The translations under genes and the position numbers were made by a program. This document shows, piece by piece, positions 1-38,868 of a stretch of 38,868 bases of DNA (positions are counted from its first letter, which is position 1; each line of letters begins with the position of its first letter). Origin of the DNA: Aerophototrophica crusticola (lineage in GTDB: Bacteria; Pseudomonadota; Alphaproteobacteria; Azospirillales; Azospirillaceae); NCBI GenBank assembly GCA_001939945.1, contig MOEB01000035.1, positions 1-38,868 on the forward strand. Direction: 5' to 3'. The notes beneath the pieces are model-generated. The model was given only the letters and a program-made list of their open reading frames with translations. It had not been told where the DNA came from and made no database searches.

Positions 1-1
1 G

Positions 2-352
2 AACGGGGACGGCGGGGCGAGCCGGGATTTCGTCTACGTGGCCGACGTGGTGCGGCACCTGCTCGCGGCCATGGACCGCATGGCGGCCGCGGCGGCCCGG
101 GGGGAGCGGGCGGGGGCGGAGGTGTTCAACGTCTGCACCGGCCGGCCCACCACCATCCTGGAGCTGGCGACCATCATCCGGGGCCTCGCGGGCAGCGACA
201 GCCCCATCACCCACGGGCCGGGGCGGGCGGGCGACATCCGCCTGTCCCTGGGCGACCCGGCCAAGGCCAGTCGCCTGCTGGGCGTCACCGCCGAGACCAA
301 GGTGGAGGACGGCCTGCGCGCCACCCTGGACAGCCTGCCTACCCCGGACTGA
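2..352 (+). CDS. NAD-dependent sugar epimerase/dehydratase, C-terminal part (5' end outside window)
   Basis: The reading frame is open from the first bases of the window, so this is the 3' end of a longer gene. The peptide starts with the stretch SRDFVYVADVVRHL, which matches the conserved 'RDF-hYVxDV' block of extended short-chain dehydrogenase epimerases such as UDP-glucose 4-epimerase and dTDP-glucose dehydratase. It continues with EVFNVCTGRPTTILELA, the usual 'xNVGxGxxxSxxEL' block that lines the sugar-nucleotide pocket. The NAD-binding Rossmann part and the YxxxK catalytic pair lie upstream and cannot be seen. A role in surface polysaccharide precursor synthesis is inferred from the family; substrate is unknown. 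The gene converges on the formate dehydrogenase operon with only 15 bases between the two stop codons. Confidence 0.85.
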   Translation, partial: NGDGGASRDFVYVADVVRHLLAAMDRMAAAAARGERAGAEVFNVCTGRPTTILELATIIRGLAGSDSPITHGPGRAGDIRLSLGDPAKASRLLGVTAETKVEDGLRATLDSLPTPD

Positions 353-367
353 CGCCAGCTTGACCCC

Positions 368-1435
368 CTACTCCGCCGGCACGCCCCGCATGCCGGGCTC
401 CCGCCGCTGGGCAAACATCTCCTTGTACCAGCCGTAGTGGTGCTCCATGGCCCAGTTCTCGTCCACCTCGCCGGAGCCCATGGCGTCGAAGGCGCCTTCC
501 ATGCCGATGGTGCCGATGTAGATGTGGCCCAGGATGGCGGCGATCATCAGGGCCGACAGCGCGGCATGGACCACGTGGGCGATCTGCATGCCGGAGATGC
601 CGGTGATCCCGAAGGGCACCATCATCATGGCGCCGCTGATGGTCAGGGCCAGCCCGCCGAAGATGACGCCCCAGTAGAGGATCTTCTGCCCCGCGTTGAA
701 GCGGCCCGTCTCCGGGTGGTAGTCCTGCTTCTTGATGATGCCGCCGCCGGACTTGACCCAGGCGATGTCGGCCTTTTCCGGGATGTTGTCCCGGATCCAG
801 AACACCAGCACCATCAGCAGGCCGATGACGAAGGGCACGGCGGTGAAGTTGTGCACCACCTTCGTCCCCTCGCTCAGCGCCGTGAACGCCGGGTGGCCGA
901 TCAGCGGGATCAGCAGCGGCCGGCCGAAGGTGACCACCAGGCCCGTGACGGCCAGGATCAGGAAGCTGCCCGACAAGGTCCAGTGGGCGAAGCGCTCCGG
1001 CCCGCTGAAGCGGGTGACCGTGCGCCCCGACCGGCCGCGCTCGATCCTGATCTTCCCCTTCACAAGGTAGAAGATGGTCAGCAAGGCCGCCATGCCCAGG
1101 ATCACGGCGGCCGCGCCCCAGCGCAGCCAGAACGTCCGGAACTCCCGCCAGGTTCGGCCTTCCGGCTGCACCAGGGTGGCCAGCTTGGAGTCGGGGATGC
1201 TGACCCTGCCCACCAGCTGGTCCTGCGCCGGGACGAACAGGGGCACGTCCTCGGGCCGGGTCACGTTCTGCTGCCCGGGGATCTGGTAGAGGCCCGGGGG
1301 TGCGGTCTGTTCCTGCTGCTGCGACTGGGGCGTGGGCCCGGCGTGGGGCGCGTTGGTTTCCGCCTGGGCCAGGGCCGTGGCCGGCAGGCCCGCCAGGAGC
1401 GCCAGGGCCAGGAGGGTGGTGCGGATCGTGGTCAT
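368..1435 (-). CDS. fdhC: Formate dehydrogenase gamma subunit (membrane cytochrome b)
   Basis: This 355-residue protein is the membrane-anchoring diheme cytochrome b of a respiratory formate dehydrogenase; it passes electrons from the beta subunit to quinone. An N-terminal signal peptide (residues about 3-22, ending ALAQ) is followed by a Gln/Pro-rich periplasmic stretch and then hydrophobic segments near residues 105-128, 155-175, 200-220, 255-280 and 290-315. Candidate heme-ligand histidines sit in RFAHW, VVHNF and HVVHAAL plus ILGHIYIG, as in FdnI/FdoI-type subunits. The ATG at 1435 was chosen because the signal peptide starts there; the frame stays open upstream only as an overlap with the beta gene region. 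It is the last gene of the operon, 20 bases after the beta subunit. The long periplasmic N-terminus is typical of proteobacterial FdhC rather than E. coli FdnI. Confidence 0.93.
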   Translation of the reverse strand: MTTIRTTLLALALLAGLPATALAQAETNAPHAGPTPQSQQQEQTAPPGLYQIPGQQNVTRPEDVPLFVPAQDQLVGRVSIPDSKLATLVQPEGRTWREFRTFWLRWGAAAVILGMAALLTIFYLVKGKIRIERGRSGRTVTRFSGPERFAHWTLSGSFLILAVTGLVVTFGRPLLIPLIGHPAFTALSEGTKVVHNFTAVPFVIGLLMVLVFWIRDNIPEKADIAWVKSGGGIIKKQDYHPETGRFNAGQKILYWGVIFGGLALTISGAMMMVPFGITGISGMQIAHVVHAALSALMIAAILGHIYIGTIGMEGAFDAMGSGEVDENWAMEHHYGWYKEMFAQRREPGMRGVPAE

Positions 1436-1455
1436 GCTGCTCTCCCCTGCCCGGC

Positions 1456-2091
1456 TCAGGCGCCGCCGGTCCCGGTCTTCCCCGGCGCGTACGCGTTGCC
1501 CGTGTCCTCCCGCCCATAGGCGGTTGCCCAGCCCCAGGCGCCGGAGCCGTAGCCGCGACGCACCACCCGTTCCCGGTAGATGGCCGCCAGCACCTGCTGG
1601 TCCCCCGCCATGAGGGAGCGGGTGGAGCACATCTCGGCGCAGAGCGGCAGCTTGCCCTCGGCCAGCCGGTTGGTGCCGTACTTCTGGTATTCCTCCGGCG
1701 TGTTGTCCTGTTCCGGCCCGCCGGCGCAGAAGGTGCACTTGTCCATCTTGCCCCGGCCGCCGAAGTTGGTGGTCTGCGGGTACTGCGGCGCCCCGAACGG
1801 GCAGGCGTAGAAGCAGTAGCCGCAGCCGATGCACAGGTCCTTGCTGTGCAGGACCACCCCGTCGGCCGTGTTGTAGAAGCAGTCCACCGGGCACACGGCC
1901 GCGCAGGGCGCGTCGGTGCAGTGCATGCAGGCCATGGAGACGGAGCGTTCCCCCGGCCGCCCGTCCTGCAGGGTGACGACGCGGCGGCGGTTGATGCCCC
2001 AGGGCACCTCGTGCTCGTTCTTGCAGGCGGTGACGCAGGCGTTGCACTCGATGCAGCGCTCGGCGTCGCAGAGGAAGGTCATGCGTGCCAT
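1456..2091 (-). CDS. fdhB: Formate dehydrogenase beta subunit (4 x [4Fe-4S])
   Basis: This 211-residue ferredoxin-like subunit relays electrons from the catalytic alpha subunit to the cytochrome b. Four cysteine clusters are visible: C13-x2-C-x2-C-x3-C at the start (CIECNACVTACK), CMHCTDAPCAAVCPVDC, CIGCGYCFYACP, and a split last cluster CTFC ... CAEMC. This is the standard four-cluster arrangement of FDH-N/FDH-O beta subunits. Unlike E. coli FdnH, there is no C-terminal transmembrane helix: the protein ends in a Gly/Thr-rich tail (ending GKTGTGGA), so it is probably held at the membrane only through the gamma subunit. The ATG at 2091 starts directly with the conserved MARMTFLCDAERC. A 125-base gap with a structured repeat separates it from the alpha gene. 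Confidence 0.93.
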   Translation of the reverse strand: MARMTFLCDAERCIECNACVTACKNEHEVPWGINRRRVVTLQDGRPGERSVSMACMHCTDAPCAAVCPVDCFYNTADGVVLHSKDLCIGCGYCFYACPFGAPQYPQTTNFGGRGKMDKCTFCAGGPEQDNTPEEYQKYGTNRLAEGKLPLCAEMCSTRSLMAGDQQVLAAIYRERVVRRGYGSGAWGWATAYGREDTGNAYAPGKTGTGGA

Positions 2092-2133
2092 GGTCTTTCC
2101 GTCTTTCCCTCAGTCGCCGGGCGCCCGCATCCG

Positions 2134-2209
2134 CGGGCTTGGCTTGCGCCCGCATGTGCGGGCGGGCTGGCGGTCGCCGTCCTTGGCGCCGGCCCGCATG
2201 GCCGGCGCC
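2134..2209. repeat. Two-hairpin REP-like element, copy A
   Basis: This element sits in the gap between the alpha and beta formate dehydrogenase genes. It contains GGGCTTGGCTTGC, a hairpin (GCCCGC 2148-2153 / GCGGGC 2158-2163), the linker GGGCTGGCGGTCGCCGTCCT, and a second hairpin with 10-base arms (GGCGCCGGCC 2185-2194 / GGCCGGCGCC 2200-2209). A second copy is at 19181-19254. The linker is nearly identical in the two copies, while the stem sequences differ but still pair. In the operon it could set the relative expression of alpha against beta and gamma, which is inference. Confidence 0.6.
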
Positions 2210-2216
2210 CCCCTCC

Positions 2217-5138
2217 TCAGGCCCGTTCGACGCGGCACAGGGTGACCTTCGTCTCCTGCATGCCGGTCACGGGGTCGTAGCCATAGGTGGTCACGCCGTT
2301 GCAGGGCTCGCCCAGCACGATGGGGTCCGTCCCCGGCGGGTATAGCCGCCGCAGGTCCTCCCCCTGCCAGAAGCCGGAGAAGTGGAAGGGCATGAACACG
2401 GTGCCCGGCCCCACCCGGTCGGTGACCAGGGCCTTCACCCGGGCCTTGGCCTGGTTTTCCGGCCCGTGGACCCAGATGTCGGCGCCGTCCTTGATGCCCA
2501 GCCGCTCCGCGTCCTGGGTGTTCACCTCGGCGAACATCACCTGCTGCAACTCCGCCAGCCAGCGGTTGGACCGGGTCTCCTCGCCGCCGCCCTCGTACTC
2601 CACCAGGCGGCCGGAGGTCAGCACGAAGGGGAACTTCTGGAACACGTTGCTGTCCAGGGCCGCCTTCTGCACCGACCGGTTCAGGTAGGGCATGCGGAAG
2701 TCGCGGCGGTCCTCGATGTTCGGGTAGGCGGCCACCAGCTCCGGCCGCGGGGTATAGACCGGCTCGCGGTGCACCGGCACCGGGTCGGGCAGGTTCCAGG
2801 CCACGGCGCGGGCCTTGGCGTTGCCATAGGGCAGGCAGCCATGCTTCAGCGCCACGCGGACGACGCCCATGGACAGGTCGGAGTGCCAAGCCACCGCGTC
2901 CACGTTGGCGCCGCCGATCATCTCGATGACCCTCAGCTCGGCCGGGGTCAGGTCCTTGTCCCAGCCCAGCTTCTTCAGCAGGCCCACGGTGAACTCGGGG
3001 TAGCCGTCCTCGATCTCCGAGCCCTTGGTGTAGCTCCCCTCCGCCAGTAGCGTCGCCCCGTTCCGCTCCACCCCGAAGCGGGCGCGGAAGGTGCTGCCGC
3101 CCTCCATGACGTGCTTCGAGGTGTCATAGAGAACGTGGGTGCCGGGATGCTTCAGCTCCGGGTGGCCGAAGCAGGGCCAGGGCAGCCCGTAATACTCGCC
3201 CTTCAGCGGCCCGCGCACCGCCTGCATGGTGATCTTGTCGAAGTCCGCCTGGTACTTGGCATGCAGTTTCAGCCGCTCCGGCGATTGGCCGGTATAGCCG
3301 GTGGAGATGCAGCTCCGGTTGATCTCCCGCAGGATGTCCTCCGGCACCGGCCGGTTGCCTTCCACGGTGATGTGCTTGCACAGCTCGCCGGCGAAGCCCA
3401 GCCGCTTGGCCAGCAGGTAGGTGATCTCGTAGTCGTCCTTGGACTCCCACTGCGGCGGTATCACCGCCTCCCCCCATTGCAGGGAGCGGTTGGACGCGGC
3501 GCGGGAGCCGTCCGTCTCGTACTGCGGGCAGGTCGGCAGGATGTAGGTGCCGTCGCGCCGGTTCGGAAGGGTGGCGAAGCTGGTGGGGTGCGGGTCGGCG
3601 ATGACCAGAAGGCGCAGCTTCTCCGCCGCCTTGAACATCTCCGGCATGCGGGTGACCGTGTTGCCGCCATGGCCGAAGACCAGCATGCCCTTGACCAGGT
3701 CCGGCTGCTCCAGCTCCTTCTGGTCCATCACCACCGCGTCGAACCAGCGGGTGCTGGGGATGCCCTTGGCCTCCATCAGCTTCTTCTTCTCCTCCCGGGA
3801 CATGCCGTCCTTGCCGAAACGGCTGAGGAGCCAGTCGTATTCCAGGTCCCAGGCCCGGGCGAAGTGCTTCCACGCCCCCTCCGCCAGCCCGTAGTAGGAC
3901 GGCAGGGTGGTGACGTCCAACCCCATGTCCGTAGCGCCCTGCACGTTGCAGTGGCCGCGGTAGATGTTGGCCCCGCCGCCGGACACGCCGACATTGCCCA
4001 GGGCGAGCTGGAGGATGGAATAGGCGCGGACGTTGGCCGTGCCCACGGTCTTCTGCGTCGCGCCCATGCACCAGATCAGGGTGCTGGGCCGGTTTAGGGC
4101 CATGGCCTCCGCCACGCGGCGGAGCTGCTCCGGCTGGGCGCCGGAGACGTCACGCACCTTGTCCGGCGTCCACTTGGCCACTTCCTTGCGGATCTCGTCC
4201 ATGCCGTAGACCCGCTGCTTGATGTATTCCTTGTCCTCCCAGCCATTCTCGAAGATGTGCCAGAGGATGCCCCAGATCACCGGGATGTCGCTGCCCGGGC
4301 GGATGCGCACATATTCCGTGGCGTGGGCCGCGGTGCGGGTGAAGCGCGGGTCGATGACGATGAAGGGCGCGCGGTTGCGTTCCTTGCCGCGCAGCATGTG
4401 CTGCATGGCCACCGGGTGCGCCTCGGCCGGGTTGCCGCCGACGATGACCAGGCACTTGGAGTTCTGGATGTCGTTGTAGCTGTTGGTCATCGCGCCGTAG
4501 CCCCAGGTGTTGGCGACGCCGGCGACGGTGGTGCTGTGGCAGATGCGGGCCTGGTGGTCGACGTTGTTGGTGCCCCACAGGGCCGCGAACTTGCGGAAGA
4601 AATAAGACGCCTCGTTGCTGAACTTGGCGCTGCCCAGCAGGAACACGCTGTCGGGGCCGGATTCCTGCCGGATGGCCAGCATCTCCCGCCCGATCTCGTC
4701 GATGGCCTGCTCCCAGGACAGGCGCTGCCACTCGCCGTTGACCAGCTTCAGGGGGTACTTGGTGCGGCGGTCACCCATGGACTGCTCGCGCACCGAGGCG
4801 CCCTTGGCGCAGTGGGTGCCCTGGTTGATCGGGCTTTCCCAGCCGGGCTCCTGCTGTACCCAGACGCCGTTCTGCACCTCAGCGATGACGCAGCAGCCGA
4901 CGGAGCAGTGGTTGCAGAAGTTCTTGCGGGTGATGAGGGGTGACCCGGGCCGGATCGCCCCGGCCTCGGCCTTTCTTACCAGGCCCGACGACAGGGCGCC
5001 CAGGGCGGCGAGCCCCCCGGCGGCGACGCCGGAGGTGCGGAGGAAGGACCGCCGGTCCACCGGGGCGCCTGCCCCCGGGGGCAGCACGGCGGCGAGGCGG
5101 GAACGGGTCGGGTCGGCGGCGCGGCGCTTCGTCAGCAT
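2217..5138 (-). CDS. fdhA: Formate dehydrogenase alpha subunit (Mo/W-bisPGD, Cys type)
   Basis: This 973-residue catalytic subunit oxidises formate to CO2 in the periplasm. A TAT signal with RRSFLRTSG (twin Arg at 29-30) and a following hydrophobic Ala/Gly stretch mark export as a folded enzyme. A [4Fe-4S] site follows, with C75, C78, C82 and C110. The molybdenum ligand position, residue 200 in HQARICHSTTVAG, is cysteine (codon TGC); in E. coli FdnG/FdoG it is selenocysteine, so no SelB/SECIS machinery is needed. Next come GGNPAEAHPV and the other blocks binding the bis-pterin guanine dinucleotide cofactor, and a C-terminal molydopterin dinucleotide-binding domain near 830-970 (VLTSGRLVEYEGGGEETRS). 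Length is typical of the family. It is preceded 16 bases upstream by the small TAT protein and followed by beta and gamma. The fdhD/fdhE-type maturation genes are not in the window. Confidence 0.95.
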   Translation of the reverse strand: MLTKRRAADPTRSRLAAVLPPGAGAPVDRRSFLRTSGVAAGGLAALGALSSGLVRKAEAGAIRPGSPLITRKNFCNHCSVGCCVIAEVQNGVWVQQEPGWESPINQGTHCAKGASVREQSMGDRRTKYPLKLVNGEWQRLSWEQAIDEIGREMLAIRQESGPDSVFLLGSAKFSNEASYFFRKFAALWGTNNVDHQARICHSTTVAGVANTWGYGAMTNSYNDIQNSKCLVIVGGNPAEAHPVAMQHMLRGKERNRAPFIVIDPRFTRTAAHATEYVRIRPGSDIPVIWGILWHIFENGWEDKEYIKQRVYGMDEIRKEVAKWTPDKVRDVSGAQPEQLRRVAEAMALNRPSTLIWCMGATQKTVGTANVRAYSILQLALGNVGVSGGGANIYRGHCNVQGATDMGLDVTTLPSYYGLAEGAWKHFARAWDLEYDWLLSRFGKDGMSREEKKKLMEAKGIPSTRWFDAVVMDQKELEQPDLVKGMLVFGHGGNTVTRMPEMFKAAEKLRLLVIADPHPTSFATLPNRRDGTYILPTCPQYETDGSRAASNRSLQWGEAVIPPQWESKDDYEITYLLAKRLGFAGELCKHITVEGNRPVPEDILREINRSCISTGYTGQSPERLKLHAKYQADFDKITMQAVRGPLKGEYYGLPWPCFGHPELKHPGTHVLYDTSKHVMEGGSTFRARFGVERNGATLLAEGSYTKGSEIEDGYPEFTVGLLKKLGWDKDLTPAELRVIEMIGGANVDAVAWHSDLSMGVVRVALKHGCLPYGNAKARAVAWNLPDPVPVHREPVYTPRPELVAAYPNIEDRRDFRMPYLNRSVQKAALDSNVFQKFPFVLTSGRLVEYEGGGEETRSNRWLAELQQVMFAEVNTQDAERLGIKDGADIWVHGPENQAKARVKALVTDRVGPGTVFMPFHFSGFWQGEDLRRLYPPGTDPIVLGEPCNGVTTYGYDPVTGMQETKVTLCRVERA

Positions 5139-5154
5139 CTGTCGGACCCCCGGC

Positions 5155-5379
5155 TCACAGGCGGTTCAGGTAATAGAAGCGCTGGACGTGGTCGGTTTCC
5201 CGGTACCGCGCCTTCACCTGTTCCTGCGGGGCTTCGGCGGCGATGGCGGGCAGCACGGCGGCGGCACCCGCGGCGGCGGCGGTGCCGGCGAGGGCGGCGC
5301 CCTTCAGCAGGTCGCGCCGGCTGGCGGCGGCCGGTTCGACGGGCGGGCGGGCGGCTTGCGGCTTGGTCTCGGGCGACAT
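5155..5379 (-). CDS. Small TAT-signal protein of formate dehydrogenase loci (FdhX-like)
   Basis: This 74-residue protein has a twin-arginine motif SRRDLLKGAAL followed by an Ala-rich hydrophobic segment ending VLPAIAA, then a short conserved tail ending in DHVQRFYYLNRL. That layout matches the 'formate dehydrogenase region TAT target' family, small proteins found directly upstream of fdhA in many proteobacteria; their function is unknown, possibly in assembly or as a small periplasmic subunit. The ATG at 5379 is preferred; an in-frame TTG at 5397 would add six residues without a better ribosome site. It is the first gene of the fdh operon, so the operon promoter should lie in 5380-5525, a gap shared with the divergent gene at 5526. 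Confidence 0.82.
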   Translation of the reverse strand: MSPETKPQAARPPVEPAAASRRDLLKGAALAGTAAAAGAAAVLPAIAAEAPQEQVKARYRETDHVQRFYYLNRL

Positions 5380-5525
5380 GGCACGGTTCCACGGCAACGG
5401 GCGGGGGCGACGCTTGTCCGGTCAACACCGGCTTCCCAAGAAAGTCACGACGGCACGCCGGACGATTTCGGCTGTTGCAGGAGGGACCCGACCACACGCC
5501 ACCCGACCACCCTGGAGGCTTTCCC

Positions 5526-5888
5526 GTGCGCCGTGCCCTGACCCTGGCCCCATTGCTCGCCCTGCTGCTGGCCGGGCCGGCCGCCCTGGCCCAGCAGCAG
5601 CCCCCCCCGAAGCAGCAGGAGAGCGGCGGTGTGAAGGAGGGCTCCGGCGCCTCCGAGGCGCCCACCACCGGGCTGACCCCCACCGGCGAGCGCTCGCCCA
5701 CCGCCGCGCTCCAGTCTGCCTCGCCCGGCGCCCTGTACGGCGCCCTGGCGGAGGTGCGGAAGGCGCCGCCGGACCTGGCCGGCAACCCGGTCCCCCGGCC
5801 CAACCCCCTGGCCAGCGAGCCGGACGACCCGAACGAGCCGACCCGCAACCCGAACCCGTCCGACCAGACCAGCAAGGAGGTTAGGTAG
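5526..5888 (+). CDS. Hypothetical exported Pro/Gln-rich protein
   Basis: This 120-residue protein starts at GTG 5526, nine bases after a clear GGAGG (5513-5517). It opens with a good Sec signal peptide (MRRALTLAPLLALLLAG then ALAQ as cleavage site). The mature part is low in complexity: QQQPPPKQQESGG, then Ser/Pro/Ala-rich sequence with NPVPRPNPLASEPDDPNEP and NPNPSDQTSKEVR at the end. No domain is recognised and it looks intrinsically disordered and periplasmic. It is divergent from the formate dehydrogenase operon and its last 8 bases overlap the 3' end of the DedA-like gene on the other strand. Function unknown. Confidence 0.7.
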   Translation: MRRALTLAPLLALLLAGPAALAQQQPPPKQQESGGVKEGSGASEAPTTGLTPTGERSPTAALQSASPGALYGALAEVRKAPPDLAGNPVPRPNPLASEPDDPNEPTRNPNPSDQTSKEVR

Positions 5889-6528
5889 CGGTAGAAAGGG
5901 GCGCCCCGGCCGCCGCGGCCCGGTCGGCCCGGCGGCGCGCCCGGATCGCCTTTGCCAGGCGCCAGAAGTACAGCAGCAGCAGCACGCCGAAGAGGCCCAG
6001 GGTGAACCCCCCGGCATGGGCCTTGGCCCAGGGCCAGCGGGCCAGGAAATGGCCCATGTAGGCCAGCACCAGGGTCCAGGCCCCGGAACCCACCGCGGAC
6101 CAGAGCACGTACCGCCAGACCGGCATGTTGCAGGCTCCGGCCGGCAGGGCCACCAGGGTCCGCACCCCCGGGATGGGCTGTGCCAGCAGCACGGCCCAGC
6201 CGCCGCGGCGCTTGAACCATTCCGTCGTCCGGTGGACCTTCTGCGGCTCCACCGTCAGCCAGTGGCCATGCTCGCGCAGGAACCGCTCCAGCCGCTCCTG
6301 CTCCCACAGCCGGGCCGGCAGGTACCAGCCCAGTTGCCCCACCGTGGACCCGAGCCCGCCCACCAGCGCCAGCAGGAACAGGTTCCATTCGCTGGACGCC
6401 GTCCCCAGCCCCGCCAGGGGGATCACCGTCTCGGTCGGCAGGGGCGGCACCAAGCGGGCGAGGGCCAGCAGGAAGAAAATCCCCAGATATCCCCAATGGT
6501 AGATGATGCCGAGCATCCACTCCGTCAC
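5881..6528 (-). CDS. DedA/SNARE-associated family membrane protein
   Basis: This 215-residue integral membrane protein begins at GTG 6528 (VTEWMLGIIYHWGYLGIFFL). The N-terminal part carries the DedA-type re-entrant block PPLPTETVIPLAG, matching the family's 'P-(I/L)-P-(S/G)-E' signature, followed by the glycine-rich GGLGSTVGQLGWYLPA. Later comes the family's G-x3-hhhxQPIPGVRTLVALPAG block. DedA proteins are thought to act in the inner membrane in lipid scrambling, proton-motive-force maintenance or peptide resistance; which one applies here cannot be told. A Lys/Arg-rich cytoplasmic tail (ARRRADRAAAAG) ends the protein. It stands alone, tail to tail with the small exported protein. Earlier in-frame starts up to 6714 only add a non-hydrophobic leader and were rejected. 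Confidence 0.85.
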   Translation of the reverse strand: MTEWMLGIIYHWGYLGIFFLLALARLVPPLPTETVIPLAGLGTASSEWNLFLLALVGGLGSTVGQLGWYLPARLWEQERLERFLREHGHWLTVEPQKVHRTTEWFKRRGGWAVLLAQPIPGVRTLVALPAGACNMPVWRYVLWSAVGSGAWTLVLAYMGHFLARWPWAKAHAGGFTLGLFGVLLLLYFWRLAKAIRARRRADRAAAAGAPLSTAT

Positions 6529-6745
6529 GGATGAGTCCCCATAGTCTGCGGTCCGGCAATGGTGGCCCGGTGAAACGCCGCAGACGCGTCCCTTGTTGCT
6601 TCGAGGTCGATGGGATGGGCATCGGCGGATTGGCTGACTGGCGGCCCGCCACGAAAGTGTTATACCCGAGGGGTTAAGGCGCCGCGGCGCCGACGCGGGT
6701 GGCCATGGGGCCACGGCGGGGATCGGGCGGACGGGCGGGACGGTC

Positions 6746-6937
6746 GTGCGGGATCTGCTGAAGGCGTTGGGGACCGCGCTGACGCTCGTCTTCCTGTTGC
6801 TCTGGACGCTGCTGCTGGTCCCCTTCTACGGTTCCCGCCGCCGGCGGCTTGTCATCTGGACCCTGCTCGCCCTGTGCCTGTTGTTCCTGCTGACCGGGGC
6901 CGGCGTCTCCGTCCCCCGGCTCGCCACCGCAGGTTAG
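6746..6937 (+). CDS. Small two-helix membrane protein
   Basis: This 63-residue protein starts at GTG 6746 (MRDLLKALGTALTLVFLLL) and has two hydrophobic segments at about residues 8-27 and 35-53, split by the basic loop YGSRRRRLV, which predicts an N-out/C-out hairpin with the Arg loop in the cytoplasm. It ends seven bases before the methyltransferase gene, so the two are probably co-transcribed. No family recognised. The confidence is moderate because the protein is short and starts with GTG, but the hydrophobic pattern and tight spacing are unlikely in a chance frame. Confidence 0.55.
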   Translation: MRDLLKALGTALTLVFLLLWTLLLVPFYGSRRRRLVIWTLLALCLLFLLTGAGVSVPRLATAG

Positions 6938-6944
6938 GTCCGCC

Positions 6945-8396
6945 ATGCCCGGCGACGGCTACGTCAGGGAAATCCCCTATACCTTCGGGGTCCAGCGGGA
7001 AATGGCGCCGGCACAGCTGGCCTTGGCCCTGCTGCTGGCCGGCTTCCGCCCGCCGGCCCTGGCGGGGGTCCGCTATGCCGAGCTGGGCTTCGGCCAGGGC
7101 TTCAACCTGGCCCTGCTGGCTGCGGCCAACCCGACGGGCCGCTTCTGCGGCAACGACATCCTGCCGGCGCACCTCGGCTTCGTGCGGGACCTGGCGGCGC
7201 GGGCCGCCCTGTCGAACCTGTCCGTCTCGGGCACCGGCTTCGCGGGCTTCGCCGATGAGGTCGCGGGACCCTTCGACCTGGTCGCCCTGCACGGGGTATG
7301 GAGTTGGGTGGGCAACCGGGAGCGGCAGGAGGTTTGCGGTTTCCTGGCCCGGCACCTGGACCCGGCGGGCGCCGCCTATGTCAGCCACAACGTCCTGCCC
7401 GGCTGGGCGGAGGCCCTGCCCTTGCGCACCCTGCTCAAGGCCCATGTGGACCGGGGCACGGGCCCCCTGGCAGGCCGCATCCGCGCGGCCTTGGACTTCG
7501 CCCATGCCCTGGCCGACCTGCCGGGGAGCCACCTGCACGCCAGCGCCGCGGCGCGGGAGCGGCTGGCGGCGCTGGCCCGGCAACCGGTGGCCTACCTGGC
7601 GCACGAATACTTCAACGAGGCCTGGACGCCCCGCTACGTGACCGACACGCTTGCCGAGCTGGCGATAGCCGGGCTGGCCCTGGCGGGCCCGGCCCAGGGG
7701 GCGGAATGGCTGGAGCGGCGGCACCTGTCCCCCGCGCACCAGGCCCTGCTGGCCGGGGCGGCGGACGCGGGCCACGGGGAACTGCTGTACGACTTCGCCA
7801 CCAACCGCCCCTTCCGCCGCGACCTGTTCATCCCAGCAGGGGCTCGGCCCCTGGACCCGGCGGAGCGGGACCACCTGCTGGACCGGGTGCCCTTCGCCCG
7901 GCTGGCCCTGCCGCGACGGGTGCCTTCCCGCGGCACCCTGCCCCGGGGGGAGGTGCCGCTGGACCGGGAGCGCTGCGTGGGCCTGATGGAAGCCCTGGCG
8001 GCCGGCCCGGCCTGCGCGGCGGACCTGGCCGCACCGGGGGACACCGCGCCCACCCGCGACAGCCTGCTGGCCCTTGCCGCCCTGGGCTTCGTCGCCCCCG
8101 CCCTTCCGCCGGGGGCCCGGGGCACCGCGGGGGACGTGGCGGCGTTCAACGACGCCGTGCTGGACCGGGCCGCGGTGGATGACGCCCTGGGCGAGCTGGC
8201 CTCCCCCGTGATCGGGGCCGGGCTGGCGCTGGACCGGGACGAGCGCCTGTTCCTGCGGGCACACCGCCAAGGCCGCGACCCGCTGGCCGAGGCGCGGGCC
8301 GCGCTGGGCCGGCCCCCCGACCTGGAGGACAGGCTGCACCGGTTCGGGCGGGAGCGTTGGCCGGTGCTGGCGCCCCTGCTGGGCCTTGCCGCGTAG
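6945..8396 (+). CDS. SAM-dependent methyltransferase with methyltransferase regulatory domain
   Basis: This 483-residue protein has a class I methyltransferase fold at the N-terminus: YTFGVQREM, then the SAM-binding motif I ELGFGQGFNLALLAAANP (residues about 45-62), then GNDILPAHL and the acidic loop PFDLVALHGVWSWVG. The rest matches the 'predicted methyltransferase regulatory domain' family (HEYFNEAWTPRYVTD is typical), found in proteobacterial proteins next to surface polysaccharide or secretion genes. Substrate is unknown. ATG 6945 is seven bases after the small membrane protein gene. Some of these proteins act on surface glycans, but nothing nearby shows that here. Confidence 0.85.
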   Translation: MPGDGYVREIPYTFGVQREMAPAQLALALLLAGFRPPALAGVRYAELGFGQGFNLALLAAANPTGRFCGNDILPAHLGFVRDLAARAALSNLSVSGTGFAGFADEVAGPFDLVALHGVWSWVGNRERQEVCGFLARHLDPAGAAYVSHNVLPGWAEALPLRTLLKAHVDRGTGPLAGRIRAALDFAHALADLPGSHLHASAAARERLAALARQPVAYLAHEYFNEAWTPRYVTDTLAELAIAGLALAGPAQGAEWLERRHLSPAHQALLAGAADAGHGELLYDFATNRPFRRDLFIPAGARPLDPAERDHLLDRVPFARLALPRRVPSRGTLPRGEVPLDRERCVGLMEALAAGPACAADLAAPGDTAPTRDSLLALAALGFVAPALPPGARGTAGDVAAFNDAVLDRAAVDDALGELASPVIGAGLALDRDERLFLRAHRQGRDPLAEARAALGRPPDLEDRLHRFGRERWPVLAPLLGLAA

Positions 8397-8488
8397 CCGC
8401 CGCCGGCCTGCGGCACAGGGCGGGCTTGCCGGGCCGCAGGGCGTAGGTTACCGATAGGGACGCCTGAACCCGAGCCAAGAGCACGTCC

Positions 8489-8680
8489 GTGGTAAAGCCA
8501 CTTGATATCCTGAAGTCCTATGGTCGGCCCACGCCCAAGGAAGAGGCCGTCCTTGACCACATCCTGGAAAAGCTGGGCCGCAACCAGTTGTCGGCCGAGG
8601 ACGCCGTCGACCAGATCATCGAGAAGCTGGACTGGCCGCTTGAGCGTGCCGCCGCCGAGGTCGACGGATACCTGGAATGA
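8489..8680 (+). CDS. Small acidic hypothetical protein
   Basis: This 63-residue protein starts at GTG 8489 (MVKPLDILKSYG). It is helical and acidic, with EEAVLDHILEKL and SAEDAVDQIIEKL suggesting two amphipathic helices. It has no Cys and no membrane segment. I do not recognise a family. Codon use in the frame is like its neighbours (GC-rich third positions such as CTG, GCC and GAG), which argues for a real gene. It lies alone, 92 bases after the methyltransferase gene and converging on the GGDEF/EAL gene. Confidence 0.6.
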   Translation: MVKPLDILKSYGRPTPKEEAVLDHILEKLGRNQLSAEDAVDQIIEKLDWPLERAAAEVDGYLE

Positions 8681-8737
8681 GCGCGGCCGGTCCGCCCCCG
8701 GCCGGACCGGTCCGTTTCCCACAGGCCTTGGGCGGCG

Positions 8738-11700
8738 TCAGGCCGCGACTGGGGCCTGCGCGTCGGCTTCCAGCCGGGCCCGGAAAGCGGCGGGCTCCAG
8801 CGGCCGGGCGAAAAGGTAGCCCTGCGCCTCGTCCACGCCCGCGTCGCGCAGGAAGGCGGCCTGGGCGGCCGTCTCCACCCCCTCCGCAACGACGCCCAGC
8901 CGGAGGGAGTGGGCAAGGCTGGTGGTGGCGCGGATGATGGCGGAGGCGCCCTCCCCGTTGCCCAGCTCGGTCACGAAGGACCGATCGATCTTCAGCCGGT
9001 TGACCGCGAACCGGGTCAGGTAGCTGAGGGACGAGTAGCCGGTGCCGAAATCGTCGATGGCGAGCTGGATGCCGGTGGACCGCAGTGCCTCGGTGGTGGC
9101 CACGGCCATGGTGGGCTCCTGCGCCAGCATCGATTCGGTCAGCTCCAGCTCCAGCGCCTCCGGCGGCAGCCCGTGCTCCGCCAGCACGCGCTTCACCTGG
9201 TCCGGCAGGTCGGCGTCCTGGAACTGGGCGAAGGACAGGTTGACGGAGACGCGGGGCAGGTCCAGCCCCTCCGCCCGCCACTGGGCGGCCTGGCGCACGG
9301 CCTCCTCCAGGACCCAGCGGCCAAGCGGGGCGATGAGGCCGATGTCCTCCGCCACCGGGATGAACAGGCCGGGGCTGACCAGCCCCACGCCGGGCCGGTT
9401 CCAGCGCACCAGCACCTCCGCCCCGCGGATGCGGCCGCTGGACAGCTCGACCTGGGGCTGCCAGTGCAGCAGGAACTCCCCCTTCTCCAGGGCGGCGTGC
9501 AGGCCCGCCTCGATGTCCGCCCGGGCCTGGGCCGACTGGTCCATGGCGCTGGCGAAGAAACGGTGGGTGTTCCGGCCCTCCTGCTTGGCCCGGTACATGG
9601 CGAGGTCGGCGTTGCGCAGCAGGTCGGACGGGTCGCTGCCGTCGTCCGGGTACAGGGTGATGCCGATGCTGATCGAGGTGCGGATATGGTGGTCCGCGGC
9701 CGGCACCGGCTCCGCCAGCGCCTCGATCATCCGCCGGGCGAGCACGGCCGCGTCGTCCGGCCCCTCGATCCCGGCCTGCAGGATGGCGAACTCGTCCCCG
9801 CCCAGCCGGGCCAACACGTCCCCGCCGCGCAGGGCGCCGCGCAGCCGGCGGGCGACGGACTGGAGCAGGGCGTCGCCGACGCTGTGGCCCAGGGCGTCGT
9901 TCACCGTCTTGAACCGGTCCAGGTCCAGGAACATGACGGCCACCTTCTCCCCCCGGCGACCGGCCCCGGCCAGGGCGCGGGCCAGTTCCTCGCCGAACAG
10001 CAGGCGGTTGGGCAGGTCGGTCAGCGGGTCGTGCCCGGCCAGGTGCAGCAGCCGCTCCTCCGCCACGTGGCGGGCGGTCACGTCCTCCTGGATGGCGATG
10101 AAGTGGGTGATGCCGCCCGCCTCGTCCATCACCGGGGCGATGGTGTGGTGGGAGTGGTAGAGGGTGCCGTCCTTGCGGCGGTTGACGAAGTCGGCCTTGA
10201 AGGGATGGCCGGCCTGGATGGTGCGCCAGAGGCGGCGGTAGAACCCGGTCTCGTGCTGGCCGGACTTGAGGATGGCGGGGGTCTGGCCCACCACCTCCTC
10301 CGGCGCGTAGCCGGTCATCTCGATGAAGGCCTTGTTGACCCACTCGATCCGGCCCTGCTTGTCGGCGATCAGCACGGCGTTGGCCGCGTGCTGCAGGGCA
10401 AGGTCCTGCTTGCGCAGCCGGTCCTTGGTCCGTACCGACGACCAGGCGACCGCCACGCCGCGGGCCACCTCCTCCAGCATGGCCAGCAGCGGGCCGCTGA
10501 AGGTGTCGTGGGCTTCCGAGTAGCAGTTAAGGACGCCGACCACCTGGTCGCCCGCCACCAGCGGCAGGCAGACCGAGGTGCAGACGCCCAGGGCGCGGGC
10601 GCGCTCGGCCCACAGGGCGTAGCCGGGGTCGCCGACATGGGCGATGGCCGTGGCGTGCCCGCGGATGGCCTGGCCGGTGGGGCCCTGGGCCATGGGGCCC
10701 TCGTCCCAGCGGACCAGCAGCCCGTCGGCGAAGGCCACGTTGCGGCCGCCGCGGGCCACCACCTCCACCCTTCCGTCCGCCTCCTTCTGGCCCAGCCAGG
10801 CCAGGGACAGGCCCAACTCGCCCGCCAGGTCCTCGCACAGGCGCGGCATCCACTGGCTGGTGGGCTGGTCCGCCAGCACCGCCTCGTTCACCTGTTGCAG
10901 CAGCCTGTCGGCCACGGCGGCCAGCTTGCGGTCGGTGATGTCGCGGTAGGACCAGATGCGGCCCAGGTCCGTGCCGCCCACGGGCGGGGCGATGGACAGG
11001 CGCTCATAGGTCCGGCCGTTGGGCAGGCGCACCTCGTCCCGCCGCACCCCCTGCCCGGCTTGCCGGTCCAGGAAGCTGCCGGGCAGGCAGGGGCCCTCCG
11101 GCGTGATCTCCGATGCCAGGATGGGATCGTCGCCCACCGTCTCCTGGCCGCCGGTGCCGGCCACCAGGCTGGACTGGAGCCGGGGCACCCACAGGCTGGA
11201 CAGGGCGCCGTTCCAGAACAGCCAGCGTCCGGTCCCGGACACCACCAGCAGCCCGTCCGGCACCGATTCCACCAGGGCCTGCAGCAGCAGCTTGCGCTCC
11301 CGCGCCGTGGCCTCCGTCCGCACCTGCTCGGTCACGTCCACGACGATGCCGTAGACATAGGCCCGGTCGTTGCCGGCAAGGCTGCCGGTCAGGATCTCCA
11401 CGTCCCGCAACCGGCCGTCATGCAGCCGGTGCCGCTGCCGGACCGGGGGGCCGCCGGGGCTGGGCACCGTGACGGGCCCGCCCTCCACCAGCCGGGAGAA
11501 GGGCATGCCGCGGAGTTCGGACAGGTTGAAGCCATAATAGGTCGCCGCGGCCGGGTTGGCGTCGGCCACCTGGCCCAGGTCCGGGTCCAGGATGAGCATG
11601 ACCGCCTGGTTCTCGGCAAACAGGTCATAGGCCTGGCGGGCCGATTCCAGGGCCCGGCCGCGCAGGGACGCCTCACGGTCATAAAGCCGGCGCAAGGTCA

Positions 11701-11926
11701 GGTGCAGCAGCAGGCCGCTGGCCAGCATGAAGGGAACGTCGACGACCAGGACCATCGGCTCGACCGTCACGCCCCGCCACGTCAGCAGCAAGTGGACGCC
11801 GACGATCCAGAGGGCGGCCGCCATCAGGTACAGCAGGGTGGCCCGCGTGGCGCGGGACAGGGCGGACTGCCGGGACCGGAGCCCCGTTCCGTGCCGCGCC
11901 GATGACGATCCCGACTGCCTTCCCAC
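8738..11926 (-). CDS. Membrane PAS/GAF/PAS sensor diguanylate cyclase-phosphodiesterase (GGDEF-EAL)
   Basis: This 1062-residue cyclic-di-GMP enzyme has two membrane segments (about 30-50 and 57-78), then PAS (95-205), PAS-like (210-335), GAF (340-500), PAS (505-620), GGDEF (625-795) and EAL (800-1055). The GGDEF motif is intact (LARLGGDEFAIL, residues 709-713) with an inhibitory RxxD site at R700-D703. The EAL domain keeps LTESML, DDFGTGYSSL and VAEGVET, but the signature is EVL (837-839) instead of EAL. Cyclase activity is therefore likely and phosphodiesterase activity plausible. The start is taken at GTG 11926; it is the best choice that keeps both membrane helices and stays clear of the upstream glpD. 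It probably couples a ligand or redox signal to motility or biofilm decisions. Confidence 0.9.
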   Translation of the reverse strand: MGRQSGSSSARHGTGLRSRQSALSRATRATLLYLMAAALWIVGVHLLLTWRGVTVEPMVLVVDVPFMLASGLLLHLTLRRLYDREASLRGRALESARQAYDLFAENQAVMLILDPDLGQVADANPAAATYYGFNLSELRGMPFSRLVEGGPVTVPSPGGPPVRQRHRLHDGRLRDVEILTGSLAGNDRAYVYGIVVDVTEQVRTEATARERKLLLQALVESVPDGLLVVSGTGRWLFWNGALSSLWVPRLQSSLVAGTGGQETVGDDPILASEITPEGPCLPGSFLDRQAGQGVRRDEVRLPNGRTYERLSIAPPVGGTDLGRIWSYRDITDRKLAAVADRLLQQVNEAVLADQPTSQWMPRLCEDLAGELGLSLAWLGQKEADGRVEVVARGGRNVAFADGLLVRWDEGPMAQGPTGQAIRGHATAIAHVGDPGYALWAERARALGVCTSVCLPLVAGDQVVGVLNCYSEAHDTFSGPLLAMLEEVARGVAVAWSSVRTKDRLRKQDLALQHAANAVLIADKQGRIEWVNKAFIEMTGYAPEEVVGQTPAILKSGQHETGFYRRLWRTIQAGHPFKADFVNRRKDGTLYHSHHTIAPVMDEAGGITHFIAIQEDVTARHVAEERLLHLAGHDPLTDLPNRLLFGEELARALAGAGRRGEKVAVMFLDLDRFKTVNDALGHSVGDALLQSVARRLRGALRGGDVLARLGGDEFAILQAGIEGPDDAAVLARRMIEALAEPVPAADHHIRTSISIGITLYPDDGSDPSDLLRNADLAMYRAKQEGRNTHRFFASAMDQSAQARADIEAGLHAALEKGEFLLHWQPQVELSSGRIRGAEVLVRWNRPGVGLVSPGLFIPVAEDIGLIAPLGRWVLEEAVRQAAQWRAEGLDLPRVSVNLSFAQFQDADLPDQVKRVLAEHGLPPEALELELTESMLAQEPTMAVATTEALRSTGIQLAIDDFGTGYSSLSYLTRFAVNRLKIDRSFVTELGNGEGASAIIRATTSLAHSLRLGVVAEGVETAAQAAFLRDAGVDEAQGYLFARPLEPAAFRARLEADAQAPVAA

Positions 11927-12030
11927 GATGACGCGTTCCGCCCATCCAGCCTTGCCGGCGCTTTCGCAGGCAAACCGTTTCCGGCCCCGCCATATACACC
12001 CGAAAGCGCAGGCGAATTCGTTGATCCAAA

Positions 12031-13524
12031 TCAGCCTTCCTGGCGGTCGAACCAGGTGGCCACCGCCTGCTTGGCCGCGCCGTCCAGGTGCAGGCCGAGC
12101 TTGGAACGGCGCCAGAGCACGTCCTCCGCCGTGCGCGCCCACTCGACCCGGCGGAGATAGTCCAGCTCCGCCTCCGTGATGCCGCCCAGGTCCCGGCCCA
12201 GGTCGGCCAGGGTGCGGGCGGGGCCGAGCAGGCTGGTGAGGCGGGTGCCGTAGGCCCGGGCCATCCGCTCCAGCATGGGCGGGGGCAGGAAGGGATGGCG
12301 GGACCGGGCATCCGCCAGGAAGCAGCCGAAGTCCCCGCCCGGCATGTCGCCCCCGGGCAGCGGGGCGGCGGCGGTCCAGGGCCGGCCCGCCCGGCCCATG
12401 GCGGGGAGGAGCCTTGCCAACGCGTCCTCTGCCAGGCGGCGGTAGGTGGTGATCTTGCCGCCATAGACGGTCAGGCCGGGAGCCTCGCCCGCCGGTGCGT
12501 CCAGGTCCAGGTGGTAGTCCCGGGTGACGGCCGATGGGTTGTCGCTGCCGTCGTCGTACAGGGGCCGGATGCCGGCATAGCTCCAGACGACGTCCGCGGG
12601 GGACACGGGCCGGCGGAAGTATTGGCCCAGGGCGCCGCAGAGATAGGCAACCTCGGCCGGGGAGGCGGCGGCGCTGGCCGGGTCGCCGTCGAAGGGCACG
12701 TCCGTGGTGCCGACCAGGGTGAAGCGACCTTCGTAGGGGATGGTGAAGATGATCCGGCCGTCGCCCCCCTGGAGGGTGTAGCACCAGGGCCCCTCGTAAA
12801 GGCGGGGCAGGACGATGTGGCTGCCCTTGACCAGCCGCACCGTGGGCCGGTTGTCCCGCCGCCCCGCGGCACCCCGCACCCCTTCCACCCAGGGGCCGGC
12901 GGCGTTCACCAGGGCCCGGGCGGCCACTTCCCGTTCCGACCCGTCGGCCGCCGCCAGGGTGGCGACCCAGCGGCCCCCGTCGCGCCGGGCGCGGGTGAGG
13001 CGGGTCCGGGTCAGGACCGTGGCGCCCCGTTCCGCCGCGTCCAGGGCATTCAACACCACGAGGCGGGAATCCTCGACCCAGCAGTCCGAGTATTCGAAAC
13101 CCAGGGTGAGGTCGGGCCGCAGCGGCGCCCCGGCGGGATCGGCCGCCAGGCGCAGGGTGCGGGTGCCGGGCAGGCGGTCGCGACCGCCGAGGTGGTCATA
13201 GAGGAAAAGCCCCGCCCGCAGCAGCCAAGCCGGTCGGAGGGCCGCGTGGTGGGGCAGGACGAAGCGCAGGGGCCAGATGATGTGCGGCGCCAGCCGCAGC
13301 AGCACCTCGCGTTCCCGCAGGCTTTCCCGGACCAGCCTGAACTCGTAATGCTCCAGGTAGCGCAGCCCGCCATGGACCAGCTTGGAGCTGGCGGCGGAGG
13401 TGGCGCCGCCCAAGTCCGCCTGTTCCACCAACAGGACCGATAGCCCCCGGCCGGCGACATCGCGGGCGATGCCCGCCCCGTTCACCCCGCCGCCCACCAC
13501 CAGCAGGTCGAAGACATCCGTCAC
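12031..13524 (-). CDS. glpD: Glycerol-3-phosphate dehydrogenase (FAD-dependent, aerobic)
   Basis: This 497-residue flavoprotein oxidises sn-glycerol 3-phosphate to dihydroxyacetone phosphate and reduces quinone at the inner membrane. The N-terminus has the FAD-binding Rossmann motif VVGGGVNGAGIARDVAGRG and the GlpD signatures ATSAASSKLVHGGLRYLE and VWSYAGIRPLYDD. The second FAD contact GLTVYGGKITTYRRLAEDAL is intact, and the C-terminal cap domain ends in a normal position. Length is the usual one. It starts at ATG 13524 (MTDVFDLLVVGGG). No glpK, glpF or glpR is next to it in the window, so it is a solitary copy. Confidence 0.95.
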   Translation of the reverse strand: MTDVFDLLVVGGGVNGAGIARDVAGRGLSVLLVEQADLGGATSAASSKLVHGGLRYLEHYEFRLVRESLREREVLLRLAPHIIWPLRFVLPHHAALRPAWLLRAGLFLYDHLGGRDRLPGTRTLRLAADPAGAPLRPDLTLGFEYSDCWVEDSRLVVLNALDAAERGATVLTRTRLTRARRDGGRWVATLAAADGSEREVAARALVNAAGPWVEGVRGAAGRRDNRPTVRLVKGSHIVLPRLYEGPWCYTLQGGDGRIIFTIPYEGRFTLVGTTDVPFDGDPASAAASPAEVAYLCGALGQYFRRPVSPADVVWSYAGIRPLYDDGSDNPSAVTRDYHLDLDAPAGEAPGLTVYGGKITTYRRLAEDALARLLPAMGRAGRPWTAAAPLPGGDMPGGDFGCFLADARSRHPFLPPPMLERMARAYGTRLTSLLGPARTLADLGRDLGGITEAELDYLRRVEWARTAEDVLWRRSKLGLHLDGAAKQAVATWFDRQEG

Positions 13525-13626
13525 CAGGGCCCCATTGTCACGCAGGCTAGCATCCCGGGATGATGGGGCTTGCGCCGGCGAAGGGCAAGGCGGGGGCCGG
13601 TCCGGTACCTGCCCCCGGCCCGGCCG

Positions 13627-14085
13627 TCAGCCCCGCAGCGCCTGTTCCAACTGGGACTTGTCCATGCGGGAGCGGCCGGGGATGTTGCGCCGTTTCGCCT
13701 CCGCATAGAGTTCCGCCCGGGTCTTGCCCCCCGCCTCCCCACGCGCGGAGCGGCGGCGCGTGCCGGCGGCGCGGGAGGAAGCCGCCTTCGGCGCGGCCGG
13801 CTTGTCCGTGGCCCGCTTGGCCGGGGAGGCCTTCGCGGGTGACTTGCTGGCGGATTGTTTCGCCGCCGGCTTGGCGCGGGCGGACCCGGCCTTGGAGGCG
13901 GCGGGCTTCTGCGCCTGGGCCCGCTTGCTGCCGGGCTTGGGCGGCACGTCTGCCTGGCTGAGCGCGATGGCGATGGCCTGCTTGGGGTTCCTGACCCGCC
14001 GACCGCGGGTGGTGAGGGCCCTTTCCTTGAACTCGTGCATCACGCGCTCGATGGTTTCCTTCTGCGTTTTGCTTTCCCGTGCCAT
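13627..14085 (-). CDS. DUF6496-type histone-like protein with Lys/Ala-rich linker
   Basis: This 152-residue basic protein begins MARESKTQKETIERVMHEFK after a GGAGG-like site (GGGAGGGG, start 14085). The N-terminal 50 residues match the DUF6496 family (RGRRVRNPKQAIAIALSQA). The middle, about 55-120, is a Lys/Ala/Ser/Pro repeat like the tail of histone H1 or bacterial Hc1/AlgP proteins. The end, RAELYAEAKRRNIPGRSRMDKSQLEQAL, resembles the Rho N-terminal/SAP-like helix-extended-loop-helix that binds nucleic acid. DNA binding is therefore likely; function in nucleoid organisation is inference. It is monocistronic, downstream of no obvious partner. Confidence 0.8.
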   Translation of the reverse strand: MARESKTQKETIERVMHEFKERALTTRGRRVRNPKQAIAIALSQADVPPKPGSKRAQAQKPAASKAGSARAKPAAKQSASKSPAKASPAKRATDKPAAPKAASSRAAGTRRRSARGEAGGKTRAELYAEAKRRNIPGRSRMDKSQLEQALRG

Positions 14086-14310
14086 GGTCGTCCCCTCCCG
14101 TCGGGTGTCATGCACCTTGGGCTGAACGCGACGCCCGCCTTGGTTGTTTCGATCCCGGGATGAAAAAGCGGGGCGGCCCACCCGCGGATTTGGTGATCAT
14201 AGTCCTATCTGCGAAAGGGCCTATGCCCCGATCGGCCCCGGTCGCCTTCCGCGCCATTGCATAAATTCCTATTCGCTGGTCAAATCGGTTCCGTAACGAC
14301 GGAGGAACCA

Positions 14311-14430
14311 ATGGCCGGAAAGTGCAGCCCCCGCCCCAACGGGGCCATCCTGCGGCAGGTGACCGCCCTGATCCTGGCCCTGGCGGCCCTGGTCACCGCC
14401 TTCGCCGAACTGGTCCGCGCCTTCGGCTGA
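14311..14430 (+). CDS. Very small membrane protein (39 aa)
   Basis: This is a 39-residue reading frame with a near-ideal ribosome site: GGAGGA at 14301-14306 with ATG five bases later. The peptide begins MAGKCSPRPNGAILRQV and has a single hydrophobic helix (ALILALAALVTAFAELV) before a short end at AFG. It probably spans the inner membrane once. No family is known to me. The upstream 100 bases are less GC-rich than the surroundings (TTGCATAAATTCCTATTCGC) and may hold its promoter. The strong Shine-Dalgarno sequence is the main support. Confidence 0.55.
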   Translation: MAGKCSPRPNGAILRQVTALILALAALVTAFAELVRAFG

Positions 14431-14480
14431 GGCGGCCGGGCGGCGACGACCCTTCAGCAAACCTGACCATAACGAGACCA

Positions 14481-14605
14481 AAGGAGACGTTAAGGTGACC
14501 AAAGGTGACGCTTAAGGTGACACGTGTCACATTCCAAGTGCCGGATATCGCTGGGAAAAGCGGCTTAAGGAGACAAAGGTTACCGGGTCCGGTTCCTGTC
14601 ACCTT
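14481..14605. repeat. Phased AAGGTGAC repeat array
   Basis: Copies of AAGG(T/A)(G/T)AC are seen at 14481, 14492, 14502, 14514, 14567 and 14576, with an inverted copy GTCACCTT at 14598-14605. The first four start 10-12 bases apart, about one helix turn each. The fourth runs into a 14-base perfect palindrome, GTGACACGTGTCAC (14517-14530). The 331-base gap 14431-14761 contains nothing else I can identify. The phasing suggests a protein-binding array on one DNA face; the protein is unknown. Confidence 0.6.
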
Positions 14606-14761
14606 AAGGGGTGCGGCGCTGCCGGGCCCAGGCGTGGGAAGGCCGCGCGCCATCGCTGCGTTGCTGGGTTGATCCACCCTGTCCAAGACCCCCGGCCCCT
14701 GGGGAGGGGCCGAGGTCGATCCTGGCAGGAAATAGGACGAAAGTCACGCGAATGCCGGCGG

Positions 14762-15358
14762 TCAAGCCGGGATGTCATCCACGCCCCTGACCACCACGGC
14801 GAACAGGTCGGCGAGGGCGGCGAGGCTGGTGGCCTGGAGCGCGGCGGCCGGGAGGGGGTTGCCGTCCGGGCCGGGCAGGCTGCGGGTCGCGGTGGCAGCG
14901 GCCACCACGGTGGGGCGGTGGCCAAGGTTGAAGGCGCCGCGGGCGGTGGAGTTGACGCACATGTGGGTCATGAAGCCCGCCAGGATCAGGTCGCGCCCGC
15001 CATCCTGCGCCACCAGGTCGGCCAGCTCCGTGCCGACGAAGGAGTTCGGGTAATTCTTGACGATCACCCGTTCCCCCGCCCGCGGCGCCACCGGGGCGGA
15101 GATCTGGCCGATGTCGGCCCGCACGTCATAGGGGCTGCCGGGGCCGGCATCATGCATGATGTGGTAGATGGGGATCCCCGCGGAGCGGGCACGGTCCAGC
15201 AGCTTCGCCGCCTCTTCCAACGCGGCCTCCACCCCGTCGAGCTGCATCACGCCTTGCCGGTAGGTGTTCTGGCAGTCGATCATGACCAGGGCGGACCGGC
15301 CCAGGGGGGCAGGCTGCCCGGCCAGGCCGGACAGGTCGCGGAGCGTGGTCGAGACCAT
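14762..15358 (-). CDS. Isochorismatase-family cysteine hydrolase
   Basis: This 198-residue protein has the family catalytic triad: D28 in ALVMIDCQN, K101 in VIVKNYPNSF and C134 in GFMTHMCVNSTAR. The cis-peptide region before the nucleophile (LILAGFMTHMC) is typical. Members hydrolyse isochorismate, nicotinamide, ureidoacrylate or N-carbamoyl compounds; the substrate here cannot be told. ATG 15358 follows GAGGAA; longer frames upstream lack signs of coding. It is not next to enterobactin or pyrimidine degradation genes, so a siderophore role is unlikely. Confidence 0.88.
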   Translation of the reverse strand: MVSTTLRDLSGLAGQPAPLGRSALVMIDCQNTYRQGVMQLDGVEAALEEAAKLLDRARSAGIPIYHIMHDAGPGSPYDVRADIGQISAPVAPRAGERVIVKNYPNSFVGTELADLVAQDGGRDLILAGFMTHMCVNSTARGAFNLGHRPTVVAAATATRSLPGPDGNPLPAAALQATSLAALADLFAVVVRGVDDIPA

Positions 15359-15458
15359 GGCGGGTTCCTCGCTGTCGAGATGGGGACGGCGGGAGGTTAG
15401 CAAGGCGGCGGGCACCAGCCCCTTGTACTTTGGGCGCAGAACCGTCCCGGGCGCGCCG

Positions 15459-16637
15459 TCAGTTGGCCTGCCCCGGCTCCAGCCCGCCGACGCGGGTCCC
15501 CTCCGCCGCAACTTGGCGGGCGACGGTCCGGTAAATCTGCAGCATGGGTGTGAGCATGGCCTCCGGGCCGAACAGGGCCGCCCGTTCCCGCGCGGCCTGC
15601 CCCATGGCGAGGCGGCGGCCGGGATCGGCGCACAGGTCAAGCAGGGTCCGGGCCAGGGCGATGGGGTCGCCCACCGGCACGACCAGCCCGGTCACCCCGT
15701 CCACCACCGATTCCGCCACGCCGCCCACGTCGGTGCAGACGATGGGCAGGCCGGCCTGCATGGCTTCCAGCGGCATCAGGGAAAAGCCTTCATAGGCGCT
15801 GGGCTGGGCCAGGATGTCGGTGAGGGCGAGGGCGTCCTGGCAGGGCTGGCGCCCGGCGAAGACCACCCGGTCGGTGACGCCCAGGTCGCGGCAGAGTTCC
15901 CGCAGGCCCGGCAGCTCCGCCCCGTCACCCACCACCAGGGCCCAGACGTCGTCCCGGTGGCCGCGGATCATGGCAATGGCGCGGACCAGGGTGTCGATGC
16001 GCTTCTGCGGTGCCAGGCGCCCGACAGCACCCACCACCAGCGCATGGTCGGGGATGCCCAGGGCGGCGCGGGTCAGGGTGCCGTCGCGCGGGCTGGGGTC
16101 GATTCCGTTGGGCACCACCCAGAGCCGTTCCGACGGGATGCCGATGGCCAGGGCGTGCCGCCGCTCCACCTCCGAGCTGCAGACCACCGCCCGGGCCAGC
16201 CGGGCCAGCAGCCGCTCCACCGCGGCATAGGCGCTTCGCTCCGCCGGGGCCAGTTCCGGCGCCAGGGTGTAGAAGGCATGGGGCGTGTAGAGGCTGGGGG
16301 TGCCCGTGAGCAGCCCGGCCAGGCGGGCCAGGGCGCCGCCCTTGGAGCTGTGGCCGTGCAGCAGGTCATAGGGGCCGTGCCGGCGGACATGGGCCACCAG
16401 CCGGGCCAGGGCCGCCAGGTCCCCGGGCCGGGGCGCCCGGACCATGGGCAGGGGGAAGAGCCGGACGCCCGGCGTGGCAAGCAGCCGGTCGCGGCAGGCG
16501 GGGTCCACCTTGTCCATGGCGTGCACCACGTCCACCCGGTGCCCCTGGGCGGCAAGCCCCTGCGCCAGCACCGCCACCAAGCGCGCCACGCCGGTATCAA
16601 AGGATTCGACCACCATGCCGATGCGAAGCGCCCGCAT
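15459..16637 (-). CDS. Glycosyltransferase family 4 (GT-B fold)
   Basis: This 392-residue enzyme has a typical two-domain GT-B layout. The N-terminal acceptor domain starts RIGMVVESFDTGVARLV (glycine loop) with the conserved LLHGHSSKGG and TPHAFY. The C-terminal donor domain has VVGAVGRLAPQKRIDTLV, and the donor-binding E-x7-E pair is in YEGFSLMPLEAMQAGLPIV. It transfers a sugar from a nucleotide donor to a glycan or lipid-linked acceptor in the cytoplasm. The ATG at 16637 starts MRALRIGMV. No further polysaccharide genes flank it, so the product is unknown. Confidence 0.9.
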   Translation of the reverse strand: MRALRIGMVVESFDTGVARLVAVLAQGLAAQGHRVDVVHAMDKVDPACRDRLLATPGVRLFPLPMVRAPRPGDLAALARLVAHVRRHGPYDLLHGHSSKGGALARLAGLLTGTPSLYTPHAFYTLAPELAPAERSAYAAVERLLARLARAVVCSSEVERRHALAIGIPSERLWVVPNGIDPSPRDGTLTRAALGIPDHALVVGAVGRLAPQKRIDTLVRAIAMIRGHRDDVWALVVGDGAELPGLRELCRDLGVTDRVVFAGRQPCQDALALTDILAQPSAYEGFSLMPLEAMQAGLPIVCTDVGGVAESVVDGVTGLVVPVGDPIALARTLLDLCADPGRRLAMGQAARERAALFGPEAMLTPMLQIYRTVARQVAAEGTRVGGLEPGQAN

Positions 16638-16989
16638 ATCCCTGCCGTTCCCCCCAGTCTTGTACCGAGCCTAAGCGCCAACGCGCGGGAACCCCAGCAA
16701 GGTGAGGGAGTAGCGCCAGAGATTCGCCGGCGACCAAACCGATGTTTCCGGCTACCCCCAAGAACCTAAAATGCTTTGGTACTTTCCTGTCACAGACATT
16801 GCGGAATTCGAACCAATAAACATCCAGCTACTCTGGATGCCAATGATGCCCTCATTACTGGTGGGTATTTGGCCGCGGGACATATGACCCGGCTCCAGGC
16901 CCCCGACCAAAGCAAGGGATGGCCGATGCGGGCCGCGGCGCCGCATCGGCCGAACCGCCAGAGGTGGCATAGGCGGGACGGTATCCCCT
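16638..16989. other. Gap of 352 bases with an AT-richer island
   Basis: No gene is visible. Bases about 16760-16870 are clearly less GC-rich than the rest (for example AACCTAAAATGCTTTGGTAC and CCAATAAACATCCAGC) and contain a hairpin, CATCCAG/CTGGATG, at 16821-16839. The gap follows the ABC exporter gene and precedes the glycosyltransferase gene on the minus strand. It may therefore hold a terminator for one and a promoter for the other. Confidence 0.5.
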
Positions 16990-18744
16990 TCAGGAGGCGA
17001 GGCGCAGCTCCCGGCCCGCCGGGGCCTCCACCGTCAGGCGGCCCTGGTCCACGCGCACCACCAGGTCGGCTTCCCGAAGGGTGCCCAGCCGGTGGGCGAT
17101 CATGAAGGTGGTGCGGCCGCGCATCAGCCGCTCCAGGCTTTCCAGGATCTCGTCCTCCGTCACCGTGTCGATGGCGCTGGTGGGTTCGTCCAGCACTAGG
17201 ATCGGCGCGTCCACCAGGAAGGCGCGGGCGATGGCGATCCGCTGGCGCTCACCCCCGGACAGGCGGGAGCCCCGCTCCCCCACCCGGGTCTGGTAGCCGT
17301 CGGGCAGGCGCATGATGAAGTCGTGGGCAGCGGCCTGCCGGGCGGCGGCGGCGATGCGGTCCATGCCGGCCGTCGGGTCGCCATAGGCGATGTTCTCCGC
17401 GATGGTGGTGGAGAACAGCACCGGGTCCTGCGGCACCACGGCGAACTGGCGGCGCAGGTCGGACAGCCTGAGGTCGCGCAAATCCTGCCCGTCCAGCAGG
17501 ATGCGGCCAGCGTTGGGGTCGATCTGGCGCATGATGAGGTTGACCAGGGTGGACTTGCCCGCCCCGGTGCGGCCGACGATGCCGACGCAGGTGCCGGGCC
17601 GCACGTCCAGGGTGGCGCCGGACAGGGCCGGGGTGCGGCCGTCATAGGCGAAGCGGACATCCTCCAGCCGGATGTGGCCGCGGGCGCGGGCGATGGGTTT
17701 CGCATCCGGCTTGTCCGCCACGGCCGGGGCGGCATCCATCAGGGCAAAGGCGCGGGCGGCGCTGGACAGGGCGCGCTGCTGGCCGGTCACGTGGGTGCCG
17801 ATGGTCTGGAGCGGGGCGTAGAGCTGGGCCAGGTACCCCAGCACCAGCAGGAGGTCGCCGGCGGTCATGTCCCCCGCCTGCACCGAGCGGGCGCCCAGGA
17901 AGAGGATGGCCGTGCCGCCCAGGGCGGAGGACAGGCCCAGCAACCCGGCCAGCAACCCTTCCACCCGTATGATGCGCTGGCGGCCGGTGAAGGCCGTGGC
18001 GGCGGCGGCGCGGAAGCGGGACACCTCCCGCTCCTCCTGCCCGAACAGGGTGACGATCCGGCTGGCGGCCAGCACCTCTGCCGCGATGCCGAAGGCGGCG
18101 GATTCCTGCTCCTGCGCCTTGGACCAGCGGCCCCGCATGGCGGTCTGGCTGAGGTGGATCAGCAGGATAACGGGCACGGCGGTGAGCAGGGCCACCAGGG
18201 CCAGGCCGCCGCTGATCCCGGCCGTGACGGAGAGGACACCGGCCAGGGAGATGCCGGCCACCAGCAGCGGCATGATGCCGTACAGGGCGGTCCATTGCAG
18301 GGCCGGCGCGTCATGCTGCAGCCGGTGGGCGGGGTCCTGGCTGCCCCGGTCGTGGCCGCCCACCGGCAGGGACAGGCCCCGGCGCAGCAGGCGCCCGCGG
18401 AAGTCCAGCACCATCCGCTCCGCCACCCAGTCGCGCAGCATCCAGTCACCATAATGGTGCGCGGCCATGACGATGGCCAGCACCGCCCCCAGCAGGGCGG
18501 CCGCCAGCAGCAGGCCGGGCCCGGCGGGCAGCAAGGCGGCCAAAGGGCCGGCCAGGGGTTGGCCGGCCAGCACGTTGTCCACCACCAGCTTCACCGGCAG
18601 GGGTGCCAGCAGGGCGAGGGGCAGCCCGGCTAGGCCGGACAGCAGCACCAGCAGCAGGTGGCGGTGGAAACCCCGTGCCTCGCGGAAGGCGCGGCGGTAC
18701 AGGGCGACGGCGCCGGAAAGGGTGGGGGTGGTCTGTTCGGCCAT
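16990..18744 (-). CDS. ABC exporter, fused membrane and ATPase domains (MsbA/lipid or multidrug type)
   Basis: This 584-residue half-transporter works as a homodimer in the inner membrane. A six-helix exporter domain covers about 25-325. The ATPase domain follows, with Walker A GRTGAGKST (391-399), Q-loop VVPQDPVLFS (437-), signature LSGGERQRIAIARAF (495-), Walker B ILVLDEPTSAID (about 515-526) and H-loop histidine H551 (MIAHRLGT). All motor residues are intact. The family includes MsbA lipid flippases and drug exporters; the substrate is unknown. The ATG at 18744 (MAEQTTPTL) is preferred over a GTG 24 bases upstream. No partner half-transporter is adjacent. Confidence 0.92.
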   Translation of the reverse strand: MAEQTTPTLSGAVALYRRAFREARGFHRHLLLVLLSGLAGLPLALLAPLPVKLVVDNVLAGQPLAGPLAALLPAGPGLLLAAALLGAVLAIVMAAHHYGDWMLRDWVAERMVLDFRGRLLRRGLSLPVGGHDRGSQDPAHRLQHDAPALQWTALYGIMPLLVAGISLAGVLSVTAGISGGLALVALLTAVPVILLIHLSQTAMRGRWSKAQEQESAAFGIAAEVLAASRIVTLFGQEEREVSRFRAAAATAFTGRQRIIRVEGLLAGLLGLSSALGGTAILFLGARSVQAGDMTAGDLLLVLGYLAQLYAPLQTIGTHVTGQQRALSSAARAFALMDAAPAVADKPDAKPIARARGHIRLEDVRFAYDGRTPALSGATLDVRPGTCVGIVGRTGAGKSTLVNLIMRQIDPNAGRILLDGQDLRDLRLSDLRRQFAVVPQDPVLFSTTIAENIAYGDPTAGMDRIAAAARQAAAHDFIMRLPDGYQTRVGERGSRLSGGERQRIAIARAFLVDAPILVLDEPTSAIDTVTEDEILESLERLMRGRTTFMIAHRLGTLREADLVVRVDQGRLTVEAPAGRELRLAS

Positions 18745-18866
18745 GGCAGGAACCCGGTCTATGCCCACAATCGGGCGGGCTAGTCCGGATGTGGGGCCCT
18801 GGCCGTTAACTTTATCCTTCCGGGCGCGCAGAATACCCCCAATGCGCAGGCGCCGTCAGGCCGTTG

Positions 18867-19046
18867 TCACGGGCGCGGGTCGGGCGCGGAAGGCGTGTCC
18901 CGGGCAAGGGGAGGCGGCGGTTCCGGCGGGGCGGCCGTGGGGGGCATGCTGGGCACGAACATCCAGGTGTCGGGCACCTGGGATTCATGGCTGGTGCAGG
19001 CGGCAAGGCCCAGCAACAGGATGGACACGGGCACAAGGCGGGGCAT
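18867..19046 (-). CDS. Small lipoprotein with Pro-rich tail
   Basis: This 59-residue protein begins MPRLVPVSILLLGLAAC: a short signal peptide with lipobox LAAC, so Cys17 should be lipidated by Lgt/LspA. The mature peptide, starting CTSHESQVPDTWMFVPS, turns into a proline-rich tail (PPTAAPPEPPPPLARDTPSA). Such Pro-rich small lipoproteins often sit at the outer membrane and reach into the cell wall, which is inference. Ribosome site AAGGGA is nine bases before ATG 19046. The family is unknown to me; the gene is short but the lipobox is clear. Confidence 0.7.
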   Translation of the reverse strand: MPRLVPVSILLLGLAACTSHESQVPDTWMFVPSMPPTAAPPEPPPPLARDTPSAPDPRP

Positions 19047-19128
19047 GGCGGCTTCCCTTTCGGGGTAAGCGTATCCCGATGCCGCGGGCGCCGCAACGGT
19101 GGCCTGGGCGTTCGCGCTAATACCAGCC

Positions 19129-19154
19129 GCCGTTGATCGTGACCGATCAACGGC
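19129..19154. repeat. Perfect inverted repeat GCCGTTGATCG-N4-CGATCAACGGC
   Basis: Two 11-base arms pair perfectly around the four-base loop TGAC. It lies upstream of the small lipoprotein gene and so could be an operator for it. No T-run follows on either strand, so a simple terminator is less likely. Confidence 0.55.
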
Positions 19155-19180
19155 CCCTCAAACGCCGGGCGCTGCCATCC

Positions 19181-19254
19181 GGCGGCTTGGCTTACGCGGG
19201 CATGGGCCCGCGGGCCGGCGGTCGCCGGCCTCCAGCGGCATAGGGTGCCGCTGG
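19181..19254. repeat. Two-hairpin REP-like element, copy B
   Basis: This is related to copy A at 2134-2209. It has GGCTTGGCTTAC, a first hairpin (GCGGGC 19196-19201 / GCCCGC 19206-19211), the linker GGGCCGGCGGTCGCCGGCCT and a second hairpin (CCAGCGGCA 19232-19240 / TGCCGCTGG 19246-19254). In the first hairpin the two arms are swapped compared with copy A, so pairing is kept though the sequence differs. Confidence 0.6.
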
Positions 19255-19260
19255 TTCGCG

Positions 19261-19278
19261 ACTTTCGAATTCGAAAGT
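19261..19278. repeat. 18-base perfect palindrome ACTTTCGAATTCGAAAGT
   Basis: A fully self-complementary, AT-richer site with no loop lies seven bases from the parS-like site at 19285-19310. It is the form of a dimeric regulator operator. No second copy was seen in the window. Confidence 0.5.
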
Positions 19279-19284
19279 GGGCGT

Positions 19285-19310
19285 CGGGCTATCCGACGTC
19301 GGATAGCCCG
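19285..19310. promoter_or_regulatory. parS-like palindrome 1 (TATCCGAC/GTCGGATA core)
   Basis: The 16-base core at 19290-19305 is a perfect palindrome and the symmetry extends to 26 bases (arms CGGGCTATCCGAC and GTCGGATAGCCCG). It begins ten bases past the infA stop codon. It is one of six copies of ATCCGACGTCGGAT around parAB. It may also act as a hairpin at the end of infA. Confidence 0.6.
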
Positions 19311-19320
19311 TCCGATCGGG

Positions 19321-19611
19321 TCAGCGGCGGCGGGGCGGGGGGCCGCCGGGGCGGCGCACGCCACCTGGGGGCGGCATGGAGCCCGGGCGCTCGTCCTTGT
19401 GGCGGAAGGTGATGCGGCCCTTGGACAGGTCGTAGGGCGTCATCTCCACCGTCACCCGGTCACCGGCCAGGGTGCGGATACGGCTCTTGCGCATGCGGCC
19501 GGCCGTGTAGGCCATGATCTCGTGCCCGTTCTCCAGGGTCACGCGGAACCGGCCGTCGGGCAGCGCCTCGGAGACGGTGCCCTCGAACTCGATGAACTCT
19601 TCCTTGGCCAT
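19321..19611 (-). CDS. infA: Translation initiation factor IF-1 with C-terminal extension
   Basis: IF-1 binds the 30S A site during initiation. The 96-residue protein begins [20 protein letters not shown] after AGGAG, and contains the OB-fold blocks [24 protein letters not shown] and [18 protein letters not shown], which match IF-1 throughout. The usual family length is about 72; here a Pro/Gly/Arg-rich tail of about 24 residues (ending GGPPPRRR) is added. The gene is 85 bases downstream of the RhlE-like helicase gene on the same strand, so they may be co-transcribed. I cannot tell whether this is the only infA of the organism or a second copy. Confidence 0.95.
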
Positions 19612-19696
19612 GATCGGCTCCTGTCTCTCAGATAGGCTGGCGCCCCCGGCGGCCTGAACCTGGCCGCCGGGGGATGGTCGTGATGGGTGGATAACG

Positions 19697-21331
19697 TCAG
19701 GAACCGCGCCGGGCGCCCTTCAGGAACGCCGGCGCCCAGTCGCCTTCGGGGGAAACAGTGTTGGCGGCCGGCCGGGGGGCCGGCTTGGCCCCCTGGGCCG
19801 GGCGGCCACGCTGGTTGTCGTTGCGGCCGCCCTCCGCCGGGCGGGCATGGTCGGGACGGTGGTGCGCCTGCGGGCGGTTGCCGCCCTCCGCCCGGGGCTG
19901 GTCGGGGCGGCGGGGACGGTCCTGCCGGTTGGCGTCGGGCCGCGCCCCCTGGGCCGGGCGGCCGCCCTCGGCACGGGAGGAGCCCGGTTGGGAGGCGTTT
20001 GCCGGCTTGGGCCCGCCGGGGCGCTGCTGCCGGTTCCCCTCCCCTGCCCCGCCGTTGCGGTTGCCCGCCTGCTGGGGACGGCCGGGGGACTGGCGGCCCT
20101 GCTGCTGGCCGTTGCCGCCGCGCCCGCCCCGGCTGCCCTGGGGCTGCGCCGGACGGTTGGCCGGGGTGGCCGCCGCGATGGCCGCGGCGGACGGGGTGGC
20201 AATGGGGGCGGGGGCCGGGGCCACGGCGATGCTGCGGCGGATGGCCTTCTCGATGTCCCGCAGCAGGGGGCGGTCCTCCCCCGTCACCAGGGACACGGCG
20301 ACGCCGTCCTTGCCCGCCCGGCCGGTGCGGCCGATGCGGTGGACATAGGCCTCCGGCACCTCCGGCAGGTCGAAGTTGAAGACGTGGCTGATGCCGTCCA
20401 CGTCGATGCCGCGGGCGGCGATGTCGGTGGCCACCAGGGCGCGGGAGGCGCCGGACTTGAAGGCGGCCAGCGCCCGTTCCCGCGCCGGCTGGGACTTGTT
20501 GGCGTGGAACGGGTCCGCCTGGATGCCCGCCGCGGTCAGGAAGGCGGCCAGCTTGTTGGCGCCCCGCTTGGTGCGGGTGAAGATGATGGCCCGGGTCACC
20601 GCCGGGTCGCTGAGCAGCGCGCCCAGCACGCCGTTCTTCACGGCATTGTCCACCATCACCACGCTCTGCGCGATGCGGTCCACGGTGGAGGAAGGCGGCG
20701 CCACCTCCACCCGCACATGGTCACGCAGCAGGCTGTGGGCCAGCTTGGTCACCGCGTCCGGCATGGTGGCGGAGAAGAACAGGGTGTGGCGCTTGGCCGG
20801 CAGCACGGCCACCACGCGCTTCACGTCATGGATGAAGCCCATGTCCAGCATGCGGTCCGCCTCGTCCAGGACGAAGGCCTCCACCGCGTTCAGCTTCACC
20901 TCCCCCTGGCCCATCAGGTCCAGCAGGCGGCCGGGGGTGGCGACCAGGATGTCCGGGCCGGCGTTCATCGCCCGGACCTGGGGCCCGAGCGACACGCCGC
21001 CATGGACCACCGTGTGGGTCAGCCCCAGCACGGCGCCGAACCGGCCGAACGTCTCCCCCACCTGGATGGCCAGCTCACGGGTCGGGGTCAGCACCAGGAC
21101 GCGGGGGGCCTTCGGCGCGACGCGCTTCGGTTCCGCGGCGAGGCGCTGGAGCAGGGGCAGGGCGAAGGCGATGGTCTTGCCCGTACCGGTCTGGGCGAGG
21201 CCCAGCACGTCACGGCCGGCAAGGCCCGGGGGGATGGCCGCCACCTGGATGGGGGTCGGCTTGGTGAAGCCATCGGACTCCAGCACGCCCAACAGGCGGG
21301 CATTGAGGCCGAGGGAAGGGAAATCAGACAT
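19697..21331 (-). CDS. rhlE: DEAD-box RNA helicase, RhlE-like
   Basis: This 544-residue ATP-dependent RNA helicase has all core motifs: Q motif GFTKPTPIQ (21-29), motif I AQTGTGKT (46-53), PTRELA (83-88), motif II DEAD (156-159), motif III SAT (187-189) and motif [12 protein letters not shown] (around 320-330). The helicase core ends near 385; the rest is a low-complexity Gln/Gly/Arg/Pro/Asn tail that likely binds RNA, as in RhlE and RNA-chaperone helicases. Such proteins act in ribosome assembly, RNA decay and cold adaptation. ATG 21331 starts [10 protein letters not shown]. It lies upstream of infA, fitting a joint translation-related transcript. Confidence 0.93.
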
Positions 21332-21786
21332 CTATCATTCCTGGCGGCAGCGGCCGCGAAGGTCGGGCCCGGCAGGCACGCCGGCCCCGCGCGGCCGGAC
21401 ACCAGCCGCAGGTGGCAAGGGCCGGGCACCGGAAGGGCGCTCGGCGACGAATGGTATCCCGACGGCCTGGGGAAGGCAGGGTGCGGGCCCGGCAGGCGGG
21501 CGCATCCCGATTGGCGGTTGGGGAGCTGGGCTCCTGCGCGCCGTTCCATTGGGACAGGCGGGCCGCCCGGTGGGCGGTGCCTGTCGACCCCTACTGGAAC
21601 GGGGGGACCCGCAGCGGGGTCGGGCTCCAGGAGCAAGATCGATGGGCGCAAGATGGGGCTTGGCGCGGCCTGGGGCAAGGGACCATTGCGGGGGGCTGTC
21701 CTGCCCCGGAAGCAGGCGCCTGCCCCCTGCCGGGTCGGCCCGCGGGTTCTGAACCGACAGGGCGGTTCGGTTCCGGCCGCCCCGCC
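21332..21786. other. Gap of 455 bases between rhlE and repA
   Basis: I see no convincing gene; frames open through the gap have no ribosome site or recognisable motif. It must hold the rhlE-infA promoter. A hairpin GAACCG/CGGTTC (21751-21768) lies just past the repA stop and is listed separately. Confidence 0.5.
21751..21768 (-). terminator. Possible repA terminator hairpin
   Basis: Six-base arms GAACCG and CGGTTC enclose a six-base loop, 18 bases past the repA stop codon on the minus strand. There is no run of T after it, so the call is weak. Confidence 0.3.
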
Positions 21787-22848
21787 TCACTCAGCCTGGG
21801 CCTGGTCGGCGGCCACCGCCTCATCCGCCTCCAGGAAGCTGTCGGGGGCATATTCCCGCCAGCGGTCCAGGCGCCAGAACACCACCATGTTGCGGGCCAG
21901 CGGCAGGCGCTTGGGCGTGCCGTCGGGGCCGGGCATGGTGTCGATGATCTTGAAGGCGTACTCGGGCAGCGGCTTCTTCTTGTTGGCAATCTTCTTGAGC
22001 TGGACCTTGAAGTTCCGGTCGTCCATGTCGGAGCCGACCCGCACCCGCAGCTTCTGCAGGCCGATCTTGAAGCCCGGCTGGTTGCCCACATGGGCGCGGG
22101 CCAGTTCGTACAGCCGCTTCTCCATGACCGGCAGGTCGAAATACACGGGGTCATAGGTCAGGAAGCGGCGGTCCTTCAGGACGGCCCGGTAGAGCCAGTC
22201 GCAGAGCTTGACCCGCACATGCTTCAGCCGGCGCTCGCCGGTGGCGGGATTGCGGCTGTACTCGGCCTTCGCCGCCTCCAGCCAGCTGAACCACTCGTCG
22301 GAGCCCTGGCCGCCCGTCTCGATGTTGGTCTTGACCTGGGTACCCTGGAGCCGCTCCAGCGCGCCGCTGATCCGCTCATAGCTGGTGTTGCTGGCGAAGA
22401 TGCGGGTGACGCGGCAGAAATCGTGCCAGGTGAACTGCACCCAGCGGCTCGCCCGCTCGCCGGCGTTGATCCGGTCCACCAGCAGGGAGATGGCGTAGAT
22501 CAGGATTTCCTTGTCGTAGATGGTGGCGATGCCGGCGTCGGTGCCCTTCACCTCGATCATGACGTTGCCGTCATGGTAGCGGATGGGCTCGGTCCGCTTC
22601 TCCTTCGTCAGGGCGAAGAAGTTGTAGACCATGACGGAGCGCTCGTTCTTGACGCTTCCGCGCAGGGGGCTGTCCAGGATGCCGGGGAGCGGGATCTGGT
22701 CCTCGTCGTCGTCCGGCACGTCGCCAACCTGGACGACCTCTAGCTCCTGGTCCGGGGGCAGCGCGGACGCGGTGGGCTTGCGCCGGCCCCGGGGGCGGCT
22801 GCCGCCGGATGCTGACGTTCCCTCGAATTCACCGCCGCGCTGAGCCAT
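21787..22848 (-). CDS. repA: Replication initiator protein RepA (RPA family)
   Basis: This 353-residue protein should bind the adjacent iterons and open the origin of this replicon. After a disordered N-terminus of about 70 residues (acidic VGDVPDDDEDQ) the conserved core begins at IPLPGILDSPLRGSVKNERS and VMVYNFFALTKEKRTEP, characteristic of the RepA/RPA initiator family of alphaproteobacterial plasmids and chromids. It then has IYDKEILIYAISLLVDRINAG and a winged-helix-like part (FTWHDFCRVT, YERISGALERL), followed by a second half with basic patches (KVQLKKIANKKKPLPEY). The start is ATG 22848 with a strong GGAGGGG; a longer frame to 22911 was rejected. An iteron-like sequence (22810-22827) lies inside the first codons, suggesting autoregulation. 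It is oriented away from the iteron cluster. Confidence 0.9.
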   Translation of the reverse strand: MAQRGGEFEGTSASGGSRPRGRRKPTASALPPDQELEVVQVGDVPDDDEDQIPLPGILDSPLRGSVKNERSVMVYNFFALTKEKRTEPIRYHDGNVMIEVKGTDAGIATIYDKEILIYAISLLVDRINAGERASRWVQFTWHDFCRVTRIFASNTSYERISGALERLQGTQVKTNIETGGQGSDEWFSWLEAAKAEYSRNPATGERRLKHVRVKLCDWLYRAVLKDRRFLTYDPVYFDLPVMEKRLYELARAHVGNQPGFKIGLQKLRVRVGSDMDDRNFKVQLKKIANKKKPLPEYAFKIIDTMPGPDGTPKRLPLARNMVVFWRLDRWREYAPDSFLEADEAVAADQAQAE

Positions 22849-23846
22849 GGCTTCCCCTCCAGGTCCATGGGCGGATGGTTGGTCGGGGCGGGCGGGAGAG
22901 TCCAGAAGCAAACAGCATGTTGCTGACGATCCCTTGAATCTTTACCAGCCCTGGTGTCCCGGAAGCCTTGTGGCGGCTGGGGTCGGCCCCTGCAAGGCTC
23001 GCCCCCGGGAAGCTGCCGGCAGGGCCTTCTTCAAGGGATCGTCAGCATCGAAGCCCCTGTGTTGCCCACTCACGGGAGAATCGGCCCCACGCGTGCGGGG
23101 CCAAGGGTAACCAAGGGATTCAGGAATCCTGTTAAACCAGGTGTTACAAGGTTATAGGCGCCAGGATGCGTTTCGGATCAAGCACTTGCACCGGAGTCGT
23201 GCTGACGAACCCTTGGGGGCATGCTGACGAACCCGCGGGCGCGATGCTGGCGTTCCCGCGAGGGCCGGAAACCCTGCTGACGAAACCTTGAGCCGGCCCG
23301 CGGGTTGGAATGCCCCCTGCCCGGCCGCTTGCTGGCGTTCCCTTGAGCGGGTGCTGACAAAACCTTGAAAACGGGCTGTCGGGAGACCCCGGCGTTAGGA
23401 GGTTGCTGACGTTTCCGCGAGTCAAGGCGGGTACCGGGCGGGGCGGGACTCAAGGGTTCGTCAGCAAGCGGGCCGGCGTGGGCAAAGGCCCGCGAATCCT
23501 GGCCTGCCGTGGGCGCCCTGGGGGCATGTGTGCGCCTTCGGGGGAGGTTTCGCCAGCATTCCCGGCGCATCCTGGGGAGGGGGACTCAAGGGAACGTCAG
23601 CAGCATCGAGCGTCGGATGTTCAAGGGATCGTCAGCATCGCGGGAGCCGTGACGGGCTAGCGAATCGATAGGAGCGCGGTCGTGTCCGGGTGCCGGGGGT
23701 CCCCGTGGCGGCGCGGGCATAGGACCATGAACCCGCAGGTAAGTTGATGGTCCGCGCGGGACGGATCGGGGGGCCGTGCGGGTGCAGACAGGTGAATGGC
23801 GAGGGACGCGATGGTCGCTTCGCGCGATTGCTGACGTTCCTTCGGG
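22810..23846. other. Iteron-containing replication origin
   Basis: About 15 copies of an 18-base iteron, consensus TGCTGACGWWCCCTTGAA, are visible. Forward copies start at 22810, 22921, 23200, 23222, 23245, 23275, 23330, 23352, 23404 and 23829. Inverted copies (TTCAAGGGWWCGTCAGCA) start at 23030, 23449, 23541 (weak), 23585 and 23620. The closest forward copies are 22-23 bases apart, two helix turns, as in iteron origins. The set lies between repA and parB, in the 1147-base gap 22849-23995, where no gene is seen. A less GC-rich part around 23115-23160 (GTTAAACCAGGTGTTACAAG) could be the unwinding element. No clear DnaA box was found. Ten GANTC sites fall within 22898-23666. Confidence 0.88.
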
Positions 23847-23938
23847 GGGCGTAGAGCGTGTGGGGAAGTGTGACGGGCAGCGTGCAGCCTGAGTGGGGGC
23901 CCGCTGCCGCGCCATAGGCACGGCGGCTTTCCCGAGGG

Positions 23939-23957
23939 GCCCGGGTCAAGCCCGGGC
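23939..23957 (-). terminator. Possible parAB terminator
   Basis: The hairpin GCCCGGG (23939-23945) / CCCGGGC (23951-23957) with a five-base loop lies 39 bases past the parB stop on the minus strand. No T-run follows, so a Rho-independent terminator is only possible. Confidence 0.35.
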
Positions 23958-23995
23958 TGACATCTGGTGATTGGCAGGATTGGGGAGATCGGGCG

Positions 23996-24838
23996 TCAGC
24001 CCAGCACGTCGTCGATGGTGCGGCGCAGGGCCAGGAGTTGCTCCCGCTGGCGGGCGGTCAGGGCGTTCTTCTTGCCCTTCAGCGCGTCCAGGGACTTGGC
24101 GATACGGACGATACCGCGCAACGCGAGGCCCGCCGGGTCCTCCGCGGGTTCGCGCCTTGCCGGGGCGGGGGCGGCGGACTTCTCGGCCCGGATGCCGCGG
24201 ACGGTGAGCAGGCCTTCCTGCGCCCGCTGCCAGAGGGAGAGCTGGCGGGCCGGGTCGTCGATGGTTGCCAGCTCGATCAGCAGGGAGCGGGATACCTGCT
24301 TATCGGACGTCGGATACTCCGCCTGGATGGTGGGGTGCAGGGTCAGCAGGCGCAGCAGGGCGCTCACCTGCCCCTGGCTCTTGCCAACGGCGCCGCCCAG
24401 CTCCTCCTGGGTGTAGCCGTGCTTGTCCAGCAGCTTCTGCAAGGCCGCCGCCTCTTCCAGGGCGTTCAGGTCCTGGCGTTGCAGGTTCTCGATCAGGCCG
24501 ATCTCATCCACGTCGCCCGTGGTGACGATGGCGAAGATGGTGGGCCAGCCCAGCAGCCGGGCTGCCCGCCAGCGCCGCTCGCCGGAGACGATCTCATAGG
24601 CCCCGCCCTCCCCCTCCCGCACCAGGATGGGGTGGATCAGGCGGACGCGGGCCATGCTGGCCGCCAGCTCCTGCAAGGCCGCCTCGTCGAAGTGGCGGCG
24701 GGGCTGGTCCGCCCGGGGCTGGAGCTTCTCCACGTCCAGCTCCAGCAGGCGGGGGAAGTCGCCCGAGGTGCCGAACAGCGGGTCGCGGGCCACCCGCTCG
24801 ATGGCGGTGCCGAAGGTCTCGCGGCGCTTCAGCTTCAT
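23996..24838 (-). CDS. parB: Chromosome/plasmid partition protein ParB
   Basis: This 280-residue CTP-dependent DNA clamp loads at parS and spreads to form the partition complex. The N-terminal domain has LLELDVEKLQPRADQPRRHF, the P-loop-like CTPase box GERRWRAARLLG (86-97) and the arginine-rich ENLQRQDLN (117-125). The helix-turn-helix region follows at about 142-165 (GYTQEELGGAVGKSQGQVS). The C-terminal third has a linker rich in Ala/Pro and a dimerisation end (LTARQREQLLALRRTIDDVLG). It overlaps parA by four bases (ATGA), so the two are translationally coupled. The parS-like site at 24301-24316 lies in codons about 175-180. The sequence differs from chromosomal ParB in places, fitting a secondary replicon. 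Confidence 0.93.
   Translation of the reverse strand: MKLKRRETFGTAIERVARDPLFGTSGDFPRLLELDVEKLQPRADQPRRHFDEAALQELAASMARVRLIHPILVREGEGGAYEIVSGERRWRAARLLGWPTIFAIVTTGDVDEIGLIENLQRQDLNALEEAAALQKLLDKHGYTQEELGGAVGKSQGQVSALLRLLTLHPTIQAEYPTSDKQVSRSLLIELATIDDPARQLSLWQRAQEGLLTVRGIRAEKSAAPAPARREPAEDPAGLALRGIVRIAKSLDALKGKKNALTARQREQLLALRRTIDDVLG
24301..24316. promoter_or_regulatory. parS-like palindrome 2 (inside parB)
   Basis: TATCGGACGTCGGATA differs from the consensus TATCCGACGTCGGATA at one base (fifth position). It lies in the parB coding sequence. An intragenic site of this kind is more typical of a partition site than of a promoter operator. Confidence 0.5.
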
Positions 24839-25602
24839 TGGGCCAGCTCCTTCGCGACGTGCCGGTAGACGTTCACGGGGTGGTCGATGGGCAGCACCTT
24901 CAACGCCACCTCACCGTTGTAGGAGGCCTGGTCGAAGCCGGTGGCCCGGTGCACCGGCGGGAAGACGCGGGTCATCTTGCCCAGCCGCTCCTGCAACTCC
25001 TCCAGCACCTGCCGGTTCACCTTCAGCTTTGGGTCGTGCAGGGTGGGCAGGATGCCGACCACGGTCAGGCCGGGGTTGAGGCGGCGCTGCAGCTTGGTCA
25101 CCGTCTCCAGCAGCAGGGGGATGCCCAGCATGTCCAGGAAGGCGGTCTTCACGGGGATCAGCACCTTCTGCGCCGCCACCAGCCCGTTGGCCGTCATGGG
25201 GCCCAGGTTGGGCGGCGTGTCGATCAGGATGAAGTCGTAGGCGCCGGCCACCGGCGCCAGCGCCTCCTTCAGCACCATGTCGCCGCCGGCCTCGTTCCGG
25301 ATGCGCATCTCCCCCTCCGCCAGGGAGATGCCCGACGGCAGCAGGTCGAACTTGGCGGACTCCACCGGCACCACGGCCTTGGTGATGTCCTGCCTGTGGA
25401 AGAGCACATGGTAGAGGGTGGACTGGCGCTGCTCGAACTCGAAGGCGTCGAGGCCCACGGCGGCGGTGGCGCTGGCCTGGGGGTCGGCGTCCACCACCAG
25501 CACGCGCTTGCCCAGCTCGGCCAGGGCCGTGGCCAGGTTGACGGCGGTCGTCGTCTTGCCGACGCCGCCCTTCTGGTTCGCGATGGCGATGGTGACGCCC
25601 AT
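24835..25602 (-). CDS. parA: Partition ATPase ParA
   Basis: This 255-residue Walker-type ATPase drives segregation of ParB-bound DNA over the nucleoid. The deviant Walker A KGGVGKTTTA (11-20) has the signature lysine K11, followed by VVDADPQASAT (switch I region) and IDTPPNLGPMTANGLVAA (Walker B). There is no N-terminal DNA-binding extension, so it is the short type Ib/chromosomal-like form, which does not repress its own promoter by itself. It begins ATG 25602 and is transcribed towards parB and the origin. The promoter lies in 25603-25876, which carries two parS-like palindromes. Confidence 0.93.
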   Translation of the reverse strand: MGVTIAIANQKGGVGKTTTAVNLATALAELGKRVLVVDADPQASATAAVGLDAFEFEQRQSTLYHVLFHRQDITKAVVPVESAKFDLLPSGISLAEGEMRIRNEAGGDMVLKEALAPVAGAYDFILIDTPPNLGPMTANGLVAAQKVLIPVKTAFLDMLGIPLLLETVTKLQRRLNPGLTVVGILPTLHDPKLKVNRQVLEELQERLGKMTRVFPPVHRATGFDQASYNGEVALKVLPIDHPVNVYRHVAKELAQ

Positions 25603-25723
25603 GCGTCCCTCCCTGCAGGATGGTGTGCCGCGGGGTCCTGCCCCGAAGGCCGGGGCGGAGACTACGGGGGCCGGTCACCTCCCGTCAACGGAACCGGGGG
25701 CGCCCATGCCGCGGCAGGCGCCA

Positions 25724-25739
25724 TATCCGACGTCGGATG
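25724..25739. promoter_or_regulatory. parS-like palindrome 3
   Basis: TATCCGACGTCGGATG carries the perfect 14-base core ATCCGACGTCGGAT at 25725-25738, in the parA/pdxJ divergent gap. The next copy starts 34 bases further on. Confidence 0.6.
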
Positions 25740-25757
25740 GCGCGGAAGGCACACTGC

Positions 25758-25773
25758 CATCCGACGTCGGATG
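25758..25773. promoter_or_regulatory. parS-like palindrome 4
   Basis: CATCCGACGTCGGATG is a perfect 16-base palindrome. With copy 3 it forms a pair 34 bases apart (about three helix turns) between parA and pdxJ. Confidence 0.6.
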
Positions 25774-25876
25774 ATGAAGATGTCATGGTGCCAAGCCCGG
25801 CCTTGCGGGCGGCGGCGCTTTGACGCAAGGTCCCCGCGCCCCGTCGCCCTAGTTCCCGGGGTCATGGAGGAAGGTC

Positions 25877-26611
25877 ATGGTCCGGCTCAGCGTCAACCTC
25901 AACAAGATCGCCCTGCTGCGCAACTCCCGGCACACCGGCGTGCCCGACGTGGCCGGTTTCGGCAAGCTGGCGCTGGAGGCGGGCGTGCAGGGGCTGACCG
26001 TGCATCCCCGGCCCGACGCCCGCCATATCCGGACCTCCGACGTGCATGCCCTGGCCGAGCTGATGGCACCGGTGCGCCCGGGCGTGGAGTACAACATGGA
26101 GGGCCGCCCCACGCGTGAGTTCCTGGCGCTGGTGGAGGAGGTGCGGCCGGAGCAGTGCACCCTGGTGCCGGACGCGCCGGACGCCTTCACGTCGGACCGC
26201 GGTTGGGACCTGGCGCGGGAGGGCGCGCATGTGCGCGAGGTGCTGGCCCGGCTGAAGGGCCAGGGCATCCGCGCCATCCTGTTCATGGACCCGGACGCGG
26301 CGCAGATGGACGGCGCGGCGGAGGTGGGGGCCGACGGGGTGGAGCTGTACACCGGCACCTATGCCGAGGCGTTCCGCAAGGGCGATCACGGGAAGGCGCT
26401 TGCGGACGTGCTGGCGGCGGGGGAGAGGGCGCATGCCCTGGGCCTAGTCGTCAATGCCGGCCATGACCTGAACACCCTGAACCTGCCGCCCATCGTGAAG
26501 CCCTGGCTGCGGGAAGTCTCCATCGGCCATGAGCTGACGGCGGACGCCCTGGTCTGGGGGTGGGCGGAGACGCTGCGCCGCTACCGCGCGGCCTGCGGGC
26601 AGGCGGCCTGA
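25877..26611 (+). CDS. pdxJ: Pyridoxine 5'-phosphate synthase
   Basis: PdxJ condenses 1-deoxy-D-xylulose 5-phosphate with 3-amino-2-oxopropyl phosphate to give pyridoxine 5'-phosphate, the last ring-forming step of the DXP-dependent vitamin B6 pathway in the cytoplasm. The 244-residue protein, normal length, begins VRLSVNLNKIALLRNSR and has GLTVHPRPDARHI, the catalytic YNMEGRP (glutamate in the conserved 'N(M/I)EG' block), LVPDAPDAFTSD and the C-terminal GHDLNTLNLP and SIGHELTADALVWGW. GGAGGAAGG lies five bases before ATG 25877. It is divergent from parA and alone, with no acpS or recO as found with pdxJ in gammaproteobacteria. Confidence 0.95.
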   Translation: MVRLSVNLNKIALLRNSRHTGVPDVAGFGKLALEAGVQGLTVHPRPDARHIRTSDVHALAELMAPVRPGVEYNMEGRPTREFLALVEEVRPEQCTLVPDAPDAFTSDRGWDLAREGAHVREVLARLKGQGIRAILFMDPDAAQMDGAAEVGADGVELYTGTYAEAFRKGDHGKALADVLAAGERAHALGLVVNAGHDLNTLNLPPIVKPWLREVSIGHELTADALVWGWAETLRRYRAACGQAA

Positions 26612-26709
26612 CCTTCGCGGGCGGTGCGGCGGGGTTGCGTGGGTCGGGCTTCCCTTGCCCGGTTTGTCCTTGTATCCATCTGGGGCCCACGCCGTAGCCA
26701 AGGCCCGCC

Positions 26710-27285
26710 ATGCCCGCCGCCCCGAATGACCGGATCGCCGCCGCGCTCCTGGAGTCCGCCGAGAACTTCCGCAAGCTGGCCGGCCAGTCGGCGCTGATCG
26801 CCGCCGTGGCGGACCGGGTCACCGCCGCCATCCGGGCCGGCGGCAAGGTCATGCTCTGCGGCAACGGCGGGTCGGCGGCGGACAGCCAGCACATCGCCGC
26901 CGAGCTGCTGGGCCGCTTCGTCCTGGACCGTCGTCCCCTGCCGGCCATCGCGCTGACGGTGGACACCTCCGCCCTCACGGCCATCGGCAACGATTTCGGC
27001 TTCGACGAGGTATTCTCCCGCCAGGTCCTGGGCCTCGGGCGGCCGGGGGACGTGCTGGTCGCCCTCTCCACATCCGGCAACAGCCGCAACGTGGTCGCCG
27101 CCATCGAGGCGGCGCGGGGCTTGGGGATTTACGTGGTGGGGCTGACCGGGGAGTCCGGCGGGCGGATGGCGACGCTCTGCGACACCTGCATCCGGGTTCC
27201 CTCCGCGGTCACGGCCCGGATCCAGGAGATGCACATCGCCGTGGGCCACCTGGTCTGCGAGATGGCGGAGGAGGCGCTGGCCTGA
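26710..27285 (+). CDS. gmhA: Sedoheptulose-7-phosphate isomerase (SIS domain)
   Basis: This 191-residue protein converts sedoheptulose 7-phosphate to heptose 7-phosphate, the first step to the ADP-heptose of lipopolysaccharide core. The SIS fold and phosphate site appear in GGKVMLCGNGGSAADSQHIAAELLGRF (about 45-70), with the conserved acid in that helix, then ALTVDTSALTAIGNDFGF and the second sugar-phosphate loop ALSTSGNSRNVVAAIE. The C-terminal helix IQEMHIAVGHLVCEMAEEAL is typical of GmhA/DiaA. DiaA, a DnaA-binding protein, shares this fold; because of the nearby origin the DiaA alternative should be kept in mind, but the GmhA-type active-site loop favours the isomerase. Confidence 0.85.
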   Translation: MPAAPNDRIAAALLESAENFRKLAGQSALIAAVADRVTAAIRAGGKVMLCGNGGSAADSQHIAAELLGRFVLDRRPLPAIALTVDTSALTAIGNDFGFDEVFSRQVLGLGRPGDVLVALSTSGNSRNVVAAIEAARGLGIYVVGLTGESGGRMATLCDTCIRVPSAVTARIQEMHIAVGHLVCEMAEEALA

Positions 27286-27289
27286 GCCT

Positions 27290-27916
27290 TCAGGGCGCCG
27301 GCTTGGCCATCAGGGCCTTCAGTTCCGCCAGGAACCGCTCGGCAGCCACCTCGGGCGGCCAGGGTTCCCAGGGCGTGCCGCCATACAGGGACACGAGCGG
27401 GTCCGTGGCCAGGGGCTCCAGCGGGATCTTCAGCACGCGGCGCACCTCCTCCCGGGTCCAGCCGGCCACGTGGGTGGCCTCGCTGGCGGCGGCGACGCGG
27501 TCGGCCTGCTTGTGCTCCGCCTTCTCCTTCTTGGTCCAGCCCGGCACGCCGTAGCGCAGGAAGATGGCGGCCTGGAGCCGCGCCACGAGGGCGTGGAACT
27601 CCGTGCCGAGGAAGGGCTTGATGACGGAGATGGGGTCGAAGCCCAGCAGCCCCTCATCCGCGTCGTGCAGCAGCTCCCGCAGCTCGTGGGCCGGGGTCAG
27701 CGGCACCGGCGCCCAGGCCCGGCGCAGGGCCAGCACGGTCAGGGAGTGCTGGGCCACCGACAGGGGGCGCGGCCAGCTGGAATGGCCACCCCAGCGGTAG
27801 GTCCGGGCAAGGCCAAGGGCCAGGTCGGCATCGTCCCAGTCGAACGGGGTCGGGTTCAGCAAGTCCAGACGGCGGCGGGAGGGAAGCCGTACCCAGGCCC
27901 TCGGGGTCTTCTCCAT
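27290..27916 (-). CDS. HD-domain phosphohydrolase (YfbR-like)
   Basis: This 208-residue protein begins MEKTPRAWVRLPSRRRLDLL. The metal site is seen in VAQHSL (His), then HELRELLHDADEGLLGFDPISVIKP with the HD pair. This order resembles YfbR-type 5'-nucleotidases and related HD-domain hydrolases for nucleoside or nucleotide substrates. Substrate is unknown. The frame stays open upstream but the ATG at 27916 is the first with a purine-rich site. The stop is 4 bases past that of gmhA on the opposite strand. Confidence 0.8.
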   Translation of the reverse strand: MEKTPRAWVRLPSRRRLDLLNPTPFDWDDADLALGLARTYRWGGHSSWPRPLSVAQHSLTVLALRRAWAPVPLTPAHELRELLHDADEGLLGFDPISVIKPFLGTEFHALVARLQAAIFLRYGVPGWTKKEKAEHKQADRVAAASEATHVAGWTREEVRRVLKIPLEPLATDPLVSLYGGTPWEPWPPEVAAERFLAELKALMAKPAP

Positions 27917-28098
27917 GCCGCTCCGCCTCTGCCGCCTGTCACCGACAGGGGCGTAGCAAATCCTGTGGTCCCGGGCAACGCGGGGCCTGCGCCAGATCAA
28001 TGAGGGAGCCCGAAAGGGGTAGTAGACAAACATTTAGGTGCACCGCACCATCCAGGTGGTCGCTGACGCCGTCCGACCCCGTTCGAAGAGGACACGCC

Positions 28099-28395
28099 AT
28101 GCCCCGCAAGACCAGCACGCCGGACGTGACAACCACGCCCGTGACCGCGAAGAAGCCCGCCAAGGCAGCAGCCGCGAAGCCGGCCGAGGCCGCCCCGAAA
28201 AAGCCCCGCCGCAAGGCCCCCCCCTTCGCCGCGGCCGAGCCGCCCGTGACCCTGGCCGCCGCCCTGCCAGAGGCGGACATCGCCGCCGAGGCTTATCTGC
28301 TCTGGCTTGCCGACGGCCAGCCCCATGGCAAGGATGTGGAGCATTGGGTCAGGGCTGAGGAGATCGTGCGCGGGCGGCAACCGGTCGCGGCCTGA
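28099..28395 (+). CDS. DUF2934-domain protein with Ala/Lys/Pro-rich N-terminus
   Basis: This 98-residue protein begins MPRKTSTPDVTTTPVTAKKPAK, a long basic and Pro/Ala-rich lead of about 55 residues. The C-terminal part AEAYLLWLADGQPHGKDVEHWVRAEEIV matches the DUF2934 family ('A-x-LW-x-x-G-x-x-x-G-x-x-x-x-HW-x-x-A-E'). GAAGAGG lies nine bases before ATG 28099. Function unknown. It converges with the zinc-finger mini-protein gene, and the gap holds a parS-like palindrome and a hairpin. Confidence 0.8.
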   Translation: MPRKTSTPDVTTTPVTAKKPAKAAAAKPAEAAPKKPRRKAPPFAAAEPPVTLAAALPEADIAAEAYLLWLADGQPHGKDVEHWVRAEEIVRGRQPVAA

Positions 28396-28424
28396 CGCCC
28401 CACCGTCGGCTGGCGGCAGGTAGC

Positions 28425-28440
28425 TATCCGACGTCGGATA
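28425..28440. promoter_or_regulatory. parS-like palindrome 5
   Basis: TATCCGACGTCGGATA is a perfect 16-base palindrome in a convergent gap (between two gene ends). That position speaks against a promoter operator and for a partition-type site. Confidence 0.65.
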
Positions 28441-28441
28441 A

Positions 28442-28473
28442 GCGGGCGGCGGTCCGCCGGGACCACCGCCCGC
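28442..28473. terminator. Hairpin between converging genes
   Basis: Arms GCGGGCGG (28442-28449) and CCGCCCGC (28466-28473), with an inner GGT/ACC pairing, form a strong GC stem between the DUF2934 and zinc-finger genes. No T-run; probably a bidirectional stop. Confidence 0.45.
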
Positions 28474-28507
28474 CCCTCCCTACGCGGAGCCGCGTCGCAC
28501 CTGGCGG

Positions 28508-28726
28508 TCAACCGCCGCCGATACCCTCGGTGACCACGCCGGTACCGTCACAGTTGGGGCAGGGAGCCCCATTGACCTGGCCGCTGCCGGCGCAGGCCGG
28601 GCAGAGGTCGTCGCCGGTGCCGGTGGTTCCCGCCGGGGCTTCGCTGCCCGGCTTCATCGGCCGCGACCCGCCCCCTGCCGGGGTCGACGCCTGGTCCTGG
28701 CCCTTGCCGCCCTCACTCCTGTCCAT
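28508..28726 (-). CDS. Mini-protein with DnaJ-type zinc finger
   Basis: This 72-residue protein has two CxxC pairs in a DnaJ central-domain pattern: CPACAGSGQVNG then CPNCDGTGVV, the 'CxxCxGxG' repeat. Each pair supplies half of a zinc site. The first half (MDRSEGGKGQDQASTPAGGG) is disordered. A strong GGAGG precedes ATG 28726 (AAGGAGGACGAA). Similar small zinc-finger proteins are common in proteobacteria; function unknown. It is divergent from flbT. Confidence 0.8.
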   Translation of the reverse strand: MDRSEGGKGQDQASTPAGGGSRPMKPGSEAPAGTTGTGDDLCPACAGSGQVNGAPCPNCDGTGVVTEGIGGG

Positions 28727-28896
28727 TTCGTCCTCCTTGGTTCTCGGAAGACAACAGGCGAGCGGGCCGGACGTGGCGGTGGCTCGTGCCGGATCGAACT
28801 TCCCGCGTGCAAAGGATGGGGCGCCTGTCTAGGATTGGGCCCTTGCCCCGGCCGGTCGGGGCCGCTGGTCTGCACCCCTCGGAACAGGACGACGAC

Positions 28897-29340
28897 ATGG
28901 CCTTGAAGATCAGGCTCAGGGCGGAAGAGCACCTGGTGATCAACGGCGCGCTGGTGAAGGCGACGGAGCCGACGACGCTGCTCCTGATGAATCATGCCAA
29001 GTTCATGCATGACAAGCAGATCATGCGGCCGGAGCAGGCGAACACCGCGGCCAAACGGATCTATTTCGCCGTCCAGAACGCGTACTTGGCCACGCCAGAG
29101 GAGCGCCCGGCCATGCTGACGATCCTGCGGCAGCTGGTGGCGGACTTCCGGGACGCGACCCTCAGCCAGAACATGCAGCAGAAGTTGGAGGAGCTGGAGG
29201 GCTGCGTGGGGCAGGACAACTACTACAAGGCCTTGCAGATCGCCCGGGAGGTGATCGCCTATGAGGACCTGGTTCTGGGCGTCGGCACCTTCTACCAGGA
29301 CAGCAAGGACGAGACGGACTCCGTCACCGAGGAGCCGTAA
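28897..29340 (+). CDS. flbT: Flagellin post-transcriptional regulator FlbT
   Basis: FlbT binds flagellin mRNA and, in Caulobacter, limits its translation until the hook is built. This 147-residue protein begins MALKIRLRAEEHLVINGALVK and shows the family blocks TEPTTLLLMNHAKFMHDKQIM and RPEQANTAAKRIYFAVQNAYL, followed by the C-terminal helix (YYKALQIAREVIAYEDLV). Length is the family's. An upstream frame could extend it to 28786 but the ATG at 28897 is the conserved start. flaF, its usual partner in many alphaproteobacteria, is not adjacent. It is the first gene of the flagellar region. Confidence 0.92.
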   Translation: MALKIRLRAEEHLVINGALVKATEPTTLLLMNHAKFMHDKQIMRPEQANTAAKRIYFAVQNAYLATPEERPAMLTILRQLVADFRDATLSQNMQQKLEELEGCVGQDNYYKALQIAREVIAYEDLVLGVGTFYQDSKDETDSVTEEP

Positions 29341-29364
29341 GGCAACCCGCCGCGCTCCGGGAAC

Positions 29365-29895
29365 TCAGACGTCGATCTGGCGAAGATAGCCCGAGGCGGC
29401 CGACAGGCCAGTCGGGCCACCGCCGGCTTGCACGGACGCAGGCACCGCGGCGGCGGCAGGCTGGGGAAGGGGCGCCGCAGTGCTGGGAACGGGGCTGTCC
29501 ACCCGCCGGGCAGCTTGGCTCTCGCCCGTCGCCGAGGTGCCGCTGGTACCCAGGCCGGTGCCCCCGGTGGCCTGCTCCTGCCCGTCGCCGGGCTGCGTGG
29601 CGCGCCGCCGCTCCTCCGCCTCTTCGGCGCGGGCGATCTTCGCCGCCTTCTCATAGGCTTCGAGCTGGCCCTTGGTGGGGATCGAGCGTTCCAGCTTGCC
29701 GGTGTTCAGGTCGCGGAACTCGATCACGACCACGTTGGCATCGTTATCGAAGCGCAGCTTCGGGCTGTAATAGACGCCAGAGCGCTCGGGGGCGGGGGTG
29801 GTTGCCTGGAAGCCAGAGTCCGTCCGGCGAGCGTCCACGGCGGGGGCGGGCGCTTCGATGGTTTGGCGGACGGGTGCTACGGCTCCGATAAGCAT
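29365..29895 (-). CDS. FlaG-like flagellar protein with disordered tail
   Basis: This 176-residue protein has a central block RFDNDANVVVIEFRDLNTGKLERSIPTKGQLEAYEKAAK (about residues 48-86, split here into two blocks) that resembles the FlaG domain ('vVki-D..TgevIRqIP'). FlaG proteins affect filament length. The C-terminal half is Ala/Gly/Pro/Ser-rich and disordered. The start is ATG 29895 after CAGGAG. It is on the strand opposite to flbT and their ends face each other 24 bases apart. The FlaG call rests on this one block. Confidence 0.65.
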   Translation of the reverse strand: MLIGAVAPVRQTIEAPAPAVDARRTDSGFQATTPAPERSGVYYSPKLRFDNDANVVVIEFRDLNTGKLERSIPTKGQLEAYEKAAKIARAEEAEERRRATQPGDGQEQATGGTGLGTSGTSATGESQAARRVDSPVPSTAAPLPQPAAAAVPASVQAGGGPTGLSAASGYLRQIDV

Positions 29896-30021
29896 GGCAA
29901 GACCACTCCTGATTACAAAGTATCAGCGCCCTGTTCGTCTGTCCAGTCCTGTTACCCGCAATTTTAGCTATCATGAATGCTCAGGTATGCATAGGGTGCA
30001 AATGGCACCCCATCCGAAGGG

Positions 30022-30591
30022 TTAGATCGATCTGGCGAATCGGATAGGTTGCGGCGGGCCCCCTGGCGGCTCCGTGATGGTGGCAGCCCGGCGGTAAGCT
30101 TGGCTCGCGGCCTCTGCCGTGACGGCGGGTCGCCCCCCGTCCTGGCCGTCACGTGCCGCCTGTTGCTGCTCCAGCAGGTCCGCCTGCGCCTGGGCGCGCA
30201 GGGCCTCGGCCCGGGCGGCGACGGCCCTGTCCTGGGGGGAGGGCTCCGCCGGTGCCAAGGCGGCCCGCTTGACGATGTCCATCTTGCGGATGGTGGCGTC
30301 CGGCTCCCGCTCCGGGGCCGTGTCGATGGTGACCTCGCCACCGGTCGCGTAGCGCTGGCCGTCGGGACCCTTCGTGTACTCGTAAAAGGGGCCGGCGGTG
30401 AGGGAGCCGCCCACGGCCTTGTGCGCCTGCTCGTGGGTCCGCACCTCCTGGTCCCGCCGCTTCAGGGCCTTGACCGCCTGCTGTTCCTCTGTCGTCAGCT
30501 CCCCTGTACCGGACGCGCCGCGCCTGCCAGGCCCGGCGGTGGGGTGGGCGGGGGAGGGGAGGGGCGGGGACAGGCTGCCGATGGGGGCCAT
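30022..30591 (-). CDS. Predicted zinc metalloprotease (SprA-related/CJM1_0395 family)
   Basis: This 189-residue protein has the conserved core ELTTEEQQAVKALKRRDQEV then RTHEQAHKAVGGSLTAGPFY (about 55-75), where HEQAH fits the HExxH zinc motif, followed by YEYTKGPDGQRYATGGEV. This is the pattern of the SprA-related / CJM1_0395 putative metalloprotease family. The C-terminal part is Ala/Gln/Arg-rich and coiled. No signal peptide is seen. It lies between the FlaG-like gene and flgE on the same strand. A role in flagella is suggested only by position. Confidence 0.75.
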   Translation of the reverse strand: MAPIGSLSPPLPSPAHPTAGPGRRGASGTGELTTEEQQAVKALKRRDQEVRTHEQAHKAVGGSLTAGPFYEYTKGPDGQRYATGGEVTIDTAPEREPDATIRKMDIVKRAALAPAEPSPQDRAVAARAEALRAQAQADLLEQQQAARDGQDGGRPAVTAEAASQAYRRAATITEPPGGPPQPIRFARSI

Positions 30592-30673
30592 GGTCCGGGG
30601 CGGGGCCGGGGTGGTTCGGCCCCCAATCTATGCGTGTGACGCCGCCGCGTCCAGGCCGGCCCACGAACGGCAA

Positions 30674-30699
30674 GGGCCGCCCGACAAAGCGGGCGGCCC
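30674..30699 (-). terminator. flgE terminator hairpin
   Basis: Perfect ten-base arms GGGCCGCCCG (30674-30683) and CGGGCGGCCC (30690-30699) with a six-base loop lie 32 bases past the flgE stop. On the minus strand the hairpin is followed by TTGCCGTT, a weak T-rich end. Confidence 0.65.
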
Positions 30700-30730
30700 C
30701 TCCGGGAGAGAGAGCAAGTGTGTGGAGAGC

Positions 30731-33148
30731 TTACCGGGCGATGTTCAGCACCTCCTGCAGCATCTGGTCGGCGGTGCTGACCACCTTGGTGTTGGCGCTG
30801 TAGGCGCGCTGGGTGATGACCAGCTTGGTGAACTCGTCGGCGATGTCCACGTTGGACCCCTCGATGCTGCTCACCACCAGGTTGCCCGACCCGTTCTCGC
30901 CGGCGGCGGTGGCCCGCTGGGAACCGCTTTCCGTCGTCGGCACCCAGGCATTGCCGTCCACCTTCTGCAGGCCGTCGACGTTGTTCACCTGGATGACGGG
31001 GATCTGCGCCAGCACGCGGGACCGGCCGTTGTCGTAGTTGGCCACCACCTCGCCCGACGACAGGACCGACAGGTCGCGGAAGGTGCCGCGGGTGAAGCCG
31101 TCCTGGGTCAGGGTGAAGACCTCGATGTCCTGGCCCTTGAACTGGGTCAGCCCGTTCACGCTGCTGCCGAACTGGCCGAGGTTCAGGCGGATCTCCTGCT
31201 CGCCGTTGCCGTAATCGACCTTGAAGGTGATGTAGGCCGGGTCGCCGTCCCGCTGCGTCGGCGACACCTGGGCGTTGCCGGCGCCCCGGTTGCCGGCGGA
31301 CATGCTCTGCAGGACGCCGCCGTCGCCGAAGTTGACGGACAGGTGGGCGGGGGTGAAGCCGCCGGTGGTGCCGAAGCCGTTCTGCTCCGTCGGGAAACCG
31401 GAGGTGTCGTCGCGCGTCGGTCCCAGGCCGCTGTTGCCCGTCGTCGGGTTGGTGAAGGTGCGCCGGGTCAGCTCCAGCCCCGGGCCGCGCACCGTCGCCG
31501 TGTAGGGGGAGGCCGGGTTGCTGTTCACCAGGGCCGCCAGCCGGGTGGCGATGGTCTCCATGGACTGCTCTGTGCCGTCGGTCGTGTAGCTCACGCCCTG
31601 GCCGTCGCCGCCGAAGGGGATGGTGAAGACGTCGCCCTTGTCGCCGACCTGGCCGTTCAGGGGCACGAAGACCTGCTGGCGGACGCCGGCCACCCCGTTC
31701 GCCAGGCCGAAGCCCGTGGCTTCGGCAACCGCCGCGATGGGCGTGGCCGACGTGACGTTCGCCGAAGATGCGACGGTGAAAGCGGCGCCGGTGTTCGGCC
31801 CGGTCACGGTGATCACGGCCGGGTCGTTGTCCGTCGCCGCGGCCGGGTCGGTCACGGTCAGCTGGAAGCCGGCGAAGGCGGGGTCGTTGGCGAAGTACTC
31901 GTTGGCTTGGTTCGCCAGCTTCGTGGCGATGTCCTCACGGCGCAGGGTGTCGGTGGGCAGGACGGTGTAGCTGAAGGCCTGGCCGTTGAGGGTCATGCTG
32001 TAGGTGGCGCCGGCCACCGGGTCGGCATTGATCGTGAAGGTGGACTGCTGTGCCACCGCACCCACCGGCGTGGTGTTCGCGGTCAGGGTGGAGCCGGTGG
32101 TCGCCGTCGTGCTGGACGTCAGGGTGAAGGCGGAACCGTCCTGCGGGCCGCTGATGATCAGCCGCATGGTGCTGTTCGTGCCCGGGGCGGCATCGTTGAT
32201 CTGGAAGCTGTACTCGTTGAAGGACCCGCTGGCGTTGATCTGGTTGACCAGGTTGCCCAGCACGGACTCGGTCGTGTCGAAGCTCTGCGCCGTGTAGGTG
32301 AAGCTCCGGCCGTTCAGCGTGATGCTGTAGGGCTTCCCGTCCTCGATCTCGTTCGGGGCGGCGCCGCCCGGCGTCAGGGTCACCATGCTCACCTGGCGCT
32401 GCGGGGTCGTGTTCTGCCGCAGCTCCAGCGGCGTCCCGAAGGACTGGGCCTGGCCCGGCAACTCACCGATGGTGGGCTGCAGGATGCTGTTCGGGGCGTC
32501 GATGCTGAGGCGCCAGTTGTCGGTGCCCTGCTTGCGCCAGGACAGGTTGACCGAGCGGGTCTCGCCGTTGCGGTCGATGATCTTCACCTCCTGCGCCGGC
32601 AACGGCTGGTCGGCCTTGGGCGTCAGGGGCAGGTTGGCCTGCAGGTTGATGCTGCTGGTCGGGGTGGGGTTGTCGATCAGCTGCTGTACCCGGATGGGCG
32701 AGGGGGTGCCGCGCTCCACCTGGTTGCCGGTGCCCAGGCCCCAGCCGTTCAGGTAATAGCCGGCGCTGTTGCGCAGGTAGCCGTTCTTGTCCAGGCTGAA
32801 GTCGCCGGCCCGGGTGAAATAGGCTTGGCTGCTGAAGGTCACGTTGCCCGACACCTCCTCGCCGCGGCTGACCTGGAAGAAGCCGTTGCCGGAGATGGCC
32901 ATGTTGGTGGCCGTCTGGGTCTGCTGCACGCTGCCCTGGACCCCGTTGGTGTAGTCGGGCCGGGCGCGCACGCCGCCGGGGCTGTGGCCGGAGGAATTGG
33001 ACTGGGTGACCAGGTTCTGGAAGCTGGTATCCACCCGCTTGTAGCCGATGGTCTGGGAATTGGCGATGTTGTCCGAGATGTGGCCCAGGGACCGGCTGAA
33101 GGCCGTCAGGCCGCCGACCGCCGTGGTCATCGCTCCGAAAACGCTCAT
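30731..33148 (-). CDS. flgE: Flagellar hook protein FlgE, enlarged
   Basis: FlgE polymerises into the flexible hook between basal body and filament. The ends are conserved: N-terminal MSVFGAMTTAVGGLTAFSRS and DNIANSQTIGYKR (D0/rod domain), C-terminal NVDIADEFTKLVITQRAYS and QMLQEVLNIAR. At 805 residues it is about twice the E. coli length. The extra sequence lies in the outer part: three related beta-rich modules at about 269-348, 369-463 and 492-565, each with 'YS-(I/M)-TLNG-x-x-F-x-YT ... DT-x ... LxxxIN ... GxxxGxxFT'. The start is ATG 33148 after GGGAGAGAG. A sigma-54 promoter lies at 33198-33214, 49 bases upstream of the ATG. flgD and fliK, usual neighbours, are absent. Confidence 0.93.
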   Translation of the reverse strand: MSVFGAMTTAVGGLTAFSRSLGHISDNIANSQTIGYKRVDTSFQNLVTQSNSSGHSPGGVRARPDYTNGVQGSVQQTQTATNMAISGNGFFQVSRGEEVSGNVTFSSQAYFTRAGDFSLDKNGYLRNSAGYYLNGWGLGTGNQVERGTPSPIRVQQLIDNPTPTSSINLQANLPLTPKADQPLPAQEVKIIDRNGETRSVNLSWRKQGTDNWRLSIDAPNSILQPTIGELPGQAQSFGTPLELRQNTTPQRQVSMVTLTPGGAAPNEIEDGKPYSITLNGRSFTYTAQSFDTTESVLGNLVNQINASGSFNEYSFQINDAAPGTNSTMRLIISGPQDGSAFTLTSSTTATTGSTLTANTTPVGAVAQQSTFTINADPVAGATYSMTLNGQAFSYTVLPTDTLRREDIATKLANQANEYFANDPAFAGFQLTVTDPAAATDNDPAVITVTGPNTGAAFTVASSANVTSATPIAAVAEATGFGLANGVAGVRQQVFVPLNGQVGDKGDVFTIPFGGDGQGVSYTTDGTEQSMETIATRLAALVNSNPASPYTATVRGPGLELTRRTFTNPTTGNSGLGPTRDDTSGFPTEQNGFGTTGGFTPAHLSVNFGDGGVLQSMSAGNRGAGNAQVSPTQRDGDPAYITFKVDYGNGEQEIRLNLGQFGSSVNGLTQFKGQDIEVFTLTQDGFTRGTFRDLSVLSSGEVVANYDNGRSRVLAQIPVIQVNNVDGLQKVDGNAWVPTTESGSQRATAAGENGSGNLVVSSIEGSNVDIADEFTKLVITQRAYSANTKVVSTADQMLQEVLNIAR

Positions 33149-33197
33149 GGTCTCTCTCCCGTACTGGGGTGGTGGCTTGCTCTCCGCCCCTCGTGAC

Positions 33198-33214
33198 AGC
33201 AAGGGGTGTGCCAA
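33198..33214 (-). promoter_or_regulatory. Sigma-54 promoter of flgE
   Basis: On the minus strand TTGGCACACCCCTTGCT fits TTGGCAC-N5-TTGCW with exact GG/GC spacing. It begins 66 bases before the flgE ATG. This is the class II/III flagellar promoter type in alphaproteobacteria. Confidence 0.82.
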
Positions 33215-33328
33215 GCGCGGGAGATGGCGGGTTTCCTGGCGTTCCGGCCTCGGGGCGGGGGGCGGACCTTGCCGCCCCCGGCGGTGCCGGTCAGTTTTTT
33301 CCCAGGGGGGGCGGCAGGGGATTCCCCC

Positions 33329-33502
33329 TCAGCGCCCCATGACGGCGATCCAGCCCCAGACCACCAGGGCGATGAAGCCCAGCAGCGCGGCGACGATGCC
33401 GAGCGCCCGGACGAACTGCGCCAGCTCCCCCTGCTTCCAGGCGCTGCGGGCCAGCAGCAGCAGGTAGGCCAGGACCGCGCCAACGATCAGCGTGCCCTTC
33501 AT
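33329..33502 (-). CDS. Small two-helix membrane protein
   Basis: This 57-residue protein begins MKGTLIVGAVLAYLLLLAR and has two hydrophobic helices, about 3-18 and 34-53 (ending VWGWIAVMGR), joined by a polar loop (SAWKQGELAQFVRALG). Both strands of evidence are direct: a closed frame of the right hydrophobicity and GC-rich third bases. The ribosome site is weak. It is between the flgE promoter region and a 124-residue unknown gene, on the same strand as flgE. No family recognised. Confidence 0.6.
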   Translation of the reverse strand: MKGTLIVGAVLAYLLLLARSAWKQGELAQFVRALGIVAALLGFIALVVWGWIAVMGR

Positions 33503-33548
33503 GGACGGCGGTCCCGGGACAAAGGGGGGAGGGGCGGGGGAGGTCGGC

Positions 33549-33923
33549 TCAGGGGACCGCGCGGCGCGCGGCGGGGCGGACGGTGCCCTTGGAGGCCTTC
33601 ATCTCACCCTCCTTCATATAGATGACCAGGTTCAGGTCGCCGGCGATGACCTCGACGAACTTGGACCCGCTGCTGGGCAGACGGATGCGCCGCTCGATGC
33701 AATAGTTCACCAGGGCCGCCGCCAGTTCGGCGGCGTTGCGCTCGATGGTCGTGCGGGCGCCGTAATCGTCCTCCACCACCAGCCGGGCGGAGACCGGGTC
33801 CTCCGCCAGCTCCAGGCCGACGATCTGGCCGGAGGGCAGGGGCTGGCGCAGCTTCCGCAGCAGGTCGATGATGGCGGTGATGGACTCCCGCTCCGTGAAG
33901 CTGAGTGTCCGCATTTCCTTCAT
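33549..33923 (-). CDS. Hypothetical protein in flagellar region
   Basis: This 124-residue protein begins MKEMRTLSFTERESITAIIDLLRKLRQPLPSGQIVGLELAEDP split as N-terminal helix and first strand. It continues with VVEDDYGARTTIERNAAELAAALVNYCIERRIRLP and VEVIAGDLNLVIYMKEGEM. Its alternating hydrophobic pattern suggests a small alpha/beta cytoplasmic protein. No family was recognised. It may be linked to flagellar assembly through its place next to flgE; it is divergent from the HODM-like gene. Confidence 0.7.
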   Translation of the reverse strand: MKEMRTLSFTERESITAIIDLLRKLRQPLPSGQIVGLELAEDPVSARLVVEDDYGARTTIERNAAELAAALVNYCIERRIRLPSSGSKFVEVIAGDLNLVIYMKEGEMKASKGTVRPAARRAVP

Positions 33924-33953
33924 GACCCGACCCCTGGTGCGCCGCACGGCGGG

Positions 33954-33969
33954 AATCCGACGTCGGATG
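33954..33969. promoter_or_regulatory. parS-like palindrome 6
   Basis: AATCCGACGTCGGATG contains the perfect 14-base core (33955-33968). It is the copy furthest from parAB, 8.4 kb from the parA start, in a divergent gap. Confidence 0.55.
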
Positions 33970-34126
33970 CCCCTTGCCACGATAGGAGTAGCCTGTCGCG
34001 GCCCGGCAATGCAATGGCCGGGACCCGGCCGGCCCGGGGCAAAAACCGGCCGCCCAACCCCGGCTTTACCGCCGGACCGGCGCGGCCTATCACAGGCGGG
34101 CGTGGTGGCAGCGGCGGGGGTGTGCG

Positions 34127-35020
34127 ATGGCGGTGGCGTTGCCGGAGGAGGAGTTCCCCTGGCCCTTCGACGGGCCGGACTGGCGCATGGCGCTGGGCGT
34201 GCGCCCGCTGGTGCCGGCGCGCTGGGTGCTGGCCGACGCGACCTTGCCCGACCTGCTGCGGGAGCGGCACCGGTTGCTGGCAGAGCGGCGGCGCGAGGTG
34301 CTGGCCCTGGTCCCGGGGGCGGAGAAGGCTGCCCGGGCCGCGGCGGACGCGGTGCTGGACAGCGCGCTTGCGGCCTATCCCGGCCTGCATGCCAGGCTGC
34401 CGGACGGGCGCCTGCGCTGCGGGGTGACCGGGGCCATCCACGACCCGGCCGACTTCGCGGCCAACCCGCTGGAACTGCCGGGCCGGCTGTTCGCCGAGGA
34501 CTGGTGCCTGATGCAGCCCTCCCGCGGGCAGTGGCGGCTGACCGCCGCCGTTCTCTGCTTCCCCAACCGCTGGAAGCTGGCGGAGAAGCTGGGCCGGGCC
34601 CTGGCGGGCATCCACCAGCCGGTGGCCCTTTATGCCGAGCGGCTGGCCGGGCCGGTGGACCGGTTCTTCGACACGCTGAAGCCCGGCCGGGGCGTCTGGC
34701 GCATGAACTGGAGCCTGACCGACGACCCCGCGCTGTTCCAGCCGGAGGAGGTGGCCCACACCGACCCGGACGCCACCCTGTCCCCCGCCAACGCCGCCGG
34801 GCGCCTGTTCTTCCGGGTGGAACGGCAGACCCTGGTGCGCCTGGACGGGGAGGAGGCGGTCCTGTTCGGCATCCGGACCTACCAGCGCCCGCTGGGGCGG
34901 CTGGACGCGGCGCAGCGGGCGGGCTTCGCCTCCATCCTCCGTTCCGTCCCGCCCGAGGTCGCCCGCTACAAGGGCCTGCATCGCACGGCCGGCCCGGCCC
35001 TGGCCGTGCTGGAGGGGTAG
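34127..35020 (+). CDS. Heme-dependent oxidative N-demethylase-like protein (DUF3445)
   Basis: This 297-residue protein begins MAVALPEEEFPWPFDGPDWRMALG and has QPSRGQWRLTAAVLCFPNRWKLAEKLGRALAGIHQPV split in two blocks (about 130-170), the signature of DUF3445/HODM proteins. The C-terminal part has RVERQTLVRL and IRTYQRPLGRL. Characterised members use heme to demethylate dimethylamine-type compounds with a PAS-fold haem pocket. Substrate here is not known. It stands alone between the flagellar genes, on the same strand as flgK. ATG 34127 is preceded by GGGGG only. Confidence 0.85.
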   Translation: MAVALPEEEFPWPFDGPDWRMALGVRPLVPARWVLADATLPDLLRERHRLLAERRREVLALVPGAEKAARAAADAVLDSALAAYPGLHARLPDGRLRCGVTGAIHDPADFAANPLELPGRLFAEDWCLMQPSRGQWRLTAAVLCFPNRWKLAEKLGRALAGIHQPVALYAERLAGPVDRFFDTLKPGRGVWRMNWSLTDDPALFQPEEVAHTDPDATLSPANAAGRLFFRVERQTLVRLDGEEAVLFGIRTYQRPLGRLDAAQRAGFASILRSVPPEVARYKGLHRTAGPALAVLEG

Positions 35021-35162
35021 GGGCGGCCCGCGGCAGGGGCGGCAGGATTTGCCCGGTGCCGCCCGGCAGCCCTTGCCCCCCGCCCGCCGGCATGGCGCCC
35101 GCCCCGGGGCGGCCGGCGCGCCGAACCACCGCAGGACCCGGGAAGCCGGCCGTTTCCCGCCA

Positions 35163-35179
35163 TTGGCACACCGCTTGCT
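35163..35179 (+). promoter_or_regulatory. Sigma-54 promoter of flgKL
   Basis: TTGGCACACCGCTTGCT fits TTGGCAC-N5-TTGCW exactly and lies 35 bases before the flgK ATG. The sequence differs from the flgE site at only one base. Confidence 0.85.
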
Positions 35180-35214
35180 GACCATCCCTGGCGAATTAGC
35201 AACGGTGGACAGCC

Positions 35215-36783
35215 ATGTCCTTGATCGGTGCCCTCAATACGGCCCTCAGCGGGCTGCGGGTGACGCAGGCGAGCATCGCCGCGACCTCGCAGAACGCCGC
35301 CAACGTCCAGACCCCCGGCTACAGCCGGAAGTCCGTGGCGCAGGAAGCCGTCGCCCTCGGCGATGGGCTGGGGGGCGTGCGCGCCGGCAAGCTGGAGCGG
35401 GCCTATGACGCGGCCCTGATGCAGGAGCTGCTCCGCCAGGAAAGCGCCTCCGGCCGCCTGGGCGTGCAGGACGCCTTCCTGGCCCGCATCGAGGCCCTGC
35501 AAGGCAAGCCGGAGGACGGGACATCCTTCGCCGCGCGGCTGACCCAGATGCGCGACGCCTTCATCCAGCTCCAGTCCAAGCCTGAGTCCGCCATCTTCCA
35601 GTCGAACGTGGTGGAGCGGGCCGCCGACTTCGCCCTGGTGATGAACCAAGTGGGAGGCGGCTACAACGACGCCCGCCAGGCCGCCCAGGACGACATCGTC
35701 AAGGTGGTCGGCCAGATGAACCGCCTGCTCCAGGAGATCGGCGACCTGGACCAGTCCATCTTCCGGGCCGGCGGCGGCACCAGCCCCGACCTGCTGGACC
35801 GGCGCGACCAACGGGTGCGCGAGCTGGCGCAGATCGTGGACATCCGCACGGTGGACCGGTCCGACGGCACCATCGTCATCATGACCCGGGACGGGGCCAC
35901 CCTGCACAACCGGGTGCCGACCCAGATCAGCACCCGCGACGCGGAGATCCAGCCCAACAGCGCCTATACCGGCCAGCCGGGCGGCACGATCCCGGCCATC
36001 CGGCTGGGCGACCCGGACACCGGCCCGGACATCACCGCCAGCCTGCGGGGAGGCAGCCTGGGCGGGCTGGTCGAGCTGCGGGACGAGATCCTGCCCCGCA
36101 TGCAGGGCGAGCTGGACGAATTGGCGCACAAGATCGCCAGCCGCTTCCAGGGCAAGGACTCCACCACGCGGCAGATCCCCGGCCTGACCTTTTTCACGGA
36201 CGTGGATGGCCGGACGGTGCCGGGCGACATCTCCGGCAACGCCGACTACTCCCACCCCAGCACCTATGTGGGCTTCGCCGCGCGCATGCGGGTGGCCCAG
36301 GCGGTGCTGGACGACCCGTCGTTGGTCCGCTACGGCGACGCGGGCGCCCCGGTGACCCCGCCGTCCGGCGGCTCCAACCCGCCCGACCCGGTGGGCGGCT
36401 CCACCCTGTTCCTGAAGAACGTGGTGGACAACGTCTTCGGCAACCGCGCCCTGGACGGCCAGCCGCACATCGCCTTCAACACCGCCAGCCTGGGCGCCAA
36501 CCCGCTGCGGAACCTGCAATCCTCCATGCCGACCGGCCTGTCCGTGATCGACTTCGCCCAGCAGCTGCTGGTGAAGCACGCGGGCGAGGCCGGCAAGGCC
36601 GCCGACAACGCCAAGGCCGCCAAGGCCACGGTGGAGAACCTGGCCCTGGACTACCAGAACAAGACCGGCGTGAACCTGGACGACGAGGTCACCCGCCTCG
36701 TCATCCTCCAGCGCTCCTACGCCGCCCAGGCCAGGGTCATCTCGACCGTGGAACAGATGTTCGACGCCCTTTTCCAGATCTGA
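35215..36783 (+). CDS. flgK: Flagellar hook-associated protein FlgK (HAP1)
   Basis: FlgK is the first junction protein between hook and filament. This 522-residue protein begins MSLIGALNTALSGLRVTQASI and has the conserved TSQNAANVQTPGYSRK (D0 coil), then a helical part with MRDAFIQLQSKP, and the C-terminal coil QNKTGVNLDDEVTRLVILQR followed by SYAAQARVISTVEQMFDALF. Length is near the usual 500-550. The ATG 35215 has no strong GGAGG but lies in the sigma-54 leader. It is 37 bases upstream of flgL, with a short GGCCCC/GGGGCC hairpin between, and both are read together. Confidence 0.93.
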   Translation: MSLIGALNTALSGLRVTQASIAATSQNAANVQTPGYSRKSVAQEAVALGDGLGGVRAGKLERAYDAALMQELLRQESASGRLGVQDAFLARIEALQGKPEDGTSFAARLTQMRDAFIQLQSKPESAIFQSNVVERAADFALVMNQVGGGYNDARQAAQDDIVKVVGQMNRLLQEIGDLDQSIFRAGGGTSPDLLDRRDQRVRELAQIVDIRTVDRSDGTIVIMTRDGATLHNRVPTQISTRDAEIQPNSAYTGQPGGTIPAIRLGDPDTGPDITASLRGGSLGGLVELRDEILPRMQGELDELAHKIASRFQGKDSTTRQIPGLTFFTDVDGRTVPGDISGNADYSHPSTYVGFAARMRVAQAVLDDPSLVRYGDAGAPVTPPSGGSNPPDPVGGSTLFLKNVVDNVFGNRALDGQPHIAFNTASLGANPLRNLQSSMPTGLSVIDFAQQLLVKHAGEAGKAADNAKAAKATVENLALDYQNKTGVNLDDEVTRLVILQRSYAAQARVISTVEQMFDALFQI

Positions 36784-36820
36784 CCGGCCCCCTGACCGGG
36801 GCCCCGCCGTGAGGTGAGAC

Positions 36821-38407
36821 ATGACCGGCATAGCCACCCTGCCCTCGTACATGCGGCTGCTGCGCGACACCAACGGCGTGCGCGAGCTGCAGAACGACCT
36901 GAACCGGCAGCTCACCACCGGCAAGAAGTCGGAGACCCTCAGCGGGCTGGGCCTCGACGCCTCCCGGTCCGTGGACCTGCGGGACCAGCAGGCGCGGATC
37001 GGCGCCTACCAGAAGAACATCGACCTGGCCCAGACCCGGACAGAGGTGATGGACACCACGCTGCGGCGCATCGGCACGCTGGTGACGGGCGTGATGGCCG
37101 ACGTGACCCGGCTGGACGGCACCACCTTCCAGGACCCCTCGGTGGTTAAGCAGAACGCGCGCAACGCGCTGAACCAGATCCAGGGCCTGCTGAACACCCG
37201 GGTGGAGGGGCGCTACCTGTTCGCCGGCAGTGACCTGGACAACGCGCCGATCAAGGATTTCGACCAGCTCCTGGCCACGTTCGGCAGCTTCTACGGCGAC
37301 TACCAGGACGCCCTGACCGAGCCGAAGACCCTGGAGCTGGCCGCCGGCGCCCCGGCCCCGGGCAGCAGCTTCAGCATCACGGTCAACGGCATCACCATCT
37401 CCGAGACGGTTGGCGTGGCCGGCATCCCCGACCCCGACACCGGCGCCCCCGCCATCACCGCCACCACCACCGAGGAGGTGCTGGAGAACCTGCGCCGCCG
37501 CATCCGCAACACGCCGGAGATCGCGGCCCTGGCGCCGGTGGCGGCGCCGCCGCCGGCCGCCCCCACCAACGCGCTGGACGACAGCGACGTGGTCACCGGC
37601 GCCGCGGTGAACTCGCGCGTGCGGCTCACCCTGACCCCGGCGGCCGGGCAGGCCCTGCGGGTCGCCACGGCGGGCACGGGCCTCGCCGCCCAGGGCCCGG
37701 GCGTGGACTTCAACCGCAACGGCGCCATGGACTACAGCGACGGGCTGGAGCGCGCCGACGGCAACACCGCCGCGTTCAACGCCGTCCGCTACCCCTTCAC
37801 CGGCGACACCGCGGCCGATGCCGCCACCCTGCGCGACGCGATGGGGCGGGTCCTGTTCGACCCCGCCTTCGCCTATGACGAGCAGACCCCCCAGGTCGCC
37901 GGCCAGCCCCGCATGAACGTGGGCAACGTCTTCCCCGGCACGCTGCGCTACGGCGTGGCGCCGACGACCGCCCGGGTGGACGACAATGTGGACCTGAACT
38001 ACGGCATCCGGGCGGACAGCAGCTATTTCCGCAAGATCATCCAGGGCCTGGCCATGGTGGCCACCATGGAGAACCCGCCCGTCACCGACCCGACCACGCC
38101 GGAGGGCCGGCTGCCCCGCGACCGCTACCTGGCCGTGGTCGGCGCCGCCAAGGACCTGCTGAAGCAGGGCCAGACGGACATGGACAGCTCGCTCAGCCAC
38201 CTGGGCTCGGTCCGCGCGCAACTGACGCAGCTGGAGGAAAAGCACAAGACCGTGCTGGGCGTCGTCGGCGACGGGCTGGAGAAGGTGGAGGACGCGGACA
38301 TCGCCGCCGTCGTCACCCGGCTGAGCCTCGTGGATACGCAGCTCCAGGCGGGTTACCGGTCCATCTCGACCCTCAACCAGGTGTCGATCCTGAACTTCCT
38401 GACGTGA
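36821..38407 (+). CDS. flgL: Flagellar hook-associated protein FlgL (HAP3), enlarged
   Basis: FlgL is the second junction protein. This 528-residue protein begins MTGIATLPSYMRLLRDTNGV, has LNRQLTTGKKSETLSGLGLD and RVEGRYLFAGSD (flagellin-like N-terminal coil), and ends with VVTRLSLVDTQLQAGYRSIS and TLNQVSILNFL. E. coli FlgL is about 317. The excess is in the middle: a beta-rich module at about 180-288 (SSFSITVNGITISETV ... EEVLENLRRRI ... RVRLTLTP) related to the FlgE modules, and an EF-hand-like loop DFNRNGAMDYSD (296-307). GAGGTGAGAC precedes ATG 36821. Confidence 0.9.
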   Translation: MTGIATLPSYMRLLRDTNGVRELQNDLNRQLTTGKKSETLSGLGLDASRSVDLRDQQARIGAYQKNIDLAQTRTEVMDTTLRRIGTLVTGVMADVTRLDGTTFQDPSVVKQNARNALNQIQGLLNTRVEGRYLFAGSDLDNAPIKDFDQLLATFGSFYGDYQDALTEPKTLELAAGAPAPGSSFSITVNGITISETVGVAGIPDPDTGAPAITATTTEEVLENLRRRIRNTPEIAALAPVAAPPPAAPTNALDDSDVVTGAAVNSRVRLTLTPAAGQALRVATAGTGLAAQGPGVDFNRNGAMDYSDGLERADGNTAAFNAVRYPFTGDTAADAATLRDAMGRVLFDPAFAYDEQTPQVAGQPRMNVGNVFPGTLRYGVAPTTARVDDNVDLNYGIRADSSYFRKIIQGLAMVATMENPPVTDPTTPEGRLPRDRYLAVVGAAKDLLKQGQTDMDSSLSHLGSVRAQLTQLEEKHKTVLGVVGDGLEKVEDADIAAVVTRLSLVDTQLQAGYRSISTLNQVSILNFLT

Positions 38408-38532
38408 CCCCACGCCAGGCGAGGCGGGAGCAAGCGCCGCAGGGCAAAGTCCCGAATGAGCTTGCAAAAAAGTTGTAAGAGTGCCACGTTGGAAGGGCTG
38501 CAAAGGCAGCGCTATACCTCAGGAGAAAAGCC

Positions 38533-38868
38533 ATGGCCAACTCAATTGTCACCAACTCGGCCGCACAGGCCGCCATCCGCTCCCTGTTCACCGTTGATCG
38601 GGACACCAAGGTTACCCAGTCCCGCATCGAATCCGGCCTGCGTGTCGGCGACGCCTCGGCCGACCCGGCCGTGTTCGCCATCGCGCAGGGCATGCGCGCC
38701 GACATGGCCGGCCTGAAGGCCGTCCAGGACGGGCAGGCCTTCGGCCTCGCCGCCATCAACGTCGCCAGCTCCGCTGCGAAGAAGATGTCGGAAGAGCTGT
38801 CCACCCTCAAGTCGACCATCACCCAGGGTCAGCAGCAGGGTCTGGACAAGGAGACGATGAACGCCCAG
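38533..38868 (+). CDS. fliC: Flagellin, N-terminal part (3' end outside window)
   Basis: The first 112 residues of a flagellin are present: MANSIVTNSAAQAAIRSLFTV then TQSRIESGLRVGDASADPAV and FAIAQGMRADMAGLKAVQ, matching the 'Q-x-R-I-x-(S/T)-G-L-x-V' and 'AIAQxMR' blocks of the flagellin D0/D1 coil. The ribosome site AGGAGA is ten bases before ATG 38533. Upstream (38408-38532) I found no sigma-54 promoter of the flgE/flgK type. The gene follows flgL on the same strand. The sequence is cut by the window end, so length and central domain are unknown. Confidence 0.92.
   Translation, partial: MANSIVTNSAAQAAIRSLFTVDRDTKVTQSRIESGLRVGDASADPAVFAIAQGMRADMAGLKAVQDGQAFGLAAINVASSAAKKMSEELSTLKSTITQGQQQGLDKETMNAQ

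Follow-up and report, generated by a model that had tools for sequence, protein, structure and literature searches.

A probable replicon-specific parS around the parAB genes of Aerophototrophica crusticola

The window analysed here, contig MOEB01000035.1 of Aerophototrophica crusticola at its full length of 38,868 nucleotides, carries on its minus strand the hallmark pairing of a ParABS system, a ParA ATPase (parA, 24835..25602; 255 aa, AAA_31) adjoining a ParB (parB, 23996..24838; 280 aa) with ParB_N and HTH_ParB domains, and near them multiple palindromic candidate parS copies. The ParB recognition helix, GKSQGQVSALLRLL, has Q where the Caulobacter protein has R173, and the segments GERRWRA and ENLQR align with the Noc structures and match the CTP-binding motifs GERRxRA and ENxQR; the protein is predicted to bind CTP. 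A replication initiator of the RPA family (PF10134; 21787..22848, minus strand) has an uncertain start codon in a frame that is open to 22911, and the iteron-like repeats TGCTGACGAACCCTTGA, found in both orientations in the rep-parB interval (22921..23848), are probably the replication origin. The replicon that holds the window would be an RPA-type chromid or megaplasmid.

A scan of the window finds the palindrome ATCCGACGTCGGAT exactly at 19291, 25725, 25759, 28426 and 33955, and with one mismatch at 24302. These are the six copies reported in an earlier note on this DNA, which numbered them by the first base of the 16-mer, one base earlier; its statement that the motif occurs nowhere else in the window holds for exact and one-mismatch copies, but a match with three mismatches at 23605 had gone unlisted. 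Copy 1 belongs to a 26-bp perfect palindrome, CGGGCTATCCGACGTCGGATAGCCCG (19285..19310), whose centre is 23 nt past the infA stop codon. Copy 2 (24301..24316, minus strand) lies in parB, in the codons TAT CCG ACG TCC GAT A (YPTSD), where the one mismatched base, TCC instead of TCG, leaves the encoded Ser unchanged. Copies 3 and 4 (25724..25739 and 25758..25773) are 34 bp apart in the 274-nt divergent gap between parA and pdxJ, copy 5 (28425..28440) occupies a convergent gap between a gene at 28099-28395 (+) and a 72-aa open reading frame at 28508-28726 (-), and copy 6 (33954..33969) occupies a 203-nt divergent gap; all but copy 2 are listed without strand. The earlier placement of one copy within parB and another in a convergent gap is thereby confirmed, with two more between parA and pdxJ; the gene caller of the present analysis missed at least one small open reading frame, and with the 72-aa frame missed the gap of copy 5 reads as tandem.

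At up to three mismatches the window has seven matches to ATCCGACGTCGGAT, compared with a mean of 1.25 and a maximum of 4 in shuffled sequence (0 of 100 shuffles reach seven). Genome-wide (6,061,112 bases, 328 contigs), there are five exact copies, every one on the 38,868-base contig, and eight places with one mismatch, the parB copy included; the search that the earlier note proposed thus shows a motif whose exact copies are confined to one contig of 328 rather than spread over the replicons. An effect of chance or composition in a G+C-rich genome could account for the isolated exact copies that occur in six members of the genus without a cluster and once in another genus (G018), but with 0.014 exact copies expected per genome from the base composition of the window, the shuffle counts and the confinement within the genome leave this explanation practically no probability, and it was rejected.

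The two closest ParBs among the matches listed (79% and 74% identity) carry clusters of this palindrome at their parAB genes, so that the motif accompanies this type of ParB in two other genomes, as the earlier note had suggested checking. Oleisolibacter albus (G007), a genus-mate that places the host in Azospirillaceae, has five exact copies within 2.8 kb, including a pair 31 bp apart that resembles the pair of copies 3 and 4 and is likewise in front of parA; the second genome (G022) has two exact and two one-mismatch copies within 3.1 kb on a contig of 1.18 Mb, with two more one-mismatch matches far from the cluster. The copy inside parB is imperfect in two of the three genomes, and for the three far copies of the window (19291, 28426 and 33955) the 20-kb stretches of the two relatives offer no counterpart. 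In the next-closest clade of ParBs (57-62% identity, five loci), four loci have no copy within three mismatches and the fifth has one three-mismatch match; a common palindrome was sought for this clade and none was accepted. The candidate GGAACATATGTTCC, which each of the five loci has at approximately 5.4-5.9 kb from the start of parB, was set aside because its centre and distance match no other clade and each locus has one copy, a dismissal that may be wrong.

Comparison of 101 ParBs of the same family, 100 of their stretches being hand-picked among the matches listed, indicates that repeated palindromes are common beside such genes: 59 of 101 stretches repeat a single perfect 14-mer palindrome exactly, in two copies or more, compared with 4 of 505 order-3 shuffles and with 1 of 17 other stretches. 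Pairs of this kind lie within 4.5 kb of parB in 47 of 100 stretches, and in the remainder of the stretch in 2 of 100. Labels were typed by hand for 58 of the 59 loci with a repeated palindrome, the ParB of contig C318 being left out; on a quick ParB tree with 32 open and several long branches, these 58 ParBs have 20 palindrome types that require 19 changes, the minimum, compared with 39-46 changes in 200 shuffles of the labels. A palindrome is common to none of the 66 pairs of labelled ParBs from the same genome, but to 146 of 1587 pairs from different genomes. Locus L095 has two repeated palindromes and was labelled with the one that its ParB clade also has, the alternative being an exception to the residue-173 rule described below; 33 of the 101 ParBs are unlabelled, about eight of them having a single nearby copy of the palindrome of their clade and the rest none assignable. 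In 27 of 101 parB genes a palindrome, in six different sequences, occupies the same codon positions; a parB gene that moves may thus take its own centromere along.

The residue at position 173 of ParB predicts base 1 of the palindrome in 68 of 68 labelled ParBs, six in-gene sites and four single-copy sites having been added to the labels by hand for this table: Q173 occurs with A1 (10 of 10), R173 with G1 (38 of 38), and any other residue with T1 (20 of 20), a class that was defined after the table had been inspected. The first rule was taken from a published study in which, for Noc-like variants, Q173 prefers A1 and R201 prefers C6 (PMC7383237, in the passages available), and the second from the known parS of R173 ParBs; R201 was seen once, paired with the sole C6. 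The pairing of residue 173 and base 1 agrees with the published contact. The shuffle test over labelled ParBs covered 22 types (64 ParBs), and the independent pairs, three on well-supported branches (four to five on all), are all in the expected direction and too few for significance.

These patterns bear on two other functions that the copies might have. As operators of a regulator controlling parAB, pdxJ and other genes, four of the six would be suitably placed, each being upstream of a gene (the pair in the parA-pdxJ gap, the copy in the divergent gap at 33955 and that in the tandem gap at 19291); one copy within parB, another between convergent genes, sites that keep with parAB in two relatives while the neighbouring gene differs, and a first base that tracks ParB residue 173 across 22 types make this reading highly improbable. 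An operator of pdxJ in particular is ruled out because the gene beyond parA is other than pdxJ in both of the other genomes with the motif. Sites that serve ParB autorepression or incompatibility alone, with the true centromere elsewhere on the replicon, would fit the pair in front of parA in the window and in O. albus, but would fit poorly with copies up to 9 kb away and within a gene, and with the other ParB clades, where sites are often found approximately 1 kb upstream of the parB gene as well as within it or shortly after its end (seen in the table, uncounted); such a role on its own is very unlikely.

The six palindromes are therefore most probably parS, the centromere of the replicon that holds the window, a prediction of which we are highly confident from confinement to the contig, association with one ParB type in three genomes, the single palindrome type of each labelled ParB clade, and the match of residue 173 with base 1, and which bears out the proposal that they are read by the ParB encoded here. 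A dimer of the ParB would bind the 16-bp TATCCGACGTCGGATA, each helix-turn-helix taking one arm, load as a CTP clamp and then spread, and movement of ParB by ParA would bring about segregation; the pair ahead of parA would probably also let ParB repress its own operon. No other ParB system of the cell has this palindrome as its assigned site, and so replicons would not be expected to compete; on the other side, some copies of two further palindrome types in the same genome lie outside the contig of their ParB. The site is a 16-bp palindrome with a central CG, the shape proposed for it at the outset, and is not the canonical chromosomal parS TGTTTCACGTGAAACA or a close variant, its inner half-site reading ATCCGAC rather than GTTTCAC, with different bases at positions 1 and 3-5. 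Binding to the usual chromosomal parS alone is also not indicated, the chromosome-type ParB of this genome having differing sites nearby (GTTYCACGTGRAAC, four copies, all on contig C296).

The nearest known design is that of the Bsr systems of Burkholderiales secondary replicons, which have 16-bp palindromes with a central CG, one sequence per replicon, and a narrow specificity for the cognate site, which is proposed to guard against incompatibility (excerpts of PMC5450999). The window palindrome shares the length, the central CG and a six-base core of two C, two G, one A and one T (GACGTC), a likeness in site design, the ParB tree having contained no Burkholderiales ParB; it differs in bacterial class, in sequence and in its RPA-type initiator, and in those same excerpts a parS at fixed codons of parB does not appear. 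Chromosomal ParB-parS and Noc-NBS are of the same protein family, with the same site length and symmetry and the same pairings (those of Q173 with A1 and of R201 with C6 in Noc, and that of R173 with G1 in ParB; PMC7383237, in part), but differ in half-site and in that a plasmid-type initiator adjoins the window genes. The repABC replicons of Alphaproteobacteria also have a 16-bp palindromic parS near the partition genes, of which some copies fall within coding sequence or at a distance of kilobases, but their consensus GTTNNNNGCNNNNAAC does not fit (centre CG here, not GC), and the window has parAB and a PF10134 initiator, not RepC (PMC9040568, as excerpted). According to passages of PMC13342612, which give no parS for it, Azospirillum is rich in extra replicons. 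A literature search found neither the window palindrome nor that of C318 spelled out, and its excerpts on parS within parB or dispersed plasmid-ParB sites held nothing recognised as the present layout; the earlier description of a new type is accordingly right for the sequence, the design being already known from Bsr.

Judged from sequence comparison, then, the palindrome is one of a replicon-specific set, its spelling partly readable from the ParB, and the ParB family is a predicted natural series of orthogonal ParB-parS pairs of Bsr-like design. Multi-replicon bacteria must share out their replicons without cross-talk, and more than 20 natural pairs, with sites that differ by few bases, alignable proteins and one readable residue-base rule, make the evolution and upkeep of orthogonal centromere specificity directly testable; cognate-only ParB binding is predicted among TATCCGACGTCGGATA, GTTGCGACGTCGCAAC, TGTTTCACGTGAAACA and ACTTTCGAATTCGAAAGT, and the pairs are candidate orthogonal tags for the labelling of DNA loci.

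The palindrome TTTCGAATTCGAAA has 86 exact copies in the genome on many contigs (102 at up to one mismatch), compared with zero or one exact copy in each of 81 other genomes of the family. It was at first set aside as the parS of the C318 ParB on account of the 102 copies, and later restored because it occupies the same codon position of the C318 parB as do the sites of other parB genes; it sits at this ParB's own parS places and is its apparent parS. The C318 ParB is of plasmid type, with a RepA_C initiator and a parA-like gene directly upstream. Noc proteins have an N-terminal membrane-targeting helix and are without a ParA partner of their own, the latter a feature that the C318 ParB does not share. 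Sites of ParB-family proteins scattered over a genome are likewise described for half-parS binding in Pseudomonas aeruginosa (PMC10419367) and for Noc (PMC4331003), but the C318 sites, compared with the excerpts of these papers, are full palindromes of at least 14 bases, 86 of them exact, and the ParB in question, of plasmid type, is accompanied by its own ParA and RepA_C. Possibly, although we hold it to be somewhat doubtful, the C318 ParB reads ACTTTCGAATTCGAAAGT, whose 14-base core is what the 86 places have in common, and is a plasmid partition protein recently turned, in one species among those examined, into a genome-wide nucleoid-organising or nucleoid-occlusion factor; if so, it would be a counterpart of Noc that arose independently in Alphaproteobacteria. 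The dispersed sites may be more novel than the window palindrome. The 54 of 86 exact copies that were viewed, namely the first by contig number and those on loci retrieved for other purposes, lie preferentially between convergent genes, and on contig C1, the one contig assessed for evenness, the 12 sites among those listed are spaced more evenly than in 98.8% of random placements. One exact copy is in the window, within ACTTTCGAATTCGAAAGT at 19261..19278 (no strand assigned).

The palindrome ATCCGACGTCGGAT, the candidate parS of the ParB encoded in the window, is present there in six copies as the earlier note had claimed, five exact and one with a single mismatch: after infA (19285-19310; infA, 19321-19611), inside parB (24301), twice between parA and pdxJ (25724 and 25758; pdxJ, 25877-26611), in a convergent gap (28425), and in a divergent gap (33954) upstream of 33549-33923. 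The two placements singled out in that note, in parB and in the convergent gap, were both confirmed, and the genome-wide search that it proposed found only 5 exact copies, all on the window contig. With up to three mismatches allowed, there are 7 matches in the window versus at most 4 in 100 shuffles. The contig encodes an RPA-type replication initiator (PF10134), ParB and ParA, and has iteron-like repeats on both strands (17 bp, TGCTGACGAACCCTTGA, in both orientations at 22921-23848) between the initiator gene and parB. Because it also carries the IF-1 gene (infA), a DEAD-box helicase gene, pdxJ, a SIS-domain gene and flagellar genes, it is probably a chromid, with infA and pdxJ as core genes beside a plasmid-type initiator.

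Besides the window, 100 stretches of 4.5-20 kb were picked by hand from the ParB matches listed, all in genomes of the same family, and 101 ParB open reading frames were compared (stretch L156 has no ParB match at the cut-off and L092 has two). In 59 of the 101 stretches, versus 4 of 505 order-3 shuffles, some perfect 14-base palindrome (examples are TTGCGACGTCGCAA, GTGCAACGTTGCAC, GTGTGACGTCACAC, TTCTGACGTCAGAA and GTGGGACGTCCCAC) is present in two or more exact copies; such pairs lie within 4.5 kb of parB in 47/100, versus 2/100 for the remainder of the same stretches, and 1 of 17 other stretches has one. Of these 59, 58 served as labels, representing 20 palindrome types, for which the ParB tree requires 19 changes, the minimum possible (39-46 in 200 shuffles of the labels). 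No palindrome is common to two labelled ParBs of one genome (0 of 66 pairs), a result that is weak alone because a genome tends to carry one ParB per clade. The second ParB of L092 (12921-14156, contig C318) lies about 7 kb from the first, and no palindrome was assigned to it.

A study of ParB and Noc reports that Q173 is linked to adenine at position 1 of the half-site and R201 to cytosine at position 6, ParB itself having R173 and G201 (PMC7383237). With ATCCGAC numbered 1-7, the 68 labelled ParBs (the other 33 of the 101 have no label) pair Q173 with A1 (10/10, the combination found in the window), R173 with G1 (38/38), and K, T, E or P at 173 with T1 (20/20, a residue class drawn up after the data were seen). 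At the level of types, residue 173 and base 1 agree in 22 of 22 (64 ParBs), which none of 100,000 shuffles reaches; the independent contrasts on the ParB tree are too few for significance. R201 is found in one labelled ParB only (contig C306), and C6 is likewise unique to the palindrome of that ParB, GTTTGGCGCGCCAAAC.

Among the matches listed for the genome itself and 58 relatives, the nearest ParBs are those of Oleisolibacter albus NAU-10, which belongs to Azospirillaceae (contig C42, 79% identical), and G022 (contig C2, 74%). The comparison around parAB suggested in the earlier note favours its reading of the palindrome as parS: in O. albus a span of 2.8 kb around parB contains 5 exact copies, and in G022 a span of 3.1 kb contains 2 exact copies and another 2 with one mismatch. 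In neither is the gene beyond parA pdxJ, judging translations by eye. A pattern scan of an 84,980-species collection returned 15 loci, including that of Oleisolibacter, and otherwise nothing above 51% identity save a 33-residue fragment at 52%; it also missed G022 and a clade at 57-62%, and so is no proof of absence. That clade, which adjoins the window type (five genomes; L102-L106), has no recognisable palindromic site, and three of its five contigs (in G005, G006 and G010) additionally encode a GTGTGAC-type ParB with GTGTGACGTCACAC sites. Six genus members in which the cluster is missing (G003-G006, G008 and G010) nevertheless have the exact window palindrome as isolated copies, and there is one in G018 (L054, L056-L060, L049); the seven inspected are in unrelated places, mostly coding DNA by eye. 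Several isolated copies read as DPTSD-like codons.

The alignment has one codon, shortly after the recognition helix, at which a 16-mer with at least 7 of its 8 pairs palindromic begins in 27 of the 101 parB genes; the other 74 have at most 5 palindromic pairs there. Windows that reach 7 pairs number 99 of 96,336 in these frames, 27 of them at the fixed codon and 4 at the next commonest place. As six different sequences occupy the codon and the peptide varies with them (YPTSD, CATLH, VLTSE, CVTSH, YATSH, LSNSK), the position is not explained by a shared protein sequence, nor by chance. The in-gene copy has one synonymous mismatch in the window, a different one in G022 and a third in two GTGTGAC-type genes, and so may be weaker as a site, or in decay. 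In Bacillus subtilis, a parS lies in the coding DNA of spo0J. Such placement has also been described for repABC replicons (PMC9040568).

Confinement of each palindrome to its replicon was examined with a degenerate pattern for GACGTC types in three genomes, each assembled into four or five contigs, counting perfect palindromes. In G022 the window type is restricted to C2 (2 copies) and TTCTGAC to C3 (2). In G031 TTGCGAC is restricted to C3 (4) and TTCTGAC to C4 (3), and one more perfect palindrome, TTTCGACGTCGAAA, lies on C1; in G005 TTGCGAC is restricted to C2 (2) and GTGTGAC to C3 (3). Against confinement, the exact window palindrome occurs once on C2 and once on C3 of G005, a genome lacking the window ParB type, both times far from parB. 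Likewise, in the genome of the window, 4 of 9 copies of TTGCGACGTCGCAA (on C1, C78 and twice on C224) and 1 of 3 of TTTGGCGCGCCAAA (C319) are off the contig of their ParB; contigs there are not assignable to replicons.

The closest known design to these predicted ParB-palindrome pairs is the Bsr family of Burkholderiales, described as having 16-bp palindromes with a central CG and replicon-specific binding (PMC5450999). On that description the pairs are by mechanism of the same kind, a likeness of design; the ParB tree covers ParBs of a single bacterial family. Judging by searches of one open-access library, four things are new: the palindrome sequences, how large the series is within a single bacterial family, the copy at a fixed place inside parB, and the sites scattered over the genome. 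The parS role of the palindromes, including binding by ParB, is predicted from sequence.

The dispersed sites are provisionally attributed to another ParB of the same genome, a plasmid-type one encoded on contig C318 with its own ParA. Its gene has CTTTCGAATTCGAAAG at the fixed codon, and the 14-base core recurs upstream of the C318 parA. There are 86 exact copies of TTTCGAATTCGAAA in this genome, none in 58 relatives, and 0 or 1 in 81 other family genomes (five have one), an overlapping set in which the best match to the C318 ParB is 49% identical. Sequences flanking 16 of the copies show no relation to one another outside an 18-bp core, so the palindrome does not resemble a mobile repeat. 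The 54 copies viewed (the first by contig number, plus those on loci fetched for other reasons) comprise 10 within genes and 44 intergenic ones, of which 22 are in convergent, 17 in tandem and 5 in divergent gaps; the excess in convergent gaps (22/44 intergenic copies versus a baseline of 15/107 gaps in seven stretches, p about 1e-8) is more in keeping with an architectural role than with that of an operator. We infer that the C318 ParB would bind these copies. One of them, ACTTTCGAATTCGAAAGT (19261-19278), which holds the 14-base core, is in the window, 28 bp away from the candidate parS copy after infA. At three places (L185 5428-5465, L183 5483-5622 and window 19263-19304) a copy of the dispersed palindrome has a palindrome of another ParB type 24-126 bp away; this nearness may reflect only a shared preference for permissive gaps.
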